From IMG/VR virus record IMGVR_UViG_3300027851_000059, positions 1-41,341 of that record: a stretch of DNA of 41,341 nucleotides; one strand, given 5' to 3'. This document shows positions 1 through 41,341 of this stretch, piece by piece. The notes beneath the pieces are model-generated. The model had not been told where the DNA came from, searched no databases, and saw nothing but the letters and a program-made list of their open reading frames with translations. Positions within the stretch are counted from its first letter, which is position 1. Each line of letters begins with the position of its first letter. The translations under genes were made by a program, and so were the position numbers. This stretch comes from a virus.

Positions 1-1416
1 CGCGAGCTGCAGCAATATGAAGTGGTGCAAATGTTGCACCAGGGAAAACAAAAGTACCTTGGCACGAGCTCACTATATGCATTGCCGGAGATTAACCCAA
101 AATTCATTGAGCGCGAAAAGAACAGGCAATATCTGTATTTCAAAAATGGCGCCATAGAAGTTACGGCCGAAGGCTACAAACAGATACCGCTAACGGAGTT
201 ATCGGGCTTTGTATGGGCAGATGAGATTAAACAAAACGAGCCGGCCATTATGCCAACCTTGTTGGCCATTAACGAAAAGGGTAAATTAGATCATACCCAA
301 AAGGCAATCGATTGCGACTTCTTTATGTTCATACTGGCCACCAGCTTTATTGACTGGGAAGTGGCTTGCGAAAGGGCAGGAATTGACCCGGACAACAGGA
401 ACAAGCACAGCATACTGCAAGCCATTGGCCACCTTACCGAAAAAGAGCAAGCGGAGATGGCCACGCATATGGTGAACAAAATTACAGGTATTGGCTATCT
501 ATTGCACCGCTACCGCGATGCAACCAACGAAAAGATGGTAATAGGCATGGATGCCAAAGAAAGCCCTGTAGGCGAAAGCTTTGGCCGTACCGGTAAATCA
601 TTAATCGGTAAAGCCCTTGGCCATGTGTTTCCGGTTGTTTCCATCGACGGAAAAAACAGCAAACTAGAAGATGATCCGTTCTTGTTTGAAAACGTAACAC
701 CATCAACAGCATTGGTATTTATTGACGATACCCGACCAGGAGTACACCTGAGCAGGTTTTTTACCGTGGTTACCGGTATTATGGAAGTAAATGGGAAAAA
801 TGTAGCCAAGCGCCTGATACCAGCTGAGCAAACACCAAAGCTGTACCTTACCACCAACCACAACCCAGAGGCTTCGGATGGCTCAACGCGCGACCGGGTA
901 TTCCTGATGGCTTTCGGCGACTGGTACAGCGAACACCACAAACCTTACCATGACTTTGGCCGCGCATTTTTCCAAGAATGGGATAAGGATCAATGGGATT
1001 TGTTCTACAACTTCATGGCCACTTGCCTAACCATGTATTTGAAACATGGATTGATTGATTGCCCACAAGAGGAGATAGTGAAACGCCAGCAGCGCCAAAC
1101 CATGGGCGAAGAGTTCTTAGCCTGGGCAAACAACTATTATGCTTTTGATGGCAGCAACATCAATAAGCGGCAGGCGAAATCAACTGTATACGAGAATGCC
1201 CTTGCTTACAGCAAGCAGCTGAAGAATTACATGAATACCACCTTATTCATCAAGCGCCTCAAAACATTCTGTGCCTACAGCGGATTGGATTTTAACCCGC
1301 ATAAGTTTGACAAGAAGGGCAAACCAGGCTTTTATGATAAGACCGGCAGCGTGGAGTATATTGTTGTGGCCAACGACAAATTCAACATTGCGGAAATGGA
1401 AGAATGGAAGAGCTGA
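1..1416 (+). CDS. Phage primase-helicase, helicase part (5' truncated)
   Basis: The reading frame is open to base 1, so the gene begins outside the window; the GTG at 22 is only the first start-like codon. The visible part looks like the superfamily 3/D5-type helicase half of a phage primase-helicase. Counting from codon 22, a Walker A-like GRTGKS lies near residues 188-193, a Walker B-like LVFIDD near 231-236, and TPKLYLTTNH near 277-286 resembles the sensor segment of SF3 ATPases. It would unwind the phage origin. The non-coding iteron region follows directly. No primase or zinc motif is visible, as expected if these lie upstream. The right edge of the window starts a gene resembling a primase N-terminus, possibly the other end of this gene. 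Confidence 0.75.
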   Translation, partial: RELQQYEVVQMLHQGKQKYLGTSSLYALPEINPKFIEREKNRQYLYFKNGAIEVTAEGYKQIPLTELSGFVWADEIKQNEPAIMPTLLAINEKGKLDHTQKAIDCDFFMFILATSFIDWEVACERAGIDPDNRNKHSILQAIGHLTEKEQAEMATHMVNKITGIGYLLHRYRDATNEKMVIGMDAKESPVGESFGRTGKSLIGKALGHVFPVVSIDGKNSKLEDDPFLFENVTPSTALVFIDDTRPGVHLSRFFTVVTGIMEVNGKNVAKRLIPAEQTPKLYLTTNHNPEASDGSTRDRVFLMAFGDWYSEHHKPYHDFGRAFFQEWDKDQWDLFYNFMATCLTMYLKHGLIDCPQEEIVKRQQRQTMGEEFLAWANNYYAFDGSNINKRQAKSTVYENALAYSKQLKNYMNTTLFIKRLKTFCAYSGLDFNPHKFDKKGKPGFYDKTGSVEYIVVANDKFNIAEMEEWKS

Positions 1417-1447
1417 GCAATTTAAATAAAGCCCTCTACAATCGGTT

Positions 1448-1484
1448 ATACGGCTGCACCCTTAGGTGTGGCCGTATCTGTTTA
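1448..1484 (+). terminator. Hairpin terminator after the helicase gene
   Basis: ATACGGCTGCACC (1448-1460) pairs with GGTGTGGCCGTAT (1465-1477) with one small irregularity and a 4-nt loop, followed by CTGTTTAAA. It lies 32 nt after the helicase stop codon. The T-tract is short, so strength is uncertain. Confidence 0.55.
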
Positions 1485-1613
1485 AAGGAACAGGGCTTTG
1501 ATGATGCCGTATACCAACCCGGCAAGCAGGCCAAAACAGAATAGACCGCTTAAGGCCAATGAAAATTCCATTGGCAGCAACTTCACCCATCCACCCGACT
1601 TCCAGTAGCTCAT
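1482..1613 (-). CDS. Possible 43-residue membrane peptide
   Basis: A minus-strand frame opens with ATG at 1613 and ends with TAA at 1482. The product starts MSYWKSGG and carries one hydrophobic segment, about residues 16-41, rich in Leu, Phe, Gly and Ile with a final KALFL. It would be a single-pass inner-membrane peptide. A TAnnTTTG-like box (TAGCTTTG) sits a few bases before the ATG. It is antisense to its neighbours and its end overlaps the helicase terminator. I do not recognise a family. It may be a chance ORF. Confidence 0.28.
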   Translation of the reverse strand: MSYWKSGGWVKLLPMEFSLALSGLFCFGLLAGLVYGIIKALFL

Positions 1614-1895
1614 GTACCAAAGCTATCTATTTTAAAATAAAAAAGAAAGTCGCCTTAAGGTTTGCTATGGTGGTTTTCGTGAGGTACAAGCAATATGGCT
1701 GATTCGGAGACTATATGGCGACACCTTATTCATTTTCGCTACTTCGGTAAAGCACAACCCGATTTTTAGTTTTCTCCCCCCCTCACCCCCCCACTTAACG
1801 GAGTAAGTTAATGGTATTTATGTGCCAACAGCCTATATATTATATTTTTTTATCCTCTCTTTTTTGAAGTTAAAGGAAGAATTTAATAAATCGGT

Positions 1896-2092
1896 GTGCA
1901 TTTGTGCGTTTAATATGTATATGACAGATTGTCAGAGCCTAAACGGGCGTACAAATTATTTTAGTAAACGCACAATTGCACAAAAACACAACTGCACAAA
2001 TGCCCTAAAAATGGGTTTGTAAAATTGTGCGCACAAAAGCACAGGCAGGCAGTGGGTTTCAAGCGTTTTTTGTACAAATGCACAAATGCACA
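1896..2092. repeat. Iteron-like GCACAA / CACAAATG repeats
   Basis: Copies of GCACAA (or TTGTGC on the other strand) occur at about 1896-1908, 1969-1982, 1993-2000, 2025-2036 (perfect palindrome TTGTGCGCACAA), 2039 and 2073-2093, where the 8-bp unit ACAAATGC is tandemly repeated. Spacing is irregular. They could bind a replication initiator or a repressor. Confidence 0.5.
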
Positions 2093-2150
2093 ACCAATTA
2101 TGCTATATAATAGGCTATATCGTTTTAAAATAAAACTTCAAAACAAAGTA

Positions 2151-2190
2151 CAATTTGCACTTCAAATTGAATTTTTACTGGGTATATTTG
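2151..2190 (+). promoter_or_regulatory. Possible operator and promoter for the adhesin operon
   Basis: CAATTTG (2151-2157) and CAAATTG (2163-2169) form an inverted repeat with a 5-nt spacer, using the same half-sites as the palindrome in the repressor/Cro intergenic region (34114-34129, 2-nt spacer). A TAnnTTTG match, TATATTTG, follows at 2183-2190, about 24 nt before the chosen start at 2214. This would place the adhesin operon under repressor control. The -33 box is not clear. Confidence 0.35.
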
Positions 2191-2213
2191 GAGTACACTC
2201 TTATATACCGCCA

Positions 2214-2705
2214 ATGGAGATGACTGTTCGCCTACCTGTTCGCCCTTCTGTATATCGCTTCTGTATCTCTCTATACGGTACAGCCAGTATCAAGGTCTCA
2301 CATACGGTACCTGCCATCTATTCAGCATTTCAATTATTGCACCACCCAGAGCATTATATTGATAACCGTAGCGAGGTATTCGAAAAAGGTTTGTTCATTG
2401 AACTGATCATACCATCGGAGCTGCGCAAGAGTAATAAGTTCTTCTTAAGCGATAACCACATCAGGGTTTTCAATGGTATGATTGAGGGGCTGCTGTGCGA
2501 ACAGTTGTATCAGTATCTGGACTTAATGACCAGTAGCGGGTTGAAGATTAATGATTCGATTGAGAGCTTTAAGAAGAATTTGGGTTTGGAAGCTGACGAT
2601 TGGGCTTCGGATACGTTAAAGAAAAAATACTACCGTCACAGGCGCGCGCGCGAAAAGACAATTAAATCTTTCGGCAAAACGTCCCCTGAAAAAACGATAA
2701 AATAA
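2214..2705 (+). CDS. Uncharacterised phage protein (163 aa)
   Basis: I chose the ATG at 2214 (MEMTVRLPV) because the longer frame back to 2025 has only a GTG start and runs through the repeat-rich non-coding region. The middle of the protein (EVFEKGLFIELIIPSEL) alternates hydrophobic and charged residues. The C-terminus, about residues 120-163, is rich in Lys/Arg and Asp and resembles a basic tail (YYRHRRAREKTIKS). The stop overlaps the next start by one base (TAATG), so it is translationally coupled to the adhesin-like gene. No family recognised; it could be a DNA-binding regulator or a chaperone for the downstream protein. Confidence 0.55.
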   Translation: MEMTVRLPVRPSVYRFCISLYGTASIKVSHTVPAIYSAFQLLHHPEHYIDNRSEVFEKGLFIELIIPSELRKSNKFFLSDNHIRVFNGMIEGLLCEQLYQYLDLMTSSGLKINDSIESFKKNLGLEADDWASDTLKKKYYRHRRAREKTIKSFGKTSPEKTIK

Positions 2706-4090
2706 TGCCAAACCTAACCAACATACCTACGTTTAAAGCCCTATCTAATATGGGCGGAACGGTTGCCGAATTTGTGTTTGTAGACATAAACGATGTGGTA
2801 TTGGTGCCATCGGCCGTTCAGGGCAAAATAACTGCCGATATTGAATTGGCAGCAGGCAAAGCTTGGTTTTCGGGTACTGGGGTTATTTACGGCAATATCT
2901 TTACCGAGCTGCAGCAACCAGGCGGCAATAAGCCCGATTTTTGGAAGGTATCGTTTAAAGGTAAAATACCGGAGTGGAATAACCTTACTGCAGATCTGTT
3001 CAGTATAATGGTTCATTACCGCTTCATGGTATTGGTTACCGATATGAACGGCATGGAATGGGTACTGGGCCATCCTGATTATGAAGGATTGGAGTTTAGT
3101 AGTGATGGCAGTACCGGAAATGGAGGAAGTGGCTTTAATGGCCACGAATTTGAATTTTATGGTATCATGCCGTACAAGGCGCCCAATTATAAAGGTACTT
3201 ATACTATTGATGCTGGCGACTGCCCGCCAGCTAGCGTTACGGCCGATGGCACTACCGTTGAATTACTTGCCGGTAGCACCAACACACTAGCCGAAGTAAT
3301 TGCCGACTTCACTGACGCTGAGCTATTGGATGCCTTGCAAACCACTGGGCAAGATGCCGCACTTGAAGTAAACGTAACCGCCACCAGCGGCACTATACTT
3401 ACCATACCTATTGATACGACGGTAACTTTGGAGGATGTAATTGATGGCGCGACCGTAGTTGATATTGGCGACGCGGTAGTGGCTGATGGCAGGGCAGGGC
3501 TGGTATTTGAAGAGCTTGCCCTGAGCGTAACCAACCAAGAGGTAGAAGATGCCTTGAGCGCTACGCAACGCAAAGCATTGATAAGCATACCACCGCCAAA
3601 AATTGGCCACCCAGTGGTAATATATAGTGCCAACGACATCGGTACCAATAACCCAGGGCGATTGGTTGACTTTTTTACGTTGGCGGTAAACAACCCCAAT
3701 GGCAACACCAACCGATTTGAAAACATTGGCGCCAACGTATTAATTGATTGGGCCACAGGCTTGTATTGGACACGCGCCTTGCAAGCTACCAACACTTGGG
3801 CTGGGCACAATACAGCGGCAGCTGCGCTTACCCTTGATGGTCTTACCGGCTGGCGCTTGCCGCACGAGTCGGAGTATTATAGCATACTAAACCGATACAG
3901 CGCAACGCCATTGAACCATAGCGGCTTTGGTATAACGCTTGGCGTAAGTACCAACTTCTGGACTGGCGTAGTAAACCCTGGCAACACCGCACAAGCCTAT
4001 GTAATGAATATAACTACCGCCGGTACCGTCATCATGTCGTTTAGCGGCCGCGGCAATAGCAATGGAACTTTTTACTGCAAATCAATCTAA
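2705..4090 (+). CDS. Adhesin-like virion protein with DUF1566/Lcl-type C-type-lectin-like domain
   Basis: The C-terminal part, about residues 345-461, has the pattern of DUF1566/Lcl domains: ATGLYWTRAL, then GWRLPHESEYYSIL, then NFWTG, ending in GTFYCKSI. This fold belongs to the C-type lectin/FGE group often used for receptor binding, including by targets of diversity-generating retroelements. Residues 1-150 form a separate domain with a Gly/Ser linker near 137-145, and 170-290 is Thr/Val/Ala/Asp-rich, probably beta-structured. Likely a tail fibre tip or capsid-surface adhesin. No reverse transcriptase or template repeat was seen, so active diversification is not supported here. Confidence 0.65.
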   Translation: MPNLTNIPTFKALSNMGGTVAEFVFVDINDVVLVPSAVQGKITADIELAAGKAWFSGTGVIYGNIFTELQQPGGNKPDFWKVSFKGKIPEWNNLTADLFSIMVHYRFMVLVTDMNGMEWVLGHPDYEGLEFSSDGSTGNGGSGFNGHEFEFYGIMPYKAPNYKGTYTIDAGDCPPASVTADGTTVELLAGSTNTLAEVIADFTDAELLDALQTTGQDAALEVNVTATSGTILTIPIDTTVTLEDVIDGATVVDIGDAVVADGRAGLVFEELALSVTNQEVEDALSATQRKALISIPPPKIGHPVVIYSANDIGTNNPGRLVDFFTLAVNNPNGNTNRFENIGANVLIDWATGLYWTRALQATNTWAGHNTAAAALTLDGLTGWRLPHESEYYSILNRYSATPLNHSGFGITLGVSTNFWTGVVNPGNTAQAYVMNITTAGTVIMSFSGRGNSNGTFYCKSI

Positions 4091-4094
4091 CATT

Positions 4095-4382
4095 ATGGAA
4101 ACGCAATACCTATATGCCCGCGTCTGCTTTTTGATAACCAGCATTACGGTTGCTGAGCAAGCATTATCCAATGTATATGCGCGCATCAAAAACGTGAATT
4201 ACGATGCATCAACGGGCCTTGCTACCATTACCATCTGGATATTGGAATCGCCCGAATCGGAAATATACTATGCGCACAGCATAAGCGTTACCCGACCGCC
4301 AGCTACCAGCATTGGCGAAACTGAATTGGTGCAAGCCGTATTGGGCATTATACCGGGTAGCAGCATCTACATAGGCCAGTAA
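4095..4382 (+). CDS. Uncharacterised protein downstream of the adhesin (95 aa)
   Basis: The start at 4095 (METQYLYAR) lies 4 nt after the adhesin stop. A longer frame from 4062 would overlap that gene by 29 nt and is less likely. The short hydrophobic N-terminus (LYARVCFLITSITVAEQAL) is followed by beta-rich sequence with a repeated Ile/Thr pattern. No family recognised. Its position suggests an accessory or capping factor for the adhesin. The late promoter for the head genes begins just after its stop. Confidence 0.55.
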   Translation: METQYLYARVCFLITSITVAEQALSNVYARIKNVNYDASTGLATITIWILESPESEIYYAHSISVTRPPATSIGETELVQAVLGIIPGSSIYIGQ

Positions 4383-4385
4383 TAA

Positions 4386-4421
4386 CGTCCTTTGGCGCAC
4401 CAATAGCTTGCGGTATGTTTG
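4386..4421 (+). promoter_or_regulatory. Late promoter copy 1 (head genes)
   Basis: GTCCTTTGG at 4387-4395 and TATGTTTG at 4414-4421, then 4 nt, then the GTG start at 4426. Spacing (28 nt to the TA, 40 nt to the start codon) is identical in all five copies. The -7 box fits the Bacteroidota consensus TAnnTTTG; the start codon falls where transcription should begin. Confidence 0.7.
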
Positions 4422-4425
4422 AACC

Positions 4426-5316
4426 GTGAAGTTATTATCAGCTATATTTTTCGGTCACTGGCTCATTGATCAACAATGGGTTGAGCAGGTTGCGTTGCCG
4501 CACATAGTACAGTTGCGCAGCGGAGAGATAAGCCTTGCTGAGTTCAACAAACAAATTACTGAAGGTAAGCAAGCTAGTACACCCAGTATTGTTTCTCCAA
4601 CTGGCTTAGAAGATAAGTACATCTCTGGCAAAGCTGCCAATGGCAGTGTGGGTATCATCAATATGCAAGGCCCATTAATGAAAGCCGATGGCTTTTGTGG
4701 CGAACCTGGTATGATAACCATGGGCAACTGGGTAAAGCAAATGGCCAACGACCCTAAGATAAGCGCCATTGTGTTCAATATGGACACACCAGGCGGTACC
4801 GTAAGCGGTACTATGGAGCTTGCCAACATTATTAAGGCAGTACAAAAACCCACCATTGCTTTTGTTGACGATATGGCCGCTAGTGCCGGTATGTGGATTG
4901 CCTCTGCAGCTGATGAGATTGTAGGCGTGAACCCATTAGCACAAGTAGGCAGCATTGGTGTATATACCCGCTTTGCTGATTTTGGCGACTATTACAAAGA
5001 GCGCGGCATTAAGATTAATGATGTGTATAGCCGCTTAAGCCCCGAGAAAAACAAAGCTTACCGCGAAGCACAGCAGGGCAACTTAGAGCCTATGCGCGAT
5101 GACTTGGATAAGCTGGCTATTGCTTTTAGGGAGACCATGCAAACCAATCGTGGCGACAAATTGAGCGAAGAGGTATTGAAAGGCGGTATGTATTATGCCA
5201 CCGATGCGCTGTCCTTTGGTTTGATGGACCAAGTGCTCAACTTTGAACAGACAATAGCCCGCGCCAGGGAATTGGCAGGGGGAAGTAAACCTAAACGTGT
5301 AAGACAGGTATCATGA
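4426..5316 (+). CDS. S49-family (SppA/ClpP-like) prohead protease
   Basis: This is a phage S49 serine protease, which usually processes scaffold and capsid during head maturation. DTPGG at 120-124 is the oxyanion-type motif. AASAGMW at 151-157 contains the presumed nucleophile Ser153, followed by QVGSIGVYTRFAD (173-185). The general-base lysine probably lies in the Lys-containing segment 191-210. The length is usual for single-domain phage versions. It starts with GTG at 4426, 4 nt after the -7 box of a late promoter, so the mRNA is probably leaderless. It overlaps the scaffold-like gene by 4 nt. Confidence 0.85.
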   Translation: MKLLSAIFFGHWLIDQQWVEQVALPHIVQLRSGEISLAEFNKQITEGKQASTPSIVSPTGLEDKYISGKAANGSVGIINMQGPLMKADGFCGEPGMITMGNWVKQMANDPKISAIVFNMDTPGGTVSGTMELANIIKAVQKPTIAFVDDMAASAGMWIASAADEIVGVNPLAQVGSIGVYTRFADFGDYYKERGIKINDVYSRLSPEKNKAYREAQQGNLEPMRDDLDKLAIAFRETMQTNRGDKLSEEVLKGGMYYATDALSFGLMDQVLNFEQTIARARELAGGSKPKRVRQVS

Positions 5317-5717
5317 AAAAAGAATTCGCCACCTCATTTGCCTTTTTGACTGCATTCTTCACTAGTGCTCAAGGTGAGGGTAACTTCTCTGCCGTTCATG
5401 AAGAAGAAAGCGACTCTTTTTTATTGACTAGCGGCAACTTAGGCTTGCTGAACAATGAATTTGGCCGCATGAAAGCTGAAGTTAAGGCTTCCAACGAAGC
5501 ATTTGAAGCCCAAGCCAACAAGCATACTGAGGCTATTGCCGCCAAAGACGAAACCATTGCGACCTTAAACGCTCGCATTGCAGAGTTGGAGGAAAATACC
5601 CCAAGCGGAGCAGCCAGCACGGTAAAGGCAACATCTGACCCAAAAAACTCAGCTGCCGGTACCGTAAACCAAGAAAGTGCACACATGAAACTCGCTCGCG
5701 AAGCGGGATTATTATAA
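5313..5717 (+). CDS. Head scaffold-like coiled-coil protein
   Basis: A 134-residue protein between protease and capsid, the standard position of a scaffold. Residues about 52-95 form a heptad-like Ala/Glu/Lys coiled coil (RMKAEVKASNEAFEAQ, then IAAKDETIATLNARIAELEE), followed by a Pro/Gly/Ser/Thr linker and a short C-terminal helix (MKLAREAGLL) of the type that docks on capsid subunits. The start overlaps the protease stop (ATGA). The scaffold role rests on position and shape, not on recognised family signatures. Confidence 0.6.
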   Translation: MKKEFATSFAFLTAFFTSAQGEGNFSAVHEEESDSFLLTSGNLGLLNNEFGRMKAEVKASNEAFEAQANKHTEAIAAKDETIATLNARIAELEENTPSGAASTVKATSDPKNSAAGTVNQESAHMKLAREAGLL

Positions 5718-5741
5718 TAGCCCCAAAAACCAAACCTAGCC

Positions 5742-6716
5742 ATGCCAGGATTAGATGCATCAGATATAGCGAGCGAATACGGCTCGTACTATATTAACCA
5801 AGGCCAAAACCTTCAACGTATTGCAACGCAATTAAAGTTGAAGACAAAAACGCCAATGATTGCCACGCCGGTAATTACGAGTGATACCATTTGGCGCGGT
5901 GCTACCGGCAAAATGAGTTCGGTAATACAGGCTTTCCAAAAGAACTTTACCGCGAAAGGCGATGCGACTTTTGAGGCGCAAAAAATTCCGCTTTTCAACA
6001 TCAAAGTTGACTGGGAAGATTACCCGGATGAGATTGTAGAAAACTGGATGGGTTTCTTGGCATCCATTAGCGATAATGAGCGTGCCAACTGGCCAATCAT
6101 CCGCTATATCTTGGAGGCGTATCTGATTCCTCAAATACAGCACGACTTGGAAAGCCAGTGTTACTATTTTGGTGACCACGCTGCCCCAACGCCTGGTACT
6201 GCCGGTATTACCAGCGCTGCCATGGATGGCTTGCGCAAGCAGTTAACTGCTGGCTTGTCAAGCGGCATCAATGACCTATCGGCCATCGGTACCGTAAATG
6301 CCACGAACATCTTTGATAAGGTGGAAGAAATCACCGACAAATTGACGGAGGTTTTCCGCGGGGTGCCTTTGGTTTTAGCCATGAGCACCAAAAACGTGGT
6401 ACGCTACCAGCGCGACCGCCGCAATACCCACGGCACCGACACCGTGCATGACCCGAACAAGCTTACTCCCGATTTTTACGATAGCGTAAAAATTGTTGGC
6501 TTGCCAAGCATGGATGGTACCAGCGACATGTTCCTTACCACCCAAATGAACTTGAAGTATATCCGCCGTTTGGGCAGCGAAAAGCCGTTCAAGGTGGAGA
6601 GCCAAAAGCGCTTGGTAAGCGTAATGAACGACTGGTGGGAAGGTATGGGCTTCCACTTCAATGAATTGGTGTGGTACTATCGTGATCCATCGAGCTCAAG
6701 CAGCTCAAGCTTATAG
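5742..6716 (+). CDS. Major capsid protein with C-terminal oligoserine-leucine tail
   Basis: The size (324 aa), position after protease and scaffold, and a following hairpin fit a HK97-fold major capsid protein. Features include FNIKVDWEDYPDEIVENW (about 85-102) and RRLGSEKPFKVESQKRL (about 276-292), the latter like the last capsid strands. The striking part is the end: after YYRDP come seven serines and a terminal leucine. The serine codons are mixed (tcg, agc, tca), so the tract is not recent slippage. The same ending occurs in the 184-aa protein downstream and the 144-aa protein at 22417. I infer a surface-exposed tag, possibly glycosylated. Confidence 0.75.
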   Translation: MPGLDASDIASEYGSYYINQGQNLQRIATQLKLKTKTPMIATPVITSDTIWRGATGKMSSVIQAFQKNFTAKGDATFEAQKIPLFNIKVDWEDYPDEIVENWMGFLASISDNERANWPIIRYILEAYLIPQIQHDLESQCYYFGDHAAPTPGTAGITSAAMDGLRKQLTAGLSSGINDLSAIGTVNATNIFDKVEEITDKLTEVFRGVPLVLAMSTKNVVRYQRDRRNTHGTDTVHDPNKLTPDFYDSVKIVGLPSMDGTSDMFLTTQMNLKYIRRLGSEKPFKVESQKRLVSVMNDWWEGMGFHFNELVWYYRDPSSSSSSSL

Positions 6717-6744
6717 TAGTTTCTAGGCGGAAACTTTGTTGAAG

Positions 6745-6770
6745 GGGGGTAGTGCTAACGCACTGCCCCC
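6745..6770 (+). terminator. Hairpin after the capsid gene
   Basis: GGGGGTAGTGC (6745-6755) pairs with GCACTGCCCCC (6760-6770) around a TAAC loop, with one wobble, followed by ATATTT. It may terminate partially or stabilise the capsid mRNA. Confidence 0.6.
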
Positions 6771-6800
6771 ATATTTACAAATAAAATAAATTGTTTAACC

Positions 6801-7355
6801 ATGTTGTTAGATATTGCAGGTAACCCAACCGATAACCAAGGCGGCATAGCCTCTTACCTTGGATTGATTTTGCTAACAGATATAGCAACCCATGCTACGC
6901 CGCCAAAATCTAACGGCTCAACCCTAGCTGCCCGAACCCAATGGACTGGCGATGTGATACCGAAAGCCGGTAAGGGCTTTGCCAAGTTTGAGATTGTGCC
7001 ATACAAAGGTGGCGTAAATGCCGAATTGGTGGGCGAAACCTTTGGCAAAAGCTTTAAGCCGATGCTTACTTTCAGTATTGCCGGCACTGACCAGGACAAA
7101 GCTGAGTTTGAGAACGTATACCGCCACGGTAAGTTTGCCGCATTATACCTAGACCGCGAAGAGCGCGCCTACTTGCACGGTACCGCTGCAGCTCCGGTGA
7201 TTATAGAAACCGTGAGCGCCAACTTCGGCGATAGCCCAGAGGCGTTCAAAGGTTCATTATTTACTTTGATGTGCTACGCCAACTACGGACACGCGCCTTA
7301 CGCCGGCGCAATAACCTGGTTGACAGGCACAGGCTCAAGCAGCAGCAGCTTGTAA
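6801..7355 (+). CDS. Structural protein (tail tube or head decoration) with serine-leucine tail
   Basis: A 184-residue protein directly after the capsid gene and flanked by two hairpins, which suggests high, separate expression. The sequence is Gly/Ala/Thr-rich with predicted beta content (KFEIVPYKGGVNAELVGE, then SFKPMLTFSIAGTD). It ends in GTG, five serines and leucine, echoing the capsid tail. It could be a decoration protein or the major tail tube protein; I cannot decide. Its tail, like that of the capsid, lies just before the glycosyltransferase-like genes. Confidence 0.6.
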   Translation: MLLDIAGNPTDNQGGIASYLGLILLTDIATHATPPKSNGSTLAARTQWTGDVIPKAGKGFAKFEIVPYKGGVNAELVGETFGKSFKPMLTFSIAGTDQDKAEFENVYRHGKFAALYLDREERAYLHGTAAAPVIIETVSANFGDSPEAFKGSLFTLMCYANYGHAPYAGAITWLTGTGSSSSSL

Positions 7356-7394
7356 TTATTGAGGCTTGTTAGTTGATATTTATAAATCAGGGGG

Positions 7395-7423
7395 AAGGGC
7401 TGCATTGCGCGGCCCTTCTTTTG
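7395..7423 (+). terminator. Terminator before the glycosyltransferase cluster
   Basis: AAGGGC (7395-7400) pairs with GCCCTT (7412-7417), with further GC/GC pairing in the loop, followed by CTTTTGTTT. Confidence 0.65.
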
Positions 7424-7436
7424 TTTAAACACGTTT

Positions 7437-7718
7437 ATGCTCTACATCAATAAAACCGCCAGCCGCTACATACAGTACGGCCCCAAAAAGTACGACCTGC
7501 ACAACCTTACCGAAGACCAGGTAAAAGAATTGTTGCTCATCGGCTGTTTTCATATAGCCATAAGCGATGCGGGGCTGAAGAAGCCCTTGTTTACGGCAAA
7601 AGAAATAGTGCCCTTGGTAACGAATGCGGCTACTGCAGACGAGGCCAGCCGCTTTGCCTGCCTGAGCAGCGCCGCAACCGTTAAAACCGCTTGGCAAAAA
7701 CGCATGGAGCGCCCATGA
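7437..7718 (+). CDS. Uncharacterised protein before the glycosyltransferases (93 aa)
   Basis: The protein starts MLYINKTASRYIQYG and has a helical middle (LTEDQVKELLLIGCFHIAISDAG). It overlaps the first glycosyltransferase gene by 4 nt (ATGA), so the four genes 7437-9625 form one operon. It follows a terminator and no clear promoter is seen; expression may be read-through from the capsid operon. No family recognised. A small head protein or a cofactor of the glycosyltransferases are both possible. Confidence 0.55.
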   Translation: MLYINKTASRYIQYGPKKYDLHNLTEDQVKELLLIGCFHIAISDAGLKKPLFTAKEIVPLVTNAATADEASRFACLSSAATVKTAWQKRMERP

Positions 7719-8269
7719 GCCGCCTACATGCCTTTACGCCCTATGCTGCTGAAGGCCAAACCATAGCCCAAGCCATTGATGAGCAAATGCAAAGCTTAGC
7801 GGCTGACGATTGGGGTTTTATGATGGACCATGACGTGCACCTAACCACACCCGATTGGCACCCTGCTATACGGGCGTGTATTGCGCACAACCCCCATTAC
7901 GGCATACTTACCGTAATGACCAACCGCTGTGGTGAGTTGGCTCACCCTTGGCAGATGCAACCTAACGTGGATGTAAACAACCACGATATACACTACCATA
8001 GGCGCATTGGCAAGCAGCTATTGCAAGCGCATGGTACGTTGGTGGTAGATGTAACCCACATGAAGCGCAAAATGAACGGCGTGGCCATTGCTATCAAGCG
8101 TAGTGTTTGGGACGAACTGAAGCCACGCTTATTGCCCAGGGAAAGCATCTTGAGCTTTGACTTAAAGCTACACCGCTATGCCCGTGACAGTGGCCACTTG
8201 GTAGGGGTAATGCAAGGAATTTATGTATACCATTGGTACCGTGCCGATGGTGTAACCCATATAAGCTAA
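7715..8269 (+). CDS. GT-A-like glycosyltransferase 1
   Basis: I prefer the ATG at 7715 over an upstream TTG because it gives the usual ATGA overlap. The 184-residue protein looks like a compact GT2-type (GT-A fold) glycosyltransferase. WGFMMDHDVHL (33-43) carries a DxD-like motif (D38, D40) that would bind nucleotide-sugar and metal; GILTVMTNR (63-71), NGVAIAIKRSVWDEL (121-135) and the late GIYVYHWYRADG (168-179) are shared with the next gene. It appears to be a paralogue of gene 8274. Substrate unknown; the adjacent serine-tailed virion proteins are the obvious candidates. Confidence 0.7.
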   Translation: MSRLHAFTPYAAEGQTIAQAIDEQMQSLAADDWGFMMDHDVHLTTPDWHPAIRACIAHNPHYGILTVMTNRCGELAHPWQMQPNVDVNNHDIHYHRRIGKQLLQAHGTLVVDVTHMKRKMNGVAIAIKRSVWDELKPRLLPRESILSFDLKLHRYARDSGHLVGVMQGIYVYHWYRADGVTHIS

Positions 8270-8273
8270 CCAA

Positions 8274-8870
8274 ATGGAACAAAGGCCTGAGATAATTCAA
8301 TTTGTGCCATACGCTAAAGAAAACGAAGGCCTTGGTGCCGCTTATCATAATTGTATGCTCCGGTTGCATCAGCACGAGTGGGGTTTGCTGTGCGACTATG
8401 ATATGATGTTTCTTCCTTCCGACTATATGCGCCAGCTGGAAGAAGTGATTATGGCCAACCCGGAATATGATTGTTTTACGGTAATGACTAACCGTATAAG
8501 CAAGCTCAGGCCTCAAGCTATGCAGCTGGCCAAGGTGTTGCCGTTTGACAACCACAATATACCTGAGCACTATACCGAAGCACTTAAGATACAACGTGAT
8601 AAACGATTGAATGTGTTGGGTATAACCAACAAGTGCGAAGAAGGAATACCGGCTACCATGGGCGGGGTGGCCATCCTGATTAAGCGCACGGCCTGGGACA
8701 TCATCAATAGCACTACGGAGCCAGCTCCGCTCTGGACTTTTAAGAAACATCTTACCATTGATGGTAAGATACACAAGCGCTTAAAAACCCACGGCCTGAA
8801 GCTTGGACTAATGCAGGGCGTATATGTTTATCACCGTTACCGCCACGACGGTATAGTACACGTAAAATAG
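8274..8870 (+). CDS. GT-A-like glycosyltransferase 2 (paralogue)
   Basis: It starts 4 nt after the previous gene. It shares the block order of glycosyltransferase 1: WGLLCDYDMMF (36-46) with DxD residues D41 and D43, CFTVMTNRI, GGVAILIKRTAWDI and GVYVYHRYRHDG near the end. It has a longer middle. The pair probably arose by tandem duplication and diverged to add different sugars or act on different sites. Cytoplasmic, with no membrane segment. GT-A assignment rests on these motifs; sugar specificity cannot be read from the sequence. Confidence 0.7.
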   Translation: MEQRPEIIQFVPYAKENEGLGAAYHNCMLRLHQHEWGLLCDYDMMFLPSDYMRQLEEVIMANPEYDCFTVMTNRISKLRPQAMQLAKVLPFDNHNIPEHYTEALKIQRDKRLNVLGITNKCEEGIPATMGGVAILIKRTAWDIINSTTEPAPLWTFKKHLTIDGKIHKRLKTHGLKLGLMQGVYVYHRYRHDGIVHVK

Positions 8871-8875
8871 CATCG

Positions 8876-9625
8876 ATGCAAAAGCTAGACCTAGTTTACC
8901 CATTGGCAGCTGAGAGCGCCTGGGACCATAACGAGATACGCTACAGCTTGCGTAGCGCCGAAGCTTACTTCCCTATTAACCAAGTGTGGGTTATAGGCCA
9001 TAAGCCTGCATGGCTTACGGGTGTGCAGCACATACCGCATCCTGATCCGTACCCGGTTGGGCAAAACAAGGATGCGAACATGATACAGAAGATATTGCGG
9101 GTATGCTTTGAGCCTAGCCTTACTGCAGAATTTGTGCGAATGAGCGACGACCAGCTCTTTTTAACGCCTTGGATAAAAGAGGTGCAAGGCTTGCCCAGGG
9201 CACAGCACGAAGTAAATGCCAATAGCGACTTTACGAGCAAGGATTACCTGCAGCGGGTGCGCCGAACTTGGCAAGCTCTTGGTGCCCGCAAACTGGATTG
9301 CCTGAAGTATGAAGGGCACATACCTTACTTGTACGATAAGTACGAGTTTGGGCGTATTATGACCAGTTATGCCTACGGTGCCGATTACGGCCTTTGCATC
9401 AATACCCTGTATTTTAATACCCTTTACCCCAAGCCCATAGCGCCCATCGGCGTGGGTGATATCAAAGCGCAGTTTTTTGGACAGCAAAAACACTTTAGCC
9501 GGAAAGACATTTTGAGACGCATGGAGGGCAAATGGTTTATGAACTATAGCGACCCAGGACTGACACCAGAGCTTAAGCAGGTTATTGAGGAGCGGTTCCC
9601 AACGAAGAGCCGTTTTGAGAAATGA
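8876..9625 (+). CDS. Stealth-like sugar(-phosphate) transferase
   Basis: The 249-residue protein resembles the conserved region 2 of Stealth-type hexose-phosphate transferases and related glycosyltransferases: HNEIRYSLRSAEAYFP (18-33), VWVIGHKPAWL (37-47), an Asn/Asp-rich NKDANMIQKI (64-73) and FVRMSDDQLFLTPW (86-99) with an acidic pair D91/D92. Other Stealth regions are missing or diverged. It follows the two GT-A-like genes by 5 nt, so it probably contributes the first or the extending step of the same glycan. Alternative: a divergent GT-A enzyme without phosphotransfer activity. Confidence 0.6.
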   Translation: MQKLDLVYPLAAESAWDHNEIRYSLRSAEAYFPINQVWVIGHKPAWLTGVQHIPHPDPYPVGQNKDANMIQKILRVCFEPSLTAEFVRMSDDQLFLTPWIKEVQGLPRAQHEVNANSDFTSKDYLQRVRRTWQALGARKLDCLKYEGHIPYLYDKYEFGRIMTSYAYGADYGLCINTLYFNTLYPKPIAPIGVGDIKAQFFGQQKHFSRKDILRRMEGKWFMNYSDPGLTPELKQVIEERFPTKSRFEK

Positions 9626-9649
9626 CATAGTTATTGCTATCTTAGCCAT

Positions 9650-9758
9650 CGACTAAACCATTTTACAGCAGTGCAATTGCAACCGCCCTTATTGGCCGGG
9701 GCTTTACCTGTTTATCAGGCTTTTGCACTGCAAATGGTTTAGTCGCTAAAGCCCCGGC
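9650..9758. repeat. Interlocked inverted repeats (pseudoknot topology)
   Basis: CGACTAAACCATTT (9650-9663) pairs perfectly with AAATGGTTTAGTCG (9732-9745), and after a 4-nt bulge GCAGTGCAA (9668-9676) pairs with TTGCACTGC (9723-9731). Inside the loop GCCGGGGCTTTA (9695-9706) pairs with TAAAGCCCCGGC (9747-9758) outside it, and CCTG/CAGG (9707-9710/9716-9719) makes a small hairpin. The order A-B-A'-B' is that of a pseudoknot. The next ATG is at 9762, so the fold could control translation or transcription of that gene. Confidence 0.7.
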
Positions 9759-9761
9759 TCT

Positions 9762-10037
9762 ATGGCGCGCAACACAGACAACGAAAACTTAGGCTTACCC
9801 AGCGATTGGCAGGCGTTCTTTGCGCAAGCAATTGGGGTTTGGTTGGATGGTATGCGACCTGCAGCACTATACAAAGAGGGTGTTGAGCTGTTTACCACCC
9901 AAGAGGTAATAGAGGCACTGGAACCGATACTTGCAGGCATAACCACCAAAGAGGTATATGATTACTTGATTGGCGAGGGCTTTAAGCCTACCAGGGTGGG
10001 AGAAGGGATGTTTTGGTTGGGGGTGAGGATTGATTAG
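9762..10037 (+). CDS. Uncharacterised protein (91 aa) in a structured locus
   Basis: A soluble acidic protein starting MARNTDNENLGLPSDW. Residues 43-66 (ELFTTQEVIEALEPILAGITTKEV) resemble two short helices, and YDYLIGEGFKPTRVGEGMFWLG suggests a small winged or helix-turn-helix-like end, so DNA binding is possible but unproven. Its ATG lies 3 nt after the last strand of the pseudoknot-like repeat, and another structured stretch follows its stop. This isolated arrangement suggests a separately regulated accessory gene. Confidence 0.5.
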   Translation: MARNTDNENLGLPSDWQAFFAQAIGVWLDGMRPAALYKEGVELFTTQEVIEALEPILAGITTKEVYDYLIGEGFKPTRVGEGMFWLGVRID

Positions 10038-10099
10038 GGCGCCCGAGCGGGCTGATACGCAGTAGACCGGTGGGGCTACTTGCTGCAATCCACTGGCGC
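10038..10099. other. Compact structured element after gene 9762
   Basis: GCCC/GGGC make a tetraloop hairpin (10041-10052). AGTAG (10061-10065) pairs with CTACT (10076-10080), while CCGGTGG (10067-10073) pairs with CCACTGG (10090-10096, one wobble), again interlocked. GCGCC (10039-10043) can pair with GGCGC (10095-10099), an alternative to the CCACTGG pairing. No T-tract follows, so it is not a plain terminator. Confidence 0.4.
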
Positions 10100-10101
10100 G
10101 A

Positions 10102-10134
10102 TTTAATTAGTGTTTAATTAGAGTTTAATTACAG
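10102..10134 (+). repeat. Three tandem 11-bp repeats TTTAATTA(G/C)(T/A)G
   Basis: TTTAATTAGTG, TTTAATTAGAG and TTTAATTACAG follow each other without gap and end 4 nt before the ATG at 10139. The period matches about one helical turn, as in cooperative operator sites or AT-rich upstream elements. Confidence 0.7.
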
Positions 10135-10138
10135 ACTT

Positions 10139-10441
10139 ATGAGCCTAGTTGTTGTAAATACTCATCAAGATTTGATTCTTGAAAAGATTGATAAAGCCTT
10201 ATTGCTGCTTCTAGATGAACATAATGGAGTATTTAAGCGTGAAGAGCTTACCATTATTGTGCCCAAATGTGTATTAAAAGCAATGGAGATTGGGCAACCA
10301 TTAAGCGGTGTGGATAGGATAAAAGAAATTTTTGGAATCGATACAGTCTTGCAAAAAAGAAAAGATATCGTTATTAGAACCAAAAACTATATTGTGGCTA
10401 GGAAAACGATTCCTCAGCAGATAAAAAAAGCATATTCTTAA
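10139..10441 (+). CDS. AT-rich accessory protein (100 aa)
   Basis: The product starts MSLVVVNTHQDLILEKIDKA and is helical and basic toward the end (RKTIPQQIKKAYS). Base composition is visibly more AT-rich than the neighbouring structural genes, which suggests recent acquisition. It has its own upstream region with three phased repeats. No family recognised. It could be a regulator, a toxin-antitoxin component or a host-takeover protein; nothing in the sequence chooses among these. Confidence 0.5.
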   Translation: MSLVVVNTHQDLILEKIDKALLLLLDEHNGVFKREELTIIVPKCVLKAMEIGQPLSGVDRIKEIFGIDTVLQKRKDIVIRTKNYIVARKTIPQQIKKAYS

Positions 10442-10477
10442 TGTCCTTTGGTGTGCAATGTTGGTGTGGTATGTTTG
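10442..10477 (+). promoter_or_regulatory. Late promoter copy 2
   Basis: TGTCCTTTGG at 10442 and TATGTTTG at 10470-10477, then GGGT and the ATG at 10482. Spacing equals the other four copies. It decides the start of the next gene in favour of 10482 over 10458. Confidence 0.7.
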
Positions 10478-10481
10478 GGGT

Positions 10482-10730
10482 ATGAAGAACTTTAAGATAT
10501 TGCGCACGTTGTTTATGGCCCTGCTATTGGGTGCGGCCATGATGGTAAGCGGTAATGCCATTGCGCCAGAGAACCATACCGAGATATCCATTTTTGCAGA
10601 CCAAGCCCCAGTGCTTACCAATGCGCCACCAGTGGTAGTAGCGGGAAGCAAAAGCCTTGTTGCCGTTGATGCAAAAAGCTACACCCTTGTTTCTCGCCCT
10701 CTGTTGGGCATTCGTGGACAGGACTGTTAA
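10482..10730 (+). CDS. Small secreted or periplasmic protein (82 aa)
   Basis: The late promoter places the start at 10482 (MKNFKILRTL). Residues 1-26 form a signal peptide: positive n-region, hydrophobic core LFMALLLGAAMMVSG and AIA before the likely cleavage site. The mature part is short and Val/Ala-rich, and ends RGQDC with one cysteine. It has its own promoter and terminator and so forms a one-gene late unit. Possible roles are superinfection exclusion or envelope weakening during lysis; neither is shown by the sequence. Confidence 0.6.
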   Translation: MKNFKILRTLFMALLLGAAMMVSGNAIAPENHTEISIFADQAPVLTNAPPVVVAGSKSLVAVDAKSYTLVSRPLLGIRGQDC

Positions 10731-10764
10731 ACCTATATTCGGGTAATTGCCCAATCAAAAAATC

Positions 10765-10797
10765 AAAGCCCCATTGCGTAATTGCAGTGGGGCTTTT
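10765..10797 (+). terminator. Strong intrinsic terminator
   Basis: AAAGCCCCATTGC (10765-10777) pairs with GCAGTGGGGCTTT (10784-10796) with one wobble, followed by TT. It separates the single-gene unit from the next late promoter, which begins 4 nt later. Confidence 0.85.
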
Positions 10798-10800
10798 TCG

Positions 10801-10836
10801 TGTCCTTTGGAGTGCAATTGCACCTTGATACCTTAG
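10801..10836 (+). promoter_or_regulatory. Late promoter copy 3 (terminase operon)
   Basis: TGTCCTTTGG at 10801 and TACCTTAG at 10829-10836, then TGGT and the ATG at 10841. A palindrome GTGCAATTGCAC (10812-10823) lies in the spacer, similar to GTGCAATTGCA at 9671 and 14904, and may bind a regulator. Confidence 0.7.
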
Positions 10837-10840
10837 TGGT

Positions 10841-11677
10841 ATGGATAAGAAACAACTCAAAGAGATAAACGATTGGCTTAATAGCGATCGGGATTTCGAC
10901 AGCGGTGTAGCCCTTTACGACCGTTTAGGCAAAAACCGCAACCTGAAAAGAAACTTCCAGAAGTTTAATAACTACAGCGCTGAGAAGTTGCCTTACGAAA
11001 TAGCAAAACTTGCGGGCTTGCCATCAGATGGCAGATGGGCCGTAAAAGATGCTGCAGCAGCCAAGGATGCGCCCGACCCGCTGTTGGGTATTGGTAGTGG
11101 CCAAGTTGCCACCGATGCGCCCACAACCCCAGAAATAGGCGAAAATGAGCCATTGGCAGAAGAGACAACCCCGCAAGAAACCACTCCAAACGACAGCATC
11201 AAGCCTGATGTAGATGCGCCGCGGGAGGTATTGGATATTTGGAGTGCTTACCTAAAGGCATACGACATGATGCGCGATGCAAAAGGCCGTATGAAAGAGT
11301 TGCCTGAAGATGCTGAGCACGACGAGCGCCGCAATGAGCTGGCTAGTGATATAGTTAGCCACCGCGATTATATTACCGAAGCCAGGAGGTTGCTGGAGTA
11401 TTATAAAGCCAATGGCTCTTTGCCAGCCACAGAAACACCTGCAGATGAAGTAGCAGCTGTTGTTGTATTGCCTGAGGTAGCGGCGGCTACCAATGTGCCT
11501 AAGCCAGAATCGTTGCCGAAAACGTTGGATTTGACCAAAGAGGCCGATGTGGCCAAGCGCATAGCTACTTTGGGCACTTACATAAGTAAGCACGCGGATA
11601 AGCCAGTGCTTAAGGCCAAATATGAGCTGGAGCGTGATTATTTGCGGGGTATTTTGAATAAAACAATAGCCCTGTAG
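10841..11677 (+). CDS. Uncharacterised acidic phage protein (278 aa)
   Basis: Three parts are visible: an N-terminal helical domain (about 1-70, starting MDKKQLKEINDWLNSD), a Pro/Thr/Glu-rich low-complexity linker (about 75-125), and a helical C-terminal half with two regions (about 127-195 and 230-278) separated by another Pro/Ala/Val-rich linker. The C-terminal helices are charged and coiled-coil-like. It heads the operon leading to the terminase genes, and its start is fixed by the late promoter. Not recognised; a head-assembly or internal virion protein fits its position. Confidence 0.6.
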   Translation: MDKKQLKEINDWLNSDRDFDSGVALYDRLGKNRNLKRNFQKFNNYSAEKLPYEIAKLAGLPSDGRWAVKDAAAAKDAPDPLLGIGSGQVATDAPTTPEIGENEPLAEETTPQETTPNDSIKPDVDAPREVLDIWSAYLKAYDMMRDAKGRMKELPEDAEHDERRNELASDIVSHRDYITEARRLLEYYKANGSLPATETPADEVAAVVVLPEVAAATNVPKPESLPKTLDLTKEADVAKRIATLGTYISKHADKPVLKAKYELERDYLRGILNKTIAL

Positions 11678-11682
11678 CATAC

Positions 11683-12273
11683 ATGGGGCTATTGTTTGGC
11701 GATAGCGGATTGGATGGCAAGCAGCTTGGCCCATTGCCCGGCACGGGAGTTAAGATATTGCCGATTGCAAATCTTAAACCCCAAGCCTTGGCAGCCAGCG
11801 CCGAAATAAAGCAGCTTGCCACCGAGGTTATGAAACAGGCCTCACTAATTTGGTTGTCGGAAGGAAACTTCAGTTTGCACCAATTGCTAGAAAGCATATT
11901 GGATGAGACCGGCCCAGCAAATGTTTGGCTTAGCGCCTATGCCATTACGGAAGAACCGGCACGCCGAATCTTCCGTTTGCGCCAGGCAGGCACTATCATC
12001 CATCTTAGCTGTTTGCTAGACGCCCATTTGGCGAGAAACAACGCCAAGGCTTACCAGCTGCTCAGTAAGACGGCAGATAGATTGGGCACGGCCCACATCC
12101 ATGCAAAATGTTTTGTGGTGCAAAATGAGCGTTTCGAAATAACCGTAATTAGTTCGGCCAATTTCAGCCATAACCCCCGACTTGAGCTAGGCCAAAGTTT
12201 TGGCACGGGGGAAATGGCAAAATGGATGATAGATTGGATAGAAGAGCATCTAACCAAAGGATTGGCAACATGA
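11683..12273 (+). CDS. PLD-like (HxK) domain protein
   Basis: The C-terminal half has a single phospholipase D-type motif: HIHAKCFVV (H and K of HxK at about 137-141) followed by VISSANFSHNPRLELG (about 150-165), matching the Asn and Glu of the family. PLD-like proteins with one motif act as dimers and include nucleases such as Nuc and BfiI-type enzymes. The upstream part (WLSEGNFSLHQLLESIL, NVWLSAYAITEE) fits the first strands of the fold. It lies directly before the terminase genes, so DNA end processing is an attractive but unproven role. The Asp of HKD is not in the usual place. Confidence 0.6.
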   Translation: MGLLFGDSGLDGKQLGPLPGTGVKILPIANLKPQALAASAEIKQLATEVMKQASLIWLSEGNFSLHQLLESILDETGPANVWLSAYAITEEPARRIFRLRQAGTIIHLSCLLDAHLARNNAKAYQLLSKTADRLGTAHIHAKCFVVQNERFEITVISSANFSHNPRLELGQSFGTGEMAKWMIDWIEEHLTKGLAT

Positions 12274-12545
12274 ACGAAGAGGAGCTAAAAGAACTGGAGC
12301 AGTGCGGAGCGGCTTGGCTTTCGCCAGCCGATACGGCGATAGTTATGGGCCTTGATTTGCTGGAGTTTACCGAACTGATGGAAGCCAATGGACCTGAACA
12401 CCTGGCCTATATGCGAGCTAGGCTGAAAAGAACGGTTGCCTACCGAAACAGTATACTTGACCTTGCCGTTGCCGGCAGTGCGCCAGCCCAAGAGCTGGCC
12501 TTGAAGCTTTACAAGCAGCATGTAATTGACAATACAGACTTATGA
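12270..12545 (+). CDS. Small protein before terminase (91 aa)
   Basis: I chose ATG at 12270 (MNEEELKELEQCGAAW), which overlaps the PLD-like stop as ATGA; an earlier ATG at 12222 would sit deep in that gene. Residues 15-40 (AWLSPADTAIVMGLDLLEFTELME) look like a helix-turn-helix. The last part is helical (AQELALKLYKQHVID). It overlaps the small terminase gene by 4 nt. Position and possible HTH suggest a helper of DNA recognition in packaging. Confidence 0.55.
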   Translation: MNEEELKELEQCGAAWLSPADTAIVMGLDLLEFTELMEANGPEHLAYMRARLKRTVAYRNSILDLAVAGSAPAQELALKLYKQHVIDNTDL

Positions 12546-13126
12546 CCTTACCCAGTAGCAAACAACCGCTTAGAAGCCAATACCAACGCATTGAGCACTA
12601 CTACGCTACTGGCGATGAAAGCGTATTAAGCTTTGACGATGAAGAAGTTAACAAACGTTGGCTAACGGCCCACGATTTGTTGTTTAAGATAAAAAGTACC
12701 CGGCAGGTTGCCAAAATGCTAGTGGCAAGGTTCCAGATATCGCTGCGCGTTGCTTACCTCGATATCAATTGCGCCCGGGAGCTCTTCGCATTTACTACCC
12801 TTACTCGGAGGGCAGCACTGGCCAAAGTGCAACAAATGGCCGAAGAGGTTTATGAAAAAGCCTTGGTAGCTGGCGACCTTAAAACGGCCGACTCGGTGAT
12901 CGGGCGCTTAGTTAAAGCCTTCCAATTGGATAAGCCCGAAAAAGACATCCTCAACCCAGATGATTTTAGGCCCATTATATATGCCACATACGACCCCAAA
13001 GATTTGAAAGTTGGAGCTGTGAAAGGCGACTTGAGGAAGCGCACCCAAGCTTATTTGGAAAACAAAGCAAAGGCCAAAGAAGAGGATATAGACTTTGAAG
13101 AAGTAGAAAAGCCGACAGATGGTTGA
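12542..13126 (+). CDS. terS: Terminase small subunit
   Basis: The 194-aa protein lies immediately upstream of the large terminase and overlaps it by 8 nt. Residues 40-75 (RWLTAHDLLFKIKSTRQVAKMLVARFQISLRVAYLD) have the HTH-like pattern of small terminases with a following helical region (about 80-125) suited to ring assembly, and a charged, lysine-rich C-terminal tail. It would bind the packaging site on concatemeric DNA. The assignment rests on gene position plus HTH-like sequence. Confidence 0.7.
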   Translation: MTLPSSKQPLRSQYQRIEHYYATGDESVLSFDDEEVNKRWLTAHDLLFKIKSTRQVAKMLVARFQISLRVAYLDINCARELFAFTTLTRRAALAKVQQMAEEVYEKALVAGDLKTADSVIGRLVKAFQLDKPEKDILNPDDFRPIIYATYDPKDLKVGAVKGDLRKRTQAYLENKAKAKEEDIDFEEVEKPTDG

Positions 13127-14780
13127 GCCTAGAAAGATAAAACTTAACAGGCCCCAAATGTTGGCTTACTTGGTTGAGGCCAATACCAGCTATAATGTTT
13201 GGGGCAGGGGCGCGGGTAAAACAACCGGATTGATTGCGCCCAGGATAAATAAGTTGGTTCAAGAATTGCCGGGAAGCCTATCGATAATAGGAGCGGCCAC
13301 TTATGCCCAATTGCTGGAGCGTACCTTGCCACCGGTAGTGGCCGCATTGGAGAGCTGGGGTTGGGTGAGGGATGTGAACTATGTGTTTGGTAAACAACCG
13401 CCCAAGGCTTGGAATTGGCCAAAACCCAAGTTGGCACCCCTACGATGGGAGCACACGTTTACGTTTAATACCGGAACTGTTTTCCAACTGATAAGCCAAG
13501 ACAGACCGGGCAGCGCCAATGGATTGAGTGCCGTAAGCGGTATTTTTGATGAATGTAAATACCTGAACAAAAGAAAGCACGATGAAGAGATAGCGCCTAT
13601 ATTCAGGGGCGCTTTGGAGTTGTATGGAGACCACCATTTGTATGGTGGCCTGCTGTATTGTACGGATATGCCGACTATGCGGGAAGGTATGTGGATATTG
13701 GAGATGAGAGAGCAAATGGATGCCGAACTGATAGAGCTGATATTGGCCAATGTATTCGACATCCAAGAAAACCAACTAAAGCTGCCTGCCGCCAGCAAAA
13801 GCTATCAGAAAGTATTGAAGCGGGAAATAGCCGTGGCACAAAGAGAGCTGAGCCTATTGAGGCGCGGTTGTGTGTACTACAGCGAAGCCAGTGCGATGGA
13901 GAACCTAGCAGCACTGGGTAAGGACTACATAACCCGCATGAGGCGTATGTTGCCGCCTGCAGTGTTTGATACATCGATACTGAACAAAAGGCTTAGGGAT
14001 ATCTCCAGCAAATTCTATGCTGCCCTGAGCGAGAGTGAGCATACTTACCAGGCTAAGGATAACAGCTACTTGGATTCGTTGGGTTTCGACTTTCAGAAGG
14101 TAGAAGGGCAGTATGCCTTTAAGGGTTTGGGCAATAGCAAGGTTGATGCGGATGTGAACCGTATGCAGCCGTTGGATATAGCTATTGACTATGGTGGCCA
14201 CTTTAACTGTATGGCTATAGGCCAAGAGCATGGCATAGGGAATGTGAGAGAGTTCCGTTTCTTAAACGGCATGCATGTATACCCGCCATCTGGATTGGTT
14301 CACCTAGTAGATAAGTTCTGCGACTACTATGCACAACACCGCGCTAGGACTGTATACTACTACTATGACCATACGGCCACTGGCCTTAATGCTGCCAGTA
14401 AGCCATTTAAGGATGTAGTGATAGAGCAGTTCAGGAAGCGCGGCTGGGAAGTGATAGAGATGTATATGGGGCATGCGCCCTACCATGAGGATAAGCACCA
14501 GTTTTGGCACACTGCACTACTAGAGCAGAGCGATGATTTGCCTAGCTTTAGATGGAACAGGGATAACTGTGATGATATGCTAACGAGCATGCAAGATGCC
14601 GGTATCAAGCAGGGGCGCAATGGTTTCCAAAAGGATAAGGCCAGTGAGGACCCGAAGAAAGGTATATCGCAACAACACGCCACCCACTACAGCGATGCGG
14701 TTGATCAGCTGGCATGGGGCAAGTATCGTGCAGCCTATGCAGGCAAAGGCCATGACATGTTCGGTGTTGTGGTTATGTAA
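13119..14780 (+). CDS. terL: Terminase large subunit
   Basis: Packaging motor ATPase and nuclease, 553 aa. Walker A WGRGAGKTT lies at 28-36 and the Walker B GIFDE at 141-145 with the catalytic Glu145. The RNase H-like nuclease domain shows IAIDYGGHFN near residue 355 (first acidic residue), YYYDHTATG near 415 and HYSDAVDQLAWG near 525 (last acidic residues). Length and motif order are typical of complete large terminases. It ends the operon; the following 400 nt are non-coding. Confidence 0.92.
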   Translation: MVEPRKIKLNRPQMLAYLVEANTSYNVWGRGAGKTTGLIAPRINKLVQELPGSLSIIGAATYAQLLERTLPPVVAALESWGWVRDVNYVFGKQPPKAWNWPKPKLAPLRWEHTFTFNTGTVFQLISQDRPGSANGLSAVSGIFDECKYLNKRKHDEEIAPIFRGALELYGDHHLYGGLLYCTDMPTMREGMWILEMREQMDAELIELILANVFDIQENQLKLPAASKSYQKVLKREIAVAQRELSLLRRGCVYYSEASAMENLAALGKDYITRMRRMLPPAVFDTSILNKRLRDISSKFYAALSESEHTYQAKDNSYLDSLGFDFQKVEGQYAFKGLGNSKVDADVNRMQPLDIAIDYGGHFNCMAIGQEHGIGNVREFRFLNGMHVYPPSGLVHLVDKFCDYYAQHRARTVYYYYDHTATGLNAASKPFKDVVIEQFRKRGWEVIEMYMGHAPYHEDKHQFWHTALLEQSDDLPSFRWNRDNCDDMLTSMQDAGIKQGRNGFQKDKASEDPKKGISQQHATHYSDAVDQLAWGKYRAAYAGKGHDMFGVVVM

Positions 14781-15124
14781 GCAATGTACAAATGTTTTAT
14801 TGGAATAAGAATTGGCAAGAGACTGGTGTTGCTAGGTTTTTGCCAATTCTCGAGGCTACCTAATGGGGGGGGTCGTATTTAATATATCGTAATTCGTTAG
14901 GGGTGCAATTGCAGTTTTTAATAGGGCTTGTGGTGCCTGTCTGCCCGAGCGTGCAATGTTTCAAAAATGAGACCCCACGCATTTCGTTGGGGTACAGTCA
15001 TATATACATAACATACACCGCACAGATGTTGTAAATGCCGTCACATTATTTAATAATAAATCCATAACTAGTTGGATTTCAGTTTATTAAATTGCAATTT
15101 ATCCTAATTTTAGTTGCTTAAAAA
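14781..15124. other. Non-coding stretch with hairpins, after terL
   Basis: No convincing gene. AGAATTGGCAA (14808-14818) and TTGCCAATTCT (14840-14850) make a perfect 11-bp stem with a 21-nt loop. A G8 run lies at 14865-14872, GTGCAATTGCA near 14904, ACCCCA/TGGGGT at 14972-14977/14988-14993, and a perfect 14-bp palindrome TAAATTGCAATTTA at 15088-15101 just upstream of the promoter at 15125. Confidence 0.55.
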
Positions 15125-15155
15125 TTTGCGCTTACCTATTGTTTTTGTATCTTTA
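15125..15155 (+). promoter_or_regulatory. Consensus Bacteroidota housekeeping promoter
   Basis: TTTG at 15125-15128 and TATCTTTA at 15148-15155 with a 19-nt gap match the -33/-7 consensus closely. It drives gene 15188 and is unlike the five late promoters, which suggests expression by the unmodified host polymerase, perhaps also in the lysogen. Confidence 0.75.
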
Positions 15156-15159
15156 AGTA

Positions 15160-15174
15160 TTGTTAAACATCACT
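15160..15174 (+). repeat. 15-bp leader repeat, copy 1
   Basis: TTGTTAAACATCACT is found here and again at 15629-15643, in both cases 13-18 nt before a start codon (15188 and 15662). It may be a shared translation-initiation or regulatory element, or a trace of duplication. Confidence 0.65.
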
Positions 15175-15187
15175 AAATCAATTACTT

Positions 15188-15565
15188 ATGACACCAACTA
15201 AGAAAGGTGAAACCTTGCACAAGGTGCAAGACCAAAACATTAACACCCAATTGCCAGCCGTTAAAATGGCTGTGCCTCCTTCCAACCCAATCGAAGCCCT
15301 AAGATATGCCAACCAGGCACTAGGCGTAAAATTGGAACACTTGGATAAAATCGTATTGACCGAAGAAAAGGTTAAACAGTTCCAACCTAGCAACCCCGAA
15401 AGTGGTTGCAACCTCACCATTACCGATGCCAATAACAACAAGTTTACCACAGGCAATTCGGCACTGGTTGCCCGTGCCCTAGAGGTTATAGGCTTCGAAA
15501 TTCTTAATGTCCGTAAAGCTACGGAAGCGGAAATCTTGGAATTTGCAGCCGTTAAAGCTGCGTAG
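15188..15565 (+). CDS. Uncharacterised accessory protein (125 aa)
   Basis: The product starts MTPTKKGETLHKVQ. A flexible first 35 residues with several Pro/Asn is followed by a helical segment (PIEALRYANQALGVKLEHLDKIVLTEEKV) and a compact part (GCNLTITDANNNKFTTGNSALVARALEVIGFEIL). It has a consensus host-type promoter and its own terminator, so it is an independent unit inserted between terminase and portal. No family recognised. Expression in the lysogen is plausible, as for moron genes. Confidence 0.6.
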   Translation: MTPTKKGETLHKVQDQNINTQLPAVKMAVPPSNPIEALRYANQALGVKLEHLDKIVLTEEKVKQFQPSNPESGCNLTITDANNNKFTTGNSALVARALEVIGFEILNVRKATEAEILEFAAVKAA

Positions 15566-15577
15566 TAGGTAGAATAA

Positions 15578-15617
15578 AGAAGCCCCCGTTAGTTTCTAAG
15601 GCTTGGCGGGGGCTTCT
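15578..15617 (+). terminator. Intrinsic terminator
   Basis: AGAAGCCCCCG (15578-15588) pairs perfectly with CGGGGGCTTCT (15607-15617) around an 18-nt loop; TAAATCT follows. Confidence 0.75.
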
Positions 15618-15628
15618 AAATCTCCATG

Positions 15629-15643
15629 TTGTTAAACATCACT
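15629..15643 (+). repeat. 15-bp leader repeat, copy 2
   Basis: Identical to 15160-15174 and located upstream of the ArdC-like gene. The two genes thereby share leader sequence despite a terminator between them. Confidence 0.65.
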
Positions 15644-15661
15644 TCAAAAACATAGTAGATA

Positions 15662-16087
15662 ATGGCAAATGTAACTAAAACAACCAGTAAAGGCAAGCGC
15701 ATTCCTAAAGACGAATGGATTAAAAACATGCAAGCCACCAGAGAACAATTGAAAGCTTACAGCGAGCAAGTGAAACCCCTCGTCGAAGCTGGCAGGTTTT
15801 CAACTATCAACGAGGCTATCATTAGCACCATTTACCAAGATGGCAAAAATCGGGAGTTTAAAAGCTTCCACCAATGGCGACAAGAAGGCTATTTTGTTAA
15901 ACTAGGTCAAAAAGGTTTTCCAGTATGGAGCAGACCAGTAGCCAGCATTAAAGAGGAAAAGAACAAAGAGCAGGGCAAAGAAGAACCCATCTTTGAAGAA
16001 GATACCAAAATGTTTAGGGTTGCCTATCTGTTCAGCAACGAGCAGGTAAAGCAAGAAAGTAAATCAGAAAGGAGGGCAGCAGCATGA
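15662..16087 (+). CDS. ArdC-N-like ssDNA-binding/antirestriction-type protein
   Basis: Residues 66-92 (FKSFHQWRQEGYFVKLGQKG, then FPVW) and 118-128 (FRVAYLFSNEQV) match the pattern of the ArdC N-terminal domain: Phe-x-x-Trp, Gly-x-x-Val-Lys-x-Gly-x-Lys-Gly, and a Phe-Asn-x-x-Gln-Val-like ending. ArdC proteins bind single-stranded DNA and some counter restriction; this one lacks the metallopeptidase domain. A lysine-rich tract lies between the two blocks. It is coupled (4-nt overlap) to a DUF6908-like gene, a pairing seen in Bacteroidota mobile elements. A protective role against host defence is inferred. Confidence 0.55.
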   Translation: MANVTKTTSKGKRIPKDEWIKNMQATREQLKAYSEQVKPLVEAGRFSTINEAIISTIYQDGKNREFKSFHQWRQEGYFVKLGQKGFPVWSRPVASIKEEKNKEQGKEEPIFEEDTKMFRVAYLFSNEQVKQESKSERRAAA

Positions 16088-16479
16088 ACCTCTTTCTAAA
16101 CAAAGCCAGCGAAGCCATATTCAACAAACTAATTGCACAGCTAGACGAATATGGACACATAAAGATTGATAATTCCGATGGCTTATATATGCCCATTGTC
16201 GTTGAAAGGTTAGCCGAAAACAAACACGGAATTATCTACAGCCTTGCCCACTACGGAAAGCAAAACGGCGATGCGATGAGAGACCCCGACATGACTTTTT
16301 TAGTTCGTCAAGGTGGTATCATGCCTATGAGCTATCAGCAAGATTATTTAGGGGTTTATGAAGAGTCTAGCGAGATTGGCGAAGATGGATATTTGCGATA
16401 CAAACCAAAGCTATTGAACCAACACGTAAAGTTTGCAAATATGTGGCTTAGGAATATTCAAGCCCAGCAACGAATTTAA
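16084..16479 (+). CDS. DUF6908-like protein
   Basis: The 131-residue protein contains IIYSLAHYGKQNGDAMRDPDMTF (about 50-72), which resembles the His-Tyr ... Asn-Gly-Asp ... Asp-Pro-Glu/Asp-Met core of DUF6908, a family of unknown function found with ArdC-type proteins. An AGGAGG Shine-Dalgarno precedes the ATG by 8 nt, unusual for this genome, and the gene overlaps its upstream partner by 4 nt. It probably acts with the ArdC-like protein. The family call is from memory of its pattern. Confidence 0.5.
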   Translation: MNLFLNKASEAIFNKLIAQLDEYGHIKIDNSDGLYMPIVVERLAENKHGIIYSLAHYGKQNGDAMRDPDMTFLVRQGGIMPMSYQQDYLGVYEESSEIGEDGYLRYKPKLLNQHVKFANMWLRNIQAQQRI

Positions 16480-16499
16480 AGAAGCCATTTTTATTGTGT

Positions 16500-16539
16500 G
16501 CCTTACTTCTGCTTAGGTGGGGGTAAGGCTATTTTTTTT
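16500..16539 (+). terminator. Intrinsic terminator after DUF6908-like gene
   Basis: GCCTTAC (16500-16506) pairs with GTAAGGC (16523-16529), followed by TA and a run of eight T. Confidence 0.85.
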
Positions 16540-16546
16540 GTAAAAA

Positions 16547-16576
16547 CTTCTTTCTTTGGAGTGCCAAAGAAAGAAG
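16547..16576. repeat. Perfect 12-bp-arm inverted repeat
   Basis: CTTCTTTCTTTG (16547-16558) and CAAAGAAAGAAG (16565-16576) flank GAGTGC. Purine/pyrimidine arms of this kind are common dispersed palindromes in bacteria. Here it lies between two convergent genes and may act as a second terminator. Confidence 0.6.
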
Positions 16577-16614
16577 CAAAGAAAACTTCAAGGTACGGAT
16601 GTAGGCCTTGAGCA

Positions 16615-16956
16615 TCAATCAGGCAATATCAGCCCATCCAGTCTATTGAATTTACCAAGATAGTAGTGGTGCTCTGTGCTCATCGCATGAAAGTAAACGT
16701 CCGTTTTGTAAGCTCCAGCAACTTTACTGCCTATCAACCTGCTGTTTTCGGCATCACAGTACATCATTATGTTGCGGCATACATTATCAATATGGTTCGG
16801 CCGCTCGCTTACTATCCACATGGTCCAAACCTCGCCCAATACCTCGCACTCATACTTGGTAGTATCTAGCTTAATCGCTCCAATTTCAATAAAACTTTCT
16901 ATGGCTTTAAAAGCTTCTCCGGCCTTCAGCAGCATAATCTTCTGTTGTTCATCCAT
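16615..16956 (-). CDS. Minus-strand accessory protein (113 aa)
   Basis: It is the only convincing minus-strand gene in the late region. The sequence has an N-terminal helix (MDEQQKIMLLKAGEAFKAIESF), then EIGAIKLDTTKYECEVLGEVWTMWI with beta character and three cysteines, and HAMSTEHHYYLGKF. No family recognised. TAACTTTA lies 5 nt before the ATG, so it too may be transcribed close to its start codon. Its promoter region faces the late promoter at 16980. Opposite orientation marks it as an inserted gene or one expressed in lysogeny. Confidence 0.5.
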   Translation of the reverse strand: MDEQQKIMLLKAGEAFKAIESFIEIGAIKLDTTKYECEVLGEVWTMWIVSERPNHIDNVCRNIMMYCDAENSRLIGSKVAGAYKTDVYFHAMSTEHHYYLGKFNRLDGLILPD

Positions 16957-16979
16957 AGTCGTAAAGTTAGTGGTTTTCT

Positions 16980-17015
16980 TGTCCTTTCGTAATGCGTTCC
17001 GGTATGGTATTTTGG
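16980..17015 (+). promoter_or_regulatory. Late promoter copy 4 (portal, lysis and tail genes)
   Basis: TGTCCTTT at 16980 and TATTTTGG at 17008-17015, then TACC and the ATG at 17020. The -7 box is the most diverged of the five, but all spacings are kept. Confidence 0.65.
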
Positions 17016-17019
17016 TACC

Positions 17020-17301
17020 ATGAATTTAAGAGAAGCCATATCACTCATGCAAAGCAGAGACCAAAAAGGTCAGCCTGCTATCGTTTCAATCAAATTTATC
17101 AAGCATAGCAAAGCCACTGGCAAAGGCGGTCAGATAAGATTGATTGCCAAAGCGCAACTCAACTCCATGCTTACCGGAGTGCACAAAATTCAATTTGCCA
17201 CCATCGACGTTCGAGACCTCGACGAAAAAGAGCCCAGTCGAATGATTAAGAAAATACACACCGATTTGATTACCGAAGTAAACGGAATAGCTGTAGTATG
17301 A
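17020..17301 (+). CDS. Small protein before portal (93 aa)
   Basis: Starts MNLREAISLM directly at the late promoter. Residues 20-40 (AIVSIKFIKHSKATGKGGQIRLI) form a basic, beta-like segment and the rest is mixed. It overlaps the portal gene by 4 nt. Similar small basic proteins precede portal genes in Bacteroidota phages, but I do not recognise a named family. A role in packaging or head-neck assembly is inferred from position. Confidence 0.6.
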   Translation: MNLREAISLMQSRDQKGQPAIVSIKFIKHSKATGKGGQIRLIAKAQLNSMLTGVHKIQFATIDVRDLDEKEPSRMIKKIHTDLITEVNGIAVV

Positions 17302-18635
17302 AAGATGAGGTAATAATTGATCCAACCAGTTCAGCTGCATATCTGCCTGGCGTAAATGCAATGGTAGCTTTGCAAACCGAAAACACACGTCCAACGGTGG
17401 CCAACTCCAAAACGGAGATAAAAAGTACCGTTGGCGAGTATAATGTTGCGCCTTGGGGCGATTCCAACGATAGGCCTACTGCTGTTTATAATAAGGTTAA
17501 AAAAATCAGCATCATTCCCAAAAGCCTCGAATTGCTAATCAAGCTCACTCATGGCCAAGGTATTCGCTATGGCTTTGTCAAAGATTTTGATGCCCAAGGC
17601 AAAGAGGTGCTAGAGTTCAGAAGGGATGAAACTATTGAAGCCTTTCTTCGCGACAGTAACATCAACTCACTCTATCTTCCCGAAGCTATTACCGATCTGA
17701 AATGGTTTGGCAATGTATTCGTCGAACTTATCTTAAATAAAGCCAAGTCGCAAATACTTGCAGCCGTGGTTCAAGAAGCGCCCTATTGCCGCTGGACCAC
17801 TAGCAACACCATGGGCTTTAGCGAGAATTGCATCATCTCCGCCGATTGGCCTTCCCCTGGCGACAATTTCATCGCGGTACCATCTTTTGATATCTACGAT
17901 TACCAAAAGATTGATAAGCTCAAGAAACGAAGGCTAGAGCGTGTCATGTTTCCCATGTCGTTCCCTTCGCCCATGAAAATCTACTACCAAGAGCCTGCTT
18001 GGTGGAGCTTGGTTGATAGTGGCTGGCTAGAGTTGTTGGAGTTGATACCTAAGTTGAAATCTTCAATCTTGAAGAATCAAATGAACATCAAGTATCTCAT
18101 ACGCATTCCTTGCACCTACTGGCCCAACAAATACAAAAATTGGAAAACGCTGGAGCAAGATCAGCGAAATGCGATTTACAAATCAGAGCTGCAGAACATC
18201 AACGACTTGCTCACCGGTGTCGAAAAAGCAGGGTCGAGCATTATTACCCAATTTGATGTAAACCAAGATACCGGCAACGATTTTGGCAAGTGGGAAATCA
18301 TTGCCATCAAAGATGAAATAAAAGAGGGTATCTACAACACCGATAGCCAAGAAGGCACTTCACAGTCGCTTTACTCCATCGGGGTAGATCCTTCTGTGTT
18401 TGGTTTATCCATCGGTAAAGGTATGGGCGCTGGTAGCGGCTCCGATGCACGGGTGGCATTCAATATCATGGATGTACTTTCAACACCTGAGCGCGAAAAG
18501 CTCGTGGCGCCATTGCACTTAATCCGCGACTTTAATGGCTGGCCACCTGAGTTAAGGTTCTTTATTCCTGGCCATCAGATTGCAACTCTCGATACTGGTA
18601 AAGAAGTTCAACCCAAAACCCAACCACAGGAATAA
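17298..18635 (+). CDS. Portal protein
   Basis: A 445-residue protein in the size range of portal proteins. Signs include VKKISIIPKSLELLIKL (early helix), ITDLKWFGNVFVELILNK (wing), the long helical segment WKTLEQDQRNAIYKSELQNI and a late GVDPSVFGLSIGKGMGAGSG region before the stem, followed by ERLV-like helix and an acidic/Pro end. The portal would form the dodecameric DNA channel at one capsid vertex. It is unusually separated from terL by the accessory island 14781-16979. The stop and next start overlap (TAATG). Confidence 0.75.
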   Translation: MKDEVIIDPTSSAAYLPGVNAMVALQTENTRPTVANSKTEIKSTVGEYNVAPWGDSNDRPTAVYNKVKKISIIPKSLELLIKLTHGQGIRYGFVKDFDAQGKEVLEFRRDETIEAFLRDSNINSLYLPEAITDLKWFGNVFVELILNKAKSQILAAVVQEAPYCRWTTSNTMGFSENCIISADWPSPGDNFIAVPSFDIYDYQKIDKLKKRRLERVMFPMSFPSPMKIYYQEPAWWSLVDSGWLELLELIPKLKSSILKNQMNIKYLIRIPCTYWPNKYKNWKTLEQDQRNAIYKSELQNINDLLTGVEKAGSSIITQFDVNQDTGNDFGKWEIIAIKDEIKEGIYNTDSQEGTSQSLYSIGVDPSVFGLSIGKGMGAGSGSDARVAFNIMDVLSTPEREKLVAPLHLIRDFNGWPPELRFFIPGHQIATLDTGKEVQPKTQPQE

Positions 18636-19633
18636 TGGCAATCATTACCCAAACATCCGAACTGAAAGCATTTGTAGCGGTTACCACAACCCTAGAGCCT
18701 GAAGACTTTGCCCCTAGCATTGCCTCTGCAGAGCGCGATTACTTATTGCCAGCCCTTGGCCAAAGCCTGCTTACATCCCTTACAAGTGCTTATCAAGATT
18801 CATTAGGCTCCAATCCGCCTACCTTCCCACCTGCCTTGCTTGCTTTGTTGCCTTTGGCTCAAGCAGTAGTAGCCAACTTGGGTTTCTACAACTATGTAAA
18901 TAGCATCGGCACGGTTCAGGTTACAGGTTCTGGCATTACTTCTTCGGTAGGCAAAGACCAAAAAACAGCCTTCCAATGGCAGATTGATGATGTAAAGAAG
19001 GCCTATCAGCAAGAAGGTTTTAAGTGCATCGATGCCCTTTTGGCATTCTTGGAGGCCAATGTAAGCAATTACAGTACTTGGAAAAGCAGCCCCCAATACA
19101 CCCTCTACAAAGATACCTTGCTTTATACAACCCCTCAGGTTGAGTTTATCTATCCTTTATATTCCAGCCGTTTGGTTTTCTTGTTACTCAAGCCATCCAT
19201 TCGGCACATCGAAGAAACCACCATCACCGATTTGTTAGGCAGCACACTCTACGATGCCTTGTTGCTCAAGCTAGTAGATGGCACCAATTACAGCGCACTC
19301 GAAGGTAAAGTAGTAAAGCTTTGCCGCGAGGCTACGGCATGGTTGGCGCTCGACCTTGCTTTACCATCTATGGTTGCACAGTTCAATGCATTGGGCATCA
19401 ATCAGCAAGCTATTGAAGCCGTTACCGACAACAACAGGGCCGTTACCCCAGCTTCGCAGGGCATTGTGCGCAACCAGAGCAATAATGCATCTAGTCGCGG
19501 ATTGGAAGCACTCCAAAGGCTGCGCAAACTATTGGTAGCCAATGCCACTGCTTTAGCTTGGACAGCCCCCGATGCCCAATCTGCAATCAACTATAACGAA
19601 GGTATTACAGGTAGCGGCATTGTAATGTTTTAA
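18635..19633 (+). CDS. DUF6712-like head-tail connector
   Basis: The opening SELKAFVAVTTTLEPEDFAPSIASAERDYLLPALG (about 8-43) follows the pattern of DUF6712 proteins of Bacteroidota phages: an early helix, then an AExxYLxPxLG block. A second, weaker copy of the helical layout appears around 185-215 (IRHIEETTITDLLGSTLYDALL), so the protein may be a duplicated connector. Its position right after the portal supports a head completion or adaptor role. Many Leu/Ala helices, no membrane segment. Confidence 0.55.
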   Translation: MAIITQTSELKAFVAVTTTLEPEDFAPSIASAERDYLLPALGQSLLTSLTSAYQDSLGSNPPTFPPALLALLPLAQAVVANLGFYNYVNSIGTVQVTGSGITSSVGKDQKTAFQWQIDDVKKAYQQEGFKCIDALLAFLEANVSNYSTWKSSPQYTLYKDTLLYTTPQVEFIYPLYSSRLVFLLLKPSIRHIEETTITDLLGSTLYDALLLKLVDGTNYSALEGKVVKLCREATAWLALDLALPSMVAQFNALGINQQAIEAVTDNNRAVTPASQGIVRNQSNNASSRGLEALQRLRKLLVANATALAWTAPDAQSAINYNEGITGSGIVMF

Positions 19634-19655
19634 AACCAAAAAGAGCAAACACAAC

Positions 19656-20195
19656 ATGATCAAACATTTCTTTCAAGAGGCACGAGGATTCGAAACCGAT
19701 ACATTGGTTGAGTTAGGCAAAAAGCTGGCCGTACCGTCAGCAGCCGTAGGCGTGTTGTTAGCCAATATCGCCAATCAGTTCCTCAATCCGCTAGTGCTGG
19801 CCATTATCGTTTTCGTGGTATTCATGATGGTCATGGATATGGTTACAGGCTTCATCTACCACGTCTACATCAAAGTGCCACCCGATAAGTTCGACAAGAA
19901 GAAAATCTTTATTTCTTTCTTTCAATTCGGGTTACTCATAGGTATCATCATAGCCATGGTGTTCTTCAAAGTCGCCCTACTATCTATTGAAGGTACACCC
20001 CTTGGCTGGATGGTCCCTACCCTCGATGGCGGCATTACTGGCCTGTTTATCTCCTTCATCCTACTCATTGGGCTCATACTGCTATATGATGCCGCCAAAC
20101 GTGGCAAAGAAATGGGCATGCCCGGTGCCGGCACACTCATGGGTTGGTTCAAATCATTAATCAACAAAACCGCAAAAACCGATACTGATGTCTAA
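19656..20195 (+). CDS. Holin-like membrane protein
   Basis: Four hydrophobic segments are visible at about 25-42, 44-66, 88-110 and 126-144, the middle pair separated by a charged loop (KVPPDKFDKKK). The C-terminus is basic and cytoplasmic (KSLINKTAKT). It overlaps the amidase gene by 8 nt, giving a holin-endolysin cassette. It would form the inner-membrane lesion that ends infection. The family is not identified with certainty; some phages encode larger holins of this type. Confidence 0.7.
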   Translation: MIKHFFQEARGFETDTLVELGKKLAVPSAAVGVLLANIANQFLNPLVLAIIVFVVFMMVMDMVTGFIYHVYIKVPPDKFDKKKIFISFFQFGLLIGIIIAMVFFKVALLSIEGTPLGWMVPTLDGGITGLFISFILLIGLILLYDAAKRGKEMGMPGAGTLMGWFKSLINKTAKTDTDV

Positions 20196-20796
20196 GCTAT
20201 TCTTATTAGATAACGGCCACGGTGGCATTGTCAATGGTCAATACGTTACACCCGGCAAGCGTTCTCCCGATTTTGGCGATGGCGTTTACTTTGAGGGTGT
20301 AGGCAATCGTGATATTGTTAACCGAATTGCTAAAGAACTAACCAAATTAGGAATTGACCACAATGTTTTAGTAAAGGAAGCAGAAGACATTTCGCTTAAT
20401 GAGCGCGTAGCACGTGCCAATGCCTTGCAAAAACAATATGGCGATGCGATACTAATCAGCGTTCATAGCGATGCTTTTACAAACCCAAACGCCAACGGTT
20501 GGAGTTGTTTCACTTCTCCTGGTCAAAGCAAGTCCGATGAGTATGCAGATATCTTCTACCAAGAAGCTGAGGCGCTTTTTTGTGGCCGCACTATCCGCAA
20601 GCAGTTAAGCGACGGTGACCATGACTTTGAAGCCAACTTCCAAATGCTTCGCCAAACAACTATGCCAGCGGTATTAACGGAGAACTTCTTCATGACCAAC
20701 TTACAAGACTACAGGCTACTTATGAGCGAAGGAGGCAAGAACATGATTGCACAGCTTCATATCAACGCCATTAGGCGCATAAACAAAATACCATGA
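20188..20796 (+). CDS. N-acetylmuramoyl-L-alanine amidase (Amidase_3-type endolysin)
   Basis: Zinc amidase that cleaves the bond between MurNAc and the L-alanine of the peptide stem. Expected metal ligands are visible: His11 in DNGHGG, Glu36 in YFEGVGNRD and His93 in SVHSDA; Glu165 in LTENFF is the catalytic acid. NERVARAN (71-78) is the usual helix. At 202 aa it is a catalytic domain without wall-binding module or signal peptide, so it depends on the holin for export. It overlaps the next gene by 4 nt. Confidence 0.9.
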   Translation: MSKLFLLDNGHGGIVNGQYVTPGKRSPDFGDGVYFEGVGNRDIVNRIAKELTKLGIDHNVLVKEAEDISLNERVARANALQKQYGDAILISVHSDAFTNPNANGWSCFTSPGQSKSDEYADIFYQEAEALFCGRTIRKQLSDGDHDFEANFQMLRQTTMPAVLTENFFMTNLQDYRLLMSEGGKNMIAQLHINAIRRINKIP

Positions 20797-21203
20797 AAAC
20801 CAAAATAGAAACCCCCACACTCACTGAATCGGCAAAGCGGTACATTATCGCTGGCATCTTTGCAGCCGTGTTGCTGCAGTTCGTTATTGGGGGCGTGTTC
20901 ATCCATAGGCTAGGGGTGCTCAAGCAACAAGAAAAAGCTTGGCGCGCTGAGGTGCAACATAGCAAAGAGCGCATTCGCGCATTGCAAATCAACATTGATG
21001 CCAAGCAAGCCGAAAACAAACTACTTACCGAGCGCATCACAGCGGCACAACAGCAGCTTGATACACTCTACTCACAAATTGACAACAGGGAAGTAACGCT
21101 CCTCGAAATGAAAAAATATGGCCAAAAAACTATTGACTCTTATCTCGCTTTGCCTCTTGATGAGCGCCGCGCTGCATTCACAAAACTTATCGGCCGAAGA
21201 TAG
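20793..21203 (+). CDS. Rz-like inner-membrane spanin candidate
   Basis: After a short N-terminus, residues about 16-38 form one membrane segment (YIIAGIFAAVLLQFVIGGVFI), followed by a long periplasmic coiled coil (about 42-110) rich in Gln, Lys and Glu. This is the i-spanin layout. It follows the amidase and is overlapped in another frame by the next gene over 86 nt, as is common for Rz/Rz1 pairs. It would help fuse inner and outer membranes in the last lysis step. Confidence 0.65.
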   Translation: MKTKIETPTLTESAKRYIIAGIFAAVLLQFVIGGVFIHRLGVLKQQEKAWRAEVQHSKERIRALQINIDAKQAENKLLTERITAAQQQLDTLYSQIDNREVTLLEMKKYGQKTIDSYLALPLDERRAAFTKLIGRR

Positions 21204-21552
21204 CATCAGCATCTCCGTTGCCGAAATGGACACCATTACCGTTAAGTTGCTCCGGTTGCAAACACTAGAGCAATACACTTCATTGCTTGAGCTCAACGTG
21301 AAAGACTTGAAGTTGGCGCGCGAAACCAGCAAAGCCCTTATTATCGACCTCAACACCAAGGTCAATAACCAAGACATCATCATCCGCGACTATCAACTCA
21401 AGGAAGTAGAATACAAAAGCGTCATCGAAAACGAGCAGAAAATTTGCACCATCGAAAAACGGCAGATTCGAAAGCGCTGGATGCTCATTGGTGGCTCTGG
21501 TACCATCGGTGGCGTTATTATTGGATTAGTATTAGGCCTATTAGCGAATTGA
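21118..21552 (+). CDS. Second spanin candidate (signal peptide plus C-terminal membrane segment)
   Basis: It starts inside the Rz-like gene in the +1 frame (86-nt overlap). Residues 1-22 make a signal peptide (MAKKLLTLISLCLLMSAALH); Cys12 is present but its lipobox is poor. A helical middle is followed by a C-terminal membrane segment at about 124-143 (MLIGGSGTIGGVIIGLVLGLL). N-terminal export signal plus C-terminal anchor is the layout of unimolecular spanins, yet the gene is placed like an Rz1. It may be an outer-membrane spanin partner or an independent u-spanin-like protein. Confidence 0.55.
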   Translation: MAKKLLTLISLCLLMSAALHSQNLSAEDSISISVAEMDTITVKLLRLQTLEQYTSLLELNVKDLKLARETSKALIIDLNTKVNNQDIIIRDYQLKEVEYKSVIENEQKICTIEKRQIRKRWMLIGGSGTIGGVIIGLVLGLLAN

Positions 21553-21553
21553 T

Positions 21554-22420
21554 ATGCTTCCCGTAAACCTCATATACAGAAGTAGCAGGCATAGGTTATA
21601 CCTAGCAACTGGCACCCATGAACTCACAGGTGACCAAGCAGCCCGTTTATACGAGCTGCAGCATAGCCAACCATCTTATGATGAATACTGCTCTAAGTTG
21701 GCTGCCATTATTTTAAAGCCCAGCATATTCAATTTGCGCCAACTCGCTTGGATTCTTGCTATCAACAATGAAGCCTTTGAGCAATTAACCCCAGCATTAG
21801 AGCCATTTCTACCAATATCGGCTGGGTCAAATAATGGTACTCAAGATCTTCAGCTCGTTTTTAGTAACCGTCAAGAGAAACAAGTATTACCTCGATTCTG
21901 GTACAAAGGATGGTTCTATGAAGGCCCCAGTACCCGGTTATCCAATATTACCTTGGAGGAGTTTGCCTATGCCGATTATTACTTCCTCCAGTACCATAAA
22001 AACCCATCGCGCGACAATATGCTGCTATTGTTAGCCTGTTTATACAGGCCTTGGCGTTGGGACAATCTCCGGCAGTATGGCGATGCAAGGCAGCAATTCA
22101 ATAGCCATACTATCGAAAGCAGGGCTGCTCACTTCGAAAGCACATTGCCCAGGTATGGCTATTATTCCTTAGAGTTTTTCCGTTCTGGGCGTGAGCTTAT
22201 TACAGAGCGGTTCAAAGACCTATTTAGCCAAGAAAATAAAGGTAAAGCGTCCAGTAGCGGCAATGGATGGGTGAACCTAATGTACAGCATGGCAGGTCCA
22301 CAATTCGGAACGGTACAACAAACTGGGCAAACTAGGCTTGGCGATGTATTGCTATACTGCCGCCAGCTGAAGCAAGAAAATGAAAGAATTGAAGCACAAA
22401 GAAATAAAAACGGATTATGA
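21554..22420 (+). CDS. Uncharacterised structural-region protein (288 aa)
   Basis: Starts MLPVNLIYRSSRHRLYLATG one base after the previous stop. Two helical halves are visible; PRFWYKGWFYEGPSTRLSNITLEEFAYADYYFLQY (about 113-147) is aromatic-rich. A late segment GKASSSGNGWVNLMYSMAG precedes a helical C-terminus. It resembles no family I can name, but genes of this size between lysis and tail genes recur in Bacteroidota siphoviruses. It overlaps the next gene by 4 nt. A neck or tail-completion role is likely. Confidence 0.55.
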   Translation: MLPVNLIYRSSRHRLYLATGTHELTGDQAARLYELQHSQPSYDEYCSKLAAIILKPSIFNLRQLAWILAINNEAFEQLTPALEPFLPISAGSNNGTQDLQLVFSNRQEKQVLPRFWYKGWFYEGPSTRLSNITLEEFAYADYYFLQYHKNPSRDNMLLLLACLYRPWRWDNLRQYGDARQQFNSHTIESRAAHFESTLPRYGYYSLEFFRSGRELITERFKDLFSQENKGKASSSGNGWVNLMYSMAGPQFGTVQQTGQTRLGDVLLYCRQLKQENERIEAQRNKNGL

Positions 22421-22851
22421 ACTACATATTGCTACTTGACTTTGGAGGATTGGATGCCGGTGAAGTATTTCTGCCAACTGCAGAACCTACTATATATAGT
22501 TCTTCCTCCAATACCGATTTTTTAATGTTGCTGGCCACCATGCAAGCCCTGCCCGATTACTTCCTGCAGGCGGTAAGTTTTAATGCTCAAGATAAATTGG
22601 CTGGCATTGAAAAAGCAATGGTTGACTCGGTAACCTGGACACCTGCCGTTGGCGATTATTACTCCGATTACAACCAAGAGCTCGACCTCTACAAAATCAC
22701 CGGCATTGTAGGAGATGAATTTTCAGTGCTCAAAATAAATGGTAACCTAACAGGCATAACCAATCCATTCCTAGAAGCAATATCAGGCTTCGAAACCGAC
22801 CGATACCAAGTATTGCACCCATCTCCATCATCTTCATCAAGTAGCTTATAA
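22417..22851 (+). CDS. Tail-region protein with C-terminal serine-leucine tail
   Basis: A 144-residue protein between putative neck and tail-terminator genes. It has an early Tyr-Ser-Ser-Ser-Ser stretch (27-31), an aromatic middle (PAVGDYYSDYNQELDLYKI) and ends HPSP, six serines, leucine. The serine codons are mixed (tca, tct, agt, agc). Its ending repeats that of the capsid and 6801 proteins although the bodies are unrelated, so the tail is a portable tag. The body may be a head-tail joining or tail-tube-associated protein; undecided. Confidence 0.6.
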   Translation: MNYILLLDFGGLDAGEVFLPTAEPTIYSSSSNTDFLMLLATMQALPDYFLQAVSFNAQDKLAGIEKAMVDSVTWTPAVGDYYSDYNQELDLYKITGIVGDEFSVLKINGNLTGITNPFLEAISGFETDRYQVLHPSPSSSSSSL

Positions 22852-23345
22852 TGGGCCTAAATAGCAGCTATAGAACCTACTTTAAGTCTTTGGCCAACAG
22901 CCATGCCGATTTAGGAGCCGGGCAAAGTGATAACCACTTTGCTTTGGTTTCCTTCTTTCAGTTCAACGATGCTATCCGTAGCAAAATAAGTTGGCCATGT
23001 CTCGTTGCGGAACCTGCAGATATGAAAATAGACGGCCCTAATGAGAGCCAGACCATGGACAATTTTACGGGTGCTATTGCCATTTACCAAAAAGTAAGCG
23101 CCCGGAACGATACCCCCGAACAGAAAGATGATAAGGCCGATGAAGCACTTACCATTCTCAAAGAAGTGCTATCCAAAATGAAAGCAGATGCTCAATCGGG
23201 TACAGCTCATTACTTGCTTCGCAAATTTGAAATACGAACCTCAAGCATTCTGAAAATTGAAGAAAACGACTATGTTGGTTACCGTGTTGAGTTCACCTTT
23301 GGCTATAACTACAACTACAAACCCGATCCAAACAAATGGCTATAA
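22851..23345 (+). CDS. Tail terminator/completion-like protein
   Basis: A 164-aa protein whose order and size fit a tail terminator: helical early part, AIAIYQKVSARNDTPEQKDDKADEALTILKEVLSKM (about 75-110) and a beta-rich end (YVGYRVEFTFGYNYNYKPDPNKW). The closing strand with alternating aromatics is seen in terminators that cap tail tubes. It overlaps the serine-tailed gene by 1 nt and the next tail gene by 10 nt. Assignment is from position and shape. Confidence 0.45.
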   Translation: MGLNSSYRTYFKSLANSHADLGAGQSDNHFALVSFFQFNDAIRSKISWPCLVAEPADMKIDGPNESQTMDNFTGAIAIYQKVSARNDTPEQKDDKADEALTILKEVLSKMKADAQSGTAHYLLRKFEIRTSSILKIEENDYVGYRVEFTFGYNYNYKPDPNKWL

Positions 23346-24919
23346 CCATAATTTACGAAACAGCAGCTCAATACTATGCCGGTAGCCCTATGGCATTTCG
23401 CCTACAAACCGATAAGTATGTGCAAACGCCAGGGCAAAAAATAGCAGTTGTTATTGTTATTACTCCAGGCAACGAACCCGGTGTCGGTGATATAATCGAA
23501 ATAGCCTCAAACTGGGGCTTTACGCTTACGTTTACCTTCGTGGCAAGCAATCCATCAACCAATGAGCTTACTGCTTACAGCAGTGGCACGCTAGCTGCTT
23601 ACATTGCACAATTGATAGCCGAGCTTCAGCAAAATTACGTTATCGGTACCTTTTTCGATTTAGCAGATACTAGCCCACTGGGTTACACCTTCGGTTCAAT
23701 CACTTTGTCCAAAAGAGATAGCGGTATCATTAATCTATCGGGCAATACCGGTGGTTTTTCGGTGGTCCATTCCAATGTGGTTATAGATCCTGTTTATCGC
23801 CCAAACTTCTCTTTTATATTGGAGCTGTATGTTGAGCAGCCATACAATAGCGGCAATTACGGTAAAGCTACTTCGCAGCTGGCCAATGCTGTTTTTAACC
23901 CCGTGCCCAATGCCGATAGCCAAGCCGATGTATACATCAATGATGTGCTCTACAGCTTCTTGACTTTCGATTTTCCGCAATTGCCTGCCGATAATATTTT
24001 GGCAAAGCTTTGCACCAACATACAGGTTAGGTGTTGGTTGCGCATTACAGAGGCATACGGCAATCCGGTTACGGTTCAGCCTTGGAGCCAGTCATTGTAC
24101 CGCTTTGGCTTTGGCGTAAAAGGAACTATCAAAGATTCGGAATACAACCAGGCTTACGACCCATCTCCTGCAGCTGGCCCAACGGTAAACAAGTTTATGA
24201 CTCGTTGCCCCGATAAAGAAGTATTGCCCAACCAACCAGAGTGGCTTACCTACCGTAGAGATGATGTAGCGATCAACAACATCCTCATCAAAGTAACCTT
24301 TGCCGATGGTACCTTATACTCTGCCGGCACCGCTCCACAAATAAACAAGAGCACATTAGATGCCGTAAGTGGCGAAAATGATGTAATAATGATTGAAGCG
24401 GGTTATGCTCAGCTTGGCCTTGATGCGCTCCCTAGTTCAAGCCCTGTGGCAAAATGGGAAATCCAATTCCTAGATGCTGCCAACGATACGCTTTACAAGC
24501 CCAAGGTATATTATCTAAAAGACCAGCCTTTTCTATACGTCCGTTACTTTATCTTTCAAAACAGCCTTGGTGGGGTTGATACCCTGCGTTGCACTGGTAC
24601 CTTAACCAAGCTGCACAAGGTAGAGCGCGAAAAATCATACCGTGCCAGGGAATTTACCTTTCAGAACCCACAGCGCTTGGTTATCAGTACCGTTACCGAT
24701 GAGGAGATGATGTACGAACTCAATACTGGCCACATCAAAAAAGCTTATGCAGATTATCTGCAGGAGTTTTTGCGTAGCGAGTATGTGTATGAGTACAAAA
24801 ATGGCGCTTATTACCCGGTGCAAATAGAACCCGGTAGTTGGGAGTTGTTTGAGGAAGGCAAAGGCATGTACAGCATTACTTTTAAGTTTATTACAGCTTA
24901 CGAAGAAACCGTTTACTAA
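23336..24919 (+). CDS. Large tail protein (527 aa)
   Basis: A mostly beta-structured protein starting MAITIIYETAAQYYAGSPMAF. It contains Pro/Gly-turn-rich segments and a helical C-terminal region (EEMMYELNTGHIKKAYADYLQEFLRSEYVYEYKNGAYYPV). The first half (about 10-160) looks like an Ig- or tail-tube-like domain, the middle (250-340) contains a conserved-looking YNQAYDPSPAAGP. Similar proteins occur in the tail clusters of Bacteroidota phages. Candidate roles are distal tail protein or tail tube; I cannot decide. It is coupled to the next gene by TAATG. Confidence 0.5.
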   Translation: MAITIIYETAAQYYAGSPMAFRLQTDKYVQTPGQKIAVVIVITPGNEPGVGDIIEIASNWGFTLTFTFVASNPSTNELTAYSSGTLAAYIAQLIAELQQNYVIGTFFDLADTSPLGYTFGSITLSKRDSGIINLSGNTGGFSVVHSNVVIDPVYRPNFSFILELYVEQPYNSGNYGKATSQLANAVFNPVPNADSQADVYINDVLYSFLTFDFPQLPADNILAKLCTNIQVRCWLRITEAYGNPVTVQPWSQSLYRFGFGVKGTIKDSEYNQAYDPSPAAGPTVNKFMTRCPDKEVLPNQPEWLTYRRDDVAINNILIKVTFADGTLYSAGTAPQINKSTLDAVSGENDVIMIEAGYAQLGLDALPSSSPVAKWEIQFLDAANDTLYKPKVYYLKDQPFLYVRYFIFQNSLGGVDTLRCTGTLTKLHKVEREKSYRAREFTFQNPQRLVISTVTDEEMMYELNTGHIKKAYADYLQEFLRSEYVYEYKNGAYYPVQIEPGSWELFEEGKGMYSITFKFITAYEETVY

Positions 24920-26883
24920 TGGATAATGGCATCAAACTAACGGTAGGTGGCCAAGTGGTCGAAGTGTTGATAGATACCATCGACATGGATTACCAGATTA
25001 CCAATATCGAAACCATGGGGACCGTGGATAGCAATAAAAGCTTTCCTATATCGGCACCATATACCCAAGCCAACCATTTGGCTTTTGAGCATCTGAATGT
25101 ATTGGCACTCGAAAACCGATTGCCATACAAAAAGATACCGTGCACCCTGGAAGACAATGGCACCCCATTGCTAAAAAATGGTGTTTGCCGCATCAAGAAA
25201 ACAGGTAGGCAATATGAATTAGAGATTGGTGGCGGCAACTATGATATGGTAGATGCCATTAAAGATTTGAAGCTGCAAGATTTGGATTGGGCGGAGTATG
25301 ATCACTTTTGGACACTGGCAAACGTTCATGCCAGCCGTAACAATACCGAAGGCTATATTTACTTGGCCAACAATTACTTTACCGACTTGGCCACAGCGCC
25401 TATTGATAACATCGATAGGGTAATACGGGTCGATTATATCTACCCTTGCGTTTTTTTGCATAGCATCCTTACCAAAATGGGTGAGTATACCGGTGTTGCA
25501 TTTCAAGGCGACTTGCTCCAAACCCAAAACTTCAAAGATTTGGTTCTTCCGTTTGTTAGAAGGGATTATGTGAGAAATACGGATGGTAGAAAATACTTGG
25601 CAGCTTTTAAATTTAATAATGATATAGCACCAAACTCAACAATAGTTTATGTTTACCAAAACTTACAAGTAACTACCCCTGGTACTTATTTTAATCTGGG
25701 AAGTGCTGGCGTATTTCAAAATTTTTTTTGGTTTGCGGACGATGTAACGGTCACTTTTAAATTTACTTTATTTGTCGAGGCATCATTTAATGGTACTATT
25801 AAAATTAGATATACTTACTTTGATGGCTTTAACCAACAAACTGGAGAACAACTATCCTATGTCAACTTTATTAGTGGAACGATAGTAAAATACATAACGC
25901 TAACTTCCCGAAGAGGAATTAGTCAAGTTGCGCTTATCGCGTTTGAATTTGGTGTAGCTATACCGGGTTCGGGCAATAGAATAACAGCTGACTCAACTAT
26001 AGAGATTGTAGCATGTACAATAAACAAAGCTGGCAATATATCATTTTTGCCAAATGCTGGACCCAACTTCGTTACCTTATCAAGCGCATTGCCCGATATG
26101 AAATGTGGCGATTTACTCAAGGCGCTGGCCAATATGTTCGGATTGCTCTTTCAGTACGATGAAGCCAGCAACACCATGAAAGTGGAGCAAATAGCCAAGC
26201 TATATGCCAATAAACCCAAAGCAGATGATTGGACAGAGCTCATTGACCCCACAACCGCGGTAGTGGAATACGAGCTGGGCAATTACGGCCAAAACAACAG
26301 AATGGTTCTTTCCAATCCCGATGGCATCGATACGCTCCAGGGCAGTTATAACTTTACCATCGACAATGAGCACTTGGCACCTGAAAAAGAAGTGTTTAAG
26401 TTGCCGTTCCAATGGACCGATAATGTTCAATTGCTGGAAGACTTAACCGTAGCGCATATACCCATTATCGCAGCCGAAGAAGACCCAGACGTTTCAGGCC
26501 AATACCTGTATAAGCTCTCTGGCGATAGTAAGCCGCGCATACTATCGGTGATCAGGGAAGATGTAAGCGCAAACAATTTGGCTTACTATGATGGCGTAAG
26601 TACCCTCAATAGCAGCATAGCGCCACTAGGTTACTACTACCGTGCCGATGGCACCAATAACCTTGACCTCAATACCTTAATCACTGCCAACCAATTGGAG
26701 CAAATAACCATGCTCAAAAAAAGCAGAAAGGTAACCTTAGAGGTAGCGCTTACCGCTAACCACATCAATAGCCTTGATTTTTTTGTGCCTGTATATATTC
26801 GCACCTGGGCAAAATACTTCTATAAGAATCGAATCAGCCGCAAAACCAAGGGCATGAGCAAAGTAGTGTTGGTAGAGCTGTAG
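24919..26883 (+). CDS. Tail tip/baseplate protein with an AT-rich insert (654 aa)
   Basis: The first 130 residues (VDSNKSFPISAPYTQANHLAFEHLN, then ENRLPYKKIPCTLEDNGTPLLKNG) resemble baseplate-type beta domains of Bacteroidota phages. Residues about 215-385, encoded by 25555-26075, are different: strongly AT-rich, aromatic, beta-sandwich-like (YFNLGSAGVFQNFFWFADDV, GTIKIRYTYFDGF), while flanking sequence returns to normal composition. I read this as a swapped domain, likely in host recognition. The last third is Asn/Leu/Asp-rich. The late promoter for the tape measure follows. Confidence 0.55.
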   Translation: MDNGIKLTVGGQVVEVLIDTIDMDYQITNIETMGTVDSNKSFPISAPYTQANHLAFEHLNVLALENRLPYKKIPCTLEDNGTPLLKNGVCRIKKTGRQYELEIGGGNYDMVDAIKDLKLQDLDWAEYDHFWTLANVHASRNNTEGYIYLANNYFTDLATAPIDNIDRVIRVDYIYPCVFLHSILTKMGEYTGVAFQGDLLQTQNFKDLVLPFVRRDYVRNTDGRKYLAAFKFNNDIAPNSTIVYVYQNLQVTTPGTYFNLGSAGVFQNFFWFADDVTVTFKFTLFVEASFNGTIKIRYTYFDGFNQQTGEQLSYVNFISGTIVKYITLTSRRGISQVALIAFEFGVAIPGSGNRITADSTIEIVACTINKAGNISFLPNAGPNFVTLSSALPDMKCGDLLKALANMFGLLFQYDEASNTMKVEQIAKLYANKPKADDWTELIDPTTAVVEYELGNYGQNNRMVLSNPDGIDTLQGSYNFTIDNEHLAPEKEVFKLPFQWTDNVQLLEDLTVAHIPIIAAEEDPDVSGQYLYKLSGDSKPRILSVIREDVSANNLAYYDGVSTLNSSIAPLGYYYRADGTNNLDLNTLITANQLEQITMLKKSRKVTLEVALTANHINSLDFFVPVYIRTWAKYFYKNRISRKTKGMSKVVLVEL

Positions 26884-26919
26884 TGTCCTTTAGTTGACCA
26901 TATAGCCATGCTACTTTAG
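26884..26919 (+). promoter_or_regulatory. Late promoter copy 5 (tape measure genes)
   Basis: TGTCCTTTAG at 26884 and TACTTTAG at 26912-26919, then TAGT and the ATG at 26924. Spacing is identical to the other copies. Confidence 0.7.
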
Positions 26920-26923
26920 TAGT

Positions 26924-27331
26924 ATGGAATTCAATTTAAACGAGGACATTGCCGCCGAAATTGAAAGGTTAAACCTAAGCGTAAAGTCTTGGACGGCTAA
27001 AACATTGAGCCTTGTAAGGGGCGATGTTATCCATTTGGGCGTAGTATCTAGTGGTGAGCTGCTGGAGTCGTTGCAGTACCGAATCCGTAAAAAACAAGGC
27101 CTGCCCGACAAAATAAGCCTGCAACTTAAAAGGTACGGTATCTTCCAAATTTATGGCGTAGGCCGTGGCGTTAAAGCAGCTACGGCATCTCTAAGCAGTC
27201 GTAAAAAGCGCGATTGGTACAATGTAGTGCTCGAAAAGCAACTACCAACCCTCGAAGAAGAATTGATGAACAGCGTTGCCGATATCGCCATCCGAAACCT
27301 ACCGGTTAGCATTAACAACTCAAACAACTAA
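26924..27331 (+). CDS. Protein before tape measure (135 aa)
   Basis: It starts MEFNLNEDIAAEIERL at a late promoter and ends 2 nt before the tape measure ATG. The sequence is helical with a basic middle (RIRKKQGLPDKISLQLKRYGIFQIYGVGRG) and resembles small phage proteins of minor-tail or HK97-gp10-like shape. Its position suggests a tail assembly chaperone or a tail completion factor, but no slippery frameshift site was seen. The family is not certain. Confidence 0.5.
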   Translation: MEFNLNEDIAAEIERLNLSVKSWTAKTLSLVRGDVIHLGVVSSGELLESLQYRIRKKQGLPDKISLQLKRYGIFQIYGVGRGVKAATASLSSRKKRDWYNVVLEKQLPTLEEELMNSVADIAIRNLPVSINNSNN

Positions 27332-27333
27332 TC

Positions 27334-30300
27334 ATGGCCGATAAAACCAAAGATATTGCCCTCAATATCTATCTCAACCCATCCGATGCAACCAAAGGCA
27401 TTACCAAGCTTCGCAAAGAGTTCAATCAGCTGCAGAAAGATATCGAGAAGCTCACGCCCGGTACGGAAGAGTATATAGCCGCTACCAAGCGATTGGGAGA
27501 GTTGGACAAAACCTTTGAGAACCAAAGTAAAACCATCCGTGGCCTGCGCTCTGAAGCTACTAAGCTTCGGAACGTAATAAACAATGGATTGATACCGGGT
27601 ACCAAAGAGTACAATGCAGCCGTAAAGCAATTGCAAGGGCTTAACAGCCAAATACAAGCCCATACCAACAAAATAAATAATGTAGGTGGCGCATGGGACA
27701 CAGTAAAAAAAGGCATGCTAGGCGTTATACCCAGCATAGTTGCCTTTGCTGGTGTCGATGCGCTTTTTAGTGGTGCGAGTAACATGCTCAAGCATAATGC
27801 CGATTTAAGCGACAGTTTTGGCGATGTGCGCAAAACTACCGGCATGACCAACGATGAGGTAAACGACCTGAACAATAGCTTCAAAAACTTCAATACCCGA
27901 ACCCCACGAAAGGAGTTGCTCGATTTGAGCATTGTTGCAGGTAAATTGGGCATTAAAGGGGTGGCCGATGTAAGTAAGTTTGTAAAAGCTGCCGATATGA
28001 TCAACGTTGCCTTGGGCGAAGACTTGGGCGACATTGATACCGTAGTGCGTAACCTTGGGGCACTCAATAACCTGTTCAACCTAGATAAGCTTTACGGTAC
28101 CGCCGATGCTATGCTCAAGGTTGGCAGTGCCATCAATAGCGTGGGTGCTGCCGGCACAGCGCGCGAAAGTGCCTTGGTTGATTTCAGTAGCCGGGTGGGT
28201 GGAGCGGCCAACTCAGTTGGATTGCTTATTGACCAGGTAATAGGTTATGGCGCCATACTCGATGAAGCTATGGTTAGCAGCGAAACCAGTAGCACGGCCA
28301 TATCGCAGTTTTGGGTAAAAATGGGCCAAGATGCCGAAAAGTTTGCAGGCATAGCAGGTATGGAGGTCGATGCTTTCCGTAAACTGATGGCCGAAGATTT
28401 TAACGAAGCATTTATTAAAGTACTCGAAGGCCTTAAATCAACGGGCGGTGGTATTGAAGAATTGGCTAGCAGCATGGCCGGTGCCGGTGTGGATAGCAGC
28501 CGCATGATACAAAGCTTGCAAGCCTTAGCCAATAATACTGATAAGCTCAGGGAAAAACAGAAGCTCAGCGCCGAAGAGTTCAAGAAAGGCTCAAGCTTAA
28601 TGGATGAGTTTGCCGTAAAAAATGACAATCTAGCGGCCAAGCTTGAGCGATTGAATAAATGGTTTACTGGCAACTTCGTGAGCGGTGGCATAATGAAAGC
28701 TTTTGAAACCTTGGTTGACCTTGCCGATAAATATGTGCAAGTTCCACTAAGCCAAACTTTGGAGAAAGAACGAATAGGCCTTAACTCGCTAGTATCTATG
28801 CTCATTGAGCACAACGATAACCAAAAGCGGCGAAATGAAATTATTGCACAAATACAAAGCCGTTACCCTGACTTCCTCAAAAATATGGATGTCGAAAAAG
28901 TAACTACCGAACAGCTGAGCACAGCACTTGCAGCCTATAATGCTCAAATGCTGAAAAAGATTACTCTCCAAGCCTACGAAGAAAAGCTGGCAGATGCAGT
29001 AAAGCGTAAAATTGACCTTGAGGACAAAAGAGACAAAGTAGAGGAAGAAGCAAACAACAAAGCTTTTGAGGCGGGTAAATTATTAAATGTACAACTGAGC
29101 GAAACCATGAGCTTGGAGGAGAAGTATCAATTGCTTCGCGAAAAGCGTAACAAAATGATTGCTGCGGCCGGAGACAAAGGGGAGGCTAGGAGACTTGCGG
29201 AAATAGATAAGATGCTTAATTCTATCGGAAGCACACTTAATGATGTTGTTTTAACTAACCTTGGCGATTTTGCTAATTTAATTGCCAAAGAAGAAGCCGA
29301 CATCCAGAAATTAATGGATAAAATCAATGGTGCTCAGTTAGATGCCGGCACAAATGCGCCTAATGCGCCTGCAGGCAGTCCAACAGCAATTGGACCAGTA
29401 GAGCTTAGCGATGAACAGAAAAAAGCAATCCAAGAACGCATTGATGCAAATAGAAAGATGCTTCAAGAATTGGAAGAACTCAATATCTCCATGATTGAAG
29501 ATGATTACGAGCGCGAACTAACCCAATTACACCAGAAACAAGTATTGCGTAAACAGGATGTAATTGATAGTAAGGCAGATGCCGAAACGAAAAAAGCGAT
29601 GCTACTGGCCATTGAGCAAGAATTTATGCTTAATGCAAACGACCTGCGTAATAGATACTATGAAATTCAAAAGAAAGAAGGTGAAACTGACCTAATTGAA
29701 AGGGAAAAGCAACTCAAAGATGAGCAGGATATACAGTACCGAAACGAAGTAGCAGGCTTACAAATGCGAATGGCCTTGAGCAAAGAAGGCACCAAGGAAA
29801 GGCTTGAGGCCGAAAAGGAATTGCTGCTGCTGCAGATGCGCTGGGAGATAAACCAGATGAAGCTTACCGAAAAAGAAAAAGAGCTTCTTAAGGCCGAAAC
29901 CCTACAGAAGATTGCTGAATTAGAGGAAATCTACCGGAAGCAGCAAGTTCAGGAAGAGGAAAAAAACGCTGAGGAAGCCAATCAGGTAAGAGAAGAGCGG
30001 CTTCAACTTGCATTTGATAGTATGCAAACCATGCTGCAAGCCATGCAGGATATCTTTACATTGGTTTATGACATTAGAAAGCAAGAAATTGAGGACGAAC
30101 GTGCAGCACTGGAAGAAAAGTTCAATTTACAGGAGCAATACAAAGCTGATGAGAAAGCCAGAAACCAAGAGGCGTATGAAGATGACCGAATAAGCAAGCA
30201 AGAGCTTGACCAATACAACCGCGATATTGATATTCGGTATACCAATGACCGCCAAAAACAGGAAGAGGAGCTAGATAGGAAAGCCGCCAAGATTGAAAAG

Positions 30301-30900
30301 GAAGCGGCGAAGCGCAAAAAAGCCCTTGCCATAGTACAAGCTATTATAGCAGGTGCCCAAGCGGCCATGCAAGGTATTGCACAATTTGGTCCACCGCCAA
30401 GCCCTGCCGGTATTGCTGCATTGGCAGCTGCAGCCGTAACTACTGCTGTGCAGATTGCCGTTATTTCCAAAACCAAATTTGCCAAAGGTGGCTCTACTAT
30501 GCCCATGAACACCTTTGCAGGTGGTGGCCCTGTGAGCAATACCAAAATAGGCATGATTGGAGAAGAAGGACCAGAGTGGGTAGCGCCTAACTGGATGCTG
30601 CGCAACCCCGAGACCGCCAACATTATTGGTATGCTCGAAGATATGCGCATCAATAGGCAGTATTATGCCACCGGTGGCGCCACGGCCAGTAAAACCCAAA
30701 CTTCAATGCCTAGCTTCTCTGCTCCAACCATAGCTGCTGCAACCGCTGACCCCGAAATGAAGATGCTGCTAAACAAGTTGCTGGCCAAGCTAGATGAACC
30801 TTTAAAAGCCAATGCCATTATAGGCAACCGCCAAATTGAAGAGCTGGAGCAAGCCAGTAAGCGATTGGGCGATAGCAAACAAAAAGGCCGTACCGATTAA
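27334..30900 (+). CDS. Tail tape measure protein (TP901-like)
   Basis: The longest gene, 1188 aa, of the type that sets tail length. The N-terminal part has coiled-coil heptads (about 20-115). A hydrophobic stretch GMLGVIPSIVAFAGVDALFSG (about 128-148) and a TP901-like core with ISQFWVKMGQDAEKF and GIEELASSMAGAGVDSSRMIQ (about 320-395) follow. Long charged coiled coils occupy about 525-680 and 770-1005. A membrane-active segment (AIVQAIIAGAQAAMQGIAQF, about 1005-1050) and GEEGPEWVAP near 1080 close the protein, typical of siphovirus tape measures. Confidence 0.88.
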   Translation: MADKTKDIALNIYLNPSDATKGITKLRKEFNQLQKDIEKLTPGTEEYIAATKRLGELDKTFENQSKTIRGLRSEATKLRNVINNGLIPGTKEYNAAVKQLQGLNSQIQAHTNKINNVGGAWDTVKKGMLGVIPSIVAFAGVDALFSGASNMLKHNADLSDSFGDVRKTTGMTNDEVNDLNNSFKNFNTRTPRKELLDLSIVAGKLGIKGVADVSKFVKAADMINVALGEDLGDIDTVVRNLGALNNLFNLDKLYGTADAMLKVGSAINSVGAAGTARESALVDFSSRVGGAANSVGLLIDQVIGYGAILDEAMVSSETSSTAISQFWVKMGQDAEKFAGIAGMEVDAFRKLMAEDFNEAFIKVLEGLKSTGGGIEELASSMAGAGVDSSRMIQSLQALANNTDKLREKQKLSAEEFKKGSSLMDEFAVKNDNLAAKLERLNKWFTGNFVSGGIMKAFETLVDLADKYVQVPLSQTLEKERIGLNSLVSMLIEHNDNQKRRNEIIAQIQSRYPDFLKNMDVEKVTTEQLSTALAAYNAQMLKKITLQAYEEKLADAVKRKIDLEDKRDKVEEEANNKAFEAGKLLNVQLSETMSLEEKYQLLREKRNKMIAAAGDKGEARRLAEIDKMLNSIGSTLNDVVLTNLGDFANLIAKEEADIQKLMDKINGAQLDAGTNAPNAPAGSPTAIGPVELSDEQKKAIQERIDANRKMLQELEELNISMIEDDYERELTQLHQKQVLRKQDVIDSKADAETKKAMLLAIEQEFMLNANDLRNRYYEIQKKEGETDLIEREKQLKDEQDIQYRNEVAGLQMRMALSKEGTKERLEAEKELLLLQMRWEINQMKLTEKEKELLKAETLQKIAELEEIYRKQQVQEEEKNAEEANQVREERLQLAFDSMQTMLQAMQDIFTLVYDIRKQEIEDERAALEEKFNLQEQYKADEKARNQEAYEDDRISKQELDQYNRDIDIRYTNDRQKQEEELDRKAAKIEKEAAKRKKALAIVQAIIAGAQAAMQGIAQFGPPPSPAGIAALAAAAVTTAVQIAVISKTKFAKGGSTMPMNTFAGGGPVSNTKIGMIGEEGPEWVAPNWMLRNPETANIIGMLEDMRINRQYYATGGATASKTQTSMPSFSAPTIAAATADPEMKMLLNKLLAKLDEPLKANAIIGNRQIEELEQASKRLGDSKQKGRTD

Positions 30901-30949
30901 TGTTGCAACTGTGTAAATGTTTTGCCATATTGCATAAAAATTATACGAC

Positions 30950-31591
30950 ATGAAAGTATTGATTACATTTATGATTCTGTTTGCCGCAATTTCGGCAAAT
31001 GCACAATGCACTTTTCCTAAACAATACAATGGTATAAAGGTTGCTACTGTTGCTTGTTTGTATGGTAAGCCCTGTGTTTTGCTCAGAGGTTATGGATACG
31101 TAGACATAAGCGATAGTGCAGGTACTAATAAAGTGCTTAGCTATGAAAAAATAGGCGATGTAAAATATGCCAAATTAGCCTGTGGTAGTTTTATTCCAGT
31201 TGCAGAAGGTGGTAACTTGATTAGCAGATCAGTAAGTGCCGAAAATAGCAAACTTGGCAGGGGTCTTTCTACCAGCGGTAGGTGGTTTACCTCTGGGGCT
31301 TTTTTTATGTTTAGCGGTGGTATGGCAGCTATCATTTCAACTATACGCAGCGAGAACCAAATCAAATATGACCTTACAGACCCTAATAATCCAATAACTA
31401 TTCCTCCAAATACAAGCCCATCATTAAGAAGATTCAAGACTTATTTCCCAATTGCTTTAACCACTTTTGGGAGCGGCTTGATGATAGTTGGGGGAATAAA
31501 AATGATTAATGTTGGTAAAAAAGCCCCCTTAAGTTCAAAGCTTCAACTACATTATTACGGCACTTCTGCGAGTTTGCGCCTACGCTTTTAA
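30950..31591 (+). CDS. Exported membrane protein, probable accessory (213 aa)
   Basis: A signal peptide (residues 1-18, MKVLITFMILFAAISANA) precedes QC, typical of Bacteroidota exported proteins. Two membrane segments lie at about 110-131 and 165-186. A final SASLRLRF may be a beta-strand. The gene is more AT-rich than the tape measure gene before it and is followed by a strong terminator, so it is a separate unit at the end of the tail operon. It could be a lysogenic-conversion or superinfection-exclusion protein; function unknown. Confidence 0.5.
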   Translation: MKVLITFMILFAAISANAQCTFPKQYNGIKVATVACLYGKPCVLLRGYGYVDISDSAGTNKVLSYEKIGDVKYAKLACGSFIPVAEGGNLISRSVSAENSKLGRGLSTSGRWFTSGAFFMFSGGMAAIISTIRSENQIKYDLTDPNNPITIPPNTSPSLRRFKTYFPIALTTFGSGLMIVGGIKMINVGKKAPLSSKLQLHYYGTSASLRLRF

Positions 31592-31624
31592 GCGGTTGAC
31601 ACATTCATACTTTTAAAATAAATT

Positions 31625-31658
31625 GCCCCTATACTTGCAAAAGTGGTAGGGGCTTTTT
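31625..31658 (+). terminator. Strong intrinsic terminator after the late region
   Basis: GCCCCTA (31625-31631) pairs with TAGGGGC (31647-31653) around a 15-nt loop, followed by five T. Confidence 0.88.
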
Positions 31659-31665
31659 ACTTTTA

Positions 31666-31807
31666 CCCCCGACACAGATTACCTAGTACCTATATAACGC
31701 GGTTTAGTCACTGAGATTTATTAAGAACCGCCCCCACGAGCCCTAAGAAGGGTATAGTCTCTTAGCGTTATGCGCTAGGTGTTCTGTGTCAGCGTGGGGG
31801 CCTTTTT
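31666..31807 (+). promoter_or_regulatory. Structured leader with alternative folds
   Basis: GACACAG (31671-31677) pairs with CTGTGTC (31784-31790), ACCTAG (31681-31686) with CTAGGT (31775-31780) and ATAACGC (31694-31700) with GCGTTAT (31765-31771), a nested long stem; CCCT/AGGG forms an AAGA tetraloop hairpin (31741-31752). A second possibility pairs CCCCCACG (31731-31738) with CGTGGGGG (31793-31800), immediately followed by CCTTTTT, an intrinsic terminator. The two overlap in geometry, so a switch-like attenuator for gene 31833 is possible. Not a riboswitch class I recognise. Confidence 0.45.
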
Positions 31808-31832
31808 ATTTAATCAACCCAAAACCGTGACT

Positions 31833-32240
31833 ATGACACAGAACACGAACAAAACCCAAAAGCAAGAGGCCAAGTTTGCAAAAGCTATGCAAGAGGCCTT
31901 GATTTACCGACTGGAGCAACTATCCCCAAACAGTAGCTTCAAAGACCTTGAAAAAATCTTGAAAGGCCAAGCCACTGGCCGCGATGCCGGAGACTTCGGC
32001 GACTACGTAAACCTTGTAGAAACGGTATTTGAACCCTACAACGATGCGATAGTAGAAACCGTAAAACACGAAGGCTCTGCAGCCGAAGTGGGGCTTACCA
32101 TATCTAAAGCGGTATTTGCTGATATGCTCAGCGGCATGGAAGTTGGCCATGGCAGCGTATGGAACGACCAGATAAACCTGCGCGCACTTACTAAAGTACT
32201 TGAACTACTGGACAGGATCCATTACATCGATAAAGACTAA
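31833..32240 (+). CDS. Uncharacterised protein (135 aa)
   Basis: I chose the ATG at 31833 (MTQNTNKTQK), since the longer frame from 31779 would run back into the structured leader. The protein is helical: NKTQKQEAKFAKAMQEALIYRLEQL, then SFKDLEKILKG, and a mixed second half ending LLDRIHYIDKD. The leader above may attenuate its expression. It shares a terminator with the convergent integrase. Unknown function; a regulator of lysogeny or integration is possible from position. Confidence 0.55.
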   Translation: MTQNTNKTQKQEAKFAKAMQEALIYRLEQLSPNSSFKDLEKILKGQATGRDAGDFGDYVNLVETVFEPYNDAIVETVKHEGSAAEVGLTISKAVFADMLSGMEVGHGSVWNDQINLRALTKVLELLDRIHYIDKD

Positions 32241-32258
32241 ACCATTGCAAGCAGTGCA
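32235..32258 (+). repeat. Dispersed GACTAAACCATT ... GCAGTGCA element
   Basis: GACTAAACCATT, 4 nt, GCAGTGCA overlaps the stop of gene 31833. The same two blocks occur at 9651-9675 (plus strand, 5-nt spacer) and 9724-9744 (minus strand, 1-nt spacer). GGTTTAGTC also lies at 31701-31709. A shared binding site or recombination relic is possible. Confidence 0.55.
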
Positions 32259-32262
32259 TGCC

Positions 32263-32298
32263 AGCCCTACGTATACCCATACGTAGGGCTTTTTTTTT
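32263..32298. terminator. Bidirectional terminator between convergent genes
   Basis: AGCCCTACGTAT (32263-32274) pairs perfectly with ATACGTAGGGCT (32279-32290) around ACCC, with eight T after. The integrase stop lies within the T-run. Confidence 0.88.
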
Positions 32299-33481
32299 AT
32301 ACCACATTGGGTACTTGCTGCTTGTTTATTGCCAAAAAACGGGCATCGTATAGCAAATTGGCTTTCCGCTTACGGCTTTCTGCCAAATGGATGTAAATTT
32401 TGATCGTCTCCCACTTGCTTATGCCCATCAGCTCCATACACACCTCAGGCGAACCACCGTTCTCCAAAAACAGGGTTGCAAAAGTATGCCTGCCTATGTG
32501 AAACGACATGGGGGTTTTGATACCCGCCTTTTTCCTTACCGACTTAAGCGATTTATTTAAGGTTGCATTTTGCGTTACCTGAAAAACCCTACCCGTTTTG
32601 GTATTTACCAACGCCATTAGGTTAGGGCCAATCGGGAAAACTACCTTTAGTTTCAGCTTGCGTGTTTTTTGAGGTACAAACTCCATTTTGTCGCCAATAA
32701 ATTGGCCATGTGTAAGGTTAACTACATCTTGGTACCGCATTCCGGTGCCACAGCTCCAAAGAAAACACCTTAAAGCCTCTTGCTCGTTGTGTGGCAGCTC
32801 ATTGGTTGCAAATAGCTCTATTAGCTTATCTAGTTCAGAATTAAGCAAAGCCATACGGCTACCTCTTGGGCGCTGTACTTTAAAGTTCAAGTAAGGGTCT
32901 ATTATTTTGGCTCCAGTTTCTCGAACTAATGCCAAAAACTTCTTGAAATTTTTATGGTGCTTTCCACGTGTACTTTCTTGCAATCCATTGCTTAGCATAT
33001 GCAAGTCCCATTTCCGTACAAAAACGGTATCGATATCGCCAAATGTAGCTGAAGAACAATACTCGTTAAGCTTTACAAGCATTTGGGCATAATCTTTTTT
33101 GCTGGTCGGGTACCTTTGGCTTTCTTGCTCTATCAACCCTGCCAGAACTGATTGTACGCTGGTTCTAATTGATTTGTTGCTGTACATTTCGGCAATGGTT
33201 TGCACCGTAAAAACCTTATCGGTAAAATGCAAAGTATTGATGATATCAAACAACCTTGCATTAGCCTTAAATATGGCATCGTTGTAGGTTTTTTCTAGTT
33301 TCTTATCCTTTAAGCCCACTATCCTCTGCCCGCGAGAGTCAAAGTTTTCTGGAGCAACATGGAAACCCAATGGAATGACCTTTCTTTTCCGATCGGTAAT
33401 AATCTGTAATTGAACCGCCCTTGTTCCGTCCTCGCGAACGTAATCGCTTCTCAATACTACTTTGTGTGTTGTGTTAAACAT
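32297..33481 (-). CDS. int: Tyrosine-type site-specific integrase
   Basis: The 394-aa phage integrase has an N-terminal arm-binding region (1-90), a SAM-like core-binding domain (about 95-195) and a catalytic domain. Catalytic candidates are Arg249 (CGTGMRYQD), a Lys in QKTRK (272-275), His328 and Arg331 (FHIGRHTFA) and the nucleophile Tyr363 (KIYIHL). The second His of the usual LGH box is absent: the segment reads LMGISKWETIK. It would recombine attP with the host tRNA gene. attP lies about 135 nt upstream of its start. Confidence 0.9.
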   Translation of the reverse strand: MFNTTHKVVLRSDYVREDGTRAVQLQIITDRKRKVIPLGFHVAPENFDSRGQRIVGLKDKKLEKTYNDAIFKANARLFDIINTLHFTDKVFTVQTIAEMYSNKSIRTSVQSVLAGLIEQESQRYPTSKKDYAQMLVKLNEYCSSATFGDIDTVFVRKWDLHMLSNGLQESTRGKHHKNFKKFLALVRETGAKIIDPYLNFKVQRPRGSRMALLNSELDKLIELFATNELPHNEQEALRCFLWSCGTGMRYQDVVNLTHGQFIGDKMEFVPQKTRKLKLKVVFPIGPNLMALVNTKTGRVFQVTQNATLNKSLKSVRKKAGIKTPMSFHIGRHTFATLFLENGGSPEVCMELMGISKWETIKIYIHLAESRKRKANLLYDARFLAINKQQVPNVV

Positions 33482-33583
33482 GGAAACAGGTTGTTAAACG
33501 GTTTGTGAAACAAAGCGACCTGGATTCCTAGAAAGTGTAGATTTTGTGTTGCAAGCCTAATGTGGCTTACAGGCTTAAAACGC

Positions 33584-33612
33584 AAAGCGGAGTGGAAATT
33601 CCACTCCGCTTT
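33584..33612. terminator. Perfect palindrome next to attP, terminator-like
   Basis: AAAGCGGAGTGGAA (33584-33597) and TTCCACTCCGCTTT (33599-33612) flank one A. It lies directly downstream of the tRNA 3'-end sequence (read on the minus strand), so after integration it would supply a terminator to the restored tRNA gene. Confidence 0.65.
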
Positions 33613-33613
33613 A

Positions 33614-33631
33614 GCGGTCCGGACGGGACTC
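33614..33631 (-). other. attP core, tRNA 3' end (probably tRNA-Asp)
   Basis: On the minus strand the sequence reads GAGTCCCGTCCGGACCGC. This matches a tRNA from the T-loop GAG through T-stem, the acceptor strand CCGGACC and discriminator G73. Acceptor GGTCCGG with G73 fits Bacteroidota tRNA-Asp. No other tRNA part is present, so it is an attachment core and not a gene. The neighbouring integrase and flanking phage genes support attP. Confidence 0.75.
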
Positions 33632-33706
33632 TATAGTCTTTCTGAAACCATTGTCATTATTAGGTTATAGGTTTTATGTTTTGGGTATTGTAGCAACTTT
33701 TGTACT

Positions 33707-34099
33707 TTATTCGGGTATGGATATCTGATTCTGTGCAAGCAAACGCATCATTTTCATTTCGCGCTCATAGCTCAGTGTTAGTTTTCGGTAAGCCGTATGC
33801 AGCTCTTCGCTCAGCTCCTTGAGCTTGCTATTGCCGTATGGCTCTTGTGCCTCTTGAACAATAGAAAGCTTAGTCAACTCCTCCTCATACTCACTCCCAA
33901 ACTCTTTATCAAAGTCTACCTCAAGGGTTTCGCAAAAGGTTTTAACATACTCCAGCTTAGGTAATTCGGCTTTTCTAATGTTATTCCAAGTACCACGGGT
34001 AATATCCAGCACTAGGGAAATATCACCAACAGAAAATGAAGATTTCTTAAGAATCTCGTCCATCTTTTTACCGACATGAATATTTTTTCTATCTGACAT
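33707..34099 (-). CDS. Phage repressor (XRE-like HTH)
   Basis: A 130-residue protein, divergent from a Cro-like gene. Residues about 10-62 form an HTH domain (GKKMDEILKKSSFSVGDISLVLDITRGTWNNIRKAELPKLEYV). The C-terminal half (85-125) is a charged coiled coil, probably for dimerisation, with no peptidase domain, so induction is unlikely to follow LexA-type self-cleavage. The divergent intergenic region contains a palindromic operator candidate. Likely the lysogeny repressor. Confidence 0.7.
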   Translation of the reverse strand: MSDRKNIHVGKKMDEILKKSSFSVGDISLVLDITRGTWNNIRKAELPKLEYVKTFCETLEVDFDKEFGSEYEEELTKLSIVQEAQEPYGNSKLKELSEELHTAYRKLTLSYEREMKMMRLLAQNQISIPE

Positions 34100-34113
34100 A
34101 CAAAGGTTTACGT

Positions 34114-34129
34114 CAATTTGTGCAAATTG
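34114..34129. promoter_or_regulatory. Operator palindrome CAATTTG-TG-CAAATTG
   Basis: A perfect 7-bp-arm inverted repeat in the 130-nt repressor/Cro gap, 15 nt before the repressor start. A further half-site GTAAATTG lies at 34146-34153, and the same half-sites occur at 2151-2169. It is the best candidate for repressor or Cro binding. Confidence 0.6.
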
Positions 34130-34165
34130 ATGAATAAATTACTGCGTAAATTGAACAGGTATTTA

Positions 34166-34173
34166 TAGTTTTA
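34166..34173 (+). promoter_or_regulatory. -7-like box of early promoter
   Basis: TAGTTTTA matches TAnnTTTG in all but the last base and lies 56 nt before the Cro-like start at 34230. The -33 box is not clear. It would drive the early operon. Confidence 0.35.
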
Positions 34174-34229
34174 CAATGTAGCCCGTTTATAAAGGCAAAG
34201 TAAACACTAAATAACAAACTGTCAACTAT

Positions 34230-34454
34230 ATGTTGTGTAAGGAAGATATTATCAAGATTCGTAAATCATTGCCCAAAGGTTCAATCAAGGCGATAGCCAA
34301 AAAATTAGAGATTGATAGAGTGACCGTAAGCAGCCATATGAACGGTCATATGGAGTTCCCGAACATGGATATTATCAATGCTGCTATCGATATCAGAAAT
34401 GAATACCAGGATAAACAAAAGTTGGCCTTAAGCAAATTAAATGGCGACCACTAA
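34230..34454 (+). CDS. Cro-like HTH regulator
   Basis: A small 74-aa protein with an HTH at about 16-40 (GSIKAIAKKLEIDRVTVSSHMNG): helix 2 AIAKKLEI, recognition helix VTVSSHMNG. It is first in the early operon, divergent from the repressor, as Cro proteins are. It overlaps the next gene by 14 nt. Likely blocks repressor expression after induction. Confidence 0.65.
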   Translation: MLCKEDIIKIRKSLPKGSIKAIAKKLEIDRVTVSSHMNGHMEFPNMDIINAAIDIRNEYQDKQKLALSKLNGDH

Positions 34455-34707
34455 TCCATATAGCTCTTTTGTGTACAGGGCCTGTGCTGCGCGCACCAGG
34501 CTTATCAATAAAGGTGCCTCAAAAGTACCCGTGCTAAAAAGCCATAAGGATGTCGATTCGCTTAAAAAATGGCTTCAATTCTATGGCCATGTAGGTAACG
34601 ATAAAGTAAAAGCCTGGTTCTTCAGAGAACTAGCAACAATTGAGGCTGTTATGCCACCTAATTTTCAAAAGCAGCTTGAAAAACTATTGACCGATGAAGA
34701 AAACTAA
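34441..34707 (+). CDS. Early protein (88 aa)
   Basis: Starts MATTNPYSSFVYRACAARTRL and has a basic, helical character, with KKWLQFYGHVGNDKVKAWFFRELATIEAV in the middle. It overlaps its upstream and downstream neighbours by 14 nt each, so it lies in a tightly packed early operon. No family recognised. Small basic early proteins often modulate host DNA or RNA polymerase; this is only a positional guess. Confidence 0.55.
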   Translation: MATTNPYSSFVYRACAARTRLINKGASKVPVLKSHKDVDSLKKWLQFYGHVGNDKVKAWFFRELATIEAVMPPNFQKQLEKLLTDEEN

Positions 34708-35173
34708 CCTTGAGTATTACTATCAACTACAATCTAGCGATTCTATTATCGAGGAGACTGTGATTGAGTTGTCCGACCCTCATTCCATTACATGGATTCG
34801 GTATGTAAAACACAGCAATGGAGCTGGAGACGAAGGCCATTTTACGCCTAGGAAATTTTCAGGTGGCGTAATGAACTTTATCCAAAAGCACTTTCAACGC
34901 ACTCACGAGTCAACATACAACCGGGTAAGAACCAGTGCCATGAATGCTGCCCTTGCCATTTTTGCAGCATCAACAACTAATATTTCAGAACCTCAAAAGC
35001 CATTCAAATTGATTGACGTAACCGATTTGCCAATTGATGATTTGCGCACCAGGCTTTACCTACTTGAGCGCGAAATAGCGAAAGCACCTACGCCTGAGGT
35101 AATTAGTATGCTTCAAATAGAGCGCCAGCAAATATTAGATGAAGTGTTTAACCGTGCAAGACCCTTGGTATGA
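34694..35173 (+). CDS. Early protein (159 aa)
   Basis: Starts MKKTNLEYYYQLQSSDSIIEET. The first half has beta character (ETVIELSDPHSITWIRYVKHSNG), followed by RKFSGGVMNFIQKHFQRTHESTYNRVRTSAMNAALAIFAAS, a helical basic stretch, and a C-terminal helical pair (LRTRLYLLEREIAKAPTPEVISMLQIERQQIL). No family recognised. It overlaps the nucleotidyltransferase gene by 4 nt and probably works in early gene control or replication. Confidence 0.55.
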   Translation: MKKTNLEYYYQLQSSDSIIEETVIELSDPHSITWIRYVKHSNGAGDEGHFTPRKFSGGVMNFIQKHFQRTHESTYNRVRTSAMNAALAIFAASTTNISEPQKPFKLIDVTDLPIDDLRTRLYLLEREIAKAPTPEVISMLQIERQQILDEVFNRARPLV

Positions 35174-35763
35174 GCGATAAAGCCAAAATGCCACTAACCG
35201 AAGCAAGATACTTGGCCGAAGCCATTAAAAGCAAGCTTGCGCCTCACTGCCAAATGATTGCCATAGCCGGCAGCATTAGAAGAGAGAAGTCTTTTGTTGG
35301 CGATATCGAGATAGTGGCCATACCCAAAACCGAATTTGTCCAAAGCGAGTTGTTTGGCGGCAATGTACCCAAGCGCAGTAAAGCCTTTTCTGATACAGTG
35401 CTAAGTTTCGGTTGGCACGACAAAGGCGACCCGGCCATGGGCAAAATGGTAAAAATGAATCTGCATGAAGGCATCAGCCTTGATTTGTTTATCTGCCAGC
35501 CCGAAAATTGGGGATACATATTCATGCTTCGCACCGGTAGTGATTGGTTTAATAAAGAAGTATTGATCAAGAGATTGCATGACCGCTATTATACCTTAGA
35601 AGACGGATGGGTGAAACTAAAAGGTAATACCGTGCACACGCCCCTAGAGAATGATATGTTTCAATTGATGCGGTTGCCCAACATACCGCCACATTACCGC
35701 GAAGAAGAAGCTTACTACAAATACCTGGAAAGGATAAGATTTAGTGCATCCTCTGGTAGCTAG
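35170..35763 (+). CDS. DNA polymerase beta-like (family X) nucleotidyltransferase
   Basis: The 197-aa protein has AGSIRREKSFVGDIEIVAIPK (33-53), the family X palm motif with acidic residues Asp45 and Glu47. LDLFIC (104-109) carries the third carboxylate, Asp105. Later LRTGSDWFNKEVLIKRL (120-136) and LPNIPPHYREEE (169-180) match the Pol X C-terminal pattern. It lacks the N-terminal 8-kDa lyase and fingers domains, so it is a minimal version, perhaps a repair or end-extending polymerase or a nucleotidylating enzyme. It is followed by a structured non-coding region. Confidence 0.75.
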   Translation: MSDKAKMPLTEARYLAEAIKSKLAPHCQMIAIAGSIRREKSFVGDIEIVAIPKTEFVQSELFGGNVPKRSKAFSDTVLSFGWHDKGDPAMGKMVKMNLHEGISLDLFICQPENWGYIFMLRTGSDWFNKEVLIKRLHDRYYTLEDGWVKLKGNTVHTPLENDMFQLMRLPNIPPHYREEEAYYKYLERIRFSASSGS

Positions 35764-36020
35764 GGGGAATGGGAGGCGCGCGACTCCCGGCACTTGCTAA
35801 AATGCTCTGGCTACCGGTGGCCACTAAAACCGGATCGTTCTTTATATCGATTCCGAGGAATCGCCGAACCATTACCCCTGCAGGCCTTGAGCAAGCCACC
35901 AAGCAGGGTTAAAATATAGTTGTTGGTTGGCCGCATAGCTGCGTTTGGTTCAGATTCTTATACAGCTATGCGGTGCACAACGCTTTACCACGGATATCAA
36001 TTAACCAAGCCATATTTATC
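35764..36020. other. Structured non-coding stretch in the early operon (possible ncRNA)
   Basis: The 257 nt hold no credible gene. Pairings include GGGAG/CTCCC (35771-35775/35784-35788), GGTAGC/GCTACC (35755-35760/35810-35815), GGGG and AATGG with CCATTACCCC (35869-35878), CGATTC/GAATCG around CGAG, CTTGCT/AGCAAG (35793-35798/35890-35895) and GGTGG/CCACC (35816-35820/35896-35900), the last two interlocked, then a CCCTGC/GCAGGG hairpin (35876-35906). CCGCATAGCTG/CAGCTATGCGG (35931-35941/35963-35973) adds a perfect 11-bp stem with a 21-nt loop. No known ribozyme or riboswitch recognised. Confidence 0.4.
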
Positions 36021-36260
36021 ATGTCAGAATCAATTCAACAAGAAAAAGCCCTCAATGCTGCCGATGCCATCCAAATTGCCAAAGAAAAGGGCTGGAACCC
36101 GGTTAGCATTATCCTGAGCAAGAAAATCTATTACGTAGAGCCGGGACCGAAAACATGTTACCCATGGGAAACCGTAATTTTTGCAGGTAACCCCAAAGAC
36201 TTAACAGAGGCCGATTTCGAAGGTAAAATATCGAAACCCTTTCCCAAAGATGAGGACTAA
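36021..36260 (+). CDS. Small early protein (79 aa)
   Basis: I chose the ATG at 36021 (MSESIQQEKA), since the frame from 35973 runs back into the perfect stem. ALNAADAIQIAKEKGWNPVSI forms an amphipathic helix and WETVIFAGNPKDLTEADFEGKI an acidic end. It overlaps the next gene by 11 nt. It is the first gene after the structured stretch, which may control it. No family recognised. Confidence 0.5.
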   Translation: MSESIQQEKALNAADAIQIAKEKGWNPVSIILSKKIYYVEPGPKTCYPWETVIFAGNPKDLTEADFEGKISKPFPKDED

Positions 36261-36570
36261 GAGCCGCATCAGGTTTTTGCCGGGTCAATTAGTTATCTGC
36301 GAAAACAGCCATTGGTACAACACTTCTAGCGAATTGCTAGAAGTTGTTGCCAACGGGCCAATAGCCGAAAAAGAATACACCGTAAACCTATATGCCCGAG
36401 TACAGCTCAAAGAAAAGTGGCTTATCAGCTACTGTGTTGAGCTCAAAGAATTCCCAGGCATACTTTACCCAGCAGCATTTTTCAGGCATGCCATGCCGCT
36501 AAAGAGCATCAGCAGGCTAGAGCAATCACTGGCCTTAGCACTAAAGATTACCACACCACAAAGAAATTAA
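36250..36570 (+). CDS. Small early protein (106 aa)
   Basis: Starts MRTKSRIRFLPGQLVICENSHWYN. The protein appears beta-rich (small barrel: GQLVICENS, ELLEVVANGP, EYTVNLYARVQLKEKWLISYCVELKEF), then a helical basic C-terminus. A barrel of this size could bind nucleic acid or protein; no family recognised. It is in the same operon as its neighbours. Confidence 0.5.
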   Translation: MRTKSRIRFLPGQLVICENSHWYNTSSELLEVVANGPIAEKEYTVNLYARVQLKEKWLISYCVELKEFPGILYPAAFFRHAMPLKSISRLEQSLALALKITTPQRN

Positions 36571-36573
36571 GCA

Positions 36574-37590
36574 ATGATTTATAGGTTAACACTCGAAGAG
36601 GCTACAGCTGCAGCAGTAGCAAAAGGCTTTGAAAGCTATACTGTTATCAAGGGTATTAGAAGCTATAAAGTAATCGAAGGCATTCACGACCATCCAATTG
36701 GAGGAACCTTGGTATATCAGTTTGGAACTAAAGACAAGCCACAGAAAGCAGAAATACGCCAAGTCGATAAGCTGTATATCACAGAAGGTGAAATGATGGC
36801 AAATACCTTAATGTCTCTAGATAAACCAATAGGAATCACGCCTGGCAATATCATTTACGAGTTGCGCATAATGGAGCTGCAGAGTGCCATTGATAGGTAC
36901 GAACTTGCCAACATGCCTTACCCAATAATATGGCGTTACGAGCTACTGCAGGTTAAAGGATTATTAGCGTTATTGCAAGCAATTCAAACACCTGAGGCAA
37001 TAGTTAATCCTATTCCTCCATCAGATCCAATTTCGCCTGCAGCTGAAATTACTCCAGCAATTGAACCTGTAATTGCCGCCGAACCGTCGCCCATCACAGC
37101 CACCGAAACGGATGAAGAAAGTAAAAAGGCCAGGCAAAAGGTATATAAGGACCGCTGGCGCGAGAAAAACAAGAACCGCATAGCCCAAGCCCAAAGCGAG
37201 GAATCAATTATTGGACCACCGGCCCTAAAGCGCACTAGTCCACAGAGCCAGCCCACTCTAGCAACAAATAATGTAATAGAGGAAGATGAAGACTATACTG
37301 AAGCCGAAGCTTTGGAGCTGGAGCCGATGGAAGATATTGACGATAAAGATTTCAAGCCGCAGCCTACATTGGCCAAGCGCGATACCAAGCCAGTAATAAA
37401 AGTAGATGAGGCAAACCCAGACGATTATGTGGCCGTGCCCTCACCGGTGTTTCGGAAAACAGATGATAACCATCCGCTTTTGCGAAACCTATCGCCCGAA
37501 ATAAGGGCAAAAACGCATGTAGTACCCAAATTAAGCAAAGAAGAAATGGCACTGGCCATAGCAAGAGCCAAGCAAATCAGCCGCAAATAA
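36574..37590 (+). CDS. Modular early protein with C-terminal RAKT...SKEEM motif (338 aa)
   Basis: Residues 1-130 form a globular part (YRLTLEEATAAAVAKGFESY and ELRIMELQSAIDRYELANMPYPIIWRYELLQVKGLL). A Pro/Ala/Glu-rich linker (140-180), a basic helix (KARQKVYKDRWREKNKNRI), an acidic stretch (EEDEDYTEAEALELEPMEDIDDKD) and a C-terminal motif (about 305-335) follow. The motif, SPEIRAKTHVVPKLSKEEM, recurs almost unchanged in the 65-aa protein at 38428 on the other side of the PP-loop gene, which suggests a docking peptide for a common partner. Confidence 0.5.
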   Translation: MIYRLTLEEATAAAVAKGFESYTVIKGIRSYKVIEGIHDHPIGGTLVYQFGTKDKPQKAEIRQVDKLYITEGEMMANTLMSLDKPIGITPGNIIYELRIMELQSAIDRYELANMPYPIIWRYELLQVKGLLALLQAIQTPEAIVNPIPPSDPISPAAEITPAIEPVIAAEPSPITATETDEESKKARQKVYKDRWREKNKNRIAQAQSEESIIGPPALKRTSPQSQPTLATNNVIEEDEDYTEAEALELEPMEDIDDKDFKPQPTLAKRDTKPVIKVDEANPDDYVAVPSPVFRKTDDNHPLLRNLSPEIRAKTHVVPKLSKEEMALAIARAKQISRK

Positions 37591-37610
37591 ACCAAAAAAG
37601 CAATTTACAA

Positions 37611-38438
37611 ATGATTCAAATTCCTGAAATAGTAATAGAACATTTAAAAAATGGTGCACGATTAGCTATAAATCTATCGGGAGGAAAGGATAGCCAAGCA
37701 ATGGCACGTGCATTATGGGAAGCTTTGCCTGAATATCGTCACCATATGTTTTGCATCCATGCCGACCTTGGTCGTATGGAATGGACTCAAACGATTGATA
37801 TGGTGAAGCAATTGGCCAAGATGCTTAAGTTGCCTTTAACCATTGTAAGTAGGCCAAAAGGGGACTTATTAGCACGTTGGCAGGAACGAATGGAATTGTT
37901 AAAAGGTCAAAATAAACCCCATTGGAGTTCCTCAGCAGCAAGATATTGCACTAGCGATTTAAAGCGTAACCCTATTAATACTTATCTGCGCAACTATCCT
38001 TACATAATCAGTTGCGAGGGGATTAGAGCTATTGAAAGCTATAATAGGGCAAAAAAGGAAGTTTTTTCAACTAGAACAGCCATTACCACTAAAAATCGCA
38101 AGGCTTTTACCTGGTATCCAATATTTGATTGGAGCGAAGAGCAGGTATGGGAAAGTTGGGGCATGTCGAGTACTACTCTTAGTGTACTACGCCTTACATA
38201 CGCTGCAACAGGTAAAGTGCATTCTATGTGGCCATTTCATCCAGCTTATGTTTTCGGCAACCAAAGGCTTAGTTGCTGTATGTGTGTGCTTGGTAGTAAA
38301 AAAGACCTAGCCAACGGCGTAAAGCATAACCCCGAAATAGCAAAAGAACTAGCCAAAATGGAAGATGTAAGTGGCTTCACTTTCAGAAAAGATATTTCCA
38401 TAACTCAGTTAATAAAAGAACAAACGAATGCCCATTAA
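37611..38438 (+). CDS. PAPS reductase-like PP-loop protein
   Basis: ATP-pyrophosphatase (PP-loop) with SGGKDS at 23-28, followed by FCIHADLGRMEW (47-58) and Cys113 in RYCTSDLK. A cysteine cluster SCCMCVLGSKKD lies near 221-232. The 275-aa size and the cysteine pattern match phage PAPS-reductase/FAD-synthetase-like proteins and relate distantly to DndC. Such proteins could adenylate or sulfur-modify a nucleic acid or act against host defence; true PAPS reduction is less likely. It overlaps a short gene with the RAKT...SKEEM motif by 11 nt. Confidence 0.75.
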   Translation: MIQIPEIVIEHLKNGARLAINLSGGKDSQAMARALWEALPEYRHHMFCIHADLGRMEWTQTIDMVKQLAKMLKLPLTIVSRPKGDLLARWQERMELLKGQNKPHWSSSAARYCTSDLKRNPINTYLRNYPYIISCEGIRAIESYNRAKKEVFSTRTAITTKNRKAFTWYPIFDWSEEQVWESWGMSSTTLSVLRLTYAATGKVHSMWPFHPAYVFGNQRLSCCMCVLGSKKDLANGVKHNPEIAKELAKMEDVSGFTFRKDISITQLIKEQTNAH

Positions 38439-38625
38439 AACAAACAAACCCCTAAACGAATCACCCACACCCCAACCGATGGCGGAGGTAGTAAGCAAGC
38501 TGCACCCCGATTTGCGGGCTAAAACGCGCATAATGCCCAAGGTGAGCAAAGAAGAAATGGAAGCCGCCATACTTAAAGCCAACAAAAGCCTAGGCAAGTG
38601 CGGAGGGCACACCACCAGATATTGA
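38428..38625 (+). CDS. Short RAKT...SKEEM motif protein (65 aa)
   Basis: Starts MPIKTNKPLNE and has a disordered N-terminus. Residues 25-55 (LHPDLRAKTRIMPKVSKEEM, then EAAILKANKSL) repeat the C-terminus of the protein at 36574: Leu-x-Pro-x-x-Arg-Ala-Lys-Thr-x-x-x-Pro-Lys-x-Ser-Lys-Glu-Glu-Met-x-x-Ala-Ile. It seems to be a free copy of that module. It overlaps the PP-loop gene and so may be a subunit or adaptor for it. Confidence 0.5.
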   Translation: MPIKTNKPLNESPTPQPMAEVVSKLHPDLRAKTRIMPKVSKEEMEAAILKANKSLGKCGGHTTRY

Positions 38626-38658
38626 TTTTTTACTAACGCTTTTATAAATAACACGATT

Positions 38659-38784
38659 ATGGATTGGAATACGATTATTAATGAAATGGATAATGTTCAT
38701 GCAAAAGTGTATAAAGCGCTTCTCGCTATCATCGAAAAAGGTGGTTTGGTTACTTCTGTTGACCTTGAAACACAGGAGGGCTAA
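38659..38784 (+). CDS. Small ORF (41 aa) in the early operon
   Basis: The frame from ATG 38659 to TAA 38784 gives MDWNTIINEMDNVHAKVYKAL and an ILE/LYS-rich middle, ending LETQEG. It is a helical peptide in the operon direction, filling an otherwise empty gap and ending 3 nt before the next start. No family recognised; unusually short, but its codon use looks like its neighbours. Confidence 0.45.
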   Translation: MDWNTIINEMDNVHAKVYKALLAIIEKGGLVTSVDLETQEG

Positions 38785-38787
38785 GCG

Positions 38788-39012
38788 ATGGGACAACTAT
38801 CATTATCACAATTGAATCGTCAAGTTGACGACTTTAATACTAAGTACAAAGTAGGCGATACCGTAAAGCTGAAACTTAATAATGGAGAAACTAAAGAAGT
38901 AAGGTTGCGAACAGAAGCTTACGTTACAGGCGGGCACTCTGCCGTTGCCTTTTTTGAGGGCATAGGCAGTTATTATTTAATTGACCGGGTAATTGGCAAA
39001 GCTAACCCATGA
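38788..39012 (+). CDS. Small early protein (74 aa)
   Basis: MGQLSLSQLNRQVDDFNTKYKVGDTVKLKLNNGETKEV is followed by a beta-rich half (LRTEAYVTGGHSAVAFFEGIG). It resembles small SH3-like phage proteins with a VGDTVKLKLNNGE turn. A strong Shine-Dalgarno AGGAGG (38774-38779) lies 8 nt before the ATG. It overlaps the next gene by 4 nt. Binding of nucleic acid or a protein partner is likely but unproven. Confidence 0.55.
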   Translation: MGQLSLSQLNRQVDDFNTKYKVGDTVKLKLNNGETKEVRLRTEAYVTGGHSAVAFFEGIGSYYLIDRVIGKANP

Positions 39013-39311
39013 GCGCCCCCACCACCACCATTACCGGCAAGGTAATAAACCAAAAGGCACAGGCTGTGGGCAATGGGCAAACGGTTTATTACTCGCTGCT
39101 AGAAGTGCCACCAGAAGGCCGTGAGCGCAACCCAAAACATTACAAGCTCACCACCTTTAGCAGCACCGATAACGGTATGCTGGCCACCCTGCGCAAGCTC
39201 AACCAAAGTGCAACCATAGTGTGCCAAGTAAAAGGCCGCTACAACAAAAACAAAGAACTCATCATCGACCTCATACCCGTCGATATTATTGTAAACCCAG
39301 AAAATAGTTAA
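39009..39311 (+). CDS. OB-fold-like protein, possible ssDNA-binding
   Basis: The 100-residue protein has the alternation of an OB fold: TTTITGKVINQKAQAVGNGQ, VYYSLLEVPPEG, HYKLTTFSSTDN, ATIVCQVKGRYNKNKELIIDLIPVDI. SSB-like proteins in phages often have this size, and the neighbouring genes are replication- or modification-related. An acidic tail of the SSB type is not present. It overlaps its upstream neighbour by 4 nt. SSB function is tentative. Confidence 0.4.
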   Translation: MSAPTTTITGKVINQKAQAVGNGQTVYYSLLEVPPEGRERNPKHYKLTTFSSTDNGMLATLRKLNQSATIVCQVKGRYNKNKELIIDLIPVDIIVNPENS

Positions 39312-39313
39312 CG

Positions 39314-39523
39314 ATGAAAATAAACCTACAATACTTTTCAGAAAGAGCGCATGCAGTAATTAAGATTCTTGGTTTAATTAAGGTAATGCAGGGGTTCTTT
39401 TTGGGTTTGGAAGAAATAGCCAAACCCACCAGCAAAACGAGTTTAGGGCTTGCCATTGTATTGGTGATAATGGCAATTACGCTGATGTATTTCTATATAA
39501 TCAAAAAAGACCTAGCCGAATGA
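39314..39523 (+). CDS. Small membrane protein (69 aa)
   Basis: Residues 1-40 form an amphipathic, basic region (MKINLQYFSERAHAVIKILG) and residues 43-63 (SLGLAIVLVIMAITLMYFYII) a membrane segment, ending KKDLAE. It is a single-pass inner-membrane protein with the short tail in the cytoplasm by the positive-inside rule. It overlaps the next gene by 4 nt. Possible exclusion or anti-defence role, from position only. Confidence 0.55.
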   Translation: MKINLQYFSERAHAVIKILGLIKVMQGFFLGLEEIAKPTSKTSLGLAIVLVIMAITLMYFYIIKKDLAE

Positions 39524-40302
39524 AATTCATACCCATATTATTTAGCACCGCAATGGTGCAGGCCAACCACGACGGCCGAAAAAACCAGACACGCAGGCTC
39601 AATGGGCTTGATATGTTCAATGCTGAACCTAGCAAGTATAAGTACCAAGGATTGCACGATTTTACGCCCAGTATCCATTTAATGAAAGAAGTTAGTGGGC
39701 TGAAATGTGAATGGGAAGTTGATTGCCCATACGGCCAAGTTGGTGATGTGCTTTGGGTACGGGAGAGTTTTGCCGAAGTTAGAAACCTTCACGGTGCAAG
39801 GCTTTGGTATGTTTACAAAACAGGTTACCGAACTAATAACGGGCTACATCCTTGGCGCCCATCCATACACATGCCAGCGACAGCTTGCCGCAGCTGGTGC
39901 ATTATTACCGGTATTGAGTGCCAACGCTTGCAGGATATTACTACGGAGGATGCAATTGGAGAGGGTATTGCAGTTGTAAGTGTAGCTAATCAAAAGCAAA
40001 CGTATTATCGCAATTACCATTCAGAGAAGGGCTATGTTAGCCGCCCCGTAAACAGCTATCAAACACTTTGGGAATCTATTAACGGCCTTGATAGTTGGGA
40101 TGCCAACCCTTGGGTGTGGGTAGTGCACTACCAGCACACCACCACACCACCTGCCGGATGGGAGGAGTATTTACAGCATATTGAAATCAGCAATCTTAAA
40201 CAGCACATAAATAAAGACCTCAAGCCATTCACCCCTGAGTTTGATGCTGCAAGACAAAAGCTGAAAGAATTGATTGACTCTAGCAAAAGGAGGGCGAAAT
40301 GA
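39520..40302 (+). CDS. ASCH-like phage protein
   Basis: The N-terminus FIPILFSTAMVQANHDGRKNQTRR is the usual opening of a phage protein group with an ASCH/PUA-like fold, followed by GDVLWVRESFAEV (about 77-89), ITGIECQRLQDITTEDAIGEGI (131-152) and LWESINGLDSWDANPWVWVVHY (188-208), the closing strand. ASCH proteins bind RNA or nucleotides. The C-terminal extension is helical. It overlaps the next gene by 4 nt, and the following start has a strong Shine-Dalgarno. Confidence 0.75.
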   Translation: MKFIPILFSTAMVQANHDGRKNQTRRLNGLDMFNAEPSKYKYQGLHDFTPSIHLMKEVSGLKCEWEVDCPYGQVGDVLWVRESFAEVRNLHGARLWYVYKTGYRTNNGLHPWRPSIHMPATACRSWCIITGIECQRLQDITTEDAIGEGIAVVSVANQKQTYYRNYHSEKGYVSRPVNSYQTLWESINGLDSWDANPWVWVVHYQHTTTPPAGWEEYLQHIEISNLKQHINKDLKPFTPEFDAARQKLKELIDSSKRRAK

Positions 40303-40799
40303 CAAAGAATGTAAAAGCTATAAGCGTTAGCCTCAAGGAGGTTCATAGTGGCGAAAAGTCAATAAGGGTTCAAGATTGGCAAAACACCCGGGCGTTTGTA
40401 CCAAAGATTGCATTCTTCGGACACGACAAAGACAATAAATACTGGATTGCGGAGTGGTGGCTATTACAAAGCCCATTGCAATATACCCTTAAGCGTAGCC
40501 GCAACTTTGAAGTTTCGGCACCAGAGGAAGCCAAAAAGTTTGATTGGGCTGATGATGCGCCTACAGCAGCTGAGCGCGTGGCTGAAAAACCGCCATTTGG
40601 CATTATGCCCTATACCATTGTACAAACCGATAGGTTGGCAGCATTGCAAGCAGCCAAAGAGCGATATATAGCAGCTGGCAAAAAGCACCCGCCAGAATGG
40701 GATATAGAAATACTTTGGATTGACTTGATGCTTAAGTGCATTGAAGATTCCAAAACCCGATTCCCTGAATTTTATAACAATAGCAAAGAGCAACAATGA
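40299..40799 (+). CDS. Uncharacterised early protein (166 aa)
   Basis: Starts MTKNVKAISVSLKEVHSGEKS and includes KIAFFGHDKDNKYWIAEWWLLQSPLQYTL (about 36-64) with several aromatic residues, then a helical part (DDAPTAAERVAEKP and AALQAAKERYIAAGKKHPPEWDIEILWIDLMLKCIEDSK). An AGGAGG element precedes its ATG by 5 nt. It overlaps the next gene by 4 nt. No family recognised. Confidence 0.55.
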   Translation: MTKNVKAISVSLKEVHSGEKSIRVQDWQNTRAFVPKIAFFGHDKDNKYWIAEWWLLQSPLQYTLKRSRNFEVSAPEEAKKFDWADDAPTAAERVAEKPPFGIMPYTIVQTDRLAALQAAKERYIAAGKKHPPEWDIEILWIDLMLKCIEDSKTRFPEFYNNSKEQQ

Positions 40800-41197
40800 G
40801 AAAGAGCCGTATCATCTTCGTAGGCATCCACAACAAAGCTGGCAAAGAACCGCTGTGCTCTAGCACTAAAACAGGCAAAATAGTGGATGAAATAGCTGAA
40901 CAATTTGCAATCAATGACCATGAGGTGGTTAAAACCAACCTGTACAACATTGACTCAATGCCTGAAGGTGCAACTCATGCCGCCATACTGGTTGCTGATT
41001 TCTTTTATCGTAACAAGTTTGCAGAAAACGACATTGTGGTGCTATTGGGCAAAGATGTGCAAACCGTCATACCCGTAATGCACACCGTCTCGTTGCTAAA
41101 GCTTAACCACCCAAGCTCTGTATTCGGCACCGAAAAGCGCCAAGCCTACATTCAACAGGCTATACAAAGTATAAACGATAGGATGTTGCCCTATTAG
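40796..41197 (+). CDS. Possible uracil-DNA-glycosylase-superfamily protein (133 aa)
   Basis: IIFVGIHNKAGKEPL, then STKTGKIVDEI and VVKTNLYNI followed by DIVVLLGKDV give the order of short-family UDG folds: Gly-rich motif near the start, conserved Asn after the second strand, Leu-Gly on a later strand. The usual catalytic Asp/His residues are not clear, and the protein is short. It could act in base excision or be a modified-base-binding relative. It ends 59 nt before the primase-like start. Confidence 0.4.
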   Translation: MRKSRIIFVGIHNKAGKEPLCSSTKTGKIVDEIAEQFAINDHEVVKTNLYNIDSMPEGATHAAILVADFFYRNKFAENDIVVLLGKDVQTVIPVMHTVSLLKLNHPSSVFGTEKRQAYIQQAIQSINDRMLPY

Positions 41198-41256
41198 CCT
41201 GGCCTTTCAAATTCCACCCCATTACCCAACCTTTGACCAAAGACTAACTAACCGGC

Positions 41257-41341
41257 ATGTATACAGAAGATAGCATTGAAAAAGTAAAAGCAGTAAAGTT
41301 GGCCAGCGTGGCCGAAGATATTTTTGGTTATAAGCCGGAAA
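41257..41341 (+). CDS. Primase N-terminus (3' truncated)
   Basis: The ATG at 41257 opens MYTEDSIEKVKAVKLASVAE, followed by DIFGYKPE at the window edge. This matches the helix before the CHC2 zinc finger of DnaG-type phage primases (usually Ile-Lys-x-x-Val-x-Ile-x-x-Val-Ile-x-x-Tyr). The gene runs out of the window. With the helicase fragment at 1-1416, it may be one primase-helicase gene of a circular genome, but a direct join is out of frame. Confidence 0.45.
   Translation, partial: MYTEDSIEKVKAVKLASVAEDIFGYKPE

Follow-up and report, generated by a model that had tools for sequence, protein, structure and literature searches.

A putative late-promoter class with a TGTC-core box at fixed spacing in phages of Bacteroidota

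Five sites in a 41,341-nucleotide stretch of viral DNA (the window) are probably late promoters of a temperate Bacteroidota phage, in which a -7 box of the host type is combined with a TGTC box for a phage factor. It is well supported that the five sites belong to a late-promoter class common to a broad group of Bacteroidota phages. A phage protein probably switches this class on, and its messages probably often begin at the start codon.

Promoters of the Bacteroidota primary sigma factor (sigma-ABfr) carry TTTG at -33 and TAnnTTTG at -7, according to the sections of PMC6847099 and PMC7366714 used here. Re-reading of the whole window confirmed the letters and positions (Table 1) of the five sites described in the initial annotation, and in all five the second box begins exactly 28 nt, and the start codon exactly 40 nt, from the first base of the upstream box. 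The full pattern, (T/C)GTCCTTT-N20-TAnnTTnG-N4-RTG, occurs five times on the + strand and never on the - strand, and the open reading frames (ORFs) opened by the five start codons encode 82-296 aa each. The reading of the second box as TAnnTTTG held in part: TAnnTTnG is found at all five sites, the complete TAnnTTTG at just two. TTTG occupies the -33 position in three copies, with TTTC/TTTA in the other two. Among all window 8-mers lying 20 nt 5′ of a -7-like box, TGTCCTTT shows the top excess, with 11 occurrences at spacing 20 versus a mean of 0.75 at other spacings (at most one mismatch per 8-mer). Chance was considered as the origin of the five sites and rejected, since the full pattern appeared 0 times in 200 dinucleotide shuffles.

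We also noticed that each of the five sites has a G two bases 5′ of the second box and a pyrimidine directly before the start codon, and that the spacer of promoter 3 contains the palindrome GTGCAATTGCAC. One possible weaker site lies within the protease gene, 103 nt 5′ of the next ORF (5313) and with no start codon nearby; it may be a chance occurrence.

Several genes behind the promoters have relatives in other phages. The 278-aa protein after promoter 3 resembles a family of ~220 aa that was found in other phages by the motif alone, and the 93-aa protein after promoter 4 is weakly similar to a family of 87-110 aa whose members are elsewhere the genes most often found behind the promoter. 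The portal family is annotated as portal in Porphyromonas and Polaribacter phages, and the family of the small protein after promoter 5 takes in a gene of Porphyromonas phage019a that is annotated "neck". Two query proteins other than the tape measure yielded one or no relative in a protein search of viral_contigs.

Table 1. Predicted promoters and associated genes in the window.
Feature	Positions	Strand	Description
Candidate late activator, c11 family	2214..2705	+	163 aa, basic; early/late boundary
Late promoter 1	4386..4421	+	CGTCCTTT 4386-4393, -7 box TATGTTTG 4414-4421; predicted start 4426 (GTG)
Head maturation protease, S49/ClpP type	4426..5316	+	Opens late unit 1, GTG start (promoter 1)
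Possible weaker site	5210..5245	+	Full TGTCCTTT with CAACTTTG (-7-like, one mismatch off)
Late promoter 2	10442..10477	+	TGTCCTTT 10442-10449, TATGTTTG 10470-10477; predicted start 10482 (ATG)
82-aa protein	10482..10730	+	Hydrophobic N-terminus; after promoter 2
Late promoter 3	10801..10836	+	TGTCCTTT 10801-10808, TACCTTAG 10829-10836; predicted start 10841 (ATG)
278-aa protein	10841..11677	+	After promoter 3
Late promoter 4	16980..17015	+	TGTCCTTT 16980-16987, TATTTTGG 17008-17015; predicted start 17020 (ATG)
93-aa protein	17020..17301	+	First gene of portal operon, after promoter 4
Portal protein	17298..18635	+	Family in 29 of 29 genomes compared
Late promoter 5	26884..26919	+	TGTCCTTT 26884-26891, TACTTTAG 26912-26919; predicted start 26924 (ATG)
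Small protein before tape measure gene	26924..27331	+	After promoter 5
Tail tape measure protein	27334..30900	+	

A scan of related phage genomes with the motif recovered the class at spacing 20, and so did loci chosen blind to the motif. This blind set comprises 76 of 80 loci fetched by terminase similarity, since four contigs that the motif scan had yielded before were dropped. Allowing at most one mismatch, it contains 94 box pairs at spacing 20 versus 44 at 16 other spacings together, and the exact pairs number 25 at spacing 20 versus 1. The late strand carries 90 of the 94 pairs. Spacing-20 pairs are present in 50 of the 76 loci, whereas the TGTCCTTT site is absent from the other 26, as it is from the five tape-measure relatives searched. 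A set of 26 phage genomes contains 52 exact pairs, every one at spacing 20 and none at 14-19 or 21-26. Similarly, same-strand sites number 113 and opposite-strand sites 2 in 29 genomes bearing the c11 family, in which the first or second gene 3′ of a site is the portal in 25, the tape measure in 21 and the protease in 12 (the tally lists families present in at least three genomes). Isolates that were not selected by the motif also carry sites: Porphyromonas phage019a (4) and phage026a (4), Cellulophaga Ingeline_1 (5), Bacteroides BT-TP2 (3), Polaribacter Leef_1 (2) and a Microcystis-labelled phage (2). The motif scan gave 12 records with 2-3 sites. Across the class the consensus of the second box is TAnnTT(T/C)G, position -6 being degenerate (C in 30% of 112 viral sites). 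A scan of 8-mers by spacing returned TGTCCTTT or a one-letter neighbour as the top 8-mer in part of the genomes only. Of 45 motif-bearing IMG/VR records, 25 were read, either whole or over their first 40 kb; the choice favoured records with at least two sites, and several with a match opening just a tiny ORF were omitted. Alignment scans covered 71 of the 99 viral downstream ORFs and 57 of the 86 chromosomal ones. The proposal that these sites form a phage late class is well supported by their strict spacing, their place on the late strand before orthologous late genes in many phages, and a frequency in chromosomes that does not exceed background.

For that last comparison, we searched 198 Bacteroidota genomes. 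Exact sites number 31, in 23 genomes, whereas the pattern in reverse gives about 98 (a hand count from the table), so there is no excess over the reversed pattern in these chromosomes. Four of the 31 fall in one prophage-like cluster. A host gene family of AraC/DJ-1 type carries the pattern as well, making up 21 of the 86 ORFs found in the genome set, and no c11 was found in the two genomes checked for it.

Flavobacterium phages of this lineage carry different boxes. In Flavobacterium phage laban, all five exact copies of TGTCACAA have a -7-like box at spacing 20; in phage 1H, all four exact copies of TGTCTTAA have one at 19; and phage 6H has four exact TGTCTTAA, three with the -7-like box at 19 and one at 20. 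Phages 6H and 1H have no TGTCCTTT site. These variant boxes stand before the same genes as the TGTCCTTT sites, and TTTG is missing from both of them. It seems, therefore, that the element read is a box with a TGTC core and not the TTTG of a -33 element, and the earlier description of GTCC added to a -33 box is better replaced by that of a TGTC-core box standing in place of the -33 element. Variant boxes were found just in laban and 1H/6H. When TGTC with unlike suffixes was scanned in all the genomes gathered here, spacing 20 gave 116 pairs versus 68-143 at other spacings; this lack of excess suggests that further variant boxes are not common. Since all the variants come from one phage family, shared descent could by itself account for differences in regulator and box.

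In the window, leaderless transcripts best explain why the start codon always lies at one distance from the boxes. In the sections of PMC6847099 used here, the Bacteroidota -7 box is mapped to -12 to -5, which would place the predicted +1 on the start codon itself. Leaderless translation from these promoters is accordingly likely, with the starts predicted from box positions. Among the 94 motif-blind sites, 30 have the start codon at the leaderless distance and 64 lack one at +40, and we thus rejected the fixed distance as a defining property of the class; leaderless starts are predicted to be common in it, yet a minority. A pyrimidine at -1 is found in 95% of 97 leaderless sites versus 58% of 767 other ATG starts. 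The rarity of leaderless mRNAs in Bacteroidota counts against a leaderless reading: they make up 5.5% of mRNAs in F. psychrophilum in the portion of PMC9723704 used, and leaders of <10 nt occur in about 3.7% in B. thetaiotaomicron in that of PMC7366714.

We then considered which protein could bind the TGTC box. The c11 protein is a slightly favoured candidate, and the best one found. All five promoters lie downstream of its gene on the same strand. The family is found in 29 of 32 related proteomes, with a pI of 8.4-10.0 in 29 of 29, and among the families compared (the largest families and 119 of the smaller clusters) it stands out as a nearly universal, single-copy family encoded on the early side of the boundary. 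It was also detected in 10 of 14 bacterial genomes, and in nine of the ten a site lies downstream on the same contig and strand, the sites being clustered in one stretch on one strand. One bacterial prophage has c11 and no clear site in 26 kb. The window c11 has no significant family, no recognised DNA-binding domain and no significant match to a Mor-type domain in Pfam, PHROGs and NCBIfam, though a distant relation to the Mor type is possible. A comparison of its model with the PDB gave no significant match. Weak structural matches to StbA (Z 4.4) and MntR (Z about 3), and to late-transcription proteins in BFVD at E 2-4.4, were set aside as too weak to count as evidence. Early proteins of LuxR type were rejected as the activator, as 6H, 1H and laban have annotated ones without the TGTCCTTT motif.

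These results could be explained by the following model. The -7 box, a somewhat degenerate TAnnTTnG, would be read by the host RNA polymerase with its primary sigma factor, and the TGTCCTTT box 20 nt upstream would occupy the -33 region. A sequence-specific factor that the phage encodes and produces ahead of the late phase, for which c11 is the best candidate, would bind the TGTC box and recruit or stabilise the polymerase. With +1 on the start codon at all five promoters, the first gene of each late unit would be leaderless, and later genes of the unit would be translated internally. The initial annotation had suggested host polymerase with a phage activator. The activator fits, because chromosomes are not above background, c11 travels with the element and relatives use a different box; use of the host polymerase, binding of the activator and the transcription starts themselves are what we infer. 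Tentatively, at slightly under even confidence, c11 may found an unrecognised activator family without a clear match among solved folds. By means of a TGTC-core box with diverged dialects of the 3′-half (CTTT, ACAA, TTAA), it would replace the -33 contact of the polymerase in Bacteroidota and drive late units with mRNAs that begin at the start codon, as would suit ribosomes without Shine-Dalgarno pairing.

Among other readings, the least unlikely is that these are late promoters whose TGTC-box factor is another phage protein or a host protein. Binding by c11 is predicted, the protein lacks a known DNA-binding domain, and it was not found in three motif-bearing genomes, whose records may be incomplete; other small conserved families exist, such as that of 12542-13126 in 28 of 32. 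Against this, the 12542 gene sits inside the late region, adjoining the large terminase, whereas c11 is a nearly universal single-copy gene on the early side and stands beside sites in nine bacterial genomes. It is improbable that an alternative sigma factor, of phage or host, reads the whole two-box promoter. The strict spacing of both boxes is sigma-like and the -7 box is degenerate at -6, but the second box retains most of the primary sigma consensus, and there is no sigma domain among the 25 Pfam families that were listed at E 0.01 for 54 window proteins (a set without the tape measure). Moreover, the upstream box varies between phages and the -7 box stays constant, which suits a separate factor for the upstream box.

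Even less probable is that these are ordinary host promoters with TGTCCTTT as a strong -33 element for the host primary sigma factor. The TTTG in three of the five copies and the AraC/DJ-1 family speak for it; yet exact sites fall well below the reversed count in the 198 genomes despite many host TAnnTTTG promoters, a result on which this reading was rejected, sites are grouped in one stretch on one strand, and the laban and 1H boxes do without TTTG. That the sites are no promoters but mark gene starts for translation, packaging or recombination, as the fixed distance in the window would suit, is very improbable: box-to-box spacing is fixed even at the 64 sites without a start codon at +40, the second box is a known -7 element, and the sites lie ahead of operons and on their coding strand.

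The papers searched, in the portions used, hold no description of Bacteroidota phage late promoters or of TGTCCTTT, and a word search in the part of PMC10367356 (on Porphyromonas phages) used found none of promoter, late gene or transcription. Bacteroidota are a dominant phylum of gut, mouth and sea, and how their temperate phages switch on virion genes is hardly described. The present analysis yields a recognisable promoter with a strict layout and a list of the genes behind it, names a candidate activator and supplies natural variants to compare. It makes leaderless translation testable in a phylum where leaderless mRNAs are rare, aids in setting the limits of late operons and in correcting start codons in many prophages that lack annotation, and offers a phage-specific promoter tool for Bacteroides.

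In the middle promoters of phage T4, a MotA box replaces the -35 element and the downstream box is intact. The putative activator box here likewise lies at the place of the sigma -35/-33 contact with the downstream box intact; however, the genes are late and not middle, no MotA or AsiA-type protein was identified, and phage and host differ. Several late operons of phage Mu share an upstream activator box, and the gene for the activator is placed ahead of them. Here too, the same upstream box precedes several late operons of one phage and the candidate activator gene precedes the late genes, but no C/Mor-like domain was found in c11 with Pfam, PHROGs and NCBIfam, the host polymerase is another one and many starts are predicted to be leaderless. 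The Mu activator is protein C (PMC4461284, in the part used). Compared with sigma-ABfr promoters, the letters of the -7 box are the same in full at two of the five sites and as TAnnTTnG at all five, and its predicted register to the start site is the same, whereas here an 8-bp TGTC box at strict spacing replaces the -33 element (itself weak in F. johnsoniae in the sections of PMC6847099 and PMC7366714 used), position -6 is degenerate and host chromosomes contain the element no more often than background. Like the leaderless mRNAs known from Bacteroidota, these messages are predicted to have the start codon at or near +1, but here all five promoters of the window, and about a third of the class, are predicted to be leaderless.

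The initial annotation had described five promoter sites in the window, each with a TGTCCTTT-like upstream box, a -7 box (TAnnTTTG-like) 28 nt later and a start codon 40 nt from the first base; their coordinates and letters proved exact on re-inspection. A search of the whole window for the two boxes and start codon together gives five matches on the plus strand and none on the minus strand, and 200 dinucleotide shuffles of the window give no match. When all 8-mers in the window were considered, the box not being given beforehand, TGTCCTTT was the top 8-mer 20 nt before a -7-like box (11 vs. 0.75). At four of the sites, the window gene is similar to genes found in other phages by the motif alone. 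We infer the late status of these putative promoters and their genes from gene content. The window is an entire IMG/VR virus record, and the primase-like family at its left end, the early genes and integrase at its right and the extent of the virion genes suggest a circular genome opened within the primase gene.

Features of the window discussed in the text
Feature	Position	Remark
Left-end gene	22-1416	family occupying the primase position of annotated phages
Four TGCACAA words	1977-2093	flanked by the primase-like gene and the c11 (candidate activator) gene
c11 gene	2214-2705	start picked by alignment
Promoter sites	4386, 10442, 10801, 16980, 26884	first base of upstream box
Virion genes	4426 to ~31 kb	
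CAATTG-centred palindrome	10812-10823	promoter spacer
194-aa protein gene	12542-13126	ahead of large terminase
Early genes and integrase	right part	

The TGCACAA words resemble an origin iteron or operator array, and related GTGCAAT words are present in two late promoter spacers. Palindromes centred on CAATTG in the spacers of promoters that precede the 220-aa and 251-aa families (window and loci L021, L048, L068, L087, L091, L092 and L105) are perhaps a second operator. The 194-aa protein, whose family is found in 28 of 32 proteomes, is probably the small terminase subunit.

A scan of related phage genomes, as the initial annotation had proposed, showed that the motif recurs at a fixed spacing: all 52 exact box pairs in 26 genomes (25 of the matching records and the window) are 20 nt apart. 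The pattern GTCCTTT-N20-TANNTTNG-N4-ATG matched at least 119 stretches in IMG/VR. Among the matches listed, 112 distinct sites were used for column conservation, and in columns unspecified in the scan, T precedes GTCCTTT in 80%, base 7 of the second box is T or C in 84%, and the base before ATG is a pyrimidine in 90%; 97 of these 112 sites open an ORF of at least 60 codons or one running off the contig. Among 50 whole records, the pattern is present in 45, which had been picked as motif-bearing, and has no match in five tape-measure relatives; 12 of the 45 have two or three matches each, always on one strand, and the reversed pattern, as a control, has none in the 50. The spacing also stands out in 76 loci gathered purely by terminase similarity (80, less four contigs already in the motif scan), where 25 exact box pairs are at spacing 20 vs. 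1 over 16 other spacings, or 94 vs. 44 with one mismatch allowed. These 94 sites occur in 50 of the 76 loci, 90 of them on the late strand, and the start codon follows the second box by 4 nt (predicted leaderless) in 30, with a second peak near 20.

The phages found by the motif and the window belong to one lineage with a common virion gene set. Across 29 genomes (25 motif-scan phages, the window and three isolates picked by protein similarity), families shared with the window include the portal (29/29), large terminase (28/29), and protease, capsid, adaptor and tape measure (27/29 each). The promoters usually precede the portal operon (25/29), the tape measure operon (21/29) and the protease (12/29). 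Isolates picked without the motif also carry it, namely Porphyromonas phage019a and phage026a, Cellulophaga Ingeline_1, Bacteroides BT-TP2, Polaribacter Leef_1 and a Microcystis-labelled phage. The last (MZ447863.1, L312) has terminase (37%) and tape measure (37%) in common with the Bacteroidota lineage and carries its promoters as well, which casts doubt on the host label. Flavobacterium phages of the lineage without TGTCCTTT have different boxes ahead of the same genes. Phage laban, with one weak match to the motif, has five exact copies of TGTCACAA, all with a -7-like box at spacing 20; 1H and 6H have no TGTCCTTT-type site and carry TGTCTTAA with a -7-like box, at spacing 19 in 4/4 cases in 1H, and three times at 19 and once at 20 in 6H. 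TGTC is present in every box variant, unlike TTTG. Together with the use of different boxes for the same genes, this argues that a sequence-specific factor, differing from phage to phage, would act at the -33 position. No further variant boxes were found in a general scan.

We do not regard the motif as a host element. Exact sites number 31 in 198 Bacteroidota genomes, with four clustered together in the centre genome, vs. about 98 for the reversed pattern. Of 14 genomes selected because they carry a site, four have all of their three or four sites on a single strand within 12-30 kb. An exception to the phage association is a host AraC/DJ-1 family that carries the pattern. Such regulators, with the start codon at +40, are encoded by Pedobacter, Mucilaginibacter and Chitinophaga genomes (at L197 and L233, among other loci on chromosomes), and c11, the candidate activator family, was not found in the two of these genomes checked. 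Two copies (genomes G052 and G056) read TGTCCTTTGAGACAAAT, in which TGTC is repeated in inverted form as GACA; this may be the family's own operator.

The c11 family (about 160-200 aa; basic, with pI 8.4-10.0) lies one or two genes ahead of the protease and was found in 29 of 32 proteomes with an iterated profile. It is present in 5 of 198 Bacteroidota genomes and in 10 of the 14 site-bearing ones; in nine of these 10, c11 shares contig and strand with a site downstream of it, and the G060 copy is partial and distant from any site. The copy in G051 (contig C1, 274914-275381), one of the nine, lies between two promoter sites and has an internal stop codon, perhaps marking a decayed prophage. 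Position, near-universality and co-location make c11 a candidate late activator, and shared descent could also give all three. Its C-terminal helix is conserved and basic, and in the AlphaFold model (mean pLDDT 85.8) a helix-turn-helix could be made up of the two final helices, 112-123 and 132-154. The model has no significant match to any PDB chain, and its sole BFVD match below E 0.001 is the Polaribacter Leef_1 homologue. The BT-TP2 homologue was annotated by its depositors as "transcriptional regulator", on a basis that they do not state.

Pyrimidine-purine steps are favoured at bacterial transcription starts. The base at -1 is a pyrimidine for 95% of the 97 predicted leaderless sites vs. 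58% of the 767 remaining ATG starts of these phages, in agreement with the start codon as predicted +1. That prediction comes from applying to the second box the register described for Flavobacterium johnsoniae, in which the -7 element occupies positions -12 to -5 and transcription starts 4-5 nt beyond its end (PMC6847099). Few mRNAs of the phylum are leaderless, at 5.5% as given for F. psychrophilum (PMC9723704), and about 3.7% of leaders are under 10 nt as given for B. thetaiotaomicron (PMC7366714).

Follow-up and report, generated by a model that had tools for sequence, protein, structure and literature searches.

A candidate virion glycosylation cassette beside a serine-tailed capsid gene in a Bacteroidota phage

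Experiments have established virion glycosylation in a small number of mycobacteriophages. The C-termini of their capsid and tail-tube proteins carry glycans, according to PMC12619734, which cites Freeman 2023; the glycans are O-linked and shield the particles from antibodies, according to PMC11652166; and the reported cases named in PMC12363180 are Che8, Corndog, and Myrna. A preliminary description of the DNA studied here started from the premise that phages such as mycobacteriophages can glycosylate their own virions. Two enzyme families bear on the present case. Characterised Stealth proteins are sugar-1-phosphate transferases, in which conserved region 1 (CR1) is defined as IDVVYTF or similar and CR4 by the tetrapeptide CLND or CIND (PMC10668966). 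Glycosyltransferases of PHROG 14179 (GT14179) occur in Phapecoctavirus and in the Cellulophaga phages phi17:1, phi18:1, and phi12:1, where the DxD motif and a C-terminal His are conserved as in the enzymes described below, and where the genes are not always beside the capsid gene.

The locus that we describe shares with Che8, Corndog, and Myrna its phage-encoded glycosyltransferases and a C-terminal serine on the capsid protein, which in Che8 is also found on the major tail protein. The present phage differs from them in bacterial phylum and in capsid families and is known from its genes alone; its cassette lies beside the capsid gene, whereas that of Che8 (gp108-110) lies at the right genome end; and only here do we see long poly-Ser tails, a third tailed protein, and a pair of GT14179 enzymes together with a Stealth-like one. 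No report of virion glycosylation in Bacteroidota phages was found in the literature that we searched. Actinophages already show a trait of this kind, of which the present case is a Bacteroidota variant; within that literature, this variant, its poly-Ser form, and the coupling of tag and cassette across unrelated capsid families appear to be new.

The window, i.e., the whole stretch of DNA that was analysed, comprises 41,341 nucleotides of IMG/VR record IMGVR_UViG_3300027851_000059, a linear and, by its classification, possibly partial record of a phage whose hosts are Bacteroidota-type bacteria. The features that we refer to are these:

2705-4090, upstream of the head genes: large protein with an Lcl_C domain at its C-terminus (E 6e-10)
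5742..6716, + strand: major capsid protein of predicted HK97 fold, tail PSSSSSSSL, presumed acceptor
6801..7355, + strand: neighbour protein, tail GTGSSSSSL, possibly a tail-tube protein
7437..7718, + strand: small ORF between the neighbour and the transferases; a small gene of cluster 7 is often at that place in relatives
7715..8269, + strand: GT-A glycosyltransferase 1, DxD at D38/D40 (PHROG 14179)
8274..8870, + strand: GT-A glycosyltransferase 2, paralogue of 1, DxD at D41/D43 (PHROG 14179)
8876..9625, + strand: candidate Stealth-like sugar-phosphate transferase (PHROG 7999)
22417..22851, + strand: third serine-tailed protein, HPSPSSSSSSL, near tail genes
32297-33481, - strand: tyrosine integrase (temperate phage)
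37611-38438, + strand: PAPS-reductase-like gene

The ORFs, coordinates, and strand given in the preliminary description for the capsid, neighbour, and transferase genes were all reproduced. That description had spoken of two serine-tailed genes, and both are real, but a third (22417-22851) had been overlooked; it lies far from the cassette and has no homologue among 29 related records. Similarly, the cassette was said to follow directly after the tailed neighbour, and it does form an adjacent block, but the small ORF intervenes. The three enzyme genes share the strand of the capsid gene, and only 4-5 bases separate each from the next.

The capsid protein ends in RDPSSSSSSSL, with serine codons TCG AGC TCA AGC AGC TCA AGC, and the neighbour in GTGSSSSSL, with codons TCA AGC AGC AGC AGC. 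Because the codons are mixed and the runs occur at three loci, the serine runs do not come from one simple DNA repeat. A run of five serines before the last residue is expected by chance in about 7e-7 of proteins, given that serine makes up 5.9% of residues. The AlphaFold2 (AF2) model of the capsid protein (pLDDT 87) has a disordered tail end, and in Foldseek searches of the PDB it matches the capsids of phiRSA1, P2/P4, and HK97 with E down to 3e-10, so by its modelled fold the product is an HK97-fold major capsid protein. The neighbour-type gene (cluster 0) follows the capsid gene in nearly all relatives. Searches of the PDB and Pfam with the neighbour protein gave nothing usable, and one of its 45 homologues matches the major tail protein family PHROG 476 in a single weak match (E 0.0018); the protein is possibly a tail-tube protein.

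The two GT-A genes are 34% identical to each other and match PHROG 14179, annotated "glycosyltransferase", with E 2e-19 and 7e-17, respectively. In an alignment of 46 homologues, both Asp residues of the DxD motif are invariant, as are, numbered by the second enzyme, R74, W141, Y184, and H187, and the AF2 model of the second enzyme (pLDDT 90.9) has hyaluronan synthase, LARGE1, GalNAc-T2, and SpsA as its top Foldseek matches. The description of these genes as two paralogous GT-A-like genes with DxD motifs thus holds.

The third enzyme had been called Stealth-like, and this name fits it in part. Its start contains LDLVY (LDLVYPL), which falls within the CR1 definition and reads VDVVY or TDVVY in relatives; its D91-D92 pair is conserved, as the corresponding Asp pair is in the CpsY/GlcNAc-1-phosphotransferase family (PMC10668966); and it resembles that family in the CR2 region. 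The Pfam Stealth_CR2 match (E 7e-5, 23.5 bits) is, however, below the curated cut-off of 39.4, and relatives reach E 1e-8 and at best 35.4 bits. The CR4 tetrapeptide CLND/CIND is absent from 8876-9625, which has NYSD at that place (NYND or HDD in relatives), although one relative matches Stealth_CR4 with E 0.005. Since CR2 is below cut-off and the CR4 motif is absent, we describe the protein as Stealth-like without assigning it to the family, from which it also differs in being a short single-domain phage protein whose acceptor is presumably a protein serine. It also matches PHROG 7999 (E 9e-25), a family of unknown function.

To compare tails and transferases, we used about 120 related phages overall. 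Capsid relatives were gathered from IMG/VR and from GTDB genomes, the latter with hosts given as Bacteroidota in their record titles. They form 97 unique capsid loci, of which 84 are readable, meaning that the whole stretch from capsid to large terminase is visible or that a transferase lies within it; two loci, L076 and L295, have a tail but were left out of the counts because the contig ends before the position of interest. Some loci entered via transferase searches, which enriches transferase-bearing loci but not tails. The position after the capsid, neighbour, and small gene behaves as a slot, which holds sugar enzymes in 22 of the 84 loci and no transferase in the other 62. Its contents are varied, comprising GT14179, Stealth-like, GT2, GT4-type, GT11, and GT25-like enzymes, an FkbM methyltransferase with GT47, other methyltransferases, and fusions, and this variety points to convergence on a glycan function.

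The capsid ends follow the slot. Where it is filled, they read TGSGSV, TGSGSN, SGSGSI, AGSGSL, AGSGSR, QASASI, EASGSGA, AS repeats, or SSSSSSSL, whereas without a transferase they are typically TNDQDLV-like. We defined the tail motif, after inspection of the data, as [ST][GA]S or SSS within the 10 C-terminal residues, and with this definition 16/22 transferase-bearing loci (GT+) have it versus 0/62 without (GT-; Fisher 1e-12). Raw counts agree for three alternative definitions (last 20 residues, at least two Ser, and terminal Ser): within the last 20 residues the motif is found in 18/22 versus 1/62, and a serine is among the last three residues in 19/22 versus 6/62. The neighbour protein behaves likewise, with a serine in its last three residues in 20/22 versus 7/61 (p 2e-11). 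Outside the capsid and neighbour, the motif is rare in GT+ genomes. Judged by the sequences compared, the poly-Ser form is peculiar to the present phage, and the putative acceptor signature elsewhere is mostly TGSGS, AGSGS, or ASAS. On a tree built from the capsid core with tails removed, the transferase state changes 10 times and GT+ loci are patchy. Among nine independent contrasts, the motif follows the transferase state in 6-7, does neither in 2-3, and practically never runs counter to it (sign test, median p 0.016-0.03, but 0.125 for the definition with at least two Ser).

Two capsid C-termini are extended by short repeats: that of L100:8989-10041 by ASASAS..., with a Stealth-like gene present, and that of L105:8944-10089 by QGDDSGET, with no transferase found.

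The same coupling is seen beyond this capsid family. At transferase loci outside it, tailed proteins lie 2-3 genes upstream of the transferase, making up 10/131 genes there versus 6/914 elsewhere (p 3e-6). Six of these loci define a second family of capsid-like proteins, about 330 residues long, which by position, length, and context are probably capsids, and within this family the tail is present in the last 10 residues of 6/6 proteins with transferases versus 0/15 without (p 2e-5). The preliminary description had named serine tails in relatives without transferases as a finding that would speak against it; they number 0/62 and 0/15 in these two unrelated capsid families, and the co-occurrence that it proposed looking for is seen in 16/22 and 6/6 transferase-bearing loci.

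In 16 actinophages, the capsid ends in Ser in 6/6 with a GT2 or Stealth match versus 1/10 without (p 9e-4). The six transferase-bearing ends are AGSGS, AGSGS, PDGS, YAGS, KTGS, and RAGS; in Che8 the capsid ends in NKTGS and the tail protein in YSDGS. The sole exception is Rando14 (L334, 6998-7930), whose capsid ends in AGDGS and whose genome has no GT2 or Stealth match. The capsids of Fionnbharth, with Stealth gp6, and of transferase-free TM4 can be aligned over their whole length, the former exceeding the latter by exactly GSGS at its C-terminus. The Cellulophaga phages phi18:1 and phi17:1, each with a GT14179 gene, have a capsid ending in SGT and a tail protein ending in VGT, which is anecdotally a threonine version of the tail.

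From the coupling in two capsid families and in actinophages, we conclude that the cassette is likely a virion glycosylation system acting on the C-terminal serines of the capsid and the neighbour, as the preliminary description had proposed, and perhaps on those of the third protein; by analogy with some mycobacterial phages, the virions are probably sugar-coated. Four motif-less GT+ loci (L008, L013, L131, and L062) and the Rando14 tail without a transferase are points against this reading, as are the GT14179 genes of Phapecoctavirus, to which no target is assigned. A different target is indeed conceivable: the transferases could act on the O-antigen or capsule at the host surface, or on the DNA of the phage, as phage glycosyltransferases do in other systems (PMC12619734), the serine tails having some other job, and an integrase in the phage makes lysogenic conversion of the host surface conceivable. 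The transferase genes are, however, within the head gene block and not in a lysogenic-conversion region. DNA hypermodification was considered and rejected, there being no thymidylate-synthase- or hydroxymethylase-type gene found in the window. Neither target predicts the coupling in two capsid families and actinophages, and we regard this reading as improbable.

Proximity might also link tail and cassette without any shared function, if recombination swaps the capsid 3′ end together with the cassette and the tail is a linker. The two are indeed 1-3 genes apart, and GT+ loci are patchy on the tree with their 10 changes, but the one to three genes in between are ordinary ones, at these loci the neighbour protein carries a tail unlike that of the capsid, and the tail sequences vary (SSSSSSS, TGSGS, ASASAS). 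Moreover, the coupling holds in actinophages, where the transferase genes are unlinked, tens of kb from the capsid gene (Che8 gp108-110), and we give proximity alone very little credence. Least probable, by a little, is that the host modifies the tails and the phage genes merely extend its glycan. Bacteroidota possess a general O-glycosylation system, but it acts in the periplasm and capsid assembly is cytoplasmic; tails can accompany a Stealth enzyme alone; and a search of the serine tails for the sequon D-[ST]-[AILVMT] found none, in keeping with the earlier statement that they carry no D-S/T-X.

We base a model of phage-directed virion glycosylation on the observed identities of the genes, the folds and intact catalytic residues of their products, the tail sequences, and the statistical coupling of tails with cassettes. 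In the late phase of gene expression, the three enzymes, encoded beside the capsid gene, would be made in the cytoplasm and would transfer sugar or sugar-1-phosphate from a presumed donor onto the serine hydroxyls of flexible, presumably exposed C-terminal tails of the capsid, of the neighbour as a possible tail-tube protein, and perhaps of a third virion protein. The Stealth-like enzyme would attach the initial residue, which the GT-A pair would then extend. We infer this order because tails accompany Stealth as a single enzyme in L003, L100, L136, Fionnbharth, and Reptar3000, whereas L008 and L013, with GT14179 and GT2 but no Stealth, have only a terminal Ser. A phosphodiester linkage is conceivable, given the sugar-1-phosphate transferase activity of the Stealth proteins that have been characterised. 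In L120:7786-9921, L131:7789-9930, and L125:8317-9930, a Stealth-like domain is joined within one protein to a GT4-type, GT14179, or GT2 domain, which supports a common pathway. The outcome would be a glycan layer over head and tail that may serve in shielding or attachment.

More tentatively, and with the odds rather against it, Ser/Gly C-tails might be a general convergent acceptor tag for Stealth-type phospho-glycosylation with exchangeable glycosyltransferase cassettes, readable from the capsid end across phyla. To our knowledge, phospho-glycosylation of serine by a Stealth-type enzyme has not yet been described for phages. A tag-cassette rule would extend virion glycosylation to many Bacteroidota phages and would permit its prediction from sequence and testing in cultured systems, e.g., Cellulophaga phages. 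Sugar-coated particles would alter encounters of gut and aquatic phages with mucus, host glycans, and antibodies. Tag and enzyme together might become a compact tool for placing glycans onto protein C-termini.

Several further observations were made. Cellulophaga phi18:1 (L344; 21505-22728, 24849-26093, and 29783-30217), with capsid end VSGT, tail protein end VGT, and a GT14179-type gene, is a cultured Bacteroidota phage for which, according to its record, virion MS/MS data exist. The capsid ORFs L008:9866-10951, L013:9866-10951, L011:973-2055, and L003:9839-11023 have a hydrophobic N-terminus like a signal peptide, for example MKKFRFIAMILLGIIVVFSSG, which is odd for a cytoplasmic capsid protein, and the next gene after the capsid in L008, L011, and L013 also has such a start. 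For the Lcl_C gene (2705-4090), a diversity-generating retroelement was considered, and since no reverse transcriptase or repeat was found, the gene is not a visible element of this kind; its homologues are at the same place upstream of the head genes in several relatives.

Follow-up and report, generated by a model that had tools for sequence, protein, structure and literature searches.

What are two long inverted repeats, threaded through one another and crowded against a start codon, doing at the head of a phage operon? The locus lies in a virus record with tailed-phage gene order (we call the whole analysed stretch of 41,341 nucleotides the window), whose terminase (13119-14780) has relatives in Bacteroidota phages and is closest to that of Mea-Yong924-1, a phage recorded from Microcystis. 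Our answer, to which we would give a probability of roughly 0.6, is that the repeats form a leader that controls translation initiation through access to the start site. This function is inferred, and we have no expression, probing or mutational data that bear on it.

Anatomy and setting of the leader

A reading made from sequence alone had proposed here a 14+9-bp stem and a 12-bp stem, with a 4-nt bulge, ahead of an ATG at 9762, and all of these coordinates held (Table 1). It had also claimed that the arrangement exceeds chance, which held as well: the interlocked repeats are real and far above chance, scoring 39 against a best of 33 in dinucleotide-preserving shuffles of the whole window (0/300 reach 39), with both arms at least 10 bp long in just one of the 300. 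In a scan for interlocked pairs across 93 sequences, made up of the window and the loci that we fetched, this element ranks first. Its anatomy is shown: the stems follow the order A-B-A'-B', which is the topology of a pseudoknot, A' and B' lie 1 nt apart (C9746), B' spans positions -15 to -4 relative to the start, and the small hairpin after B has a 4-bp stem (9707-9710/9716-9719), a hairpin at this position being common in relatives of the leader. We are highly confident of the pseudoknot structure, which is well supported; what it does is an inference. The further claim that this is not a simple terminator also held, there being no U-run after B' in this copy. Absent from the sequence-only reading were the promoter, the extent of the whole leader, the small 4-bp hairpin, a second copy in the window and a copy of arm A at the start codon of relatives.

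Bacteroidota promoters have the consensus -33 TTTG / -7 TAnnTTTG (PMC7366714), and the TTTG-N20-TATCTTAG found upstream of A resembles it. Since the box is centred at -7, transcription is predicted to start at about 9649-9650, on the first base of arm A, and because the promoter ends 4 nt ahead of stem A, the pseudoknot would make up the entire 5' leader (~112 nt) of the packaging-operon mRNA; the start itself is inferred only. The element sits between the capsid-side genes, which end with a Stealth-like protein (8876-9625), and the run of genes leading to the terminase. That packaging operon is opened by a 91-aa protein, for which AlphaFold2 gives a mean pLDDT of 86.7 and a model that predicts a winged helix; Foldseek support is weak, with no match at E<0.001, and many of the matches are winged-helix regulators such as Fur/PerR. 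Autoregulation by this protein is conceivable, and no binding data exist.

Table 1. Coordinates of the 9650 leader, its first gene and the second leader of the window
Feature	Positions	Strand	Detail and basis
-33 promoter box TTTG	9614..9617	+	20 nt ahead of -7 box; sequence and PMC7366714 consensus
-7 promoter box TATCTTAG	9638..9645	+	consensus TAnnTTTG; ends 4 nt ahead of stem A
Arm A, outer	9650..9663	+	14 bp, CGACTAAACCATTT, pairs with 9732-9745
Bulge TACA in stem A	9664..9667	+	4 nt, read from sequence
Arm A, inner	9668..9676	+	9 bp, GCAGTGCAA, pairs with 9723-9731
Arm B	9695..9706	+	12 bp, GCCGGGGCTTTA, pairs with 9747-9758
Small hairpin between B and A'	9707..9719	+	CCTG-TTTAT-CAGG
Arm A', inner	9723..9731	+	sequence
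Arm A', outer	9732..9745	+	sequence
Arm B'	9747..9758	+	3 nt between arm end and ATG
First gene after leader, 91-aa protein	9762..10037	+	family search; divergent family, homologues at same place in other phages
Terminator-like hairpin (intrinsic type) and T-run upstream of second leader	31625..31658	+	sequence
-7 box TACTTTTA of second leader	31658..31665	+	promoter-anchored scan
Second interlocked leader	31671..31801	+	A 31671-31678/31783-31790
Second leader, other stems	inner A 31682-31686/31775-31779; B 31730-31738/31793-31801	+	
A'' (start-codon copy of A) of second leader	31835..31846	+	GACACAGAACAC, overlaps ATG at 31833

Relatives of the leader in other phages

Is the structure conserved? 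Close relatives proved hard to find: a nucleotide search of phage records with the 9650 region gave no match, IMG/VR close-protein searches with the 91-aa, upstream and terminase proteins gave either no relative or a false one (L002, rejected as a membrane protein with only TTKEVYDY in common with the query), and the terminase pair of L003 and L091, used as query, brought in nothing further. A contig scan with the alignment of the 91-aa family was unproductive, the family being too diverse, 395 Bacteroidota genomes held only the known member plus one weak chance match, and a DNA pattern of the GCCTGGACT/AGTCCAGGC arms uncovered no further leaders by inspection. No close relative of the window phage was found, and so pair-by-pair covariation cannot be assessed on the exact 9650 sequence.

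More distant loci were gathered by terminase profiles (80 viral and 3 genomic, with more added later), and a small-protein profile picked out 15 ORFs in them, which were aligned, with L105 added by eye. In 12 loci (the window, L003, L091, L022, L046, L054, L055, L053, L057, L042, L063 and L105) the family gene is preceded by an A-B-A'-B' leader, and the sequences of these leaders are unrelated; L053 and L055 are nearly identical, leaving 11 independent cases. All 12 carry TAnnTTTG or a near match (TATATTTA in L063, TATCTTCG in L042) 1-5 nt ahead of arm A. Mea-Yong924-1 (L003), whose terminase is 37% identical to that of the window, has a 90-aa gene at the same place, behind a leader of the same topology and different sequence (A 11535-11549/11603-11617, B 11557-11566/11619-11628, ATG 11631). 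A strict scan scores 11 of the 12 at 24 or above, against a background of 15/2833 ORF starts in all loci, many of which are the family members themselves, while shuffled leaders reach even 20 only once in 2400. That the topology is conserved is therefore shown, and across orthologous leaders the stems covary by wholesale replacement. The close relatives L003 and L091 differ by compensated changes in A (pair 1 from A-U to U-A, pair 15 from G-C to A-U).

The family is not uniform in this respect: in L064 the leader sits ahead of the gene preceding the family gene, in L056 the family gene has a different interlocked fold, and in L008, a Porphyromonas phage, it lies inside an operon without a leader. 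The background scan also picked up another ORF start, at 15517 in L026, with a strong interlocked leader (score 37), and interlocked matches in Leef_1 (L005 7171-7346) were rejected as lying in a repeat-rich A+T region. As a separate matter, L003 (MZ447863.1) is listed as a Microcystis phage, but in its promoters, its leader and the relatives of its terminase it resembles Bacteroidota phages; its true host may be a Bacteroidota bacterium in the culture.

The leaders also belong to a wider class, which we define by a TAnnTTTG-like box 1-5 nt before A, the order A-B-(hairpin)-A'-B', an A'-B' gap of 0-10 nt and an ATG soon after B', and the 9650 leader meets this definition in its box, topology, gap and ATG position. 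A promoter-anchored scan of all loci at a score of at least 26 found 22 matches on the sense strand but only 2 on the opposite one, and in the first locus set scrambled promoter motifs gave 1-3 matches at 28 or above against 14 with the real motif. Class members also precede other, unrelated genes. Among them are the second window copy and leaders in Cellulophaga phage Ingeline_1 (L007) and in Flavobacterium phage laban6-1 (L006). In most of them only a few bases separate B from a small hairpin, whose loop is UGNRAG-like in several (for example L007, L051, L058, L064).

Nothing in the window matched Rfam release 15 at curated thresholds, the 9650 element gave only chance-level matches far under gathering scores when the threshold was relaxed, and no leader was matched in a scan of 13 related loci. 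A side product of the Rfam work was a Flavo-1 RNA, marginally over threshold, at 6930-6994 (-) of the phage contig L058. The literature that we searched, mostly without subscription papers, held nothing fitting on pseudoknot leaders of Bacteroidota phages. As at least ten other phages preserve the fold in unrelated sequence, we take this to be a real and so far undescribed RNA element, of a kind already familiar in that leader RNAs gating translation are known.

The best alignable material is a group that we call subclass II, present in 27 viral contigs with the shared core CCGTGTGGAGCGTTAATGC and with related copies in Bacteroides phage BS-TP3 and in Porphyromonas phages. Across 23 aligned leaders its covariation is 0.332 against 0.138 in shuffles (0/500 reach it), with both stems strong, and 91.7% of cells are paired against 80.1% when shuffled and 37-46% when the structure is slid along. 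Five adjacent A positions vary over two to four pair types without a single unpaired cell, and in the outer B helix both sides change in 6/7 pairs. The structure played no part in making the alignment, although it was itself read from one of the aligned sequences. Two observations can be set beside these: leaders of this group (L170, L172, L164-L190) contain a terminator-like hairpin, and the small phage genes behind them are varied, some of them looking by eye like antirepressor genes of the Rha and AntA types.

Does the element act as RNA or as DNA? At transition-type positions of the A stem that depart from Watson-Crick pairing, read on the sense strand over all elements, G-U outnumbers A-C by 39 to 10. 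Kinship within subclass II inflates this count, and without leaders L164-L185 (L047, L086 and L128 still included) it stands at 14 to 2. The sense-strand signature is shown, and since an inverted repeat working at the DNA level has no reason to favour G-U over A-C, we consider it likely that the leader acts as RNA. The sequence-only reading had named two outcomes that would refute it. The first, a lack of covariation in homologues, was checked: the topology is kept with unrelated sequence, close relatives compensate, and the alignable subclass II covaries in both stems. The second, a DNA-level role, is disfavoured by the G-U excess. Its suggestion that ribosome access depends on the fold is supported by the structure, the effect itself still being inferred.

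Probable control of start-codon access and its rivals

How might such a leader work? In many class members a second copy of A's outer portion (A'') lies at the start codon, which makes A' complementary to both copies; examples are L027 (TGCTAACACA / ATGCTAACACA), L064 (ATGCGAACCGA), L007 (TGCAAAGCA) and L069 (TGTCTAAAA). Permutation of partners shows the match to be specific: at least 7 nt are shared in 14/27 elements, against a permuted mean of 2.5 and maximum of 8 (5000 permutations), and in subclass II in 15 of 17 distinct guides (permuted mean 1.3, maximum 8). Most members that precede other genes have A''. The 9650 leader is without it, its A' binding the start region at -3.5 kcal/mol and 75% of mismatched partners binding equally or better, and most leaders of the 91-aa gene family lack it too; L054 has a clear A'' and L022 an imperfect one, and these two link the forms with and without it. 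In the second leader of the window A'' is exactly complementary to A' (31779-31790) over 12 nt, and the duplex of A' with the start codon (-20.4 kcal/mol) rivals that of A with A' (-18.3 over 14 nt); within the window genome, two-state pairing is clearest here (31671-31846).

Bacteroidota have no Shine-Dalgarno sequences and tune initiation through the structure that surrounds the start codon (PMC6847099, PMC3155529). In our model, transcription would begin at arm A and the nascent RNA would fold into the large pseudoknot, with its 5' end captured by A' and with B', directly ahead of the start codon, held by B within the loop of A; the fold would then set how open the start-codon region is to the ribosome. 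In members with A'' the pseudoknot would be the open state, with the start codon free, and A'-A'' pairing the closed and blocked one. The 9650 copy, because A'' is missing there, would have to act through B' alone (-15 to -4). The direction of control is inferred only, and so is the trigger that flips the states, for which a protein, 5'-end processing or folding kinetics are candidates. Removal of A in silico leads folding to close the start region in some members only, so that a simple loss-of-A model is not general and a general sensor of 5' integrity is not established.

A bolder reading, which we would place a little short of even odds, is that of a regulatory RNA class found throughout Bacteroidota phages: at its 5' end each transcript mimics the start-codon region of its own gene, an internal guide (A') pairs with either copy and the pseudoknot locks the open state. 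Guides would differ from copy to copy like an address of their own, and the 9650 leader would be a derived, B'-only form. If this were true, only a transcript whose 5' end is intact and correctly started would be licensed for translation. The timing and gating of translation in Bacteroidota phages are largely unknown, and the leader offers a testable control element: a covarying architecture absent from Rfam and found in named phages (Ingeline_1, laban6-1, BS-TP3), with a possible use as a compact translational switch in tools for Bacteroides.

What else could the leader be? The rival that survives best, and which remains possible, is an mRNA stabiliser, in which a 5' end buried in a long, pseudoknot-closed helix would block 5'-dependent decay of the long late transcript and any effect on translation would be secondary. 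In its favour, nearly every copy has only 1-5 nt between the -7 box and arm A, which would leave the 5' terminus paired at the A/B junction, and the window copy has a long, perfect stem without a start-codon copy; however, it leaves unexplained both the match of A' to the start-codon region in many members and the ending of B' a few nt from the ATG.

A protein-binding operator RNA, by which the operon would be turned down or up when a protein of phage or host origin (the winged-helix product, for example) binds the pseudoknot, seems to us unlikely. It is favoured by the fact that all 12 orthologous leaders are followed by a member of one family of small proteins predicted to bind nucleic acid, and by the phage precedent of T4 gene 32 (PMC3014915), but unrelated genes share the architecture and a single phage can carry two copies whose stems are different. 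It is compatible with control of start-site access, as the trigger.

Transcriptional control, whether by an attenuator (B-B' plus a U-run) or by a put-like RNA that causes antitermination in the late operon, is also improbable. The leader does lie at the very start of the late operon, B' is followed by 4-6 T in several relatives and there is the terminator-like hairpin inside the subclass II leader. Against this, no U-run is present in the 9650 copy (TCTATGG), L003, L091 or L105, the loops greatly exceed the length that an intrinsic terminator allows, and the downstream terminator-like hairpin at 10765-10796 has promoter-like sequence behind it. At 9650 the B stem has a loop of 40 nt before its TCTATGG and stem A is followed by CTAAAGCC, so that the short-loop G+C hairpin with an immediate U-run, by which an intrinsic terminator is recognised, is absent.

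Least plausible of these by far is a DNA-level operator, recombination site or invertible segment: promoter-adjacent inverted repeats do serve promoter inversion in Bacteroides (PMC8748976) and the arms are long and perfect, but no TAnnTTTG lies between them on either strand, the promoter box being outside and upstream of A, both interlocked stems covary, the element keeps a fixed position relative to the start site and the ATG, the 39:10 ratio counts against it, and the two copies that differ in sequence within one phage (L170, L172) argue against a single shared DNA operator. HDV-type and other ribozymes were rejected, since their extra elements would not fit between A' and B' and Rfam gave no match, as was a frameshift signal (the element lies ahead of the ATG, after a finished gene), and splicing as an account of the A/A'' repeats was set aside since the copies sit at a promoter.

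Known systems and neighbouring sequences

Among described systems, the timP mRNA of the timPR type I toxin-antitoxin (PMC11228461) is similar in having mutually exclusive folds, of which the pseudoknot form is translated and the other hides the ribosome binding site. It differs in topology, hosts and genes, and in being controlled by an antisense RNA, whereas in the phage family the alternative pairing uses the leader's own 5'-end copy at the start codon, a copy that the 9650 leader does not have. T4 gene 32 (PMC3014915) likewise has a pseudoknot in a phage mRNA leader upstream of the start codon; that pseudoknot is small, lies 67 nt upstream and nucleates gp32 binding, whereas at 9650 the two stems, 23 and 12 bp long, span the leader from end to end and leave only 3 nt ahead of the ATG. 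In purely structural terms our locus is of the T4 gene 32 type, as a pseudoknot heads the mRNA for a protein that is predicted to be a winged helix; translational repression by binding is not shown. In the AapA3 toxin mRNA (PMC6733600) alternative pairings of the start region also decide translation, but there transient, metastable hairpins hide a Shine-Dalgarno sequence, which the 9650 leader lacks, and no pseudoknot lock is involved. The put RNAs of phage HK022 are structured antitermination RNAs near the start of a phage transcript, and they differ in being two simple hairpins that act on RNA polymerase, without an ATG-adjacent pseudoknot.

Several other parts of the window deserve a mention. 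The terminator-like hairpin at 10765-10796 is followed by a promoter-like sequence of its own, and TCCTTTGGNGTGCAAT occurs twice before small genes (10444-10459 and 10803-10818), with a weaker third copy at 14894; the copy at 10803-10818, which follows that hairpin, could represent a promoter together with a small hairpin leader. Related repeats, both direct and inverted (TGTGCATTTGTGC / TGCACAAATGCACAA), are clustered at 1886-2101 and might be iterons or an operator cluster. The gene at 2705-4090 encodes an Lcl_C-domain protein, a fold known among targets of diversity-generating retroelements, and no reverse transcriptase was recognised in the window, where no dedicated search was made. Finally, 37495-37576 and 38506-38587 form an imperfect duplication of 82 nt, 72% identical.
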